From: Scenedesmus sp. ARA3
Taxonomy: Eukaryota; Chlorophyta; Chlorophyceae; Sphaeropleales; Scenedesmaceae
Assembly (NCBI GenBank): GCA_004335835.1
Contig: RWJK01001936.1
Span: forward strand, 1-64,000
DNA length: 64,000 nt
Direction: 5' to 3'
The translations under genes were made by a program, and so were the position numbers. Each line of letters begins with the position of its first letter. The first letter of the stretch is position 1. Positions 1 to 64,000 of this stretch are shown piece after piece. Under the pieces are notes generated by a model. That model was not told where the DNA came from and searched no databases. It saw only the letters and a list, made by a program, of their open reading frames with translations.

Positions 1-775
1 AGCGAGAAAGCAGCTGCTGCAGAACAAACTCCCTCGGAGCCCTGGAACACATCAGACAGGGAACAGGCAGGCTGCATTGGTCATACAATCAGAAAGCAAG
101 GCAATACAAGCAATCTGCTGAATCTATCAGCTCCCTCGGAACGCAACAACTCTGTCAAGGCCGCTGGATCGTACAACAGTACACAGTGGGTGTACAGTGG
201 ACAGTGGCACAAGATGGCACGCAGCTGCTGCGCAGGCGCAAGGTCAGCTTTTGTGCATACAAGACAGGTCTGGAACTCAAGTCTGTCTGCAGGGTGATAC
301 CGTACAGAGCGGACAGCTATAGCAAGGTAAACAAGCACAAAGAACATAGGACACAGCATACTCCAGAGAGCATGAACAAACTGCACAACTGCTGGGGTGA
401 GTTGGCAGATGGCTGAGAGATACTTTAGGCATGCATGACAAGAAGAAACAAGGGACGCAGAACTTTTTTTTTGTTTTGTTTTATATATGTAGTCTTGTAA
501 AGGAAGGCTGGAACTGAGAGCAAGGACCGTCAGCGTGTGATATGCAGTGATTGCACACCATCAACATCTACTGGTGCTCCCTCGTGGGGTGCATTCACGC
601 ATGGCTACACGCTTGAGTCGAAGGGGCACAAGTCACAACTCCCTCGCTGCTGCGGTACCGTAAAACCGTCATAAATATGCTGCTGCTGTAGTACAAAGTG
701 CAGGTGGTCAAACACACAGATGTCCTGAGAGCTGCGGAGCGCGTCGCTCTGCTGCAGATGCCGACGTTATCAGGT

Positions 776-1656
776 TCACCAGAAGATGGGCTTCTTGCTG
801 CTGGCCTTGGGTGTGTTGCCTGCGTGGTGTGTGGAGTCGTTGCCGGGGTCGCTGTTGCTGGTGCGGCGCTGCTCTGCACGCATGCGGCCGCGGCAGTCCT
901 GGATCCTGTGCCCTGCTTTGTGGCAGTAGAGGCACTTGAGCGGGGGCTGGCTGCCGCCGTTGTTGAGGCCGTAGTGGTTGTCTGCTGGGCCTGAGGGGCC
1001 GTTGTTGTAGCCGTAGCGGTTGTCTGCCGGGCCAGAGGGGCCGGTGTTGTTGTACCCGTGGCCCGAGGCGCTGCTGCCCGAGGTAAAGTAGGCCTGGGCC
1101 TGTAGCGGCTCGTCTGCGCTGCTCTCTTGAGGGACTGCCACTCCATGAGCTTGGGCAGCATGTCGATAACGCTGGGCAGCACCGCCGCGTTGATGAAGTG
1201 ACTTTTCGGTATGTCGAACATGGGCAGCAGGCCGGTCAGGAAGGTCTTTGCCACCTGTGCGTCTGTGACTGGTGCTCCTGCTGCCGCCAGATCTGCCTGG
1301 GATAGGCCCAGGCGCGCTCCCCAGCCCTCCACCTTCTCGCCGGGCTGCTGCTTAGCGTTGATGAATGCCTTGGTCAGCTGCTGGGTCTGCGCGATGCTGC
1401 TGGACTGGGACAGCGAGTTCAGCTTGTCGTACAGGTCCTTGGCGGTCCTGCAGCTCATGGTCAGCGCCGTGGTTTGGCTGTCCAGGGAGGTCTGGATGAG
1501 GTACAGCAGCTTGCCGGAGTTGGGATCGTCAGCTGTGGTGAGAGCTGTGAGCCATCCCATGGCATCTGCATGGGAGACTACGTGCCTTTTCCACTCTGAG
1601 TGGTGCACCTTGCCAAATTGAACTCGCAGGCCTTTGGTGAGACCGAGCTCGTTCAT
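776..1656 (-). pseudogene. gag: Retrotransposon gag polyprotein, frame-disrupted
   Basis: Nucleocapsid/capsid protein that packages the element RNA. The first frame opens at 1656 and gives about 170 residues of UBN2-like gag: an N-terminal MGWL segment, then a helical region with TAKDLYDKL, and GWGARLGLS. Near 1090-1140 the homologous reading moves by -1 into a second frame that ends at 776. That frame holds Gly/Asn/Tyr-rich repeats (GPSGPADN twice) and a perfect CCHC knuckle, CLYCHKAGHRIQDC, with spacing C-x2-C-x4-H-x4-C. The first frame stays open to 595 but turns into Thr/Ala-rich shadow sequence. The shift could be a disabling indel or programmed -1 frameshifting. A stop follows KKPIFW in the second frame, with no visible protease. 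Confidence 0.65.
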
Positions 1657-2424
1657 TTTTGAACTGGCTGAGCTGCAGCTGGGTGTGCTGCAGTCGGGTA
1701 GCTGGGACTGCAGCGATGGGCTGCAGCGCTGCAGCGGTAGCTGCAGCTGACTAGGGGCTGACTGGAAGCTGGCTGATACGGGTAATTGGTCTGGTAGGCT
1801 CTGTGGTAGTCTGCCCTAACCGTGTGCTTGGGTTCCCGGTGCGGGAGACACGGAGGGCGCCTTGTTGCGGCACCGGGAGAGTCGTAGTCGGTAGGTCTCC
1901 TGCGGGCGCAACGAAGGACGGAGCGGCAGCGGTGCCTGGGCCTTAGTCGAGCTCCTTACATGTAGAAGACTGATGGGCTGTGCTGCTCTGCCTGAAATCG
2001 ATGAGCTGTCGCTGCTCAAGACAGGAGTAATCAGCTGGACGAAGAAGTAGCTACGGAACTTTTGGAAAGCAGCAAGCTGCGGCTGCTTGTACTGTAAAAG
2101 TGGCCAAGGTCAAGAAAGCTGCCGGCTGAAGCGGGCAGCTGGTCCACTAGTAGCTCGAGAGCAGCCTGGTGTGACAAGAGAAAGAGGGCTACTGCTTGAA
2201 TGGCCTGATGCCACGAGACTGATGACTGACTCGCGATACTTAGCGGAGAAAGAAGTCACAGTCGAAGTCCAGCGATGAAGGCTGGATGGCAAAGGTCGGC
2301 CTGGGGTAGACGCGTCCGTCTTGCGAAGGGCTGGGACCTGTGCTGGAGACAGCCAGTGCTGGAACGACGCCTGTAGAGCTAGAGACGAAAGTTTTGATGG
2401 GCTAATAGGAGTCTACTGTGTTGG

Positions 2425-2470
2425 AGCTGGGTGGTTAGCGCGGTGGAAGCGTGAACATGGGCTCATAACC
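2425..2470 (-). other. Primer-binding site with extended tRNA-iMet complementarity
   Basis: Immediately after the LTR the minus strand reads GGTTATGAGCCCATG (2470-2456), the complement of the anticodon region of initiator tRNA-Met. This matches the internal half-tRNA primer used by copia-like elements. On the plus strand the resemblance continues leftwards: AGCGCGGTGGAAGCGTG at 2437-2453 looks like the D-arm region and AGCTGGGTGG at 2425 like the acceptor start. About 46 nt therefore resemble the whole 5' half of the tRNA, with two short insertions. Family comparison is from memory. Confidence 0.6.
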
Positions 2471-2798
2471 TGTTGAAGGTTACGACCTGGTGTGAAGTAG
2501 ACTTAGGTGGGGACGAAGGCTCAGGAGTAGGCACGTTACAGTTTCATACAAGAATCATAGCTTATATACCCAAACAGCCTTCGGCTGAAGCCGGGGATTA
2601 GGCAAGGAAGCTACCATGGGAGGCTTCCCGGCACATTTGTCGGCCGGCACATTATGCAATCCCGGATCCTTAGATCATACCACGGGATGGCATGCACCGA
2701 ATCATGTCGATACAATCGCAACATAGATACAGAATACGCAAGTATGTGCATAGCAATTGAGCATGCAGCTCTCTGGTGGAGTGCTGCAGGAGACAACA
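2471..2798 (-). repeat. 5' long terminal repeat
   Basis: This 328-bp segment begins TGTTG and ends CAACA on either strand, the short inverted termini typical of Ty1/copia LTRs. On the minus strand it runs from TGTTGTCTCC to CCTTCAACA, directly abutting the primer-binding site. An internal TATA box lies two thirds of the way along. The 3' LTR partner lies outside the window, so identity between LTRs and insertion age cannot be judged. Confidence 0.75.
2571..2578 (-). promoter_or_regulatory. TATA box of the LTR promoter
   Basis: Minus-strand TATATAAG inside the LTR, about 100 bp before its 3' end. This is the expected place for the U3 promoter of an LTR retrotransposon. Confidence 0.6.
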
Positions 2799-2905
2799 TA
2801 ATCTGCCAAGTTAGCTCAGAGATCCAGGCCAAACAGACCCTGGATTCATAACAAATATTATATAATATAATATAATATGTGTATCACAAATACTATAATA
2901 TATAT

Positions 2906-3071
2906 GTAGGTTATATGCCTGCAGGTTTCAGTCGACAGGGCGGCAGCGAAATTTATTGTAACGGTCGAGACTCGGCAGAAAGCTGAGCGGAGCAAGGGTT
3001 TCTGCCGAATCGAGACAGTTCAATAAATTGAGCGGAGCCCTCGAGACGGAACCTGCAGGCTTCTAACCTAC
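2906..3071. repeat. Foldback (MITE-like) palindromic element
   Basis: The 166-bp segment starts GTAGGTTATATGCCTGCAGG and ends CCTGCAGGCTTCTAACCTAC, imperfect inverted termini. Pairing continues inward: AATTTATTGTAAC pairs with GTTCAATAAATT, and CTCGGCAGAAA pairs with TTTCTGCCGA. The whole element could fold into one hairpin. It has no ORF. It sits just outside the retrotransposon LTR and just before the minisatellites. Confidence 0.65.
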
Positions 3072-3111
3072 TTATGCCGCGAAAGGAACACGTTCAATTG
3101 CTAATCCCGTG

Positions 3112-3222
3112 GACTTTTGCATATTGCACTGTTGACTTTTGCATAATGCACTGTTCACTTTTGCATAATGCACTGTTGACTTTGCATAATGCACTGTTGA
3201 CTTTGTATAATGCACTGTTGAC
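3112..3222. repeat. 22-bp tandem repeat, about five copies
   Basis: Units of the form GACTTTTGCATAATGCACTGTT are repeated head to tail, with 1-bp length changes in the T run. No coding potential is seen. Confidence 0.8.
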
Positions 3223-3240
3223 CAAGATACATCTAAAGGT

Positions 3241-3690
3241 AGGAACACCAGACCCACCGGACACACCGGATGCACCGGATTCACCAGACAAACTAAGTTA
3301 AACGGACTCACCGGACACACCGGATTCATCAGACAAACCAAGTTAGCCGGACACACCGGATTCACCGGATTCACCAGACAAGCCCAGGTAGCCGGACCCA
3401 CCAGACACACCGGTTTCACCGATTCACCAGACAAACCAAGTTAGCCGGACACACCAACATGGTTTGTCTGGGGAATCCGGTGAATCCGGTCCTGTCCGGT
3501 TAACTTGGTTTGTCTGGTGAATTCGGTGAATCTGGTCTGTCCGGCTAACTTGGTTTGTCTGGTGAATCCGGTGAATCCGGTCTGTCCGGCGAACTTGGTT
3601 TGTCTGGTGAATCCGGTGTGTCCGGTGGGTCCGGCTACCTGGGTTTGTCTGGTGAATCCGGTGAATCCGGTCTGTCTGGTATGTCTGTGG
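3241..3690. repeat. Inverted minisatellite (CCGGATTCACCAGA family)
   Basis: 3241-3455 is built of CCGGACACA, CCGGATTCA and CCAGACAAA blocks, with AAGTTAG spacers. From about 3462 the same blocks appear as reverse complement (TGGTTTGTCTGG, TGAATCCGG) to about 3690. The two halves form a long imperfect palindrome centred near 3458. The ORFs that cross it, collagen-like Ser-Gly-Glu or Thr-Arg strings, are artefacts of the repeat. A degenerate relative lies at 41925-42115. Confidence 0.8.
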
Positions 3691-4128
3691 TAACACTGCT
3701 ACCATTACATCTGGTTTTTTCCTTACCTAGTTCTCTACATCCTAGGAAATCAACAATGCATTACTATGTTTTTAATGTTGTGGGGAAACACTCTTGAGTG
3801 GTATAATACTGTATTATTGCTAGGTCAAGCTCGTGATGCAGGTGCGCGTGATGCGCTTCAACACCCAGGATAACGCTGCATGCCCAACATGCCACACGCA
3901 ACACGCAGCAGCCAACACCAACATCACCTGATTCTGATGTCAGCCAAGAGCCGTTGGTGGTTTGCCTACCTCACTAAAATGTGGCCAGTGGCCAGTGTGC
4001 TGTTTAGCATGTCGTTCAGCATAATCTTATCGGGTTTGCTGCGCAACACTCCCCTGCCTGCAATCGGCTGCCATTCACCCATTCGTTCCTGGCGCTGCTA
4101 CTGTACCTGGCACGTATCCCTGCCGCAG

Positions 4129-7100
4129 TTCAACCACCCAAACGTCGTGCGAGCTTTCCGCTGCATCACCTACAAGCAATCACGCATGCAGCACATCCCT
4201 GGCAGTGCACCCAGTAGCGGCGGCCACCACGCAGCAGCAGCAGCAGCAGCCGGCATGCCAGCCCTGCTGACTCAGCCAATCACAGCCTCTCAGCTGCTCG
4301 GCTCCGCCGCTGGCACCCGCAGCAGCACCAGCAGCTGCAGCAAATCTCAGGGCACCAGCCAGCCACTGCCAGCTGCACTGCTGCAGCAGCACCACCAGCG
4401 GCAGCAGCAGCAGCACAATCAGGCTGCAGGGTGCGTCGCGCCGCAGGCAGCTGCAGCAGCATGCAGCAGCAGCATCTTCTACACGCCCTCGGGGAAGCCA
4501 CCCGAGGTAGCTGCTGCATTTGGCGCTACAATGGGCCGCTCTCCGCTGATGCCAATCCTACACGGCAGCAGCAACAGCGGCAGCGATCAGCAGCAGCAGC
4601 AGCAGCAGCAGCAGCACTCAGGCTCGATGGGAAGCAGCGTGCAGCTGCACAACTCGGCGGCACACAATGCCCTGGGGCTCGGCGGTTCAGCGGGCAGGGG
4701 TTCAGCAGGCCAGGGTTCAGGCGCAGGGCTTATGGTGTTTGGCTCGCTGGATCAAAGGGGCTCGAAGGAGGGTGGCCCGCAGCAGCAGCAGCAGCAGCAG
4801 CAGGATGGTGCTAATGCAGTGGGCAATGAGGTCAATCAGGGCAGCACTGGATCCCTGGAGGGCTGCATGACGTCACTGCTGCTGGAGGAATCTGAGCGAG
4901 CAGAAACCTGGTGAGGCCTGAGGGTTCAGGTTTTGTTTTGCACTGTGTTGATGTGCTTCAGATCGTCATGCCATGCTAAGCTGCCTGTATGTGTACAAGC
5001 AGGGTCCTTTGATTGCACTTCAGATTGCCATGCCCAGCTGTGTGTGTGCGTAGTGGAAGGTCCTCTGATCGCATTGAGCTGCTGCAGCTGCGCACAGCAG
5101 AGGTGCTGAGTCATTGTGCCGCTGCAGCAAGTGCAAAGCACCACAGCGTCATGTGTTGTGCTCAACTTGTTTCGGCTGTGGCTGACCTTGCCTGTGTGCT
5201 GCTGCTGCTGCCTTGCCCACTGCTGCAGGCTGATCACCGAGTACTGGTGAGTGGCTCGAGCTTGCGGCACAGCTCTCACGATTGACTCGTAGCAGGCAGC
5301 AGCAGCAGCAGCACAACAGCAGCACGCTGCAGCCACAGCATGCATGGGCTCCACAGCATCTGCATCTGCTCGTCATGCGTGCAGCATGTCCTATCCCCTC
5401 CTGCCTGAATACTCATTTTGCACAAAGTTCATGTCGTTCATATTCATAGACAAACATAACGCATATCAAACTCCTACTGCAGCAACTGCAGCGCGCTAGG
5501 CAGCCGTCCACCTTCTTGATGCCATTAACCGTGTCTTACCTTACCTTTTTCTCCTCATTTTCCTCATTTTCCCCTCCTGCTGCAGTGACTGCGGCACGCT
5601 GGGCAACCTGGTGGCCAAGCTGCCAGCGCCGTGCCCACAGGACGACGAGCGGATGCTCAAGGTGCTGCTGCTGCTGCGTGACGTGGCGGAGGGGCTCAAG
5701 GCGCTGCACGAGGCCGGCGTAGTGCACGGCGACCTGGTGAGAATTATTTTGTGTTATGTTATGTGATCATATGTTATTTCCATGGAGTAGTAGCACGTCG
5801 GCCAGTGCAGTGGTGGCGGGGCTGTGCGCGCTGCACAAGGCCGGCGTGGTGCACGGCGGCGTGGTGCACGGCGATGTGGTGGGCATGACTGTTATTGTTA
5901 TGCTACGTTATGTTGTGTTATGTTATGTTATGTTACTTCCAAGGAGTAATAGCGTGTGGGCCAGTGCAGTGGCGGAGGGGCTCAAAGCGCTGCACAAGGC
6001 CGGCGTGGTGCACGGCGACGTGGTGGGGATGTTTGATTACATACTTTTGATTTCAAATGTGTTCCTAACGGACAGGGACAGGTAGTCCAATTATGTCAGC
6101 TGTTGTCGCAAGCGCTGTGTCGCATGGTAATTTTCCCTATTATGCCCCTTACAGGCGTGCTGCTGCTGCTGCTGCTGCTGCCGCTGTGCAGAATGGCCGC
6201 AACGTGTTAGTCAGCGCAAGTGCCATGAGCCCTCTGGGAGTGGTGGCCAAGGTGGCAGACCTAGGTGAGTGCTGTTTGAATGCAGCTGCTGGCGCCTGGG
6301 TGTCATGTTTTGACCACCACAGTTACAACAGATTGCTGTTTGAAACCATATCATTGCTGCAAGCATTATGAGACTGCTGCAAGGTGTTGTGTACCCTTGC
6401 CGACAAGCTCTTCAGTTGGCAAAGCATGATCCTGTCAAAATCAAACGCTGCTGCTGCTGCTGCTGCTATCATCCCTGGTGTTGTCGGTGGTCCGCAGGCC
6501 TGTCTCGCACCATCAAGCAGCACGAGACGCACAGGACCACCAACACCTGCGGCACCCTCAGCCACACGGCACCAGGTGAGGCCGCGGACACCGTGCCAGG
6601 CCGTCGCTTGCCTGCTGCCCTGCAGTGTGTATGCAGCATTCGTGTAATACTTTGCGTGCATCACGGTTCAAGCCAACAGGTTCCCTAGCATACCTTCCTG
6701 CACCCAAGACACAGCGATGCATGATGGCTGATCACTCTCCGTAGCTTGTCCTGCAGGACAAGGTGCTTAGAGGTCCTGCAGTGCAGTGCTCAGCAGCTAT
6801 CATGCGTGTGCTGCTGCTGCTGCTGCCGTTGTGTAACGCGTGTGCACCTGTCTCTGCTTGCTGCAGAGCTGCTGCGCTACGGGCGCATGGGCATGCCTGC
6901 TGACGTGTACGCCTTTGGCATCACCATGTGGGAGCTGTACACGGGCCAGGTAGGAGACTGAAATGGGTTTAAATTAATTTACACAACCAAAGGAGACGTT
7001 CCAGGAAACGCTTGCGTTTCGCATCATCATGCGGAGCAGCAGCAGCAGCACTGCGCTGAGGATAGACAGATCAAGCGGCAGCGCATTCTGTTGAGATGAT

Positions 7101-8632
7101 GTGTCAGGGCACTCAACCTGGCATGTGCTTCCAATCCGCATCAGCTCCCAAATTGTCAATTTTTTTGCCTTGTCAGCATATGCATTGCTCGTCATGACAA
7201 TGCCACACCGTTGTGCCGACGCAACGGTTTGAGTGTGCTGCTGCAGGCTGCGTTCCGCTCGCTGCATTACGGGCAATTCCTGGACCTGGTGTACAAGCAC
7301 CAGCAGCGGCCCATCATTCCAGCCCACATGCCGGAAGATTACGCGCTGCTGGTTGAGGTGAGGTTATGACATTGTTATAACAGGTTATGTGAGCAAAATG
7401 ACATATTCCCGTACAACAACGGCTTCCTGGTGACTGTGCGGGCAGCTGCGCACAGCAACTCTTTGAAACAGCATTGGATTCTGTGCTATCGATGCGCATG
7501 TGCGTCGCCATTGATGCCAACGTGTCCATGTTGTCAGATCAGACAAGCAAAAGCAGCAACACTGCATCCGTTATAAGCATCACCTGACGACACACCTTGC
7601 CGCTGCTGGTGCTGCTGCTCCTCGCAGCATTGCTGGGGAGCAGATCCTGCGCTGCGCCCAACAATCGCCACAGTGCTGGACACCATTGTGTGGATGGTCG
7701 ACGCCAGGCAACTGCGACTCAGCGAAGCAGCAGCAGCAGACCAGCAGCAGCTCGAAACCAACCACCACCAACAGGCATCCTCAGCAATGCCACAAAGCCA
7801 GAGCGCCCCGCTGCCGCACGCAGCAGCAGCAGCAGGCGCATGTGTGGGAGGCGGCTGCAGCGGAAACCCCGCAGGGCAGTTGGTGGGGTTCGAACCCGCG
7901 ACCCCTGGCGTGCGAGGCAGCGGCACTATGCGTACAGCGTCACTTGTGTCTGCCAGCAGCGTCAGCGGCCCACTCCCGCCCAGGCCAGTGCTGCTTGACA
8001 CTCCTGTTCCAGCTCGCGGGCAGCGGCTGAGAAGGGCGGCTGCGCAGGATGCAGCAGCAGCAGCAGGATGCGGACATCAGGATGCAGGTTGCACCCCAGA
8101 TGCCGCTGCCAAGGACTCAACGGAGGATGCAGGGTTGTACGGCGCGGCAGATGCAGCCAACAACCCAAGCGATGACAGCAGCAGCAGCAGCGGCGAGCAT
8201 GACGGCTACTTGACACAGGAGCAGGTGGCAGCGTCTTTGGGCTTGGAGCGGCGAGGCGCAGCAGCAGCAGCAGCAGCAGTTCCGCCGGCAGCGCCACGGC
8301 CAGCAGCAGCAGCAGCAGGCGCCACACCGCCGGCAGCGCCAAGGCCAGCAGCAGCACCAGTAGCAACAACGTGGGGCGGCCCGGTGCAGCGGCTAGCGCC
8401 GCTGAATGCTGCAGCGGGCGGAGCTTGGAAGGAGTTGGATACGGCAACAGGCATGCTGCAGCAGCGCCGGGCAGATGTGCGGCCGTCTCAAGATTCTTCT
8501 GTTGATGTGAGGGCAATGCGCGGAGGGCTTTCGGAGCCGCTGCCACTTGTGTCTGATGGCTGCAATGTTTCATCGAGCATGGAGGCAGTGCCAGACAGCT
8601 CGACTGAACGGGTGGGCGAGTGGATTGTCTGA
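4129..8632 (+). CDS. Ser/Thr protein kinase, TKL-like (5' end unresolved)
   Basis: Seven phase-consistent exons: 4129-4910, 5586-5736, 6192-6264, 6498-6575, 6867-6949, 7247-7357, 7628-8632. Kinase motifs in order: NHPNVVRAFRC (helix C end), CDCGTLGNLV (hinge), GVVHGDLNGRNVLV (catalytic loop, Asp and Asn present, HRD changed to HGD), VADLGLSR (DFG as DLG), CGTLSHTAPELL (APE), PADVYAFGITMWEL (subdomain IX) and CWGADPALRPT (subdomain XI). About 200 Gln/Ser/Ala-rich residues interrupt the fold between helix C and the hinge. The Gly-rich loop and the VAIK lysine are not in these exons. A tiny exon at 3824-3841 (VKLVMQ) could carry the lysine, but the region before it is minisatellite, so the gene may be 5'-truncated. 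The tail after residue 40 of the last exon is low complexity. Substrate unknown. Confidence 0.8.
5750..6030 (+). repeat. Two intronic copies of the catalytic-loop exon end
   Basis: After the true exon end at 5736, the intron holds two diverged copies of its last 55-80 bases (about 5800-5879 and 5964-6020). Both would encode ALHKAGVVHGDV and both end at a GTGGG donor-like site. Each is preceded by a TTATG-rich stretch that is repeated too, so the duplicated unit includes intron sequence. One copy has an internal GGVVHG duplication. Confidence 0.75.
7875..7920 (-). repeat. tRNA-derived SINE-like fragment in the kinase last exon
   Basis: On the minus strand the segment reads like a tRNA 3' half, with a CTCGCAC loop-like element and a perfect B box, GGGTTCGAACCCC. 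The 5' half of a cloverleaf is not present, so this is not a tRNA gene. It lies inside the reading frame of the kinase C-terminal tail, where it would encode VGFEPATPGVRG. Confidence 0.4.
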
Positions 8633-9801
8633 GGGTGCTTAGAAGCATGGCACGGCCTGTTACTTGGACCGTGTGTGTATGTGTGCGGTGTATGTAGGCC
8701 TTTGTGTTGGTGTTGCTGCACGCACGCAATGACATGGTGTTGGGGTTGCTGGAAGGGGCGGTCTCTTATAGCTGGGGGACAGTAGGCTGATAACTGGTGC
8801 TGTTGTTGTGATTGATGCGCCCTGTGCGGTTGCTTCCCTCTGCTGTTTGCGTGGGTTTGTGCGCGGGTTTGGCTGCCTACTTCTGTCACAGTATCAAGAG
8901 AGCAAACAGGAGTGCGCCTCCTTGCATAGATGCAATGTTACAATGTTCACATACTCCATACAACCAAGGATTGAGAACACCAATCTGCAGCCGACAAGAG
9001 GCTCGTATGGGGAGCCTTTCAATGGCACTTTCATCCACACCGCAATGGGAAGGGGTGGCTCAACAGCTCACACAACAGTGGGCTGCCAGAAACTTGTGTG
9101 TTGTTTGGCGACTGCTCCAGGCATGTGCTTGCGGCATTGTTGACCTTTGTGCAGGGCTGTGTTGTTGTGGTTTCGTTTGTTGGATGCGTGTGTTTGTGTG
9201 AAGCAGCCATGTGGTGTGCTGTGTGTGTCTGCAACCTCAGTTGTGGTGCGTTCTCCTCGTTTGTTTTGAGCATGTTGTGGTGCATGTTAGCTGTGTGTTG
9301 TGAGTTGTTCTGGTAGCCTTGGTGCAGCCTGCTGCTGCTGTAGCTGCTGCTGGAACTTGGCAATTTTAGAGTTGTTTGCTGCTTTTGGTCTCCGGGTGGT
9401 GAACAGAGGGCTTGCGCAGACTGCTTCTGAGACATCAGGAGCAGGAACCTCACCTATCAGCACGAACGTTTATGCTGATTATGCATACATGCTGGTGAAG
9501 GCACACTGCCAGGGCGGGATCGCGTGAACACTGCGCTTCCCTGCTGCATGTGGGTTTTTTTTTTTTGAAGTCAAGGGACAGGAGCTGTGCATGAGCAAGA
9601 GCAGCTGTTGGTCTGCATCTTGAGCATATGCGTGTTGCGCACAACTCCATGCATGCAGCGTGTGCCGCCCCTGTTTGGTGACGTTCACACACGCAACCCA
9701 ATAAAAACATATTGCAGACTGAACTGCAACGGCACACAATTATAGCATCTTGCCTCAGGCTTGCTTGGTGGTGCTGCGTGGTGTGAGGCAACTGTTTGAG
9801 A
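8633..9801. other. No gene recognised
   Basis: Probable kinase 3' UTR and intergenic DNA. Short ORFs on both strands are Cys/Val/His-rich and overlap one another. A T11-12 run lies near 9555. I see no motif worth naming. Confidence 0.5.
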
Positions 9802-10020
9802 GGCATGTGCATGTGAAGGAATGGCTGGACGGCATTTGCATGTGAAGGAATGGCTGGACGGCATGTGCATGTGAAGGAATGGCTGGACGGCATGTGCATG
9901 TGAAGGAATGGCTGGACGGCATGTGCATGTGAAGGAATGGCTGGACGGCATGTGCATGTGAAGGAATGGCTGGACGGCATGTGCATGTAAAGGGATGGCT
10001 GGACGGCATGTGCATGTGAG
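9802..10020. repeat. 29-bp minisatellite, about 7.5 copies
   Basis: The unit GGCATGTGCATGTGAAGG plus AATGGCTGGAC is repeated head to tail, with only a few substitutions (one TTTGCATG copy; the last two are GTAAAGGG and GTGAGGGG). The near identity suggests recent expansion. The minus-strand ORFs reading HMHMPSSHSFTC are repeat artefacts. Confidence 0.9.
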
Positions 10021-12051
10021 GGGGTGGCGCCATATCTCAAACATGCCTGCCTCAGTCAACGTGTTTGAATGCTTGTTGGGAATGTCATTTTCCACAGTTG
10101 CTGCAGGAGTAGTGCATGTGTGCATTGGCAGCTTGTGTGGTGGTCTGGCTGTATGTTATATCACGGAAGATGTTTGAGCTTTCAGAACTTCACTTTGTTG
10201 AACTGCTGGGCTGTCGTTGAACATGCTGCTGCACTACACTACCCCAACCACATAGTGTGCTGCTGTTACTAACACGCTGAGCCGTCCTGCTGTTGCAGCA
10301 TGTCTTGCTGTGTTCTACATCGGCCAACAGCTGCTGCTTGCATGTTGTGTCGCCACACCAATGTACTGACGCAGTGGTGTTATGTTGCTGTGTCAGGACC
10401 ACACTCCAATGCTGAGCTGTTACATCACTGCACATGCACAAGCGATGGCATACACGTAGTTTCTGTCTTGTCCCGAGTCAACTGCACCTGCAGCTTGTGT
10501 GGCGGAATGAAGGCTGCTTGAAAGCTGCCCTGTGCTTCCACACGCAGCTGCATTTACAGCTTGCATGGCGCAAAAACACGCTTGCTACTTGGTGTGGTAC
10601 CACAGCACAGACTCAAACATGCGGTGTACAGCATGTTACCTCATGTGGACTCGGCGCATTGATACACACATCGCACTACAAGGTATGATGAGTTTGGTCG
10701 AATGCGTGAGGTGTAAGGCTGCGGGCTTTTGTGTGCATGTAGAAACCTATGTGGGGATGGAATGAAACCTGCTGATTCTGTGCATGCATGCGCTGTGTGC
10801 AGCACTGCGTAGTCAACCTACTGCTTGCTTCCAGTTCTCGCATCAAAGCTGGGTCGGGCAGGGGTTGTGCCGTGCACCATTATTGACCTTGTCTAATTTC
10901 AGCAGCTTTATTGCAAGTACACCTTGTGTACAGTGCAAGCTGACCATCGACGGCTGCTCTGAGTCGTATGCACACAGCAGATGTTACTTTGGTGATCTGG
11001 CGGAAGCATGCTTGTCATGCTCAATCAATCCCCGAGTGATGCTGTGCAATGCGGGCCAGGACATGCATTGAGATGCTCTGTGGGCTGTGTTCGCTGTGGC
11101 TTCTGCTGTGGTGCTATGCTTCGCTGCAGCAACCCCAGCCGTTGAACATCTCAGCACAATAGATTACACCAGATATGCGCATCTATCTGCAGGCATAGGT
11201 TGTCATGTGCCTGTTCTGGCCCTTCCAGGTGGTGTGCGGCTGCTATGCATGTACTCGGCACTGTCAATCATTGCTGTGCTGATTGCGGCACAGCTTCGAG
11301 GCTGATCAGGATAGTCAACATGTCTGACACTCTGGTCTGGCAGTACTAATTTGATACGCTGCAGCCTAGCACAGCCTGCTGACATGGCATCACAGCAAGG
11401 TGTTGTCGGCCGTTGCATCCGATGCAAGGTGTTGAGTCAACAGCTGTTGCTGATTGGTGGTGCTCCAGTACGTGTTAATAGTAAGGTTTGCAGCAGTCTT
11501 GATGCTGGGGCCATGCAGCACCACATCAACTTTGTTGCAGCCGGAGTGAGTGGGCTGCGACCAGCTCTGTTGGCACTGTTTCATTTCATGACTGAAGTCA
11601 TTTGTGGCGTGCCAGAGCAATGCACGTCCTTGAGCCAATGTCCTTGCGCTTGTACATCCGTTTTAGTACAGTTTGTCAGCTTTGATGCAGGCTCTTCTGC
11701 ATATTATCATCATCTCCGGTGCTTCCCTGGTCACTTTGTGTGCTGCAGTGCCCACCATCGTGTTGGGTAAACGTGGGTCGTGAGATTGCTGGGTCTCGGT
11801 CAAACTTGTTTTCAATGCTGTCTTGCTGACGCTGTCACAGCAGCCCCAGTTGTTGTCCTTGCAGTCTTTGAATGCACTTTTGCTTGACTAGTGTGATACA
11901 CAGGGGCCAAGTGCCCATGATGTTTCCCCTTGTTTTATTGTAACCAGAACCTTCCCTGTGGGCCACCAAGGTGCACATCATCATTGGCAGTGCTTTGCTC
12001 AAGTCGCTGATTTGCTGCAGCAAAAAATGATGTGGACCCAGCTATGAGTTT
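10021..12051. other. No gene recognised
   Basis: Several plus-strand ORFs of 70-140 codons exist (for example 10784-11071, Cys-rich, and 11351-11770). None has a motif or splice pattern I could link into a model. Some may be exons of an unrecognised gene continuing into 12052-12469. Confidence 0.4.
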
Positions 12052-12469
12052 TCTTCCAGGACCGGCAGGTCAAATGGTTTTTTTCACTAAACCAATTATC
12101 TCTCGTAATCAATGTATGTTGCTCCCCGGAGACGTGTATGCACGTGGCCACCGGCCTACCGGCGAAGGCCAGCTGAGCTGCCTGCTGGTGACCTTCAGAC
12201 TGACGGAACTGCACGTCTGCCGATTCCTTTGCCTGATATGTGCAAGATCCTTTATAATGTATGTAAGCCTCTCTTTAACCAGAGCAACGTATATAAACTG
12301 CTGAGGCAAACCCAACAACTCGCCTGCGACCTTATTTACGACACGGCGTCCTCGCTGCTTACCATCAATCATGGTCAGGACATTGATTGGAGTTACTTGT
12401 ACCGTTATCTATGTATCAAAGAGTCGTTCATGGCTCAGATGGATGTTGCTTTTCGGCGTGCTGCAGCTG
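12052..12469 (+). CDS. Unassigned coding-like stretch with frame change
   Basis: I do not recognise this protein. After a TTTTCTTCCAG acceptor-like site, the frame at 12059 reads MVFFTKPIISRNQCML and GDVYARGHRPTGEGQ. Around 12150-12170 the sensible reading passes to the next frame, LPDMCKILYNVCKPL, and continues to FMAQMDVAFRRAA, ending at a GTGAGT donor at 12470. Amino-acid composition differs sharply from the Gln/Ala/Ser neighbours and resembles a folded protein. The frame change suggests a short intron, a sequence error or a decayed gene. It may be upstream exons of the 13077 gene or a mobile-element remnant. Confidence 0.3.
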
Positions 12470-13076
12470 GTGAGTCTGCCTGTCAGCCTGACGGGAATGA
12501 TTTGCGTAATGTTGTTAAAACGAGAGCACCAGCAATAGCTGGTCAGAAAATGTAACTGTAGCTCAGCAGCATAAGCTACGTTTCAGCAGAACACTTGTGG
12601 TGTGCCCTGTGCAGGCCTCCCTACAAGCAGCACCTGCTGCGGTTGCTGGCGCTGCCAGCAGGCATGTCCTGCTGCGTGGAATGCCCACTGGCAGTAGCAG
12701 ACGCCAACTGCAGGGAGCAACTGCAGGTGAAGCCATGCAGCCAGCAACTTCCCCCGTGTTGCTGTTGCATGTCTGGTCCTCTGCCGCTATTGCGGTGAAT
12801 TGGAGCCTGCACATCTGCAGCATGCGCTGTGACTTGCTGCAGCCATTGTGTTGCACTGATTGTGAGCCTGAAGCATGCTGGGCCTGCGCCGATATCAGCT
12901 GGGAGGGGTTACTGCAATGGCGTTAGCTGGCACACCTATCTAACAGTGCAGCACACCTGCAGCGGCCGACTGCTGCGCAGGCTGCAGCCCATCCCTGTAA
13001 TTGCACAACATAGTTGCAACACATGTTCTGCTGCTTTGAACGACCACTGATCCCTGCTGTTAGCTGTCTCCTGCAG

Positions 13077-14868
13077 AGTTCTTGGTGATGCCACGCACGA
13101 GTGTTGACCGGCATGACATTGACTGCGGCCAGCCAGGCAGCACCTTTGAAAAAGAGGGCCAGGTGGTGCACTTTTGCAAGCTCTGCGGCGGCACAGCAGC
13201 AGTGGCGGATGCCTGCAAGCAGAACACCAAGTGTGTTGGGTTCGTCATGGAAGATGAGAGGTGTGGCTACCTGAAGGCGTCAGTAACAGCATCAGCACAG
13301 TTTCGCAGCCAGCCTGAGACACTCTACTGCCTGCCCTCACAGCAAGACTGTCAAGGTGGGCAGTCGACCTGCAAATTAGAGGCTTAGCAAAGCGCGCTGA
13401 CTGCCGGGCAGCAAACATGCTTTCAGAACCGAGCATAGATCAAGTCGCTTTGCAAGCTTACTTCGATTCGTGCAGCGTCTCACATGGTCCTGCTGCTGCT
13501 GCCGCTGCTGCTGCTGACGCCCCTGCTGCTGCCACCGCAGGTGCCGAATATGCCTTCCGTGCAAGGGCCGACCTGAGAGGCGTTGGCGATTACAGCTGCA
13601 ACTACAAAGAAAAGGCAGCTGGCGGTGCAGAGATGCCCTTCTGCTTCGTCCCTGGAGGTCTTAACACTGCTGCTGATGCATGCAATGATGACTCTCGGTG
13701 TGTGTCATTTGTAGCCGGCAGCCGCAGTGGCGTACCTGGCGCGTACCTCAAGTCTGCAGCTGCCCCGGCATCAACCAACTCTGACACATCGCTATACCAG
13801 AAACGCTCAGGTATACCTGCCTACGTAGGCGAGCTGTCTGCCTGCGAGCTGTCTGTTCTGTCAACCAGGTGCAATCATTCGTGATGGGTGCATGCACAGC
13901 CATGCGCAATCAACTTGCACAAGCATGGGGTAGCACATTGGACACGCATGGTCAAGAACCTATGCAAACACTCTATCGACACAATTAAAAACTTACAAAT
14001 CCATGCATGTGCTTATGCCAATGCAGGCACTTTGGAGGCAGGCAGTTCGGTAACGAGCAGCTTGCAGGCCGACAGTGCTCAGGCCAACCAAGCCAAGGAT
14101 TCCGGCGGCGCAGCAGGCGACTTCCCAATCAACATGGCCGTGGGTTCGGGTGGGACCGGTGCAGCTGCCCCTACACCTGCTGCCACAACCCAAGCCACAC
14201 CACAAGCCACACCACAAGCCATGCCATCAATCAATGACACACCACCAAACATTGCCACACCCTCAGCCGCACCAGCAGTCACTGGCACACCACCAGGCTC
14301 ACCATCAAGCACCTCCACACCAGCAGCCACACCACCAGCCACACCGACAGTCACCCCCAAACCACCATCCTCTTCATCAAGCACTTCCACACCACTGGTG
14401 GCACCAGGCACACTCCCAGCCACACAACCAGCAACACAACCAGCCACACAACCAGCAACACAGCCAGCATTACAACCAGCCACCCCACCAGCCACCCCAC
14501 CAGCCACTCCCAGCAGCAGCCCTCCTAGCACAGCAGAGGCCTGGGGCCCCTGCGGCCCGCAGCACAACACAAAGTGCCCCGGCAGCCAATGCTGCTCCGC
14601 CACCCTCGGTTGGGTGTGCGGCGACGCAGATGCATTCTGCAGCATAGAGCATGGCTGCATGCCAAGCTGGGGCAGCTGCAAGCCACATGCCGGGAATAGT
14701 GCTCCAACTGTCGGCAGCAGCAGCAGCAGCAGCAGTCATGGCTGGTCCACTGGAGGCATTGTGGGCGTTGCATCTGGTGGGGTTGGGGCCTCTGCTGCTT
14801 TGCTGGGTGGGGCATACACCTGCTGGAAGTGGTGGCACAAGAAGAAGGCCCTCAAGGTGCGGCAATGA
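13077..14868 (+). CDS. Membrane-anchored Cys-rich surface protein (5' end unresolved)
   Basis: Three exons join in phase: 13077-13355, 13541-13810, 14027-14868. The first two each encode one copy of a PAN/Apple-like module: DCGQPGSTFEKEG to CVGFV, and YSCNYKEKAAGG to CVSFVAG. The last exon gives a 130-residue Pro/Thr/Ala linker of ATP-type repeats, then an eight-Cys module (CGPQHNTKCPGSQCC ... SWGSCKP) resembling a hevein-type chitin-binding fold. After it come a Ser run, a membrane segment (GGIVGVASGGVGASAALLGG) and a basic tail, HKKKALKVRQ. This layout fits a type I wall or matrix receptor-like protein whose ectodomain binds carbohydrate; no kinase domain follows. The signal peptide must lie in an upstream exon I could not place. 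Confidence 0.65.
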
Positions 14869-16256
14869 CCATACATCAAATTGCATTTCAAGCCATAGCA
14901 ATAGCCCCATCGGTCCTTCGCCCCACAGGAGTGGTCAAAAGTGGGGGCGCCATCAGCATGTGCGCGATCTGTCACATGCGCTGGAGCAGGCTTGCCTGCT
15001 GCCGCTGCGTAGGTAGCACTCAAATGCGCAACACCATGATGATCACCAACAGGCTTGTGGTCCCGGCTTTTGGTGATGACACGCATGGTTGCCCTGCCGT
15101 CATCCGTCCGCTGCTGCGTGCTCACCCCATGAACAGGCAAAGAAGCAGCAGCAGCTGCCCTCCACTGCTGTGCTTGTGGGCTCACCAAGCGCTCCAGTAA
15201 TGGGCTGCCCAGTTGCTGATGACAGCCTGCCTGATGTGACATACTACAACCACCCTGTTTGGAAACTGTGAAAAAAAGAAGCTGTGAAGAAGGACAACTA
15301 TTTGGTTTGGCAGCTGGGCACAGCATCACTCACAAGTGATCACTAACTTTAGGGTTTGGGCGTCATCTCGATGGCTTAATTGGTGGAAGGACTGCCCCTA
15401 TTCCAAAGTAGAGGGAGAGAGGGGAGGGATAGGTTGCGCCATTGCGACAGCGACAGAGACTGCGGCCCAGCAGCGCTGTTGCGGAGTTGGTGTTTCCGCT
15501 TGATGATGAAGTAATACTGTACGCAGGCCTGGCCCAATGCCATTTGGTGACCCACTGGCGCTAGACCAGCCCAGTTTCACCAAGCCTGGGGACGGTTGCA
15601 ACCGCACATTGCATTGAGAGAGGCTAGTTACATGTGGGTCCTGGCACCATCTTAGATGGTATGAGCCACAACATTGCAATGTAGGCTGAGCCCGTGAAGC
15701 ATATGTACAAATAAGCATATTCCAGTGTTACTTGACTGAGCCGCTCGGACCTGACAAGCAAGAGCTGTTAAGAGCTAGGGGCGCAGCAGCTACACTGACA
15801 GGCTGTCAAAGGCAAACAGCCAAATGCTGTGGGGACAGCTCCTGCATGGCACAGTACTGCTGGTGGTGCTGGAGACGTACACCGCAGTACAACCGTTGCA
15901 CAGCAGTACAGCACAGCAGCGGTCCCTTGCGTCTCATGCTCCACCCAACTGACAACGGAACAGCAACCAGCAGCCAACAAGCTGCTCATAGACTCGACTG
16001 CCAACCTGCTGCGATGCACATCCGCAGCGCAAGCCCTGTGCAAGTCCTCAAAAAATGGTCCTCCAGCCCCGCAAAAAGAAGCCCAGAAGCCAACTGCTCC
16101 GTCTTGCAGGACAGCAGCAAGCCGTGCTCCTCATCGTTCTGCTACGTAAGCACTCCTGCTTTATGCCTGAAAATGAGGCCACCAACGGTAATCCCCTCAC
16201 CGCCCATATGCACACAGTTGCCTCAAATCAATTGCGCTGCATGCTGTGCCGCATGC
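14869..16256. other. No gene recognised
   Basis: Intergenic. A 212-codon plus ORF at 15732-16370 is low complexity, Cys/Ser/Gln-rich, and runs into an antisense duplicate of the mS29 3' end, so I do not treat it as a gene. Confidence 0.5.
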
Positions 16257-16330
16257 TCACAGCAGCCTCAAGCCGGTCTGCGTGATGCTGACAGACCAGC
16301 GCAACAGCTCCTCGCCGCTGCTGCCAGATA
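16257..16330 (-). repeat. Extra copy of the mS29 coding 3' end
   Basis: The minus strand repeats the last codons of the neighbouring mS29 gene (EELLRWSVSITQTGL, then two more residues and a stop) with few substitutions. It lies about 240 bp beyond the real stop codon. The copy has no visible upstream exon. Confidence 0.75.
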
Positions 16331-16512
16331 TCCACCATTTACTGGTTCATTATATGGGTCCTCAAGCTGACGTCGCCTGCGTCTGGAACTCTGCACCAGT
16401 CGTCCGCCCCTTCTGCACATTCGGGAGTAGAAGGTGAAAAAGAACCAAGACATAGCTGCAAAGGGCAAGCCTCTTGGCACCAGGAGCAAGCACTGCAGCA
16501 TGCATGCTGTGC

Positions 16513-18782
16513 TCACAGCAGCCCCATGCCGGTCTGCGTGATGCTGACAGACCAGCGCCGCAGCTCCTCGCCGCTGCCGTTGGTCAGAGCCCGCATCGCA
16601 GCCACCTGCTGCTGGCTGGGTGGGGCGGGCACCAGCCCTCGCTCATGATAGTAGAACAGCGCGTGCGCGGTCTCCACCTGCAAACAGTGGCAGCAATCGC
16701 ATAATGTTGCTGTTGTGGCCACAGAACATGCCGGGTGGGCTGGGCACCAGGCCGCGTTTGTGGTAGTAGAACTGTGAATGTGCGGTCTCCACCTGCACAT
16801 ACTATAAAAAAGGAGCATGCACAACTTGCAAAGCGGCTGTTGTGCATGGTACATGCTTCTCATGTAAGGGATGACAGAGCACATGAGTGGCCTGGCGGAC
16901 AAGAGAACGCAGCCGAACGCATAGCTCCTACACCCGCGCCTCGCCAGCCAACCATCTTGAGCCAAAACACACACGCGCACCGCCTGCTGCTGCTGCTGCT
17001 GCTGCTGCTTACCGGTGAGAAGCGCGGCATGTGGTACTCTGCTGCTGCCTTGTTTGGCACCGCCAGGTCAGCAGGCACCGCCCCGCTGGCACTGTCAGCC
17101 ACCAGCACGCGGCACTGCGCCAGGTCATCACGTTGCAGCAGCCTGAAGCCCCGCGCCTGCAATAAAGATAGGTGCAGCAATTGCAGCAGCACATTGAAAC
17201 AAGCTGCAATGACACGCGGCGCTGCGCCAGGTCATTCCGCTGCAGCAGCCTGAAGCCCCGTGCCTGCATTCCACATGTAAAAATGCAGTGTTTGCAGCAG
17301 CATCTAAGAGCTTTCAGCCACCAGCACACGGCACTGCTGCAGGTCATCACGCTGCAGCAGCCTGAAGCCCCGCGCCTGCATTCCACAAACAAGTGCAACG
17401 TTTGCACCAGCATTTTGATATCAGCAGCAATGACATGCGGCCCTGCTGCAGGTCAGTACGCTACAGCAGCCTGAAGCCCCGCGCCTGCATTTTAAAAGCA
17501 GGTGTAATGTTTGCAGCAGGTATTGTCAATACAAGTTGCAATGACATGCGGCACTGCTGCAGGTCATCACGCTGCAGCAGCCAGAAGCCCCGCGCCTGCA
17601 TTCCACAAACACAAACAAACAGATGCAACAGCAGATTGCTGTCAGCCACCAGCATGCGGCACTGCTGCAGGTCGTCACGCTGCAGCAGCCTGAAGCCCCG
17701 CGCCTGCAGCCAGACATGTCTAAGGTCAGCAGCAGCAAAGTGACTGAGCAGCCATCACACAACACAGCACCCACTGAAAGCACCCTATCCATCTTGCATA
17801 CTTCAAAGAAATGTACGGCTTCACTACATATCTATGTATTGATTGGTGTAACGCTTAAAAAAATCAAATATCATCACGCACCAGATTCAGCTTGTGCACT
17901 GGCAGCTCCTGCCGGTACTGATACGCGGGCTTGCCCCGGGGGCTGCGGCTGATGGTGCGCCCGTAGTCGCTGCGCCAGTGCAGCGCATTGTAGCCGTCAA
18001 CAGCCAGCAGCACCGGCACGGATGCTGACAGTGCTGCAAGCTCCTTCACCAGCAGCAGGCAGCAGTCCACTGCAAGTCGAGCCTGCAGGCAGCAGTTGAA
18101 GACGCACAGCACATGCATGAGGAAGCAGATTTGTTGTGACGATGTTGTTGCGCAGTCAAGATGAGGTTATGCGCAGATGGATAGCAACACATGCAGCTGG
18201 CCTGGCAACCAGGGCTGTGAATGCCTTTGTCTGCTGCAGGCAGCTGTGCAGCTGCCGCACGCCTGTGCCTGTGTCCTGCTGGGCAAAACTTTGCTTCAGC
18301 CAACGACACGCCCATTCCCACAACCACAGGTACATGCAAAGCCGCTGTCGCCAAACAGCAGTGCGCCACCGGCAAAGCAACCACGCAGGCAACCAGCTGG
18401 ATGAGCTATTGCCGTGTCTCATAGGAGCAGATCAGGCCAAGGCATTGCTGCGGCAGCAGCAGCAGCAGCAGCAGCAGCAACTCACGTTATCGTCAGTGCT
18501 GAGCCCAGTCATCACCAGGTCTCTCAAGCTGTCCCTGCCCTTGCTGACAGCAGCACCGCCCGCAGCGCCGCCGACAGCAGCAGCTGCAGCAGGCGACTGC
18601 AGCAGCTGCAGAGACTCTGGCAGCTGCAGCTTGTGGCCTGCTAGCTGCTTGTCATGGCTGTCTGCAAAGGACTTGAGGATGTGCTGCGCTGAGATGATGG
18701 TGTCATATGTGCCATCGTCCCGCTTGTAAAAGAAGCCGCCGCGGGTGAGCTCAACAGCTGCTGGGATGTACAGCGCGAGCCT

Positions 18783-18813
<31 letters not shown>

Positions 18814-20519
18814 GTGGGCAATCATGAAGGCGTGGCTGGTGGTTTATGCAGCAATGCACACACCAGCAGATGCTTGCACAGGGCAACAGAAGCTGCTGCT
18901 GCTGCTGCTGGTGTTGAATACCGCATCCTCAGCTGCTGCACCTGCACTGGTTCACACTGCTCTACTCACCAGCCGTTATTGCGTGCCCACTCCACCAGCT
19001 GCACCACAGCAATGCTCTTGCCAGCACCTGCAGGGCCGCGCAACTGAATTGCCGGTGGTTCGCTGCTGCTGCTGCTGAGTGCTGCTGCTAGCTCCTGGCT
19101 GCTGCGCCGCCACATGAGGCTGCTGCTGCCTGTGCTGTCAAATTCGGCCTGCAGGGATCTGCAGCCACCCCTGCGCTGCAGCTTGGCTGGTCGAGGGGAG
19201 TAGAACGCCTGGCAGCGGCAGCAGCAGCAGCATAAGACGGCAGCAGGCAGCATTGTGAGGAACAAAATGTGTAAGTGGCTGGGCCTAGGGCCGTACAGAG
19301 TTTGACAGCAACAGATGGCAGGCACTGGCAGAGCCCTAACTAGCTGTGTGATGCTGTGCTTATGTGTTCCAAATGTATGCTTACGGGCTTGCGAGCATGC
19401 TGCGCAAGTGCTGTGCACATCAGCACACACAAGCCAGCCATTTGCATGGCTCAATGAGTACTGGTCTCACCTGATGGAAGGGCCTGAATGCTTCAGGCAC
19501 GAGTGCTTTGTTGAAGTCATAATACAGGCCTATGTGCTCTGCTGCTAGCTGCTTTGAAGAGTGCTTGGTTATGAGCCTGCAGGGCAACAGTGAAGGGGCA
19601 GGGACAAGCAGCTGCAGTTGCTGGACATGTTTTGTTCTGTGTGCTTCAGTGGAGACGCGTTATCTGCTTGGCAACAGTGGCACACTGGGATACACAAAGA
19701 CAGCTGGCTGCCTCGCTGGTTAGTAGCCCAATCAACGAAAGCAGCTGCCACGCAGGCGATGCAGTCAATGCTTCTCCCAACCACTGCTGCTGATCAATCC
19801 TAGACAGTGCTGCCTCCTCCCAACCAATCAACGTTGGCAAGTGCCTAATGCAGTTTCCGCTCCGACTAGTGCTGCTGCCAGGCAGTCAGCACTGACTGCT
19901 GTCAACTAGTTAGCACTGGCAAGCGCTCAATTGCATTCGACTAATGCTGCTGCCAGATAGTCAGCACTGGCTCCTCCCAACTAGTCAGCCGTGGCTTGAT
20001 ACACTTACGATGACAGTAGTCCCTGTCCATCTGCTGGTTGCAACAAGAAGCAGCTGCCATGCAAGGTACTGCTGCTGCCAACTAGCCAGCATTGCCTCAT
20101 ACTTACGATGACAGCAGGCCCTGTTCATCTGCTGGAGCCTGCAAATTGAGGCGCAGACTGCTGTCAGAGGTTGCCACCTCTGCTGCTGACGCCGGCGCAG
20201 CGCTGCTGCTACTGCTGCTGCTGCTTGTCGAGAGCTGCCTGCACTGCCAGGGGTTGCTCAAGCTGCTTGAAAGTTGCATCAGCTGGCTGCACCTGCAGGC
20301 AAATCCAAACCTACTTGAGGACGTGGCACAGCATGCACACTGCAGCAGCCAGCAGCAGAGAAGACAGCAAGCTGCTGGGTTGACGCAGCGCCATTGGCAC
20401 CAGCTTGAGCTAGGATCACGCTGCGACGTCGAGCAGCTCACCCTGCTGCATGCTGAATAGCTGCCAGTGCCTGCAGATCTGCTCCTAAACTGGAACTCCT
20501 GCTGGCAACAGCACGCCAT
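16513..20519 (-). CDS. DAP3: Mitochondrial small-subunit ribosomal protein mS29 (DAP3)
   Basis: GTP-binding component of the mitochondrial ribosome small subunit. Seven exons keep phase: 20107-20519, 19471-19576, 18970-19208, 18486-18780, 17882-18082, 17013-17156, 16513-16677, giving about 520 residues. The N-terminus is Arg/Ser/Cys-rich without acidic residues and includes RQLSTSSSS, consistent with a mitochondrial presequence. The start could be the Met at 20519 or one further in (MQLSSSLSNPW). Then YYDFNKALVPEAFRPFHQ, a Walker A site GPAGAGKS followed by VVQLVEWARNNGWLALYIP, VPVLLAVDGYNALHW (Walker B-like), KPAYQYRQELPVHKL, and a C-terminal YYHERGLVPAPP ending SITQTGMGLL. An Ala/Gly/Gln-rich insert follows the ATPase strand. 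Three introns contain duplicated junction copies, listed separately. Confidence 0.88.
16716..16792 (-). repeat. Intronic copy of the mS29 last-exon start
   Basis: Upstream of the real last exon (high end 16677), at 115 bp spacing, the intron repeats an AG acceptor followed by VETAHSQFYYHKRGLVPSPP, against VETAHALFYYHERGLVPAPP in the real exon. The copy has no donor or stop where the real exon continues. Confidence 0.8.
17198..17703 (-). repeat. Five tandem copies of an mS29 exon start
   Basis: The exon at 17013-17156 begins ARGFRLLQRDDLAQCRVLVA. Its acceptor plus about 65 exon bases recurs at high ends 17263, 17375, 17484, 17595 and 17703 (the real one is at 17156), a periodicity of 107-112 bp. 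Every copy keeps TGCAG or TGTAG followed by GCGCGGGGC or GCACGGGGC. Spacers between copies are less conserved than the exon-derived part. Substitutions such as LQQ for LAQ suggest the copies are of different ages. Confidence 0.9.
19800..20040 (-). repeat. Degenerate repeats and a copy of the mS29 exon-1 donor end
   Basis: 20009-20038 repeats the last 30 bases of mS29 exon 1 with its GTAAGT donor (real site at 20106/20107). 19800-20000 holds about three degenerate 80-bp units built on GTCAGCACTGGC and CTAGT blocks. Confidence 0.6.
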
Positions 20520-21226
20520 AGGCCTGCTGCTGCCATGTTGTACTGGGTAAGCCTGCTGCCTCCTTCGCCACGCGCCAACTAGAACCTAGATGAACTGTAT
20601 AGTTCAACAACAAAGCTATGCGATTGGTGTTTTCTGTTCGCGTCGCGGCGCTTCCTTTGTGATCAGTGTCCGGACAGTAGTTGTGCCGAAAAGAGAAGCA
20701 CCCGCAAGAAACAGGCGCTTAAGTGATGTTTATCATCATTCCTGCCATCGAAGCCTTTTTGGCTGTGTCACTCGAGGTGCCTGTCACTGGCACAGCTTGA
20801 ACAAAGTTGAGATGCCTTTAAGTGTCTGGCAAAACTGTATAGCAGGAATTTTTCGTTTGAAATTGCTTCAGACTGCTTCTTGCTGCCTTAACTGACGACC
20901 ACGTACTGCCATCCTGCTGTCCTATGACCTTCACCAGCACAAAGTTGAACTCGGGCCCAAGCTCCTAGCAACGCCAGCTACGGTCCCTGAGGCATGAATG
21001 GCCTCTGCTTCATCCGCGTTATCGGCGAGCAGGTCAGCAGGACACAGCAGCCTGAGCAGTACCCGGTCAGGCCAGCCCTGCTGTCATGATGTACTGCCAA
21101 AAGCAGTGGAGGACAATAGACAGCTGAATTGTCTGACTGGCAGCTACATCAAAGATTCAATGAGTGGTTAAAGCAGCCACAAGCTGCAACACGCGTTACT
21201 AGCACACTGATGCACTCAAACGTCAT
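20520..21226. other. Intergenic, nothing recognised
   Basis: The region lies between the divergent mS29 gene and the Gln/Ser-rich gene. No clear TATA box and no convincing ORF (20590-20895 is open but featureless). Confidence 0.5.
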
Positions 21227-23369
21227 GTGATGGCGTGCATGTGCAGGCCTCCGGCAGTGGCTAACTGTGACAGTAGCAGCAGCACGTCCCATGCAGCAGC
21301 AGCTGGATCACTCAGCACACTGAACAACTCAAAGCAGCAGCCAGGCACCAAGTATGGCAGTTGCAGTGGCAGCAAGGTGGCTGTGAGGGCGTCGGTTGAT
21401 GATGCTGGATTTGACGCAGTAGCAATCGGGGAGGAGGACACATGGAACCTTTGCGGTTGGGAAGAAGGCCCCAGTGTGGTGAGGATCCTGCCAGCTGCAA
21501 TCTGAATCGACAACTGCCACTAGCCTGCTTGACACCGGACAGTAGTTCAACACAGCCTGCTGTGTTAAGTCAGGTATGCATCCTGCAGAGCTTCTGCAGC
21601 TGCTTGCAGGACAGATGTTGTGCTGCGGTTCAGCAGTGCTGCTGTTGAGGATGCCTTTGTACTGCTGCTTCCTGCAAAATTCTGCTCTTGTCCTAACACC
21701 ACCTGCAGCCTGAGGCAGCTCGCGCTGCATCAGCAAAGCTCTCCAAGCACAAGCCAGCCGCAGAAACAGCAGCAGCACCAGCAACAGCCCTCAAACCCAG
21801 CAGCGGCAGAGCATCGCCTGCTTCTGCAGGGGCAACTAGGCGCTCACCCGGCACTGTTGCTGCTAACAGCAGCAGAAGCCACGCAGCCAGTAGGCCAGCC
21901 AGCAGCAGCAAGCTTGTGCCAGGGTCGCCGGTGCTTGCAGGACCAGCAGGCGGCTTGCGTGCCAAGGCAGCACGGCAGCTGCGGCAAGCAGTTGAGAGGC
22001 AGCGGCAGCTGCTAGAAGTGGGAGAGGAGGACTCAGGGGCAGAGGCAGCAGCAGAGCACTACAGGCCTGTTGATGCCTGCTGTGCAGGCAGTGACAATGA
22101 GTACTGGCAGCATGCAGATGCAGCAGCAGCAGCAACGCCAGCATCTATGCATTGCTGGCAGCAGAGCCGCGATGCTGACGGTGCAGCACCGTGCAGCACC
22201 GCAGGAGGTGATGCTGTACAGCCAGCTGGGCAGCAGCTGCAGCAGCAACAGCAGCAGCAGCAGCAGCACTTGCCTGCTTGTTCTGCTGAGGGAGTTACAT
22301 CTCCAAAAGCAGAGCAGTCAGCACAAGATCACCCTCAGCAACTTGTCACGCATGGTCTGCATCAGGGCCTGACGACCAGCTGCAACGCAGCACCAACTGC
22401 AGCAGCAGCAGCAGCAACAGGCAAGCCACTACGTCCCACATTGACGTCCAGTGACATTCTGGTGCAGCCTCTAGCAGCCTCAGAGGCAGCAGCAGCCGCA
22501 GCAGCAGCAGCAGGGTGTACCCCACCTCAGCTTGCCGAGTGGCTGCAAGGAGCACACAGGGCCCGAGCCAGCAGCTGCACTGGCAGCTGTGAAACAGCAT
22601 GCATGCCGCTGCCTCACAGCTCTGAGCGGCCTGCTCGGGGTGCACTGCAGCTCGGCAGTGCCTACAGGCGCTGCCAATCTCTCTCGGGGACTGCAGGCGC
22701 GGTGCAGCAGCAGTGTGCTGCTGCTGGGGCTGCTGCAGGGGCACCGTTGACGGTGCTGGCTGCAGCCTCTAGAGGCAGCAGTGCTGGAGCCAGCAGCAGC
22801 AGCAGAGTTGGAAACAGCAGTACCGCGCCTGCTGCCAGCAATGGCAGCTGCCAGTGCAGCGAGGCAGCTGCTACTGATGCACTGACAGAGCAGTTGCGGC
22901 AGTTGGGGCTCCAACAGCAGCAGCAGCAAATGCAGCAACATCAGCTTACTGAACAGCTAGGACACAGTAGACAACAGCAGCAGGAGGTCATGCGCATACG
23001 AAGCTTGGGCAGTAAACGCTTCAACAGCTTCAACAGCAACACCAGCCTAGAACAACAGCAGCAGTCGCAGCAGCTGCATGCAGATGCAGCTCTAACAAGC
23101 GACAGCAGCATAAACACCAGCAGTGGCTGCTGTGCATCTGGCAGCCCAGCCTGCAACTTACAGCCTCGGACGCTTGGCTTCAACAGCAGCACAGTCAGCA
23201 GCATGGCTGTGGGTGGCATTACCGGGAGCATGGCGTCCCTGCAGCAGAAGCTGCTGCCAGGTGACCGCCCCGGCAGCAGCGGCGGAGTCACCACCTACAG
23301 ATCAGCAGTAGGCGGCTCTCTAGCAGGGGCATCATCTGTTGCAGGACGCATTGGCCACATTGGCTCTAG

Positions 23370-23404
<35 letters not shown>

Positions 23405-24876
23405 CTAGCCACAGTGCAGGGGTAGGTTCAGGTTTGCTCAGCAGTAGGGCAGCCACGACAGGGCTGGCAGTGAGGGCTCAGATGCTGCTCACAAAGGACC
23501 TCACAGCACTGACTCCCAGGACGCCTAGAATGCGGGATGCACCAATGCAGCAGCAGCAGCAGCAGCGGGGCTGCGCAGCTGAGGAGTGCACAGCAGGGGC
23601 CTGGTGCAGCAGCAGCAGCAGCGCAGCAAGACAAGATTGTCTTTCAGGGGATGCTGCTGGCAGCAGCAGCCGCAGCAGCAGCATGTCTGCAGGCAAGGCG
23701 CGTTGCTTGTCTGGCAGCAACAGGCCTACTTCTGGTGCACAGCGGGGCAATCGCCTGGCAAGTGCAGGTGTGTGTGGTTGTACGGTGACAATCGGCTTGC
23801 AGCAGCACTGCAGCTGCATTATAGGTTATGATGTCCATTCGGCACATGTGCACTGCATTCATATCCCAGTTGCTGTGTGCAGCACTCAGTGCATGACTTG
23901 TTGCATGCAACCACTGCTGTCACCTTTTTGGGCTGTAATGCAGGTGCTGGGCCCCTGGCCAGGCAGCTGCAGTCGCAAGGCCTGGCAGCAGCAGCGGAGT
24001 ACCAGCGGGCAAGGGCGGCAGTGGGTGACATTCTGGTGCGCATCAGCAGCCACAAGGGCAGCAGCAGCAGCAGCCAGGCAGCAGGCGCAGGGCTAGCTGC
24101 TGCTACTGCAGCAGCGCCGCTGGCTGATGCTGGTGCTGGTGCACCAGGTGATGCAACAGGGGCAGTGTGCGCTGGCGGAATCGGCGAACCTGCGAGGAAG
24201 CAGCAGCAGCAGGTGACGCCTTTCACAATGAAGCAAGCGCCGCTTGCTATGTCTGTGCCTTGCAAGTTTGCCGCATCCATGATGTGTTTAGGCACACCAT
24301 CGTGCTTACGGTGTGAGATGGTGCTGTTGCAGGGCTGCTGACGGCTGTGACTCTTTGCTAGATGTTGCAACACTAGATTACACTGCCGTGCACAAGACCT
24401 GCTCCCCAGCCAGGAATGGTGTGCCATACAGCCGAGTCAGTGACGGCAGTTTCTGAAAATGAGGTGTGGTTTTGATTGACATCATCACAGCAGCCACACA
24501 AGTTCACTGAGTCAACTGCCCGCCTGCTGTCCCTGCTGTGTCTGCTGCACTGCAGCCGATGTTCGGCCGCTGTGAGTCACTCAAGGCATACAGCGACTTC
24601 CAAGCCACAGCTGCAGCTGCAGCGGGGCGCCTGCCAAGCAGCGAATGTCACTGCACATCTACCGGTGCCAGCTACAGCATCCCAAGCAGCAGCAGCATTA
24701 ACGGTGGCAGCAGGGCTGTTGACAGTGCTGCTGGCGCTGGCGTGCGTGGTGGTTCTGCTGCAGCTGGTGGGCGCGTGCCATCTGCTGCAGCTGCAGCAGC
24801 CAGGGCGGCGCAGCAGGCAGGGCTGCAGCTGATGGGCAGCAATGCTGCTAGTGCAGTAAGCAGGGCAAGCGGCTAG
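21227..24876 (+). CDS. Low-complexity Gln/Ser/Ala-rich protein, function unknown
   Basis: Four exons join in phase: about 21227-21478, 21709-23767, 23944-24212, 24556-24876, giving close to 970 residues. The start is uncertain: the first frame opens with MMACMCRPP, but an AG acceptor follows at once, so an upstream exon is possible. The only non-repetitive stretches are VDDAGFDAVAIGEEDTW, AARQLRQAVERQRQLLEV (likely helical), LRQLGLQQ, LTALTPRTPRMRD, and ARAAVGDILVRISSHK near the C-terminus. The rest is Gln, Ser and Ala runs from CAG triplets. The TPRTPR element and Ser-rich blocks could be phosphorylated, but no family is recognised. Confidence 0.6.
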
Positions 24877-25821
24877 CTTATATAAAGAAAGTTGCCGATT
24901 GCATACATTACAGCTTGGTGATGGGGAGGCTGATGACACATGTAACGAATGTAGCCTGCATCTGTTGGTTACTGATTGCAGCTGTTGCTGATGTGCATCG
25001 GGCTTAAGTTACGATTGGGACCAGCGCATGTGTTGCGCAGGCATACCTGTTTCAGCTCTGATAGCAACTCAAGCCGTGATATGTTTGACAAACTACCCAC
25101 ATGCCGTAACACAGCAGCCCACAGGGCTTTGTTACATTGCATCAACAACAACTGCCAGCAGCTGCTAGCAGACACTCGGTAAACCCGCTTTGAGGGGCCT
25201 CTGACACATGAACCCTGAAACCTTGACCCTCTGAACCAACAGAGCAGAGGGCTCTGTGGCAGCGTGCTTGATGGCAACTGCTTGCGTAACGCTCACAACA
25301 GCAACAACAGGCACAGCATACTGTCAACGACAAGAGCAGCCTGCGTTCTGCGGGCACCCACTGTGCATGTGGAGCGGGGATCAACAAGCCATTGCGGCAA
25401 TGCTCCCTGGAAAATCCTTCAGTGGCGAACCCGCAATCATACCACCTTGAAAACTGAATGCGGAAGGCATTGCAAGGATCTGCACCTGCGGCCAAAATCG
25501 AACAGCCTGAGTTTGGAAACCAAGTTCTGCTGCGGTTCAAGGGGGAAAGATGGTATTGATGGGGGGTGCTGGAAACCACATCCAGCGCGTTCCGCGGTGG
25601 ATGCGCCCATTTACCGATACTTTACTTGTTTGTTTGTACATTTGCGGCGCCGAAGGCCAATCGTGCTGGGGGCTGGGCGCCAACAGGGCCTGCTGAAACC
25701 TGCTGAGCTGAGCTCAGCAGCAGCAGTGTTGATAACGATCTCAAAAATTTACCGTTTTGGATGCACGTGCACGAAGTCAATGTTCAGTTATAAAAGATTA
25801 TACTGGCAAAGCCTCAGACAA

Positions 25822-25893
25822 TCCTAGACGCTCCAAGCCTTCCTGTCCGATCGCTGTACACAAACACGACTTGAGGCTCTGGAGCGTCCAGGA
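25822..25893. repeat. Imperfect inverted repeat
   Basis: TCCTAGACGCTCCAAGCCT at 25822-25840 pairs with AGGCTCTGGAGCGTCCAGGA at 25874-25893, around a 33-nt loop. It may be the end of a small foldback element. Confidence 0.6.
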
Positions 25894-26959
25894 TTCAGCG
25901 GCACTTTGTCACAGTAATCTTTCAATGCTAAGTGACCTATTTATCGGCCGGCGTGTGATTCGGTAACTTTTTGGCGCGACAGGAGGCCTGCGATGACGGA
26001 ACGCCTCTCGGTGAGCATCGCAGGCAGCACAGGGAAGGCCCGAAAGCCTTTATCAGTTATTAATTATGGTATTATGGATGTTACGACTGTTGGCGGAGGT
26101 CCCAAGGCGTGCCAGACTACCCCAGCAGCTGTCGACATTTGACAGTCGTACTGCTGGCAACAGCAGAAAGGCACTGCCTCCAGTGTGTCCAGGGTACGAG
26201 TGCCACCTTCAAGCTTCGGCCCAGTCTCAATAGGGTTGTATCTATATAGTATATAATGTGGTAAAAAGCAAACTTTACAGTTAGCAGGCCTCTGGTGGCT
26301 CAGGAACTCTAATACCATCCTTCCCCCTTAAAGTGCCTGCTGATGTTCACGCACAGCTGTCAGCTGGCACGAGACGCCGACAGCACAACCATGAATCAAG
26401 CAAAGAGCACCCGCGATAGATGCGGCTCGTCAGTATTGAGCACCCACAGTACCATGCCATGTAGCGCAAGGATGAATTCTGCAGGCAACGCCAAAAAGCG
26501 GCATGTCCCAGGCAAACTGTTGCTACCACGCACCTGGCAGCACGTGCCACCAAGGTGCAACAGCCAGGACTAAATTCTTCAGGTGACTGATACCTGAAAC
26601 CAATGCTAGGTGGTGCCCAACACAGGCGTGGGACCAGAAGAGCAGTACAATGCAGCAAAATTGCAAATGACTCATCATGTGACAGCTGAGGGGGCAATGT
26701 ACAGCGCCCCATCAGCCAACATGCCAGCGCGCCAATCACACATCAAGGCAGCGCTGTCGAAACAGTAAAACACTGGCATGCAATGCCACCAAGTCGGTTG
26801 GTTTACATGCATGCGCACTACAGCATAAAAGCAGAGAAGCTGTCCACACACTGCACCAAAACAACATGCAGCAACACCCTGCGAAACAATGGCTGCACTG
26901 CCTGGACAGGAGGCCCAGTACTGCAGCACATGCCGGCATCACAGCTGCACTGTAGCTGT

Positions 26960-27124
26960 CACAAACGCACTGCAGATCTCACAGCTGGTATGTAATGTTT
27001 AGCTGTAGTGTGGATCTCAAAAATGCCGCATAAATCTCACAGCTGCCGTGTACATCTCAGAGCTTTACTGTAAATCTTGAGGCCGCACTGCAGATCTTAC
27101 AGTTGCACTGTGGATCTCACTGCA
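26960..27124. repeat. Degenerate 20-22-bp tandem repeat
   Basis: About seven units of the type CACTGCAGATCTCACAGCTG, with frequent substitutions. No coding potential. Confidence 0.7.
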
Positions 27125-27321
27125 GCCTGGATGGACATGCAGGCAACCACAGCTCACACCTGCATCGCTGCATACCCTGATCACCTGTATAGAAATGTAG
27201 GAACACGCGTCCCTTCTCAGTCACTCTAGTGATGCAGTCAGCTGGGTTGCGCACAGCATACCTCTGAGCATACAACTACTAGCTGTTGCTGTTGAGAAAG
27301 CAGCAAGAAAGCATAGCGCCA

Positions 27322-28525
27322 CTACATGCGCGGCGCTGAGTCAGCAGTTGCAGCTGGCTTGCTGCCGTGGCTGCTGTCACACTGCTGAACAGCCATTGCT
27401 TGCAACGGGCTAGCTGCAGCAGCGGCACCAGAAACACCATCAACAGCTGATGCGGCTGCCAGATCTGCACCATTTGCAGCTAGATCAGCATCGCTAGCAC
27501 CCTTGGTAGGCAGATGCTGCCTGCCGAAGCGCTGCTGGTAACACAGAAACGCTGTCATTGTGACAATAACACACCCAAACCCTAGCCACGTCAGCCAGTG
27601 CTGCGGTGTATCTTTCAGCAGCACAATCTCCCCAACAATCGACCCAACCAGCCGCAAGCTGATAAACACACTGACCAGATTCGCCCCCACGCTGCGAGTG
27701 GTCATCTGCAGTAGCAGGTTCGCGCCCGTGTAGATGACTATTGCGGAGCCGACCAGGACGCCGATGTCCATCGGCTTCAGCGCCCACAGCCACGCAAATT
27801 CAGTGCCTTCAATGCCCAATGCCAGCGGAACAAACACAAGCAGCGTAATGTTGCGATTCGCCATCAGCACCTGATCATTTGTAACCAGGCTGCGGCTCAC
27901 TTGCAGCGCCAGCATGTACGCTGTCATAAGCAGCGTGCATGCAAACGACAGCAGCAACCCAATTGCCAAGTTCACGGCTGATGTCTTCTCTGTGGCTACT
28001 CCAGACGCCTGTGCGGACGCATCTTCAAGCCATTTGCCAGCGATTACCATAGCCGAGCCGCCAATGGCAACGAGCAATGTGAGGTACACGCCGGGTGCTT
28101 TGGGTTGCCGCAGCAGCAGCGAGCTGGAGATGGCCACCAGCAGCGGCGTGAACATGAACATGAGCTGCGAGAAAGGAGAGGGAGCGATTGCGGCCAGAAC
28201 TTTGGCATAGGAAGAGAGGCGTGAACAGAGGCGTGAAGATGGGTGTGACGATGTGATGGCTGCGGGGAGCAGCGTGTATAGCAAGGCAAAATGAGAACAG
28301 GCACCAGCACCAGCAAGAACTAAACCTTATTACAACATCAAGCAGCAGCAGCAGCAGCAGCAGGCGCCACCCACCTGCACAAGGTAGCTTGTGGTGAACT
28401 TGGTTGCGTAGATGTTGACGAGGTTGTAGAGGCATGCGATGCCGCCAATGGCAGACGGCAAAGCCTGCGCCCTAGCAAACGCAACCGCCCGCTGCCGCCA
28501 GCCTTGTGGCAGCTCATCCTCCTTT

Positions 28526-28572
<47 letters not shown>

Positions 28573-29321
28573 GCAGGCCTCTCCCAGCTCAGCATCCTGC
28601 TGCTCGTTGCTGCCGCCCCTGCTGCTGCTTGATGCTGTAAACACGTACGCATCGTCCTGATCTGCGGCACAACCACCAGCTGCCGCCTGCTGCTGCTGCT
28701 GCTGCCGCCGCTGTTGTCGCTGCTGCAGCCGCCGCATTGTGCAGTTTGGCAGGTACACCAGGGCCACCACGCTGGGCCATGCAATGATGTTAAGCACCAC
28801 CAGCAGCTGCAGCGTGGGGGCAACTGGGTTGGGCCGCGTCTGCAAGAGCACAGATATCAACAGCACGGAATGAGTCCAACATCAGAAGTTTGTCAGGTGC
28901 AAGGATAAGTGTGCTCACTGGACGCTGCATCATGTGCATGAAATTTCATAGGTGGCCGTTTGCCTCCGCGCATGGTGCTGTTGGCAAAGCCAGGCTGGCA
29001 GGGCAAGCAACATCTGCAGCACCAACAAAACATGCTGTAGAACATGCGGCTGTTGCTTAATGATAATGTTAAGCAATGTGTGCAGGTGTGTTGGCTCTGC
29101 AGACCTTATGCCTGCAGCCCATGCATGAAGATTGCCATGGAACTGTCGCCACAGCAGCGGCTGCTGCAATGTAACCTCTGCAGCCCTGATGCATGGCGCT
29201 GCTGTACACCACAGCCACAGCCACAGTCCTCAAACCATACCTGCATGTAGCGTGTGCATACGGCCCAGAGGCCCCATACAAACTGCACAAACACGACTGC
29301 CACCAGCCAAGCAGCAAACAT
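27322..29321 (-). CDS. Drug/metabolite (nucleotide-sugar-like) transporter
   Basis: Multi-spanning membrane carrier of the DMT/EamA type; the substrate cannot be told. Three exons in phase: 29241-29321, 28375-28839, 27322-28164, 462 residues. The first exon is one membrane helix (MFAAWLVAVVFVQFVWGLW). The second carries TRPNPVAPTLQLLVVLN, a helix, then a cytoplasmic loop swollen by Gln runs (14 CTG triplets at 28528-28570), then IGGIACLYNLVNIYATKF. The third has about seven hydrophobic segments, including LMFMFTPLLVAISSSLLL, PGVYLTLLVAIGGSAMVI, IGVLVGSAIVIYTGANLLL and WLTWLGFGCVIVTMTAFL. Duplicated half-structures fit a ten-helix DMT. The C-terminal 60 residues are Ala/Asp/Ser-rich. The ATG at 29321 is the first after an in-frame stop. 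Confidence 0.75.
28528..28570. repeat. (CTG)14 microsatellite in transporter exon
   Basis: A pure CTG run encodes polyglutamine in the first cytoplasmic loop of the transporter. Confidence 0.95.
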
Positions 29322-29970
29322 AGGCTTTGACAAAGGTGCTGTCTCTGCCCTGCTGCTTTATGTGCGGATCAGCTGTTCCTTGCGCCCAGACATGATGAAA
29401 ATGGTTTGAAAATATCAGAAATACGACGGAGCTGACTGTCAAGCACAGATTCAGCGTGTAGGGCTAGCCACGGCAGTTTCAAATGTGCAGCAGCTCTTGA
29501 GACAAGTGCTGCGGCATGTCGAACGGAGCCCCAATGTACACCATTTACAGATAAGAACTACAGCAAAGCCATGCAGCGAAGTTTTGGCAGTCTTTGAAGA
29601 GGAGGCGGGTGTGGATTACGATTGATCAACCGGCCGTCAGGATTACAGGACACGCAAGCAAGGCGATCACGTGGGTTCCGACAAACATGCTCAACATCCA
29701 CTGTGTCAAGTGTTTCAACTTTTAATGCTGGAACATTCGTCAAACGGTGTCCGATGTGGGACGCTGGCCAAGAGAACGAAACATTGGATGTGCCCAGTGC
29801 GCAACACTCTGCTGCATCGATGCTGCAACCTGACAGCGCGCGTAACAATCCCAACAGCTGTAGCTGATAAACTAACCAACACCTTCAGGTCAACACAATT
29901 GATGGGTGACAGGCAGGTGCATGTAGCAACAGTTCAGTCACAATGCACCTTGCTACCTTGCCTTCCAAGT

Positions 29971-30373
29971 TTACCGCTGTTCATACACTAGCAGCGTAGC
30001 ATGGCACTGCAGCACTTCCTGCACATCCACCTCTGCCACTCTGCTGTCATTGACAAGAAACCACCAGCACCTGCCCATCCTGCTGCTGCTGCTGATGTGG
30101 CTGACACAGCTTTGCAAATCATTGCCGCCACAACTGCAGCAAGTATCCTGCTGCTGCTGCTGCTGCTGCTGCAGTCCCGCACACTGGCTATCTGCAGTGC
30201 TGGCTTCCTGGTCACCGGCAAAACCTGAGGCATGACCCACAGCCTGGTGCTGATGCCCCTGCCGCTGCAGCAGCTGCTGCTGTGTCACGCGCCTGTACAT
30301 GATGTAGTGCCCTGATGACTGGCTGAAGCCAAGGTGCTGCACGGCTGCAGTCAGATCGTACAGCAGGCCCTGC

Positions 30374-30421
<48 letters not shown>

Positions 30422-30514
30422 AATGCTTCGCCACTTGCGCCCAACTCTGCAGCATGCCGCTGCTCCTGCTGCTGCTGCAACGTTTCGCCGCCTGTGCTTA
30501 GCTCTGCAGCACCC

Positions 30515-30550
<36 letters not shown>

Positions 30551-33095
30551 CGCTGCTGCTGCGGCTGCGGCTGCTGTGCTTCATCGCTTGCGCCAAGCTC
30601 CTCACCATCCTGCTGCATCTCCTGCTGCTCCTGCAGCACAAACTTAGCCATATCAAGTACCAGCGGAAATGCCACATGCCCCTGCACCTTGGCCCCACCC
30701 CCAGCCACATGCACAGATCGCTGCAGCTGCAGCACCAGCACTGCAGGAGCCTTGGCAATGCACGTCTGCTTCACAACGCTGCGAATGACTCGCAGCCAGG
30801 GTAAACCCGCTGCCTGCAGCAGCTGCTGGTAGTTGAGTGGAGGTAGGGGTGCAGTGAGGCTGCTGAGGTGCTGCAACTGCTGCAGCAGGGCTGCTGCTGA
30901 TGATGATGATGTTGCTGATGGTGTTGGTGCGTCATCGCTACTGCTGGCTGAGCGTGCCCTGTGCTTGCTACCGGAAGGCACATCTGCTGGCACTGCTGCT
31001 GCCGCTGGACATGCATCTGCATCTGCCTGCCTGCTAGTTGCAGCAAGGGCTCCTTCCCCTGTGGCTGCTGCTGCTGCCTGCATTGCGGCAGTTATCCCAT
31101 TTGCTGTTGCTGCTGCTGCTGCCTTGCATGATGCTCTCAAGCTGCACCTCAGGCACTCCACCCCCTGCACCACCTCAGGCAGACTGTACCGCCTCAGGCA
31201 CTGCTGCAGTGTAAGCCCTGCAGGCAGTACAAAGCGACCGCTGCTGCTGCTGTAGCTGGCTAGCACGGGCAGGGGTAGGCAGGCAAAGCGTGCAAGGACG
31301 CGAGGAAACCTGCAACGACAGCAAAACAGTACGGGGCAAACAGTGAGCATGCATGCTGGTATATGCATATACCAGCTGCACACGTGCCCGCAGCATTAGA
31401 GGGGAACGGCTGACCAATACCATTGGCTGAGAGAAGTATCTTGTAAGCAGCAGTGGCATGCACAGTCATGCAAAGTGGCAACCAAGATGGCATGTCCTCT
31501 GCTGCGCAACACCTACAAGGGCATTTGCATTGCGCTGGTCAAACAATGGTCAAAGACATATGACAAAAGTCAGTCAAACACCGCCTGCCCAGGCGACCCT
31601 GCAGCACCCTACCCTACCTGTAGCCGCATGCAGCGCATGTGATGAGCTCAGTGGTGACCCCAAACACAGGCAGCCAGGACAGGCTGCCACACACCGGCGC
31701 TGCTGCTGAAGACTGCTGCTGCTGCTGCTGCTGCGACAGCAGCTGATGGTCGCCACAAGGCACGCCTAGACCGGGTGGCAGCGGGATTGGTTGTCTTTGC
31801 CGCCCCTGCTGCTGCTGCTGCTGCATGAGTGTGGTGGCTAGCAGCTGTATTGCTGCTGCCCCATCCTGCTGCTGCTGTTGCTGTGGCATTATGGGCATGT
31901 GTGATGCCTGCTGCTGCAGCAGGCACTGCAAGCCAGGCACCAGCTGCTGCTCTTGCTGCAACTGCTGCCAGCAAGCCACCTCAGTGGCGGCAGCATCACA
32001 CACAGCCTGCGCACAACAACGATATTGCAGTGCATTGTGGCACTCAACAGCAATGACAGGCGTGCCCTCGCATGTTGCACAGGTTTCAAGGTATGTGTGT
32101 CAGCTCCAGGATAACCCTGAGAGGAAGTTTGTACTCCCGCCACCTGCAGCGTGAGGCATACGTTGACAAAACACACAGACAGCAACCCATGCAGTGACTG
32201 GCGCAGCTGCAGTGCAGCAGACGTGTTGCTTGCATGTCACCGCATGTGAACCGTTGTCGAGAACAGTTATTTTCAATTGTTGAGTAGCCCCATTTGCAGC
32301 TGCTGGCCTTGCAAGCAACTTAGCACACCCACCTCAAAAGCCTCTGCAGTGTCATGCTGGCAGCCGTGCTCCAGCACTCCTTCAGGCACATGCCACGCCA
32401 GTGCAGCCTGCAGGGCGCCAGCATGCACAGCCCTGCTGCTGCTGCTGCTGCTGCTGCTTGCTTGCAAGGCTGCCAGCAGGGTGTGCAGCTGCAGCAGCAG
32501 CTGGCCCTGGGCTGCGCGAGCTGCGAGTGCTGATGGGGATACTGCAGCGTCAGAATCGTCCGGGCCTGCGTGTGACATGTGTTGAAAAAGGAAGAGGAGC
32601 ATATTGCACATGTCACACAGCATGGGTTGAGATGGCAGCAAGTAGCGCACATCAGGTACTCAGGACACTGCCCGTTGTGCGTGCAGAGTGCAATGAAGCA
32701 CATAGCACTGCAGTTCTGTGTATGATGGCAACACTCCTCATCCTACAGTGCCGCTGCACTGCGCATCATGCTTGCACAACATGTCCGCCTGTTGAACGGA
32801 AAGACACAGTTCATGCATGGTCTTAGGGAGCAAAAGCCCTTCATTGCTCACCATGCAGAATGAACTTCACTGCCCCTTTCACAGCTGCCAGCAGCTGCGC
32901 AGCAGCCAAGGGCTGTTGCGCTGTGCTGCTGCAGCTGCTGCTTGCTTGCAGGAATCCTGCAAGCTGGGATAAAGCCTCACACAGCACTTGACTGCTGGCC
33001 ATGGCCTGTAGTGCTGCGTTGAGGTAACATGTGTTGCCTGTGTTGCACATGCCTGGCACATAAACGTGCTGCTTGCTGCTGGAGGGTTGCGCCAT
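29971..33095 (-). CDS. Ubiquitin-specific protease (USP/UBP, peptidase C19)
   Basis: Cysteine protease removing ubiquitin. Four exons in phase: 32852-33095, 32333-32565, 31618-32006, 29971-31309; 734 residues. Cys box: GMCNTGNTCYLNAALQ. QDA-like box: QHDTAEAFEV. Zinc-finger pairs: CAACGYR and VECLRCSLR. His box: GFSQSSGHYIMYRR, with FLVNDSRVAEV and a final TLLVYEQR. The short N-terminus before the Cys box and the paired CxxC resemble the USP30/plant UBP27 branch, but membership is inference and no membrane segment is seen. Gln runs interrupt the finger and the region before the His box. The start at 33095 is the first ATG in frame; a further upstream exon is not excluded. Confidence 0.85.
30376..30421. 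repeat. (CTG)15 microsatellite in USP exon
   Basis: A pure CTG run (CAG on the coding strand) gives a polyglutamine tract in the ubiquitin protease. Similar runs lie nearby at 30513-30547. Confidence 0.95.
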
Positions 33096-33734
33096 GATGG
33101 GCAAAAACTGCTGCTATCCCGCCTTACAGCGGACAGTCAGAACTTGTGAGCAGTTGAGGCAGCAGTTGGATTTGCCAGGACAGGCAGTAACAGCGGCATG
33201 CAAATTGATGGATGGAGCAGCATGCTGCTGAGGCACACACAGCGCTGGGTGCTTGAAATAGTGATTCTGCATCCAAACATGCTATGGGGATATGCAGTGG
33301 TCCGCCAGTCCTGTTAGACACACGTAACCTGACAATGACATGGTGTGGTCAGCTGGGCACAAGTCCCCTGGTTCATGACACAGCTGGTCCCCTCCGTTGA
33401 GTTAATTGTTTCGTGCTTGCAGTACAAGCGATTGTTGCAAAGCATCTGTCTCGCAGATCAAGGCTCACTTGTCTTGTCACTTGCACCTCTCGACTCGCAG
33501 GCTTTTTGCTTGAGCGCCCGAGATCTGGTGCTGCGTAGCCTTTTGCGAAGTTTTTCAGGAATCAAAGTCTACGCTCAGCTCACGCTAGTGTACTATCCAT
33601 AGCGCTGGGAGCAGCAACAGCAGCACTAGTAGCAGCAGCAGCAGCAGCGCAGGAAGGGCAGCAGCAGCGGCAGCAGCAGCTCAGCAGGGGCTGAACATTG
33701 CTGCTAGCCAGCGAACTAGCAGCAGACACATCAG
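33096..33734. other. USP/bL17m divergent intergenic region
   Basis: Probably holds both promoters and 5' UTRs. 33600-33690 is CAG-rich. No clear TATA box; the open frame 33345-33602 has no recognisable motif. Confidence 0.5.
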
Positions 33735-35483
33735 ATGACGATAAAGAACAAACTAGGGCGCAATGCAGCCCATCGATGGGCCATGCTCAGGTGAGGCAGC
33801 AGCCCTATACTGCTCTTGAAATGCTGCTGTGTCCTCTCATCCTGGCACAGCCCCGCCCATGGTTTGCAGTGTGCAAACCTGACCCGCTATGAAATATATA
33901 CAAATCAGTAGCATTGTTTGCTGTATTTCTGTCCTGTAATGCCTGCTATGTGTGAAGTTTTCACGCTGCACATGGCTGTGCCTGCTGCAGGACCATGGTG
34001 ACGCAGCTGCTTGAGCATGAGCGTATACAGACGACACTGCCCAAGGCAAAGGAGCTGCGCAAAGTGGCAGACCGCGTGGTCACGTATGCAAAGAAGGTGC
34101 GTCCTGCTTGTCTTCTGTGCAGTCATAGTGTCAGCAGTCATAGCGTCAGCAGTGGCAGGCAGCTGCTGCGCTGCTTGATGCCGCTTGTAGTGCATAGGCA
34201 GCTATGAGGATTGTAGCGCTCACGTGCGTGTTTACTCAGCAGTGGCAGTAACAGCAGCGCCACCTGAAGCTCTACCAGCATCATAGCAGCAGCAACAGCA
34301 GCAGCAGCACCGCCAGCGGCGATCGGGGATGGGCTGTTGGCCAACGCTGTGACAGCCGCGGCCACAACGTACGGCATGTCTGTGTTCTACAGTCTGTTTT
34401 GTGCCTGCAGAGCACCAGGAATAGGGCAGTGCTGTCTGGCGCAGTCGTGCACACTGAGCGGCACATATGTTGCTGCGCTGCATGGTAAACCCCTAAGCTG
34501 TGTTTGTTTGTGTTCTGATGGCTTTCCTCCGTTCGCAGAGCACTAAGACTGGGGCGGTGCTGGGTGGGGCGGTCGTGCGCACCCAGCACAACTATTTCTC
34601 GTGCTGCATGCTAATCCCTAGCTGCATGTCTGTTCTTCCGATGTTTTTCAAATGGCTGCAGGGCAACAAGACCGGGGCGGTGCTGGCTGGCGTAGGCGTG
34701 CGCACTGAGCGGGAGCTGCACAAGCTGCTGACAGTCATGGCGGAGCGCTACAAGCAGCCGTGCACACAACTCACTCAACCCCTGTGGTGTGTTTCTGTGT
34801 TGTTCACCTGCAGGGCCACAAGACTGGGGCAGTGCTGGCTGTGAGTTACTCTTGGTGCTGCACATCAATCCATGATAGCGTGACACGTTGCACGTGCATT
34901 GGTCATTTTGCAGGGCAACAAGACCGGGGCGGTGCTGGCCGGCGCAGTGGTGCGCACCGAGCGGGAGCTGCACAAGCTCATGACAGTCATGTCGGAGCGC
35001 TACAAGCAGCGGCAGGGCGGCTACACGCGCGTGGTGCAGCTGGGGCGGCGCCAGCATGATGCAGCTCCTATGGCCTACATCGAGTGAGTGGGCTGCTGCT
35101 GTCGCAATCATGCTGCAGATGCTCATTCATCTGTTTTTTGGGTGACTTGGCCTGGGATGACACAGGCGTGCGGCTTTGTCAGTCGCAGCGGCTGCCCAGG
35201 CGACCGAAGCATTCTGCTCGTGCAGGGTCGCATTCTTATCATGTACATAGTTATTGCAAGTTGAGGCATAGATGATTGTCGACTTGTTGCATTGTACTGC
35301 TGTGTGCTGCGCTGCAGGTATGTAGACAGGCCGGGGGAGCTGCGTCCTGCGCAGCCGCCGCAGGAGAGCCACATGCAGCGGGCAGCACAGGCGGCGCTGC
35401 GCCAGCGGCAGCGACAGCTGCTGCAGGAGTACAAGCAGCAGCAAGCCAGCAGACCAGCAGCCAGCAGCAGCAGTGGACAATAG
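33735..35483 (+). CDS. Mitochondrial ribosomal protein bL17m
   Basis: Large-subunit protein near the exit tunnel. Four exons in phase: 33735-33790, 33991-34096, 34914-35083, 35318-35483; about 165 residues. The first exon gives MTIKNKLGRNAAHRWAMLR, the bL17 start, without a presequence, as in plant mitochondrial forms. Then TMVTQLLEHERIQTTLPKAK and ELRKVADRVVTYAKK, GNKTGAVLAGAVVRTERELH, RYKQRQGGYTRVVQLGRR and DAAPMAYIEYVDR, all family hallmarks. A Gln/Arg-rich C-terminal extension of about 50 residues ends SSSSGQ. The 817-bp intron before exon 3 holds four extra copies of the exon 3 start. Confidence 0.92.
34411..34841 (+). repeat. Four intronic copies of the bL17m exon 3 start
   Basis: The real exon 3 starts at 34914 (GNKTGAVLAGAVVRTER). 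Copies start after CAG acceptors at 34411 (STRNRAVLSGAVVHTER), 34539 (STKTGAVLGGAVVRT), 34662 (GNKTGAVLAGVGVRTER, continuing through LLTVMAERYKQ) and 34815 (GHKTGAVLA, then GTGAGT). Spacings are 128, 123, 153 and 99 bp. The pyrimidine/TG-rich acceptor tract is duplicated along with each copy. The third is almost as long as the functional exon and the fourth has a donor directly behind 26 bases. Confidence 0.9.
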
Positions 35484-36023
35484 TGCTGCTGGCTTGGGGG
35501 TCTTGGGGGTTTGAAGCGTGAGGGGCAAGCGTGTAAGCCTGTGCAAGAGAGCAGAGTCTATTTGTAGCTGGCATGTCATTTGAGTTACGCACAGTGCTTG
35601 CACTGTGTCCATTGTACTAGTGTGCTTACGTAAATTCTGCAGCCATGAGTCCAGATGGCTGGGCTTTAGCAGCCATATTCCGAGTTCAGCCGGCGTGGGT
35701 TTGCCACATTGTGGTAGTGCGTGCTGTCAGTGCGGATGAGCTGCAGCTGGCAGCATGCACCCGCATTAGGTACAGCGGTGCCAGCTTGTTGACAGACTGG
35801 ATCTGTTCCTTGCCACTGACATCAGTCTGCTGTGAGATGCTGCGTCGGTTATGCTGCTGTATCCGTGTCACTCAGAGTATCTGGCTGTAACACAAGGTGA
35901 TGTCAGAGTTAACAGGGTGCAGGTCTTCAGGCCTAACCTAGGGTGGAGCACTGCGTACACGTAACAGCAGATTCGCCAGCGCACGTCGTGTAATCAATCA
36001 AGTTTTAATAGTCAGGATACGTG
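35484..36023. other. Intergenic, nothing recognised
   Basis: Downstream of bL17m and upstream of the ABM-domain gene. An 81-codon ORF at 35645 has no motif. Confidence 0.5.
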
Positions 36024-36764
36024 ATGCAGCTAGGGTTGTCAGCCGCGCCAGTGCCTGCCTGCTGCATGCTATCTCGGACACGGTCAGTTTCACGATCTGT
36101 TGCCTTGAAGCCGTTAGCGATGGCTTCGCAACGTTCATTTGGATCCAACAAACCAGTCAAAGGGGTGAGCGCATGCTGCCCGTACGCTCTCACCTTGGCC
36201 CAGAGTGCACACCCAACTGCTGCTTCCACTAGTGCTGCTGCTGCTGATACACCTAAAGGTGTGGTAGCAAGGTCATACCAACCTCCTCAGACAGCCATTG
36301 ACATGCACACTGTTTGAAACCGTAACAAAGGCTGCTGCATTTTGTGGCGCAGGGCTTCATTGTGCTTGTCACAGCACAGATAGGTGCAGGCCAGATGCCA
36401 AAATTCAAGGAGCTGTTTGCACCACTGGTGAGTAGGCAGCGCTGCACCAGCAGCATTTGCGCCTGCACTACAGCCGGCATGTGTTTTCAAGCAGCCGCTG
36501 GCAGCGCCTCTACACTTCTGCCAACACAACTGCACGCATTGGGTGTGCTGCCGCCCTCTCAGCGTTAAAGCAGGCACATTGCGATACGTTGGTATGTAAG
36601 CACTGCGTTGGCCTGGTCATATCTGTGTCAAGCAGACCACGCTGGAGCAGACGGATCAGTGCAGGCCGTGTGGCACGCCTTGTCTGCAATCCATGGTCTG
36701 TAAACTTTCATTGCACCCAGCCCGCACGGCGGCAGACCACTGACAGCTGCACCCGCGCCGCCGC

Positions 36765-36814
<50 letters not shown>

Positions 36815-37682
36815 GCCCTGGTGTCTGTGCAGGCTGCACATGTGGCGACGAATGAGGAGGGCTGCTATGCGTACGAGCTTTGTGTCAGCGGGGACAACCC
36901 GGACAAGTTCATCATCTACGAGCGGTGAGCGACTTTCAGAATGAGCTTTGGTAGTGTCGTCTCTCAACGTGTGCAACTTCCAAGTAGCGAGTCTCTTTGG
37001 GAACAGGGGCTGTGCGGGGTAGAGGCGAAGTTAGTGTGCCAGAAGCACCTGCGCCTCAGCATCATGGCGGCTGCATCTGAAGCTGCTAGAGCCGACTGCA
37101 ACGAGTTCAACGTGTGCAACTTCCAAGCAGCGAGGATGCTTATGAGAAGGCGTCGTGTCAATCAAACAGGGGTGGCTGTTTCTGCAACAAGCTACCAGGC
37201 ACTCCGCTGCTGCAGGGTTATAAGCCTGCAGCGCTGCTGCTGCAGGTACAAGCAACATCCTGCAATATGCTGCAGCACCGCTGCTGCTGCAGTTACCAGG
37301 ACAAGGAGTGAGTTGTGCTGTGCTCTTTCCTCCTGTCGAGCGACAAGGACTATGGCACGCGGACCCGGGGAGAATGGCAGTGTTCTGTGGTTTGAACAGC
37401 AGCACACGTATGCTTATCATGCTGCTGCTGGTGCAAGGACAAGGCGCATGTGGAGTAGTGCACTGGCAGTTGGGGCCCAGCCTGGGCAATGATGCTGTGG
37501 CCTTGAATAACAACATGACATTCTTTGTACGCTGCTGCAGCTACAAGGACAAGGAATATGTGGAGCAGGTGCACTGGCAGTCTGGGCCCTTCAAGGCCTT
37601 CCAGGAAGCATGCAAGGAGGCAGGCATTGAGTGGGTAGAGAAGAGCGTGGTCACATATGTGGAGGCGGATGTTGGCTTTTGA
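36024..37682 (+). CDS. ABM-fold (antibiotic biosynthesis monooxygenase-like) protein, organelle-targeted
   Basis: Small dimeric ferredoxin-like fold; enzymatic role unknown. Four exons in phase: 36024-36164, 36353-36427, 36833-36924, 37541-37682; 149 residues. Exon 1 is an Arg/Ser-rich targeting peptide (MLSRTRSVSRSVALKPL, MASQRSFG). The ABM core follows: GFIVLVTAQIGAGQMPKFKE, NEEGCYAYELC, FIIYERYKDKEYVEQVHW (the strand-turn-helix hallmark), then FKAFQEACKEAG and a final strand, VVTYVEADVGF. Lengths and order match single-domain ABM proteins. The last intron contains partial copies of the exon 4 start. Confidence 0.75.
36766..36813. repeat. (CTG)n microsatellite next to a splice acceptor
   Basis: About 15 CTG triplets lie just upstream of the ABM exon 3 acceptor (36832), forming part of its pyrimidine-containing tract. 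Confidence 0.9.
37290..37490 (+). repeat. Intronic copies of the ABM exon 4 start
   Basis: The real exon 4 starts CTACAAGGACAAGGAATATG at 37541. 37431-37487 repeats it for about 55 bases (TGCAAGGACAAGGCGCATG, then a GTGCACTGGCAGT block) but has an in-frame stop. A shorter copy (TTACCAGGACAAGGAG) at 37295-37310 runs straight into GTGAGT-like sequence. Confidence 0.7.
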
Positions 37683-38174
37683 GCTGCTGCAGGCTGTGAG
37701 TGAACCCATGATTTTGTTATGGGCAGGTCTGCTCTGCCATTGAGGTGCTGAGTGTTGCACTTGCTTCCACTTTGAAGTGGAATTCCATGCGTGCTGTTGC
37801 ATGTTTGTCGCCTTGAACCCTTTTGGATGTTGTGCACTGAGAGCAGTCTTTGTGGCAGCGGGATCAGCCCCTTCAACCAGTCAAGCATGCCTAGACTCGC
37901 ACATGGCAAGCTGGGAGGCTCAACGTTGCGGTTGAACTGCGGCAGGTGCCCTGGCCTGGCCAAGAACCCAGCCAGAACCTGATGACATGCCGTCGGTGCA
38001 CTGCCGGCATGCAAAACCAAGTGTAAACTGTTACGAATGATCGGTGGTATGGTCTGGTTGTCGAGTGATACACAGCAGCTGATATTGCCAGAGCGCTCCT
38101 ACCCCGCGAGCGCGTTTCCTTGCACATCACGTCCAGCCACATCCAAACAGCCAGAATCTCTTGACTACTTCCAC

Positions 38175-38762
38175 ATGAGTAATCCTTACCTAAGCACGGG
38201 CTCTTGGAGCCAGTGTGGTTCCGATACGCAACACCAGCAGTACCCACACAAACAACAGCAGTATGCACCTCAGCCGGCGTACCCCGCCCCTGCACCATAC
38301 CCAGCAGCTCCATCCTTCGCACAGTACCCAGCTGCAGTACCAACAGCGCCAGGAGGTGCAGAAAGCGCTTGGCAGCAATCCATGCAAGCAGCTCCTGCAG
38401 GACAGTACCAGCCCTATGCAGCAGCACAGCCAGGCAGCTGCAGCTCAGACCCCAACCTTCATCACCAACACCAGCAACAGCAGCAATACCCGCAGTACGA
38501 GCATTATCAGCAGCCAGACTGTGCTCAGCAGGCACAGCAGCAGCAGGGGCCCTTGCAGGAAGATGGCACAGCAATTGGCGCCGACGGCAGCAGGGGCTTA
38601 GGCACAGGCCTGTTAGGCGCAGCGCACAACATGCATAAAGTTGGGCTGGCCATGCATCATGTGGCCCACCCTGTGCAGGGGCTGAAGTACCATACGGTAG
38701 ATAAAGTGAAGCGCAAGCTGAAAGGCAAGGTCTGCCACCTTGTGGACAAGGTCATGCCGTGA
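38175..38762 (+). CDS. Pro/Gln/Tyr-rich protein, single exon, function unknown
   Basis: 195 residues from MSNPYLSTGSW; the frame is open upstream to 38037. The first 130 residues are Q, Y, P and A with QQYPHKQQQYAPQPAYPAP-type repeats. The C-terminal 45 residues are basic, His/Lys/Val-rich and probably amphipathic (HNMHKVGLAMHHVAHPVQG, KVKRKLKGKV). Such a Tyr/Pro/Gln-rich head with a basic tail recalls wall- or stress-associated proteins, but I recognise no family. Confidence 0.55.
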   Translation: MSNPYLSTGSWSQCGSDTQHQQYPHKQQQYAPQPAYPAPAPYPAAPSFAQYPAAVPTAPGGAESAWQQSMQAAPAGQYQPYAAAQPGSCSSDPNLHHQHQQQQQYPQYEHYQQPDCAQQAQQQQGPLQEDGTAIGADGSRGLGTGLLGAAHNMHKVGLAMHHVAHPVQGLKYHTVDKVKRKLKGKVCHLVDKVMP

Positions 38763-39662
38763 TGCAGCAGTTGAATCATGATGTTGTCCTGCAGCCACAG
38801 CTGGGCTGCATAGATACGTTGCGATAGGCTGGCATTGCATAATTAGTAAATGGAGAAGTGCATGCAAAGGTTGACTGTTGCTCAGAGGTTTGTTGGCTAT
38901 TATCCGGATTGTGCTATGCAACTGCTTCACCGGCAGCAGTGACCAGAACGTTGGGGGCTTACTGTTTTCAAATCGGCTTGCTGTTGCTGTGCTGTGACTC
39001 AACTGGTGGCAAGCTGAATGTCAGCAAGGTGCCTTACGTTGGATGACAGCAGTGCACTGCAGCTATATGGCTACGGCAATGCCCACCAGCGCACATCCCA
39101 GCATCCTTTTGTATGTGTTTACATCAAAATGTGTACTCATGGCCCTGGTCAAACCAGTTTCTGTAATGCTACAGTTTCTGCAGAAATGTTACCTTTGCTG
39201 CAGCTAGGATGGGTTGTGCAGGGTATCCCTTCCCTGCTGGTCACGTACAGAGCCTGCGGGCCAGCTGTGCACAGTGTGCACTGCACACCAGCAGCTGCTG
39301 CGCATGCCTTGCTGGTCACATGGCCAACTACGTGGTAACACTGCGGCATTATCGTTGGCAACTGTGACATAATAAGCAAGTGAATTGCACCATGCCGGAG
39401 ACTTCTGTAATGACAAGGGCTGTTGAAGTGAGGCCTATGCACCCGCCGCCAGCAAGACGTGCCACTGGCCCATGGGAGTGCCATTGAGTCAGGGGGCGCA
39501 CTAGGGCCCCTAGTAGTAAAGTTTAGGGAGTGGCACTTACGCCCTATCCCAGGAGGTGCCCAGAACCCGGATGCAATTTTCAAAGCATGGGAGTTCACAA
39601 CAATCTTTTACATGACTTCACATGCTCCATACAGCCAGGAGCCAACAAGGGGGCTCATCCGA
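38763..39662. other. Intergenic, nothing recognised
   Basis: Several short ORFs on both strands without motifs. This lies outside the left arm of the inverted duplication. Confidence 0.5.
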
Positions 39663-39933
39663 CATTGATATACAGGCTGTAGTGACGAACAAATAAACTC
39701 AATTGCCGCCAGGCTGACAGCTCTGACGGCTCAGCAAGTCAGTCGGACAACCACTGCTTGCTGCCTAACCTCATCCAACGATTTCAAAGGAATCAGCAAT
39801 ATATGTACCAGAAGGTTTCCCTTGTCTGCTCTCTGAAGGAATCGCTGCAGCATCCTGACATGCGCTGCCTTGTATCATGCAGGCTGGGGAGGCAGCGGCT
39901 TCGTCGCCACCGGTGCTGCAATCAGAATGGGCT

Positions 39934-40194
39934 CTAGAAGCTGGCCCCCATCATCTTGCGCCCTTCTGGTGCCTGCATGAGCTTGCGCCCCACGCAGTCG
40001 TAGCACTCGCAGCTCATGAAGCCGCTGCCCCCGCAGCACTTGCGCGCCCCGCAGTTGACAGCGCCGCAGCCCACAGGGCAGAAGAAGGCATCTGCTCCCG
40101 CCACCAGGGAGGAGATGGCGATTGCTGCCGCCAGCAGCAGCATCAGGGACATGCGGCCGACAGCGGGCTTGAAGAGGGAAGCAGAGGAGGCCAT
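39934..40194 (-). CDS. Secreted eight-cysteine peptide, gene A
   Basis: 86-residue precursor starting MASSASLFKPAVGR. The hydrophobic segment MSLMLLLAAAIAISSLVAG ends with ADA, a good signal-peptidase site before FFCPVGCG. The mature peptide is about 50 residues. Cysteine pattern: C-x3-C-x4-C-x4-CC-x7-C-x-C-x2-C, enough for four disulfides. After the last Cys comes a basic tail with two GRK sites (GRKLMQ, GRKMMGASF) that might be proteolytically trimmed. The ATG lies 10-25 bases after a CTGCAG acceptor, so the 5' UTR is probably spliced. The frame stays open further upstream, but the right-arm copy does not conserve that part. Role unknown: signalling, wall or antimicrobial functions are all possible. 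Confidence 0.75.
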   Translation of the reverse strand: MASSASLFKPAVGRMSLMLLLAAAIAISSLVAGADAFFCPVGCGAVNCGARKCCGGSGFMSCECYDCVGRKLMQAPEGRKMMGASF

Positions 40195-40678
40195 TGTTGC
40201 AATTGCCTGCATGGCGAGCAGGTGGACGGCAGCAGCAAAAAGGACCATGAGCAACAGCGATTGAGTGGTCATTCTGATTGCCAATGGCAGTGACAACTGC
40301 ACTGTACATTAGGACTGACGCCAGTTCTGCTGCAATGCCACCAGATGTGAGGCCAGGACGTGCTGATGTTGCGATATCATGATGAGCAGGTGTGGTTGCT
40401 GTATCCGCATGCCATGCGGGCGGACAGCTGTCCCCAAGCTGCAAGTGATGACATCTCCTTTGCAAAACAGTTCAGTTCGCTGGTGTTTGCTCTATAGCAA
40501 CAGATGGTTTGCTGACAACGACATTGCCGCACCTTTTGTGCTGTGATTTCAAAGAAGCCTAAGACTGCTCCACGTAAGGGTATCCGGACAGCAGCAGACG
40601 AAATGACGAGGATCCTGCGGAAAAGCTGTTCAATCTCAACACCGGTAAGTTGTGGGTGTTTTGCTGTATCTGCGTTGC

Positions 40679-40686
40679 TATATATA
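40679..40686 (-). promoter_or_regulatory. TATA box for peptide gene A
   Basis: TATATATA (palindromic), oriented here by the homologous right-arm box and by gene A lying downstream on the minus strand. Confidence 0.5.
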
Positions 40687-40866
40687 GTGCACGATCGCGT
40701 TCCAAGCTGCCGTGAGGCAGCTTCCGAAGCTTCCGGAACTTCGGGCTGTGCTTCTGCAGCTGCTGACTACTCGACCTTCCTTTTCACTAAGACCTTCAAC
40801 AGCTTCGGCCTCCACTGCCACGACGCACCTTCTCGTAACATCGAATGTTGTAGTTGCCCTCAGAGG

Positions 40867-40874
40867 TATAAATA
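40867..40874 (+). promoter_or_regulatory. TATA box for peptide gene B
   Basis: TATAAATA on the plus strand, 165 bp upstream of the predicted 5'-UTR donor of gene B. With the minus-facing box 190 bp away it makes a divergent promoter. Confidence 0.55.
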
Positions 40875-41382
40875 CAGCGCCCAGAGTACACTAGCACCAT
40901 CTGCCACCCAACCACCCCAACCACCAGTGCACCAGAAACTGTTGTCGCTGCTGCTGTTTACACTTGTAGAGCTACCTGCCAAGACGTTCAACAGCCAGGC
41001 CAGTCAACTCGCAACTTCGTGACGTTCACGAGTGAGTGTCATGCATTCAGTGCACTGCACATGGCATGCGCATGCCATGGCTGCAGCCATGGTACAGCCA
41101 GTCGATGGCCACGTTACAGCGCTAGCGCAGTAATCAGCAGTCAAGTCAAGCAGCGCAAGTTGAACATGGTCTGTGATGCCGTTGTACAGCAGCAGCATAG
41201 CCATGGGCAGAGCGCTAGCGGCCACTACCTGCATCACGGACAGCTGTTGATATGGTGTATGCATGCATCAGTTGCATGCACGCCATTGTACATCCTTGCC
41301 ACATCCTTGCCACACCTTGCCACAGGCAGTACTGCGGATTAAACCCACACTGTGTCTGCTTCCTGCCTGCCTGCAGGACCCT

Positions 41383-41583
41383 ATGGCTTCACCACGCACC
41401 TCAGCCCTGCCAGCCACCACCCGCATGGGCCTGATGCTGCTGCTGGGCACAGTGATCGCGCTGACATCACTCACAAGTGGAGCACACGCCTTCTTCTGCC
41501 CAGTGGGGTGTGGCGTGGTGAACTGCTCCGGCAAGTGCTGCCGTGGAACTGGCTTCATGTCGTGCGAGTGTGAAGACTGCTGA
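41383..41583 (+). CDS. Secreted eight-cysteine peptide, gene B
   Basis: 66-residue precursor beginning MASPRTSALPATTR. A signal segment, MGLMLLLGTVIALTSLTSG, precedes AHA and FFCPVGCGVVNCSGKCC. The pattern is C-x3-C-x4-C-x3-CC-x7-C-x-C-x2-C, one residue shorter in the third loop than gene A, and the protein stops right after the last Cys. The start lies 7 bases after an acceptor at 41376. A GTGAGT donor at 41032 would give a 345-bp 5'-UTR intron. It is divergent from gene A. Confidence 0.75.
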   Translation: MASPRTSALPATTRMGLMLLLGTVIALTSLTSGAHAFFCPVGCGVVNCSGKCCRGTGFMSCECEDC

Positions 41584-41924
41584 AGTGGCACGCCACTCAC
41601 CAGCGCTTCTGGCAGAGCAACAATGGCTAGGCAATTGTTGGTGTGCAAGCTGGTGTGCATATACATGTGAGGTGATGTAAATATACAGGAAGTATCTTGT
41701 AATTCAGCTTGTGCTGATTGGAGTTGCACAGCAGTTGCTTCTCTGCAGCGGTGGAGCCCCCTGAGCATGTTTGTTTACCATACAGGATGTTGGGTCATGT
41801 ACAGTTTGGCATTTTCAAACCGTTCAAGACGTTTTGACAAGGGCAGAAACATGATGTTGTTGATATTGTTGTATGTAACATGCAGAAGTATTTGCCAAGG
41901 ATCGAAGACCATGTGAACGGGGTT

Positions 41925-42115
41925 CACCAGAGACACCTGATGAACCCGGCACACCAGATGTACCAGACACGTCAACCAGACTACACCGAATGCACCAGAT
42001 AAGTCAGGCCCACCAGACACCTGATCCACCAGATGAACCGGGCTGACCGTATTCACCAAAATCTATTGGTTAGCCAGACACAACAGACACACTGGATTCA
42101 CCGGATGCACCAAAA
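41925..42115. repeat. Degenerate CCAGA/CCGGA minisatellite
   Basis: ACACCAGATG, TCACCAGA, CACCGGATGCACC and related 9-bp blocks in one orientation, clearly kin to the array at 3241-3690 but more diverged. Confidence 0.7.
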
Positions 42116-42338
42116 CTGACGGAAACCACAAGCCAGCCACACACAACACGCACACGGGACCGACCAGTAGCATATATCACAAATGAAACCATGTTTTTGC
42201 TAATTAATGGGCTACATTGTCCAATGTTCAACATGCCGGACCTGAGATAGATAGAGGGTCACATCATGCGGCATACACCACCACTAACACCTGGTATCAT
42301 TGGAAGCTGTAATAGCTCAGCTCGGGCTGTCACTCGGT

Positions 42339-42374
42339 TGGGGTTGAACCTCAACCGGTTGAGGTTCAACCCCA
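42339..42374. repeat. Perfect 36-bp palindrome
   Basis: TGGGGTTGAACCTCAACC is followed directly by its exact reverse complement with no loop. Each half contains a B-box-like GGTTGAACC or GGTTCAACC. Confidence 0.85.
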
Positions 42375-42416
42375 GGGAAACCTCTGTTAATGAGGTTGTC
42401 ATCGGCCGGACCTGAG

Positions 42417-42716
42417 CTTTGCTGCTGCTGCTGACAACACTGCTGCGCATGAAACACGACAATGCGCCTGCTGACGTATATTACCCAGCACATCTTTCAC
42501 ATACAGTACATCAGTACCTGAAGCATGGCTTGCTTGAGTGTCGGCCTACAATGTCCAACTTGCATGGCGTGGGGACTGATCGGCTCATGAGGTTTCAAAG
42601 CGGCTGCTGCTGACGGTACTGCTGCACGTGAACACGACAGCGTGCCTGCTGCCGTGAAAACATATGGCAAGTCTTTCATATAGCACACATCAGTACCTTC
42701 AGATCTCCTCGGCAAG
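42417..42716. repeat. Direct duplication, two diverged copies
   Basis: About 120 bp at 42417-42535 recurs at 42600-42716. Shared blocks: GCTGCTGCTGAC, ACACGACA-GCCTGCTG, TCTTTCATAT-GTACATCAGTACCT. Similarity is roughly three quarters by eye. Confidence 0.7.
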
Positions 42717-43810
42717 CTGCAAGCAGATGATTGTTGTGACAGAACTTGTGACCGCAGCAGAACAGAGATAGCCCATGCAGTATGAAAGCACAATGCATCA
42801 GGGCATGCACTGCGCATGCACAGCAGTGATACATGCCCAGTGCTGCCCCAACACACTTGCCTTGGTGTTGTGCTTTGTTTATGGTGGCATTGCAATGCCC
42901 ATGGGACTGAAGCAGCAGGTCGTTGGTTGGCTGCTAGGTCAATTGCTGACTGCCTTGTCAAGCCGTTTTTGCCTGGGGTCACCGCAGTGCATGCAAGCAC
43001 ATTCACCCTCCTCCTTCTGCGCTGTTTCAGTGGTGGTGATTCTATGGTTGTCGACTGGTACATACATTAATGCAGTGCATGCAACTTCTTAGAATATGCC
43101 TCATTGACACCATATACATTATCCATCACGACAAGCTGTGCTGCAGGAGTTTGTAGAACACATGTTGCGTCATAATATGTTACAACCGCTTAAGTTGGTG
43201 ACAATGCATTGCCACGTATCCCAGTGACATGTAATGACAGCCGGGTACACTTTAGATTTGGCTCCATCGCCGCACCCTCAACTGTTCAGCTGCACAACAA
43301 CTACTTCACAAGACAAGCGCCGTCCGTTTAGGTGCCCAGCCAGCCCACTGTGACAGCAGCGCTGTGCACGCTGTGGAAGTGCAGCAGATGTGGCTTGCAT
43401 AACAGCCGTCACCCCATGGTCCAGCACAGCGCAACAACTGGCTGCATCACATGCTGCACACATGCAGCGCGCTACATGCCATTGGCGGGCAGTTGCACAT
43501 TGACAATGTCACAAGAGTCTTGCTGCAGCACAGAAAGACAACACTCTTCCCTGGACATGACAGGCATGATCCGTTTGTATTCAACCTCAACCTGTACAAT
43601 GACTCAACATGGACTCTACAAAGCCTGTACCACATGACGGAACTGCCCAGGAGACATGCAGGACACTAAATCTGCACAGCAGTAGCTGCCTGTCTCCCTC
43701 CACCAACACAGCCCTATCTCTGCCAGCAGCACACACCAAGCTGAACTGCTTAGCCCCATGGGGCCAGCTGGCCAGCACTGCACTGCACTGCTGGTGGGTG
43801 CTGTGCCACT

Positions 43811-44011
43811 TCAGCAGTCTTCACATTCGCACGACATGAAGCCAGACCCGCGGCAGCACTTGCCGGAGCAGTTCACCACGCCGCACCCCACTGGGCAGAA
43901 GAAGGCGTGTGCTCCACTTGTGAAGGATGTCAGCGCAATCACTGTGCCCAGCAGCAGCATCAGGCCCATGCGGGTGGTAGCTGGCAGGGCTGAAGTGCGT
44001 GGTGAAGCCAT
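43811..44011 (-). CDS. Secreted eight-cysteine peptide, gene B'
   Basis: Inverted-duplicate partner of gene B. It differs at two of 66 residues (Phe for Leu in the signal segment, Ser for Thr in the loop after CC). All eight cysteines are kept. A predicted 5'-UTR intron runs from a GTGAGT donor (44334) to an acceptor just before the ATG (44018), as in gene B. Confidence 0.75.
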   Translation of the reverse strand: MASPRTSALPATTRMGLMLLLGTVIALTSFTSGAHAFFCPVGCGVVNCSGKCCRGSGFMSCECEDC

Positions 44012-44495
44012 GGGGCCCTGCAGGCAGGCAGGCAGGCAGGCACAATGCAAGTGCAACCATCTGTGGGTGGGTACTGTTACAAGGATGTGCTGCCCAGCTG
44101 TTTGCAACACTGAGCTAGCGCTGCAATCTGAGACTATAACACTGCTAGTACGCTGTACGGACGCTGAATGCTGCTAATAGCACTGCACACTGGCGCTGGC
44201 AGCGCGGTGCCAGCAGGTTGAACACTGCTGATCACCGTTTTGTTGATGCAACTGAAGCTGCAAAGCTTCAGTACCTTCTCTGGTGGCTGTGTGGTTCACG
44301 CAGCAATAGCACTGCATGCATGCACGATACTCACTTGAAGTCGTCAAGAAGTAGAGACTGGCCTGGACGTTGGGTGTCTAGCAAGGTAGCTTGGTGTAAA
44401 CAGCAGCTTTCAAAAGCAGCAGCAACAACAGGATCTGACGCACTGGTGTTTGGTGTGGCTGGGCGGCAGATGATGCTGGTGTAGTCTGGACGCTG

Positions 44496-44502
44496 ATTTA
44501 TA
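44496..44502 (-). promoter_or_regulatory. TATA box for peptide gene B'
   Basis: Minus-strand TATAAAT, about 160 bp upstream of the predicted 5'-UTR donor of gene B', the same distance as in the left arm. Confidence 0.55.
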
Positions 44503-44655
44503 CCAGTGAATGGCATCGACAACACGCGAGCGATACGAGAAGCTGCGTTGTGACAGTGAAGGCCGAAGCTGCCGAAGGTCATAGTGAAAAGGAAGGTCGC
44601 GAAGTCAGCAGCTGCACGGCCCAAAACACGGCAGCTTCAAGGCGTTCGTGCACGA

Positions 44656-44663
44656 TATATAAA
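44656..44663 (+). promoter_or_regulatory. TATA box for peptide gene A'
   Basis: TATATAAA on the plus strand, preceded by GTGCACGA, which also borders the gene A box in the left arm (GTGCACGATCGCG). Confidence 0.6.
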
Positions 44664-45232
44664 TCAACGCAGCCACAACAAAACGTTCAAAACCCTTTGG
44701 CACGTATTGGAAAGTTATTTGCAAGATTCACGCCAACACGTCTGCAGCTGCTGCCCGTACGTGGAGCAGGCCTAAGTCTTCTTCTAACCTTTCAAGCGAA
44801 ACAGGTATGGCTACCTCCGTTTAGTGTCTGCTATAGAACATGCGAATCGTCGAATTGCGTCGCAAGTGTCAATTAGAGCTGCTTGAGATGAAGATGTCAT
44901 CACTGCAAGCAGTGCCACTGTCCGCGCTGCAAGTGATTTGCAACTCGGGAACAGCAGGTCCACGCTGCATCTGATGCAGCGAAGGCACGTAGTCGTCGTG
45001 TGGTCGTCAAAACGCATGATGGCATCACATCTGGTGGCATTGCAGCTACATTGGCATCAGGAAGTTAAAGTGCACTTGCTGTAGCAGCCGCGCACTGCCA
45101 GTAGCAGTAAGAATGACACAGTCAGTTGCTGTGGCTCGTGCTCCTGCTCTGTCTCCTGCTGCTGTTCACCTGCTCCTGCAACTGCTGCTGTCACCTGCTC
45201 ACCCTGCAGGCAATTACAACCTCGGACGCACA

Positions 45233-45493
45233 ATGGCCTCCTCTGCCTTCCTCTTCAAGCCCGCTGTTGGCCGCATGTCCCTGATGCTGCTGCTGGCGGC
45301 AGCAATCGCCATCTCTTCCCTGGTGGCGGGAGCGGATGCCTTCTTCTGCCCTGTGGGCTGCGGTGCTGTCAACTGCGGGGCGCGCAAGTGCTGCGGGGGC
45401 AGCGGCTTCATGAGCTGCGAGTGCTACGACTGCGCGGGGCGCAAGCTCATGCAGGCACCGGAAGGGCGCAAGATGATGGGGGCCAGCTTCTAG
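45233..45493 (+). CDS. Secreted eight-cysteine peptide, gene A'
   Basis: Inverted-duplicate partner of gene A. It differs at two of 86 residues (Phe for Ser near the N-terminus, Ala for Val after the last Cys). The ATG lies 23 bases after a CACCCTGCAG acceptor. An upstream GTATGG donor at 44804 would give a 5'-UTR intron of about 400 bp. The upstream open frame from 45113 is not conserved in gene A, so 45233 is preferred. Confidence 0.75.
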   Translation: MASSAFLFKPAVGRMSLMLLLAAAIAISSLVAGADAFFCPVGCGAVNCGARKCCGGSGFMSCECYDCAGRKLMQAPEGRKMMGASF

Positions 45494-45775
45494 AGCCCTT
45501 TCTGCTTGCAGCGCTGGTGGCAAGGGAGCCCCTGCCCCACCAGGCTGCAGACACAAGGCAGTGCATGCCGGGATGATGCAGTGGTTTGTTAAGAGAGCAG
45601 ACGAGGGGAACCTTCTGGTACATAAGTTGCTGGTTGCTTAGGAGTCGTTGAAATGAGGTTCTGCAGCAGGCAGTGACTAATGTCGCACTAACCTATTGAG
45701 CCGCTGGCGCTGTCAGCCTGGCGTCCACTGTGTGTTTGTACATCCTTGTAAAGCCTGTATATTGACGTTGGACGA

Positions 45776-46826
45776 GCCTCTTGTTGGGTATTCGAACAGG
45801 GTTCTAGAGGGAGATCTCCCTGGCTAGGTGGAGCATGTGAAGTAACATCATCACAGCCTCATTACCAACCGTCTGCCAGCAGTGCCAACCAAGCCGCGAT
45901 GCAGCAACACAGCCAGACCAGACACTGCCCGTTGAAGCTCTGCAGCACTTTGCGCGCTGGGGACTGTAGTGCAAAGCAGTAGTGCAGCAAAGAGCTATGT
46001 AAGCTCATGGCCAGAGCCACTTCAGTTAACACCAAGACTGTGACAGTTGCAAGCGCCAAGCATGAATACAGAACACGCACATGCACCAGTGGGTGATGCC
46101 TTTGGGTTCTGATGCGCACAGCTGCACGTGCAGCCGGCTGTCAGTGATACACAAGTGCATCCACATCTGCCCTGGGCAGGATAATGAACTCACCAATCTT
46201 CTGACAGAAGTGGCACCTGTGCAGCTGTGCATGCCGTCTGCAGGAAAAACACAACCTATGTCTCGAGCATCATGCCATATGGCACACTTGCACCAACATT
46301 TTGACAACCTGCCTTCTGCTTTCTGGGGCATGGCAGCTGCAGCATGACTAACAGCATGCCAGCTGCCGGCCAAACGCATGTTCTTGAAGTCCCTTTTGTG
46401 CCACAATGGCGTACTCCAGCCTGAGCAGCATTTCGCCACAGTGCTTTATCAACAGCAACAGCCGGCTACTCAAGATAAACAGCAAAACAACAACACACAC
46501 GCTGACAGAAGCAGAGCGCTGCAGACATCAGAGCGCATCAGGAAACACGCGCCTGTGGGCATGCCAGCACGACGAAAAAAGCAGTGCTCACAAAGCATGC
46601 TGTGCCAATTGTGTAAGCAGAGGCCAATCCAATGCATTGGCTGGGACCAACGACAAAAGTGCAGCAGCGGTTGCAGCAGCACACATCAATCAACCAGCTG
46701 CACATGCTAGCTATACCTGCGGGGCAAGTGCTCAGCCAAACACGATGCAACAGACTGCAGAAGGGCACTAAGTGAGTAGTTCTTCCTCTCCCCTCAAAAC
46801 GAACTGCAAGGGCCACCAGCACACCC

Positions 46827-46864
<38 letters not shown>

Positions 46865-47244
46865 CAACACGCCTAGCTGATGCAAGGACACCGGCTTATC
46901 GGCAATCATCCTACCAGCCATGGCTGTTGAGCCTCAAACAGCCCAGCACAATACCCAGACAAACAAGCATCCAGCACTGCTGCAGCTGGCAGCTGCTGCG
47001 ATCACAGCAGCCTTGCTGCCGTTTCATCTTCTTTTGCCAATGAACCCCACCATTTTCCAATGACAATCAGCCAAATTCAAATATCAGTCGTCAGGTGGAC
47101 ATAACACCTTGACGGCAAGAACACATTCAATCACGCATCCCGCTGTAGCGGACCCTAATCAGCTGCAGCTGACACATGCTGGTCCAACTTACACACAAGC
47201 TGCGCAGGCTATAGCACAGATGACTGCAGCAAGCGGCAGCTCAC
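45776..47244. other. Intergenic, no gene recognised
   Basis: 46406-46771 is open but low complexity. A CAG run lies at 46830-46858. This is the region 3' of DEG7. Confidence 0.5.
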
Positions 47245-47537
47245 CTATTCAGCCATAGGCTCAGGGTTCGCTGCAGCTGTTGCAGTCCCACAGCCCTCCC
47301 CTGCTGCAGCCGTCCCCACACCTCCCACACCCACCCCAGCCCCTAAAACACTGCCGCCACCAGCCGCCGCCGCCGCTGCTGCTGCTGAGCCGGCTGCTGC
47401 AGTGTGGCCGGCGCTGCTGTTACTGCTGCTGCTGTTGCTGCCGATGAGGTGGCGTGTCCAGGTGCACTTGCCGGGGTCCCGCCGCAGCTCCCAGGATGGC
47501 CAGTACTTGGTGTCCAGCTTGAGAGTGAGCACCTGCG

Positions 47538-47583
<46 letters not shown>

Positions 47584-50500
47584 ATCAACATCATGAGCAG
47601 CTGTCAACAGAACAGACGCGGTATCACTTGATGCCAGTATTTGGAGTCCAGCTTGAGCGTGAGCACCTGGGGCAGCAGCAATCACAGCAGCAGCAGCAGC
47701 AAAGTTCAATGTCCAGCTGGAGCGTGAGCACCTGGGGCAGCAGCAGCAGCAGCTCAGCAGCAGCAAACGTCAGTGTCCAGCTTGAGCGCGAGCGCAGCAG
47801 CAGCAACACGGCTGTCACCAGAAAAGGCAATACAGCAGTTGATCCCAGTTTCTGTGACTGTCCTGTCGAGACTGCAACCAAACCCGGCTGCCCCCCAACA
47901 AAAACCGCCTGGTTGCAAGTATTCACACGATTCGTGTCACATGCAGTGCAGGACAACACTCGGGCTTCCCTTGACATCTGGCCAACTCTGCCTCGCCTGG
48001 CTACTCGCTCCCTCTCAAATGTGCCAAACCCGAATGCAATGACTCGATGCCGCCGCACAGCCGCCGCACCTTGTGCTGTGTGGTCTCCAGGTGGCACACC
48101 TTCACGCGCGCAAAGTCGCCGTCACGCAGCGGCGCCACCACCTTCAGGAAGCTCTCCAGGTCTGGTGTGGGCTGGCCATTGACCTCCAGGATCCAGTGCA
48201 GCGCAAACAGGCCGTACCTGCAGCCAATGGCAACAGCAGCAAATGCACACTGTGACTGCATTGCATTGCGCACAAGTGCTGGGGGAGCTCTGGTGTGGCC
48301 TGGCGGTTCACCTCCAGGATCCAGTGCAGTGCAAACAGGCCGTACCTGGAGCCAAGAACAACAGCAAACAACTGTTTTAGGCATGCTATCACAGCTTTTC
48401 ATTGCCTGCATGTGTTGGCCGTTCACCTTCAGGATCCAGTGCAGCGTAAACAGGCCGTACCTGCAGCCATCGGCGCCAGCAACTGACTTACGGATTGCTT
48501 CAAGAAACGTTACGACTGTTGATGACTATGGAGAGCATCGTCAAAGGTGTTGGGGAAGCTTTGGGGACCTGTAGCGGCGCCTGGTCATTTGTCGGTACAA
48601 CAGACCAGGACGGCACACAGAGGTCCGACCTGCCACCAGCCACACAACACAAAAAAACACATACATGGTGCCACACGGCTGAACTTCTCGGCATGTCTGC
48701 CGCCCGCCCACCACCAGCCCCACCTCATAATCACCCAACAGCAACAATCGTCTTTGCTGCAGCCACCCACCTGTGTGATGGCGAGCCGTGGTGCCATCTG
48801 CTGATGAACACGCCGGCCTTGCCCTCCGGCTGAAAGCCCAGCTCCTTCACTGACCTGTGCGGCGCCTGCAGCTGCGCGCCGCACCAGTGCACCAGCCTGT
48901 CTGTGCCTAGGCTGTCCTCCTGCCCTAGGCCAACCTGACAGTCCATCACACAGCCGCTGCGGAACAGCGTGAGAGTGACGCTCGGCTGCTGCTGCTGCTG
49001 GTGCACATCTTGCTGGCCATCTGCAATGCTGCTGTTGCTGCTGCGCGGGCGCTTGGCAGGCCGCGCTGCTGCTGCAGCGGCGTCTGCGGTACTGTCTACA
49101 GCTGCTGCGGCTGCTGCTGCTACACTGCCGGTGCCTGCTGCTGCTGCTGCTGCTGCTTGCTGCTCGCCTGCTGCTGCTGCTATGACACTCTCCACGTCTG
49201 TGAAGCTGCTGACTGGCTGCCCGTTGACTGCTAGGATCATGTCTCCGCTGCGCAGCACCTGCAGTATAGACAGCCGCATTCACAGCAGTGTGGTGTGAAT
49301 ACGCTGTAACAGCACACAGTCACTGGCACACCAGTGCACTGCAAGCACCAGTGCATCAGCGCTTGCTTGTGTTGCTGCTCTGTTTTCATGCAAGACTGTG
49401 GAGTCCCTCCATTCTGAATAAAAGGGCTGTCGCAGACGATGCACCTCAAACTCAGCCCATGCCGCCACGTAGACACAATTATACGCTGATTACCCACCTG
49501 CGCCGCATGGCTGTTGGCCACTGTGCTCCTGACGCGCAGCGCCTGCCTCCGCTCAGGGTCCAGCTCATCCAGCAGCGACACCAATGATGAGAACTCCAGC
49601 GCCAACAGCACCACATGTGTTTTGCCTCACATCCACCTACGCTGCATGAGCATTGGCCAGGGATCTGCCTAACAGAGAAGCACCACCATGCAGACAGCTG
49701 TCACACACAGCGCAGCCAAAACAGAATCTTCTTGTCTTGCCTCGACCCACCTGCGCCGCATGGCTGTTGGCCACGGTGCTCCTGACGCGCAGGGCTTGGC
49801 GCCGCTCAGGGTCCAGCTCATCCAGCAGCGACACCCACTCGGCAGGCAGGCCCAGCTGCGCTGCCTTAGACAGCAGCACGGCTTCCAGCTCAGCATCCAT
49901 CACCCTGCAAGGATATGTTGCATCAATTTGACAGACATTTTGTCGTACTACTGCGCCCACATATACACAGCAATGATGCTATTGTATAGTTGCTTGGGCA
50001 CGCCGGTGTGTGCCGCCTCAAACCACACAGCAGCAGAGCCTCCAGCTCTGCATCCACGACCCTGCAAGGGTGGAGTTTTCGACGGGCCACGTACACACAG
50101 CATGTAAGGCAAGGGCATTGTGGGGATAAAGGAGTCTGCTGCACAACACCTATGTGGATGCGCCGGATGGTGCAGTATGTGCGCAACACATCACATTAGG
50201 TATCCAAAAAGCAGAGCTAGTCTGCCAGGCACAATGCTGTGTTTGCCCGTACTTGATGCTGCACTGTAGGCTGAGCCAAGGTGCACGCAGCTGGAGTGGC
50301 ATGAGCTGGTGCCTGTGCTGCAGTGGCATCTCACTCAAGTTGCTTTGCTGCCAACAAGTGCGTCCTGTCCTGAGATCGGCAGGGGCAGCGAGTGCAGCAA
50401 GCTGAAGTATTCCCGGCGGTACATCCACGGCAGTACAACATTGGACACAGCTGACAAGGTCGGGCAGCAGACTCTCGCCGATTTTTTGACCCAACCGAAT

Positions 50501-53500
50501 TGATATGGCTAGTTATTAATACTGCAAATGCAGATTTGGGGCCGTGCAGCCTCCGTAAGACAGGGCGAGAGTTTCCACGTGCTATCGCCGGTGTTTCGAA
50601 TGGTCTAGATAATTCCCGTGGCCTGGTTGTTTGACGCGCGTTGCAGATCGCCCGCCAGCACAACAGCGATGAGTTGGGGCGTACAGACTTGAAGTCAGAT
50701 GTAACCTAAAACAATAACTTTTACTGTGCTTTTTATCGTTTGTCTGAGTTGTCCATGTCAAGATCCGTGCTGCCGTGTTGGGGCTTGAGGCAACAAAAAG
50801 TGCGGTGTGGAACAATAGCGAAACGAATGGTTTGAACCCGCTTCCCAACGGTTCCGCCGGCCCAGGGCTAAGGCCATGCCATGAGTGGCAGGCCAACCCA
50901 GCGGACGACGGTTGACCAGGTACAACATTAGCTCGTATCCTTCTTCACACATGCTTGCAATGGCAAGATGGTGAACTGTACACCCCATGGTGATTAGTTT
51001 CCAGTGTGAGCAGCGCAAACACAAACCAAGCGTAAACTCTGCACTGCCCTATACAAAGTATTGATTTCAAGCTGTAAAAATAAGCTGTAAAGATGAAGGC
51101 TGCGCATGCAGCGCACACAGCAGCAGCCCCACCTGACAGGCAGCGGTGGCGCGCTGATGCGTGTGGCGTCCTGCGCCACCAGGCGCTGCACCCAGGGCGC
51201 AAATACATGCGTGGGCAGCCCTGCGCACCACTCCCGCTCCTCACGGTCAACCTGCAGCAATCAACGGTCAGCGGCCAGCGCTTAGCCAGTATTTGACTTG
51301 CAGCAGTCAGTAGTCACTGTGTACGGCTTTTCAGCAGTCAACCTACATTTCTGCATAGCACTCTCACTCCTCGCGGTCAACCTCATGCATAGATTGTACA
51401 CTCTGGACAGCAACAAAGTCAATGAAACAGGAGAATACATGATGCGGTGTGACAGGGTCCTCAACACGCAGGGCAAGTCTTTCATCATATGCGCCAGCCG
51501 TGCCGCACCTGCACCGCATAGCTGCCCCGCGGTGCCCGGATGCGGCCCTCATCTGCTGACATTGATAGCGAGGGTGGCTAACACATGTGGGTTGTCGCAC
51601 CAACTTAACTGGTACGAGCCAGCAAGCCACAACGTGTGAACGCATGGTTGAAGACCAGCAAGTGAAAAAAAGACTGACCACGATTTTCATATCGCACCTG
51701 CTCCGCGTAGCTGCCCCACAGCGCCCGGATGCGGCCCTCATCGTCTGTGAGCACGCCGCTGAAAGTGGCGCCAAAGTCCTGGTCCAGCTTCACGACTTCT
51801 TCGTGCACAGCACGGAACCTGGGGGCAGAAGAGCAGCAACAGCAGCAGCAGCAGCAGCAGTGTCAGAAGGTGGCGCCAAGTCCTGGTCCAGCTTGACACC
51901 TCTTCATGGGCAGCACAGAACCTGATGTGGCAGCAGCAGCAGCAGCACAATCGCATCCAGGTGATCTGACAGTGGGGACTGGTTTGTGCTCCTGGCCTGG
52001 GCAGGCAGCTGCACCATTACGCCCACCAACTGGCTGCTGACGAATAGCTGGATGTCTATTTCAATACGATCGGTTGGAGCGAGTGGCTTTTCCACCAGTG
52101 TGCACTCATCAGCTCAGCTGCTTCACTCGGGCACTTCGGCACTGGTGATGGTCAGCGCCACCGTCAGCGCTACATCAATTGCTTTGATATTCACAGCCGC
52201 TGGTTGAGTGCACAAAAGGTACACAGTGGCTGTGCAGCTGCCTCACCTAGGTACCTCAGCGCTGGGGATGGTGAGCGCCACCGTGGCGTTGGTGACGGTG
52301 CTGCGCCGCTGCATTATGCGCAGGCTTTTGGTGAGCCCCACCAGCATGCAGCGCTCGCCCCGCGCCAGCGGCGGCGACGTCAGCAGCTGCAGCAGCAGCA
52401 ACAGCAGCAGTAGTTCTAGACATGAGCTGCAGGGCCAGGCAAGGGCACAGGCGGCGGAGATCAGCAGCATTAGCAGGTCACACACGACATGCCTATTGCA
52501 TGGTGATGTGATAGCTTAGGGCACACAGCACAGCCATAAGACTGATTCGCAACACCAGCTACAAGCTATACAACAATGCCCCAATTTACAGGTGTAGACA
52601 CACAACACCTGCAAGGCATGCAGCTAAAGCACCGGCAGGATATGTACGCGCCAGGGCTTTGCTAGGGTTTGGCTAAGCTTAGAGTTGGCGCCCACCTGTG
52701 CGGCCCGGAACTTGGACCGCACCTCTGCTGGCAGCGCTGCCGGCGAGTATGCCACCAGGGCAATGTTGTGCAGCGGGTGCAGGAACCGAACGATGGCTGG
52801 GATCTTTGGCTGTGGCTGGGGTTTGACTGGGATTCTGCCAAGTTTGACTAGAGTTTCAGCCAGGGTTTGACTAAGCGATGGCGCCCACCTGTGCAGCCGG
52901 GATCTTGGAGCGTGCCTCTGCCGGCAGCGCTGCTGGCGAGTACGCTACCAGCGCAAAGTTGTGCAGCGGGTGCAGGAAGCGCACGATGGCTGGGATCTCT
53001 GGCTTTAGCTGGGGTACAGTTGATCTCACTAGGGTTTACCTGGCATTCTGCCAAGTTTTTTAGGGTGTTGCTGGGGTTTGGCTACAACCTGACACCCACC
53101 TGTGCGGCCCGAATCTTGGAGCGTGCCTCTGCCGGCAGGGCAGCTGGCGAGTACGCCACCAGCGCAAAGTTGTGCAGCGGGTGCAGGAAGCGCACAATGG
53201 CTGGGATCTCTGCTGGGTGCGCGCCAAAGCACAGGTTGACATCACAGGTGCCAATGGTGATGGTGTTGCGGTCAACCTGCGGTGAGAGGCATGAGAGGCA
53301 GCACAGCATGTAACAGTTGAGCAATGCAGAGCCAGCAGGTGCTGCAACTGCCGCTGTCAGCACAACTGCGATCCAACAGTTCAGTACAAGCTGCCACCTA
53401 CACCTACACCTGCTGCAAACACAATGCCTCATTGCCTTAGCCAGCAGCAGACTCACCAGCACGAGCCCAAGGTGCTCCCCGTGGTACACCACCAGCCCAT

Positions 53501-56500
53501 TGCCTGCAAAGCTGCGCGCATGCACACCATCCGACAGCGCCACCAGAGGAATATCCACATCCACCAGCACCAGGCAGTTCTTCAAAGCCTCTTCCACATC
53601 CTCCCGCAGAACTTCCCCTGCAGCAGCAGCGGCAGCAGCAGCAGCGGCAACCACTGCGCCGCCGCTGCCTTCCGGCCTGCTGATGCCAGCCGCCGGTGCC
53701 GCCACGACAGCAGCAGCAGCGCTGTTGCCGTTGCTGTGCTTGGCTGCGGCTAGGCGCGCACGCGTGGCGGCAACGATAGGATGCAGCGGATGCGTGCCGT
53801 TTGCTGCTGCGCCAGCGGAAGCAGCCTCCTGCAATGCATCATCTGCGCCCCCCGCTGCTGCTGCTGCTGCCTCCGGCACCTGCTGATCCTCACTACCTCC
53901 CGAAGAGCCATTTGCCTTCACTTGCTGCTGCTGCTGCGCGCTGTGGCCCGCAACTTTAGGCAGCAGCAGCCGCGCAGCAGCAGGGTCTGTAACGCCAGGC
54001 GGCAGCGGCGGCCAGTTTTCGCTGGGGTGCCACGCGCCTGCTGCGTCGTCACGCACCCAGTACAGCGGCACGCCATACCACTGCCTGTCCACCTGCAATC
54101 ACGGCAAGCGGCAGCAGCATGCCCCAGGTTGTTGAGATATTTTGGTACATCGAGAGGGAGTAACTACTGACTCTGCAAGTCAAGGGTGACACGTCTCCCC
54201 TTGCCACCCTGCCTACTGTCCACACAACAAGCCTGATTGTAGGTGACGAGCCTGCGCCTGCAACGCGCTGTTTCATGCGCAACTTTACTGACCAGCATCA
54301 GACAAGTCACGTGGCCACCACTCTATTTGTGCCCCGACATATTCCACAGCACATCACACCTGCAGGATTGCGCTCTTGCGCCTGTGCCGCTCCCCAAACG
54401 TGATGTACTCCAGCGGCACGCGCGCGCCATGCTGCAGCCCCCGCAGCACCGCAGCAAAGCTGGCCAGGTCTGGCGTGGGCACACCATCCAGCGAGGTCAG
54501 CAGCGCATACTTGGGGATGGCTGCACGCCCCAGCATGTAGCCGGGCTGCAGTAGATCCAAACCAAATGACACAGCAGGCGGGCAGGAGGGAAGGTGAGCA
54601 CATGCAGCTGGTGAGCAGCGCGCACTTGGGGATGGCTGCGCGGCCAAGCATGTACCCGGGCTGCAGCGGTTCACAAATATTGATGATGCAGGTAGCAGCA
54701 GGANNNNNNNNNNNNNNNNNNNNNNNNNNNNNNNNNNNNNNNNNNNNNNNNNNTGCAGGTAGCAGCAGGAGGGCAGGTCACATTCAGTGAGGGAGGTGAG
54801 CAGTGCGTACTTGAGGGTGGCTGCACGCACCAGCATGTAACCAGGCTGTAGATATTCAGAGGTGGTGACACAGCAGGCAGGCAGGAGGGCAGGTGACATT
54901 CAGTGAGGGAGGTGAGCAGCGCATACTTTGGGATGGCTGCACGGCCTAGCATGTAGCCGGGCTGCAGCAATTTACAAATATTGGTGATGCAGGTAGCAGC
55001 AGGAGGGCAGGTCATATTCTGAGAAGCAGGTGAGCAGCGCATACTTGGGGATGGCTGCACGGCCCAGCATGTAGCCGGGCTGCAGCAATTTACAAATATT
55101 GGTGATGCAGGTAGCAGCAGGAGGGCAGGTCATATTCAGAGAAGCAGGTGAGCAGCGCATACTTGGGGATGGCTGCACGGCCCAGCATGTAGCCGGGCTG
55201 TAGCAGTTTACACATATTGATGATGCAGGTAGCAGCAGGAGGGCAGGTCACATTCAGTGAGGGAGGTGAGCAGTGCGTACTTGAGGATGGCTGCACGCCC
55301 CAGCATGTAGCCGGGCTGCAGCAGTTCACAAATATTGATCATGCAGGCAGCAGCAGCAAGGGCAGGTCATATTCAGAGAAGCAGGTGAGCAGCGCATACT
55401 TGGGGATGGCTGCGCGCCCCAGAATGTAGCCGGGCTGTAGCAGGTTGCAGATAATGAGGCAGCTGGTGAGCAGTGCATACGTCGGGATGGCTGCACGGCC
55501 TACCACCGCCCTGTTGTCGCCCGGCCCTACATGCGTTGGATCGATACCAACTGCTGCCAGCAGCTGTTTACTGCAAAATGTGCCATACGCAACCTCACCT
55601 CTGGCACATACACCTGCCCCAACACGGCCCTCTTGCTTGAAATTACTGCTGCTCTAACAGCATTTGCTTGACACCAACTGCTGTGTGTACTGCAAGATGT
55701 ACCATACGCAGCCTCTGCTCCCACCTCTGCCACATGCACCTGCCCCAACACGGCCCTGTTGCTCAGCATCTGCTGCCCCAACAGCATATGCTTGACACCA
55801 ACTGCTACTAGCAGCTCTGTACTCCCAGCTGTGCCGACGCAAGCTCACCTCTGCCACATACACCTGCCCCACCACCGCCCTGTTGTTGCGCGCCTGCTGG
55901 TAGCTCAGTGCGTGCACACTGCCGCCAGCCAGCTCCAGCATGGCATTCGGAGTCACGCTGTGCAGGTTTGTCACAGGCAGCTGCACAGTCAGCGGCTTGC
56001 CGCCGCGCTCCAGCTGCAGCTCGATGGTCTGCCCTACTGCTGCATCCAGCAACTCTTCTAGCATCAAGAAGTGCGACACGACCTGCAACAGCAGAAGCGG
56101 CAGCAGCAGCAGCAGCAGCAGCAGCAGCGGCGGCAGAGGTGAGATGGTGGCAGCATGAACAACGACATACATGTGCCGCCACAGTAGCAGGTACGGTAAG
56201 TGCAAATGATCAAAGAGCTGTGATGAACAGCAGCTGCATCTGCAGCATCGGTGCCAGCAGCAGCTCAACCTACAGCACTGCTGCAAGCAGAGAGGCCAAG
56301 GAACATACATGGAACTGAGTTTCCAGGTACGACATCTACATACGCACGCACTGATTGCAATGGCATCGCACCTGGCCCTGCACGCGCACGAGCACATCTC
56401 CCGGCTCCAGCACACCATCTGCTGGGCTGCCAGGCACTGTGGCCTCCACCACCAGCAGGCCCACAGTGTGCAGCTGCGCCCCACCAGCATCTGTGCGGAC

Positions 56501-59334
56501 GATTCAAATCAAAACAGCGCAAGTCACACAGCACGAGTTGTGGGTAGTGTTCAGGATGTGCGAGCCAAGGGGTTTAATGTAATACTGACTATGGCCACGG
56601 GCTTGATTGATGATATGCCTGCCAGAAGCATACACAGCTTCCTGCAAGCTCAGCTAGAACGCTGAACACATGTGAACTAGCAAGCAATGATGCGGTCTGG
56701 TTACCAACAGCAGCCTGACTTGCAAGAAAGCAGCTTAGGATAAACACAAATGCATGGCAGCAGTCGCCTCACCTGGCGCGCCATGGCTGCGTGCCTTGGC
56801 CAGCCGCACCACTGCCTCCGTCTCCTGCCGCAGCCCCAATCGCCGCACCTCATCAAAGCCCTTGAATACAAACGTGCTCTGCAGCAGCATCAGCAGCAGC
56901 AGCAGGAGCAGCAGCAGCAGCAGTAGGAGGTGTTGTAGCACAGGGAGCAGCAGCAGCAGCAGCAGCAGGAGGTGTTGTAGCGCAGTAAGCAGCGCATGGC
57001 GAGTTGCATGTTGCTCTTGTCAGGCGGCTCCGCTTCTGTTGCTGCCACAGGTCACCAGGCAACCTCCTCCGTCACACATTTGAAAACACAGGGCACTCAG
57101 ACCTTGAAGAGTTGCAATCCTGCTGCTGCAGGAACAATCATCGCACCTGCAGGTCTCCCCGCGAGATGCATGCCGCGCTCCAGCCGCTGCTCAGCTGCCC
57201 ACCCAGCGGCCAGTGCTGCTGCAGCAGCGCAAGCGCACGCACCACGCGCTCTAGCGGCAGGTAGTAGGCTGACTGGGCCTTGTTCTTGCCTCCTGCATTG
57301 AGCCCTATGGCGCGGCCTTTGCTGTCGATGACTGGCGAGCCGCTGGAGCCTCCTTTGGTGCCTGAGGCGGCTTGCAGGTAGAACTGCGGGTGCAGCACCA
57401 ATTGAAAGGTGCAAGGAATGCCGCATATCAGTGCTGGGAGGGGTGTGTGCAGGGCAAGGATGCTGTGTATGTTGGCAGAAAAAGGAAGGATGCTGTGCAT
57501 ATGGGCAAGGGCAGCCACAGCTACCAACAATCAAGAAATGAAACCAGCAGCACGGGAGCATGCAGCGCAACCACAAGATGCTGCACCGTCAGCATAAACA
57601 GCACAAATAACAGCCTCACCGTGTTGAAGTCGTTGTAGCCCTTGCGCCCATAATGCGGCGCATCTCTGTCCAGGCGTGCTATTGTTCCTGCAAGGATGGA
57701 CACCTTCTCACCGCTGTCATTGCCTACCACGCGAATCTCCAGGCCGACTGCTGCTGCTTCGGGTGCTAGTGGCACCTCCTGCACCTGCAGGACAGCAAAT
57801 AACATGCGTCCACAAGGTTGATACAATAATGCGGAGCTAAGCCAGGCAGCGCAATGGCAGCTGGCCAATGTGGTATGACAAGCACAGCCTTTACACTTGC
57901 AGGAGAATGGTTGCAATGCTGCCCAACATGTACAGTGCTCAACAGCCTGGTTAGGCATTTCAGAAGCAACAGCACCATTTTTACACTGCAGGAAATCTGT
58001 CAATACCTGACCAAGTAATTGCGGCTGCAGTCAACACGAACTGGGTTATATTGCTGGTCAAACCCTGGTCAACTCCGCTGTTGCAGCCACACAACCGCAG
58101 CAGCAGCAGCACCGCCCCACAGCAGCTCCGCACCTGCATGAACTGCAGCTTAGAAGGGTCGAAGCGCAGGAAGCCAAAGTCGTGCACAGGGTCGTAATAC
58201 ACAGGGTGTACCGGCAGCTCCTCCCGGTTCAAGAAGATGGCCTCAGCCACAATGGGGCCTTGCATGATATCAGGATATGAAGAGTAGCAAATCCACAGCT
58301 CGTTAGTGGCGATGTGCAGCACACAGCAGCTGTTGCTGCTCAGCAGGCAGTTAAGCAAGCATACTCAATGAGCAGTGCCATTAACCCTGGGAGCAACGCA
58401 CCCCGGCAGCTGCCGTGCTGCAGCATGTCCCCTGCTGCTGGTGCGCCATGCAACTGCCTCATCAATACTAGAACTACACTGTGAGTCAGCAACTGAACAA
58501 CAAAAAACGCCTCTGGCAATCACCAACTAACTGCTGCCAGATGCCGCGCCGGCAGCCCCAGCCTGCCGCATGCCTCTGGTAAACAGCAAGCAGCTGCTGT
58601 TGCTCGCTTACTCATGAGGAAACGCATGCCTGCAACTGCTTGCCGCACTGCACTTCTGACTGCGCACCTGGCGTCACCACATGCCTGTTTGTGCATATGA
58701 TGCCTCGGCTCTTATCCACAATGAATCCTGCAAGCAGAGCGCAGGGCAGTTGCATGGTTTGAGTGGCATTGGAATTTGCAAGCAACTGAGCTGCCGGGTA
58801 CAATTCTTCAACTGCATTGGCTGCTTTGTCACTGTGGCGTCCATCACATGCACATCCACCAGAGTGTGCTTCCTGCAACTCTTTTGCACAACAGACACCA
58901 CTGGCAGGCTGGAGAGTCATGTAAGCACGCCAGCACATTGCCTGCGCGGCCGCAGCGCCGCACACACCTGTGGCATAGCTGCTAGATGCTGGCTCTGTAT
59001 CAAATGCCCTTGTCTGTGTGACCCTGCAGGACAGCAGGTGGACAGCATAAGGAACGGCACTCTGGGCAACTGCTTTTTCTGCTTGAAAAGCCAGTACATT
59101 TGCAGCCTAGGCTGTGCGCCTGGCTCAAAGCCATGCAGGCTCCTCAAACGCCAAATGGTACTACTGTGAGCAGTTCTTATGCGCGCTGGTGCGGGCAAGG
59201 TGATCCAGGCCATGCTGTTTCTATCTTCTGCAGTGAACTCACTTCAGCACAACGCAGCACGGCACCACCTTCTCCAGCGCTCGCCTCCACTCATCAGCCG
59301 ATGCCGTAGGCTGATCGGGTGGCAATTCATCCAT
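47245..59334 (-). CDS. DEG7: DEG7-type protease (protease Do-like 7), complete
   Basis: HtrA-family serine protease with PDZ domains; the Arabidopsis protein has been linked to chloroplast photosystem II repair. Nineteen exons keep phase: 59243-59334, 58968-59023, 58668-58727, 58134-58258, 57620-57784, 57147-57383, 56773-56878, 56372-56490, 55849-56082, 54360-54545, 53457-54092, 53100-53276, 52247-52386, 51698-51818, 51133-51251, 49751-49904, 48771-49258, 48070-48217, 47245-47532; 1216 residues. Start: MDELPPDQ, then [15 protein letters not shown]. Triad: His in TNRHVV, Asp in DPVHDFGF, Ser in [14 protein letters not shown]-type motifs: [50 protein letters not shown]. The second protease-like domain ([25 protein letters not shown]) lacks a full triad, as in plant DEG7. 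The linker in the 636-bp exon is Ala/Gln/Gly-rich. No transit peptide is obvious. Confidence 0.93.
47539..47582. repeat. (CAG)n microsatellite before the DEG7 last-exon acceptor
   Basis: About 14-15 CAG triplets (CTG on the gene strand) form the tract leading to the last acceptor. Confidence 0.95.
47630..47795 (-). repeat. Three acceptor-side copies of the DEG7 last exon start
   Basis: The last exon begins [11 protein letters not shown] (high end 47532). Copies of its first 20-40 bases with the acceptor end at 47668, 47731 and about 47790. The spacers are CAG runs. Confidence 0.8.
48305..48460 (-). repeat. Two acceptor-side copies of a DEG7 exon start
   Basis: The exon 48070-48217 starts [15 protein letters not shown]. 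Copies end at 48345 and 48460 (spacing 128 and 115 bp), each with acceptor and about 40 exon bases; one retains VNG. Confidence 0.85.
49499..49610 (-). repeat. Donor-side copy of a DEG7 exon
   Basis: About 110 bp repeating the end of exon 49751-49904 ([18 protein letters not shown] to HAAQ) with its GTGGGT donor, 250 bp downstream in the intron. Nearly identical at protein level. Confidence 0.85.
50031..50061 (-). repeat. Acceptor-side copy of the same DEG7 exon
   Basis: CCTTGCAG acceptor followed by [11 protein letters not shown], copying [12 protein letters not shown] at the start of exon 49751-49904. Confidence 0.75.
51502..51921 (-). repeat. Junction copies flanking DEG7 exon 51698-51818
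   Basis: A donor-side copy lies at 51502-51560 (matching [13 protein letters not shown] plus GTGCGG). An acceptor-side copy lies at about 51870-51921 (matching [14 protein letters not shown]). The real exon sits between them. Confidence 0.75.
52117..52172 (-). repeat. Donor-side copy of DEG7 exon 52247-52386
   Basis: Matches the exon end ([10 protein letters not shown]) about 130 bp downstream of the real donor. Confidence 0.65.
52692..53003 (-). repeat. Two donor-side copies of a DEG7 exon
   Basis: The exon 53100-53276 ends with a block spanning [16 protein letters not shown] to KIRAAQ. The downstream intron repeats about 115 bp of it plus the GTGGGC donor at 52888-53003 and 52692-52806, 196 bp apart. 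The reading frame is kept open in both copies. Confidence 0.85.
54600..55535 (-). repeat. Array of DEG7 exon-start copies (PGYMLGRA)
   Basis: The real exon (high end 54545) starts [19 protein letters not shown]. The intron on its 5' side repeats the CTGCAG or CTGTAG acceptor plus about 55 exon bases at high ends 54660, 54845, 54961, 55079, 55197, 55315 and 55434, with about 118-bp periodicity. An eighth copy near 55480-55525 is fused to a fragment of the preceding exon (NRAVVG). Spacers carry GGTAGCAGCAGGAGGGCAGG. The sequencing gap lies inside the array, so the true copy number may be larger. Confidence 0.9.
54704..54753. other. Assembly gap (50 N)
   Basis: A run of 50 unknown bases, probably a placeholder of arbitrary length, inside the DEG7 exon-copy array. 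It interrupts an intron, not the coding sequence. Confidence 0.95.
55580..55765 (-). repeat. DEG7 donor-side exon copies ([10 protein letters not shown])
   Basis: The end of the exon 55849-56082 (GQVYVAE then GTGAGC) is repeated at about 55597-55632 and 55725-55757, each followed on the minus strand by GTGAGG or GTGGGA. They lie in the same intron as the acceptor-side array. Confidence 0.75.
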
Positions 59335-59777
59335 TTTCTCCCGTCAGCGTGACCAAACGTGTAATCGGCGATTCGATTGAAAGATTTGTGAGCGCTTCGG
59401 GGCAGTGAAACTTTCAAATGGACAACTAATAGCTTCAATATGATATAAATTGCATGATCGTAGGCAATTGGCCACCACAACAACACAGCACATGTCCACC
59501 GTGTTACTGACTTAGAAAGCCCCAACTGGCACCCTGGCTTGCACATCTGTCAGGCAGCAAACATCTTCCATGCATGCAGAGATTTGACTTTAGTAATCAG
59601 TTCTTTCCAATTTCTTGTTGTGATCCCTGCGACGGGCTGCACCGCGACTGCTTCTTCTTCTTCTGCTGCTGCTGTTGCTACATCTACAACGCGCTTTTCA
59701 AGCCACAGGTGCTGCTGCCAGACAGCATTAGAAGCTTGACTGCTACGGTGCTGCAGTAGTAATCACTCTCAGGAGTT
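59335..59777. promoter_or_regulatory. DEG7/BolA divergent promoter region
   Basis: 443 bp between the two divergent start codons. TGATATAAATTG near 59440 and a TTCTTCTTCTTCTG stretch near 59650 are the only notable motifs. Part is likely 5' UTR of BolA. Confidence 0.45.
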
Positions 59778-60701
59778 ATGCTGGGACGCACCTGCTTGCG
59801 CGTGATGGCAGCAGCGAACGTAGAGGGGCCACGACCCATAGCTACTGCTATGCAGCGCAAACTGGAGATGGCCCTAGCGCCTGTGTCGCTTAAGATCATC
59901 AATGAGAGCCACAAACACGCAGGACACAGGTGAGCAGCAGCAGCAGCAGCAACACATGGCCACGTGCTACATCAGCAGTGTGCCTGTGAGCTGCTCAACA
60001 CGTGGTGGTAGCAGCTAGCTCAATTGCATCAGGAAAAGTGGCTGCTTCTGGCTGAGGGAGAGGCGTGGGGTTGCAGTCGGGCTGTTAGTGCTTCAAATGG
60101 GGTTGCGACAACTCCCGTCTCTCCTGCTGCTGCTGCTGCTGCCATCCACCCGCTGCTGGCAACACCAGTGGCAACCCAACAGGCGCAGCAGATGCAGAGA
60201 CACACTTCCGGTGCGTGTGATGTCACTTTGCCATATTTTGTACACACTGATCATTGAGCTTCACATCAATGCACCAGTGGCACAGCGCATGGCTGATTGC
60301 AGTCGGCACGTGTGTTACCAAAGATACCTGCCCAGGCTGCTCTGCAAAGCACAATTGTGGCACAGCAACAGCTACAGCGGCGCAATGCTGCCGTAGCCGC
60401 CGGCAGGCAGGCTCTTTGGCTGACTCGTCTGCAGAGGGCATTGCACACGCCACACAGAAGCATTGCCAGGCACACTCACCTCAACAGAGCGTCAGCAAGC
60501 ACCAGCAAGCATCTATACCTTCTCATTTTGTCTATGATTTTCTTGATTTGTTGCAGGGTGGAGGTCATCAGCAGCGAGTTTGACGGCAAGCGGCTGGTGG
60601 CGCGGCACCAGATGATGTACAAGCTGCTGGACGATGAGATCAAGGCGGGCGTGCACGCGCTGTCCATGGACACCAAGACGCCACAGGAGGCGGGGCTGTG
60701 A
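59778..60701 (+). CDS. BolA-family protein
   Basis: Partner of monothiol glutaredoxins in iron-sulfur cluster handling. Three exons in phase: 59778-59929, 60168-60209, 60557-60701; 112 residues. The N-terminus (MLGRTCLRVMAAANVEGP) may be a short organellar peptide. Then SLKIINESHKHAGH (the conserved His-rich loop), ETHFRVEVISSEFDGKRLVA, RHQMMYKLLDDE and GVHALSMDTKTPQE. Exon 2 is only 42 bases; its acceptor at 60167 is the one that keeps phase. Which plant BolA class it belongs to cannot be told by eye. Confidence 0.9.
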
Positions 60702-60798
60702 CGCGAGTTTCAGATTCCAGATCTGATATCAGAGCCGGAGATAGGCAGTGCGGCAGCATCATGTACCGAAAGACGAGCACTGCAACTGGGTTGCTGGA

Positions 60799-60848
60799 CA
60801 TGCGCTCTCCATGGACACAAGGACAGCACAGAAGGTGGCGCTGTGACG
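60799..60848 (+). repeat. Extra copy of the BolA coding 3' end
   Basis: About 50 bp repeat the sequence around HALSMDTKTPQEAGL and its stop, roughly 140 bp downstream of the real one, with several substitutions. It lies in the 3' UTR or beyond. Confidence 0.8.
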
Positions 60849-62464
60849 CTGGTTTGCAATTGGCGCAAGTGCGCTGCAAATCGCAGCAGCACACCCTATT
60901 GCGATCAGCAATTGAATCACCCAGCACGGAAGTGCATCAGCATGCGCAGCAGTGCTGCAGCAAGATGGATCAGCAGAAGTTGGCAGCTGTGAATGATGGG
61001 CTGCTGGGCACAGCGTGCTGCAACGCGTATTGTGACGAATTCTTGAGGCGATGGGTGCATGGTCAGGGAGTGGGGTGTGCACTGCAGCGGCTCACGTAGT
61101 GACTGGATGATGAGGTGTACCAGAGCCAGTGGGTTGGCAAACCCTAGGAAACGCACAAACTGTACTTCAAGGCAACAGCTGACCCGCTGTAACGCCTATG
61201 TTCGAGCTGTTCGAACTCACAGCAGCCATCCTACAGAGGCATCCACTGTAAGATGACAGTTGTTGAAATGGTGAATGCACAACTGCGCACCTGCAAGCAA
61301 TGCTAGTCCAATGTAACTCGCCGCCTGATCTTACTAAGATACATATATGTATAGCATGGGAGTCAGAAAAAACTGTTACATACGCTGGTTTGCTGCTTGC
61401 CAAATGGTCAGCATTGGCTGCTTGTACCAATCAAGCACAAGCAGCATGTGCTGGTGCCACAAGGTTACTCATGTGTGCAGTGCGTACTGCATGCGCTGCA
61501 TGTGCAGCACAGTTGCAGATGCCATGCCACGCTGCCGCAGCTGCCATACAATCCGCACATGCCATGTCGCGCGCACGGCAATGTTAGTGTTGCCAGGCAC
61601 GGAAGCAGCAAGCTGCAGCACATATGACCAACACAGCATGAAAAAGGACCTGTGGCTACGTCACAGGTGTTAACCACAGCCCTGGGCAAGTACAGCAAAC
61701 GTTCGGAAATCACTTACAGTGCAAAATGCAGTTCTCAGTACACACGCGCGCACCGGCTACGGCGCTCGCCATCTGCAGCAGCAGCAGCTGTTCATCATGC
61801 ACTAAACTGTAGGGCTATCCAGACCTGATCGATAGACAGGTATACAAGAGGTGCAGCCAGCAGCCATACCCGAGATGGGTAGCTGCACAGCAAACACTGC
61901 AGCAGACATCAACGCCCCCAGAAGGTCTGTCCTGTTGGACAGTCCCAAAAAGGTAGTCAGAACAGAAACAAAATACACTCGGGCGTTCAGGAGCAGGTGG
62001 CACATATGTGCCTGGGGCACGCTGCGCGCTGCTGCGCTTGCATCCAGGCAGCTGTAGCACACAACAGCAGCACGCATGCACATCAGGTGCATGGCGTTGG
62101 GTACAGCACAAGGACACTGTATAACCACACACGCGATCAATGAATCACACAGTACATGGCTGGCAACTCTGCACTGCTACCCATGCTCTGAGCTGTCTGC
62201 CTGCCATGCCCCACAGATCCCCTGCCACCTCACCCTCCCAGCCTCGCCAGCAGCAAGGGCCCCAACCAACAAAAAAAACAACTGCCCACCGCAACAACAG
62301 CTCTGGAAGCAGCTGCAGCCTTGCTGCTGCAGCGACGAGATGTGGCGCCCGCAGCAGCACAGCCGCAACATCCAGAGCTGTAGCACACGCGCACACTGCT
62401 GCCGCTACTGCTGATCCTGCAGCAGCAGCGCAGCAGGCACAGCAACAAATGCTGCTGCTGCTGC
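60849..62464. other. Intergenic, no gene recognised
   Basis: Short ORFs only. A minus-strand stretch at 61802-62140 (FVSVLTTFLGL) is hydrophobic but isolated. Confidence 0.5.
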
Positions 62465-63806
62465 TCATGCAGCATCGACAGCTGGCGCCGGCGCCGGCGC
62501 AGGTGCTGCTTCCGCTGGCGGTGCTGCTGCTGCTGGCGGCGCCTCTGCTGCTGCTGCCTGAGCTGCCTCTGCTGCTGCGCCCATAGCTGCGCAGCGCGCC
62601 TCCAGCCACTTCTGCCACTTGGGCGCGCGGCCGTCTGCTGCCTTGGGCTTCTGCCGCTGCTGCCGCCTGCTGCTGTGCTGCCTGTACATGACGTCCTCAG
62701 TGTCCAACACATACGACACCTGCAGGTGCAACGGCAGAAGGCACAACGACAGGGTCAAAACAAAAACGCACAGGTCAGGAAGTGTCGTGGCATCAAGCAG
62801 CGTGCGTGGGGTGCAATTGTTGGCCGGACTACGCGCAGGTGCTCACATGCATCAACAGCATGACACAGCTTGACGTGCATCCGCTCAGCACTGTCTGACA
62901 TTGCTGGCCACGGTTGTTCCCCGCTCCCCAAAACCTCCCAGAGCCCACCTTGGAGTTCTGGCAGCTGATCTTGCACTCCAGCCCATTTGCAACAGCCACG
63001 CCTTGCAGCACCTGCAGCAGCCGCCCGCCATCGCCCGCAGCGTCCTCTGCTCTGCTGCTGCGGCTGCCGTGCTTGCTGCTGCGCAGCAGGAACACGCGGT
63101 CCTTGCTGCTGACCCCAGCAGGCGAGGCCATGAGTGATTTGATGTATTCCTGGAAGCTCACATCCAGCCCAAGAGGCTGCAGCTCACTCTTGTCTGGCTC
63201 CAGCAGCTGCAGCTGCAGCTGCCCGCCCTCCACCTGCTGCTGCTGCTGCGCATCTGCGCCGTCTGCTGCTGCTGCTGCTGCACTGTCTGCTGCTGCTGCT
63301 TGCGGTGGCGGCGTGGGTTCTAGCTTGGTGAGTGAGGGCGCAAACTGCGCGTGGTCATTGCCAACCTCGGCACCGCTGGTGACGCCCTCCATGAAGGCAA
63401 ACCTGCACAGCAGCAGCAGCAGCACAGCAGGCGATAAGTTATCGTCCCAGCAGTTCACTGGGCAAACTGCAACGACAACACATGCTTCACTTGCAAGGCA
63501 CCTCCACAGCAGCTGAGCTGGCATACATGCTGTACTCTGTGCTCCAAAAGCTCCCGACCACAACAAGATGTACAAGCCCACCTGTAGCAGGGCTCGTCGA
63601 GCAGCAGGATGTTGGCGGTGGCACAACACTATAATCACTATAACCTGATGTAACATACAGAATGAAGCGCACCTGTAGCAGGGCTCGTCGTGCAGCAGGA
63701 TGTTGGCGTTGGCGCGGTACACCTCATCAGCCACAGGGCCCCGCCGCGCCGCCTCATACTTGTGCAGCTCCACCAGCCGCATGCTCTGCTCGTCCTGCAC
63801 CATGCT
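62465..63806 (-). CDS. Unidentified protein (upstream exons unresolved)
   Basis: Three exons join in phase: 63673-63806, 62949-63402, 62465-62719; at least 280 residues. I do not recognise the family. The first exon is well ordered: SMVQDEQSMRLVELHKYEAA, VADEVYRANANILLHDEPCYR. The second starts RFAFMEGVTSGAEVGNDHAQF, passes an Ala/Gln linker, then LGLDVSFQEYIKSLMASP, DRVFLLRSSKHGSRSSR and GLECKISCQNSK. The third has VSYVLDTEDVMYRQ, a basic RRQQRQKPK patch, APKWQKWLEARCAAMG and an Ala/Pro tail. Frames towards the window edge (63902-63990) may be an earlier exon. A donor-side copy of the first exon lies in its intron. Confidence 0.6.
63581..63625 (-). repeat. Donor-side copy of the exon 63673-63806
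   Basis: Repeats TANILLLDEPCYR plus its GTGGGC donor, about 90 bp downstream of the real donor, against NANILLHDEPCYR in the exon. Confidence 0.8.
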
Positions 63807-64000
63807 CTGCAGGCGCAGCAGCAGGATTGAGGGGGATGCGTCAGCGGCAGCATGCAGGGAACAGGTTCACTCTGCGGCTGCTGCTCTTGAGACACACACC
63901 TGCTGTGTGTGCAGTGCAGCGCTGGCACATGAAGCTCAGACAGGAACGCGCATGCCATCGCTCCCAGCCAAGTGAGTGCGCAAAGTGCCACTGCAAAAAC

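Follow-up and report, generated by a model that had tools for sequence, protein, structure and literature searches.

Exon ends are repeatedly copied into adjoining introns at intervals of about 120 bases in a scenedesmacean green alga

Introduction

In tandem (mutually exclusive) exon duplication, exon sequence is repeated in the neighbouring intron, and decoy exons are splice-site look-alikes in introns that regulate intron retention. The algal copies described here differ from the former in having no second splice site and from the latter in being partial and one-sided, and they are known here from DNA and gene models.

Intron gain by tandem genomic duplication (the Rogers model) has been described for a potato RdRp gene, which also carries an 83-bp intronic tandem duplication (PMC4974935). 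As outlined in that source, the potato case shares with the alga a tandem duplication in or over exon-intron structure, the extra copy of which is handled by splicing; there a new intron was gained, whereas in the alga existing introns lengthen, copies with a single splice site are found again and again at a great many borders, and exon parts stay alike while spacers decay. A Rogers-type origin would show as introns made from duplicated exon sequence bearing AGGT, which were not what was found in the alga; its copies are partial, begin or stop within the exon where there is no splice site, and have intron-type spacers between them. Repair of breaks with protruding ends yields short tandem duplications (PMC5730883), likewise direct and adjacent, and would force the polarity reported below; a 122-bp spacing and lasting similarity of the exon half are not predicted in the parts of that account drawn on here. 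Introners, as summarized in a further source, form families whose similar introns sit in different genes, and occur in lineages including green algae (PMC9860276). They resemble the present case in that non-coding DNA grows within genes and similarity reaches near the splice sites, but the alga's copies match the adjacent exon of their own gene. No description of the pattern was found in the literature searched (mostly titles and the beginnings of abstracts).

Materials and methods

The window was the first 64,000 nucleotides of contig RWJK01001936.1 (Scenedesmus sp. ARA3, assembly GCA_004335835.1); the source alga is either Tetradesmus obliquus itself or very closely related to it. The structure of DEG7 was taken from spliced alignment to the T. 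obliquus protein A0A383V519. The genome sample comprised kinase, kinesin and TCP1 loci (172 exons), where kinase and kinesin loci were the best 30 of 149 and the best 30 of 130 matches and TCP1 loci came from 10 of the 11 matching contigs.

Four Pfam matches that were themselves copies were kept in the identity survey and excluded from the private-change, dinucleotide, polarity and later tests. Four doubtful families (kinesin C920 exon 2, kinesin C1261 exon 1, kinase C1327 exon 2 and TCP1 C1552 exon 2) were kept in the identity survey, the private-change and dinucleotide counts and the polarity tally, and left out of the spacing, inner-end, spacer-homology, copy-to-copy, same-age-pair and gap counts, of the synonymous, flank-identity and pyrimidine tests, and of the family counts in exact genes. 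Copies without the expected GT or AG were left out of the copy-to-copy, spacer-homology, same-age-pair, flank-identity and pyrimidine tests, and gapped copies out of the synonymous-share tests and the codon counts of the gap survey.

Results

Exon ends are repeatedly copied into adjoining introns at intervals of about 120 bases. In the window's named genes, local direct repeats, many of them 75–300 bp apart, were found by self-BLAST and alignment at the following borders.

5683..6025, + strand: kinase-like gene, donor border; real exon end 5683-5736, its GT probably at 5737; two downstream copies, 5810-5866 and 5969-6025 (self-BLAST and alignment)
16254..16577, - strand: mS29, coding-end border; stop TGA 16513-16515 within 16510-16577; 3' copy 16254-16321
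16615..16797, - strand: mS29, acceptor border 16615-16682; one 5' copy, 16730-16797
17092..17708, - strand: mS29, acceptor border (lowest coordinates) and five 5' copies; period ~110 bp
34374..35010, + strand: bL17m, acceptor border; real exon start ~34914 (read from the alignment); three 5' copies, ~34407-34461, ~34532-34587 and ~34657-34758
37421..37589, + strand: ABM-like gene (named as in the earlier note); real exon start in 37531-37589; one 5' copy, 37421-37478, AG lost
47248..59334, - strand: DEG7 gene, 19 exons, E1 (59334-59243) to E19 (47532-47248)
55543..55899, - strand: DEG7 E9 donor border, exon end 55849; 3' copies ~124 bp apart
54490..55505, - strand: DEG7 E10 acceptor border, exon start 54545; about eight 5' copies, period ~118 bp
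52653..53212, - strand: DEG7 E12 donor border, exon end 53100; two 3' copies
52115..52284, - strand: DEG7 E13 donor border, exon end 52247; 3' copy 52164-52115
51504..51947, - strand: DEG7 E14; acceptor copy 51947-51866 upstream, donor copy 51553-51504 downstream
49870..50069, - strand: DEG7 E16 acceptor border, exon start 49904; 5' copy 50069-50027
49492..49835, - strand: DEG7 E16 donor border, exon end 49751; 3' copy 49582-49492
48158..48481, - strand: DEG7 E18 acceptor border, exon start 48217; 5' copies
47499..47701, - strand: DEG7 E19 acceptor border, exon start 47532; 5' copy 47701-47633
60654..60855, + strand: BolA, coding-end border; stop TGA 60699-60701; 3' copy 60799-60855
63574..63713, - strand: 62-kb gene, donor border in 63713-63665; 3' copy 63622-63574

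The earlier note had listed seven genes with exon-edge copies. That list held for the kinase-like donor, the bL17m, ABM-like and mS29 acceptors, DEG7 and the 62-kb-gene donor; the BolA copy and the mS29 copy at 16254-16321 instead repeat a coding/3'-flank (stop-codon) border and not an exon end plus GT. Stop-codon borders showed the same pattern as splice borders. In the 17092..17708 array TGCAG was retained in 6/6 units. Family matches were as follows: BolA, PF01722 at 65.7 bits; the 62-kb gene, Sin3a_C (PF16879, 29.7 bits) in the same open frame as the border; bL17m, PF01196 at 33986-34102 and 34935-35090; the kinase-like gene, a weak match to PF07714 at E 0.025. A DAP3 match in a frame neighbouring the mS29 array (17867-18166) scored 20.5 bits, under the cut-off of 23.1, and a DAP3 family search over the whole genome found nothing. 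Codon statistics gave no separation of coding frames in the window.

DEG7 holds 10 border families among its 36 junctions (donors of E9, E12, E13, E14 and E16; acceptors of E10, E14, E16, E18 and E19), with an assembly gap of 50 N (54704-54753) inside the E10 array. Three insertions in two T. obliquus proteins match copies, two letter for letter and one within 1–2 residues, and the two letter-for-letter insertions are identical to the window. In the gene model of protein OEZ85_003739 the E12 copy 53008-52889 is an exon, as is 49563-49498 within the E16 donor copy. The DEG7 insertions were absent from the other T. obliquus gene set and from four other homologues.

Exon-edge repeats are real and also occur outside the window. 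Copies were present on 65 exon sides among the 172 kinase, kinesin and TCP1 exons, and 142 direct copies compared with 2 reverse-complement matches in the same flanks. Sixty-seven exon-end copies lay 3' and 52 exon-start copies 5' of the real exon (119 together); a further 12 and 7 lay on those same respective sides but ended inside the Pfam match, 3 overlapped the Pfam match and 1 weak copy was on the wrong side. The rule that acceptor-side copies always lie 5' and donor-side copies always 3' was therefore broken once in 142, yet it calls for no special system: polarity is automatic, because a tandem duplication across an exon border spares the protein and exon continuity only in that arrangement. 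Of 135 distances between copies, 120 did not exceed 175 bp, and these had a median of 122 bp (interquartile range 109–140). The copies are thus direct, near each other and regular in period, as tandem duplications are. As a check on chance, 49 kinase and kinesin segments of this genome contained 92 repeat pairs; after dinucleotide shuffling they contained none. Comparison of the 172 exons with stretches of genes from another family group gave 3 matches of 21–30 bp; when same-family genes were allowed, 25 matches were found.

The expected GT was present in 63/79 donor-side and the expected AG in 55/60 acceptor-side copies, figures that lean high in that the script's choice of junction depended partly on retention. 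Splice dinucleotides are mostly kept, as had been proposed, the ABM-like copy being an exception. At the inner boundary, AG occurred in 3/78 donor-side copies (nearby peaks 12/78 at -3 and 13/78 at +7) and GT in 2/57 acceptor-side copies. Since the copies have only one splice site each, they are not cassette or mutually exclusive exons, and the proposal that they form a reservoir of alternative exons was not borne out; one-sided, they are probably not normally exons. Recursive splicing (an AG/GT ratchet) seems unlikely, as many acceptor copies have no GT at their start.

Occurrence was genome-wide, as suggested earlier, but uneven, with copies in 9/11 introns of CCT5, 8/18 of DEG7, 10/20 exact TCP1 introns outside CCT5, 5/38 kinesin and 1/9 kinase introns. 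The suggested growth of introns was also found: median length was 583 bp in the 36 introns with a border copy and 251 bp in the 60 without. In CCT5 and DEG7, for which models are exact, copies account for ~6,800 of 16,003 intron bp (spacings tabulated by hand), and introns with copies have a median of 622 bp, or 294 bp once copies are subtracted, versus 267 bp for those without.

Fifty border families were found, against intron-only pairs in 3/96 introns. When families were sought from intron sequence alone, 5/23 were still detected (tally of listed pairs, masked search), so the scarcity of intron-only duplications is partly a matter of poor detectability. A case for junction targeting built on 23 of 23 families (naive p 5.7e-6) was withdrawn as proof on these same counts. 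A preference for splice junctions is not established, because two of the cases in the window fall at a stop codon and intron-only duplications are poorly detectable.

Identity of the copies to the real exon ranged from 74 to 100%, nearly all differing by several percent. The spacer was recognisably homologous to that of a family member (p<0.01) in 58/115 copies, not so (p>=0.05) in 47 and between in 10; the copied unit is therefore contiguous genomic DNA including an intron part. Exon-part identity did not differ between the copies with a homologous spacer (0.857) and those without (0.850). The exon part is ~90% alike, and the adjoining intron part is at chance level in about half of the copies. 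Where the spacer could not be aligned with the real one, identity was no higher than between unrelated sites from +6 onward in donor-side copies (32), and nearly as low from ~-7 in acceptor-side copies (27/53). Comparison of copy with copy (54 pairs) gave identities of 0.84–0.90 over the first 25 exon-side bases and 0.67–0.73 over intron-side bases 6–45, against 0.56–0.63 at unrelated sites. In 25 same-age pairs (not all independent; the filters favour few exon-part indels), substitutions per site were 0.085 in the exon part versus 0.151 in the spacer, with 38 spacer indels in 1213 sites. Only two arrays qualified as young, whole-unit and two-copy, one of them a 29-bp minisatellite.

The copies are not plainly decaying. 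Synonymous changes made up 184/311 differences (0.59; bootstrap 0.53–0.66) versus a free-copy maximum of 0.43 (61 families, nearest gap-free copy). CpG sites differed 2.4–3.2 times as often as others, but were rejected as the source of the third-position excess, which persists when they are removed (synonymous 194/365 versus a maximum of 0.42; 121 gap-free copies). Amino-acid selection was rejected as the sole cause of similarity, third-position differences (16%) being far below the decay of old spacers. Two of the 121 gap-free copies had 10 synonymous and 0 replacement changes relative to the real exon (p 0.0002 each); 9/121 reached p<0.05 on the side of synonymous excess and 0 on the opposite side. 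Private differences numbered 71/1748 at codon position 1 and 75/1766 at position 2, and 5/278 private changes created stops. Gaps, some of a single base, occurred in 14/135 copies (29 gap bases). Gaps and stops argue against a coding function and show that any recopying is incomplete.

Discussion

We favour, at about an even chance, tolerated tandem duplications over coding/non-coding borders, the exon part of which is recopied from the real exon. Units of ~122 bp would be duplicated in tandem across the border, possibly by fill-in repair of staggered breaks, as the general literature suggests; splicing or the stop codon would use only the border contiguous with the rest of the exon, and extra copies would land in the intron or 3' flank and be tolerated, lengthening introns by whole units. 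The duplication and tolerance step is plain from the anatomy of the loci. The intron half of the unit would then decay fast, while the exon half and the donor's first five bases or the acceptor's CAG would remain close to the real exon. The exon half may be recopied repeatedly from the coding exon, by gene conversion or renewed duplication and possibly from another allele, and weak selection perhaps helps to keep it. Simple conversion allows a synonymous share of at most ~0.43 unless donors are diverged alleles, so the observed share is not fully explained, and the repair model leaves the tight 122-bp spacing unexplained. In an unlikely variant, exon ends and the splice-site core are actively copied in a border-directed way, with the coding exon or its RNA as template and at steps of ~120 bases; introns would then grow as arrays of splice-site look-alikes that stay coding-like by recopying and not by function.

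Plain neutral tandem duplication and decay anywhere would look similar if border copies seem preserved because one exon copy is frozen by selection and low-complexity intron gains indels faster. Automatic polarity, the frequent spacer indels and the similar rates of private difference at the first two codon positions, as for an unconstrained copy, suit this account, and geometry alone predicts 14.7 of 23 border-spanning families in the two exact genes. We nevertheless hold it to be rather unlikely, in that the exon side exceeds the intron side even between copies neither of which is the real exon, same-age pairs differ in rate, and the synonymous excess lies above the free-copy maximum. A splicing- or RNA-linked process preferring exon edges, such as mRNA- or cDNA-templated repair or conversion, would break off abruptly where the exon ends. 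Similarity does end at +5 or ~-3 to -6 of the border in copies whose spacers are unrelated, border families far outnumber intron-only pairs, and TCP1 genes are richer in copies than kinases and kinesins; but donor +4 is above chance in copies (0.72 versus 0.34), which together with homologous spacers in about half of them indicates that intron DNA was copied too, stop-codon borders carry copies as well, and intron-only duplications are hard to detect. We regard this process as very unlikely.

It is quite unlikely, though less so than an RNA-linked origin, that copies are kept since their splice sites or exon parts work, as competing or buffering sites, intron-retention regulators or occasional exons. 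Donors with unrelated flanks have G at +5 at a frequency of 0.88 (0.25 at random GT) and the flanks of such acceptors have 0.66 pyrimidines (0.46 at random AG); the two copies with synonymous changes only, the one-sided tail of the 121 and the three T. obliquus protein insertions point the same way. Against this, the second splice site is absent, GT or AG is missing at the expected place in 16/79 and 5/60 copies, and the DEG7 insertions are confined to one T. obliquus gene set among the homologues compared. Polypyrimidine conservation, once taken as proof of working acceptors, is weakened by a pyrimidine excess that spans the 3' part of real introns, the copies having no clear local peak (0.044, interval -0.017 to 0.108, 24 copies). 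The 50-N gap in the DEG7 array might hint at an assembly artefact, a reading that is practically negligible given that nearly all copies are several percent off the real exon and that copies turn up in proteins from two other T. obliquus gene sets.

Intron growth is visible here unit by unit. The 142 copies in a small sample are natural cases in which a true splice site has nearly identical competitors close by, sharing as much as ~100 bp of exon context. They also make genes harder to predict: the public CCT5 and DEG7 proteins of T. obliquus include copies as false or minor exons. If border-directed copying were true, the spliceosome would still pick the outermost correct site, and each array would serve as a natural experiment in how splice sites are chosen. 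Recopying of the exon part, if it occurs, would add a new context in which coding and non-coding DNA evolve in concert.

Coding borders copied in the window

Self-comparison of the window (64,000 nt of an 87.3-Mb genome) yielded clusters of direct repeats, many 75–300 bp apart. Copies of exon–intron junctions had been claimed for seven genes here; the direct repeats are real, but BolA and one mS29 case proved to be stop-codon borders, a 57-bp repeat spanning the TGA of BolA (60699–60701) and a 68-bp repeat the TGA of mS29 (16513–16515). As neither includes a splice site, the feature common to all cases is the coding/non-coding border. Below, a copy is a direct repeat of an exon edge, or of a coding end with its stop, in the adjoining intron or 3' flank; a family is one real border with its copies; spacers are the intron-type DNA between copies.

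Gene identities were firm for bL17m (PF01196), BolA (PF01722) and DEG7 (spliced alignment of 19 exons to a protein of Tetradesmus obliquus). mS29 was assigned from a DAP3 match of 20.5 bits, below threshold, and the kinase from a weak family match; the 62-kb gene has a Sin3a_C match, and "ABM" is a putative name taken from the earlier note. Other repeats in the window were as follows.

3248–3687: 45-bp tandem repeats, both arms of an inverted repeat (~81% identity over 455 bp)
9802–10028: 29-bp minisatellite, 7.5 copies; five exact matches genome-wide, all at this site
19855–20145: short tandem repeats close to mS29, unlike an exon border
39642–41604 and 43790–45787: arms of a large inverted arrangement (reverse matches, e.g. 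611 bp at 84%, 258 bp at 93%), perhaps an inverted duplication or a mobile element with palindromic structure
54704–54753: 50-N gap within the array of DEG7 exon-10 copies, which makes that array's copy number uncertain

Genome sample and controls

To find exons, Pfam searches were run that listed 149 matches for protein kinases, 130 for kinesins and 59 for TCP1 chaperonins. DNA was taken around the best 30 of 149 kinase and best 30 of 130 kinesin matches, merged into 49 segments (173.8 kb), and from 10 of the 11 contigs that had a TCP1 match. The 49 segments held 92 local repeat pairs covering 11,451 bases; their shuffled versions, a control proposed in the earlier note, held none.

For 172 exons, copies were sought in the 1,500 bp flanking each one. 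The 59 TCP1 exons had copies at 52 exon sides and the 113 exons of kinases and kinesins at 13, omitting four Pfam matches that are themselves copies and four doubtful families. With the doubtful families retained and the four copy-derived matches omitted, 142 copies were tallied: 67 exon ends located 3', 52 exon starts located 5', 12 (3') and 7 (5') more on the expected sides but ending within the Pfam match, 3 overlapping a Pfam match, and 1 (74% identity) on the wrong side. Reverse-complemented flanks gave 2 matches. One stretch per exon from another locus gave 25 matches in 21 exons where genes of the same family were allowed, and 3 matches of 21–30 bp where restricted to the other family group. 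In the search tables, P450 genes also had overlapping profile segments (e.g. three consecutive exon segments at contig C855:20298–21047, profile positions 226–294, 227–309 and 266–310).

The polarity reported earlier, acceptor-side copies 5' and donor-side copies 3' of the exon, thus nearly always holds in the sample. Tandem duplication of an exon end with the intron start would place a second exon end and intron start behind the first; of the two exon ends, the first alone would be contiguous with the remaining exon, the acceptor side would be the mirror image, and any other arrangement would alter the protein. Since polarity would be automatic under tandem duplication, the likely origin of the copies, the rule is trivial and no evidence for a special system.

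Anatomy of a copy

Adjacent distances were ≤175 bp in 120 of 135 cases (median 122, interquartile range 109–140), with a minor group at 230–260 bp. Donor-side copies (exon end plus GT) kept GT in 63/79 and acceptor-side copies (AG plus exon start) kept AG in 55/60, figures biased high. At the inner boundary, AG ended 3/78 donor-side and GT started 2/57 acceptor-side copies; nearby, such counts scattered up to 13/78 and 8/57.

Identity to the real exon was 0.87–0.91 over the first 25 exon-side bases, and 0.66–0.73 over intron-side bases 6–45, where unrelated sites gave 0.56–0.63 (115 and 116 comparisons). Spacer homology to a family member persisted in 58/115 copies and was absent in 47, with equal exon identity (0.857 and 0.850, respectively). 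Donor copies whose spacer did not align with the real one (n = 32) agreed at +3, +4 and +5 in 0.94, 0.72 and 0.88, and fell to the unrelated-site level from +6 on; the corresponding acceptor copies (27/53) kept CAG and neared that level by about −7.

Intron growth and its uneven spread

With exact gene structures, copies occurred at 13/22 junctions of CCT5 and 10/36 of DEG7, making up ~6,800 of 16,003 intron bases (spacings tabulated by hand). The 17 copy-bearing introns had a median length of 622, or 294 once copies were subtracted, near the 267 of the 12 copy-free introns. Among 96 introns with both neighbouring exons known, these 29 included, donor families occurred in 24 and acceptor families in 26, together spread over 36; median length was 583 with border families versus 251 without. 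Copies were present in 10/20 introns of TCP1 genes other than CCT5, 5/38 of kinesins and 1/9 of kinases. Copies thus extend beyond the window and lengthen introns, as the earlier note had supposed, in an uneven spread. Copies were much more abundant in TCP1 chaperonin genes than in kinases or kinesins.

In UTEX 393, a T. obliquus strain, the mean intron is 462 bp and coding DNA 15.7%, versus 44.0% in Raphidocelis (PMC5966456).

Copies in public gene models

DEG7 fitted T. obliquus OEZ85_003739 nearly letter for letter, a single glutamine differing, and the modelled part of CCT5 was identical to T. obliquus A0A383W8E2 except for 15 extra residues in the latter; the genome is that of T. obliquus or of an alga very closely related to it. 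The 15 residues match CCT5 exon-10 copies to within 1–2 residues, and 40 + 22 residues of OEZ85_003739 are the window copies letter for letter; the DEG7 insertions are absent from A0A383V519 (same gene) and four other homologues. The copies are therefore real DNA in other T. obliquus assemblies, which makes an assembly artefact very unlikely, and gene models are affected; splicing of the copies into mRNA does not follow from this. The CCT5 model of Scenedesmus NREL 46B-D3 stops just past the exon-10 border.

Decay, upkeep and targeting

The codon-position evidence on plain decay cuts both ways. Private changes were equal at positions 1 (71/1748) and 2 (75/1766) and higher at position 3 (132/1458), and 5/278 created stops. 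A free copy compared with a constrained exon should show a synonymous share of at most ~43%; with the nearest gap-free copy taken from each of 61 families, it was 184/311 (59%, bootstrap 53–66%). With CpG sites excluded, 194/365 differences were synonymous versus an expected maximum of 42% (all 121 gap-free copies), and two of the 121 carried 10 synonymous changes and none that replaced an amino acid. In 25 pairs of copies of the same age, some of which are not independent, spacers had 0.151 substitutions/site and 38 indels per 1213 sites, and exon parts 0.085 and none in 1136, a zero biased by prior filtering of junction-shifted copies; gaps occurred in 14/135 copies overall. At matched codon positions in the sampled loci, CpG sites differed 2.4–3.2 times as often as other sites.

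The synonymous excess and the slower change in same-age pairs mean that something holds off decay of the exon part: recopying of the coding exon, weak selection, or both. Recopying is favoured because the copies lack a second splice site, tolerate stops and single-base gaps, and are better conserved than spacers even at synonymous sites; simple recopying nevertheless falls short of the observed synonymous share.

All 23 families in CCT5 and DEG7 touch a border (naive p 5.7e-6 under uniform placement). With exon-derived parts masked, 5/23 stay visible (hand tally), and intron-only repeat pairs occurred in 3/96 introns, two of them weak. Because intron-internal duplications are hard to detect, 23/23 is no proof of targeting; junctions may be targeted, but units about half an intron long and a better-surviving exon half could suffice.

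Mostly at title and abstract level, the literature searched did not describe the border-copy pattern; it covers intron gain via tandem duplication (PMC4974935), tandem duplications arising from break repair (PMC5730883), Introners (PMC9860276) and Sphaeropleales genomes (PMC5966456, PMC12571836, PMC7955037; the word "intron" does not appear in the body of either PMC12571836 or PMC7955037). Intron growth by border copies is real, widespread and unusual in this one algal lineage, and its chief interest lies in two features missed by the earlier note, the narrow 122-bp spacing and exon halves that outlast their spacers.
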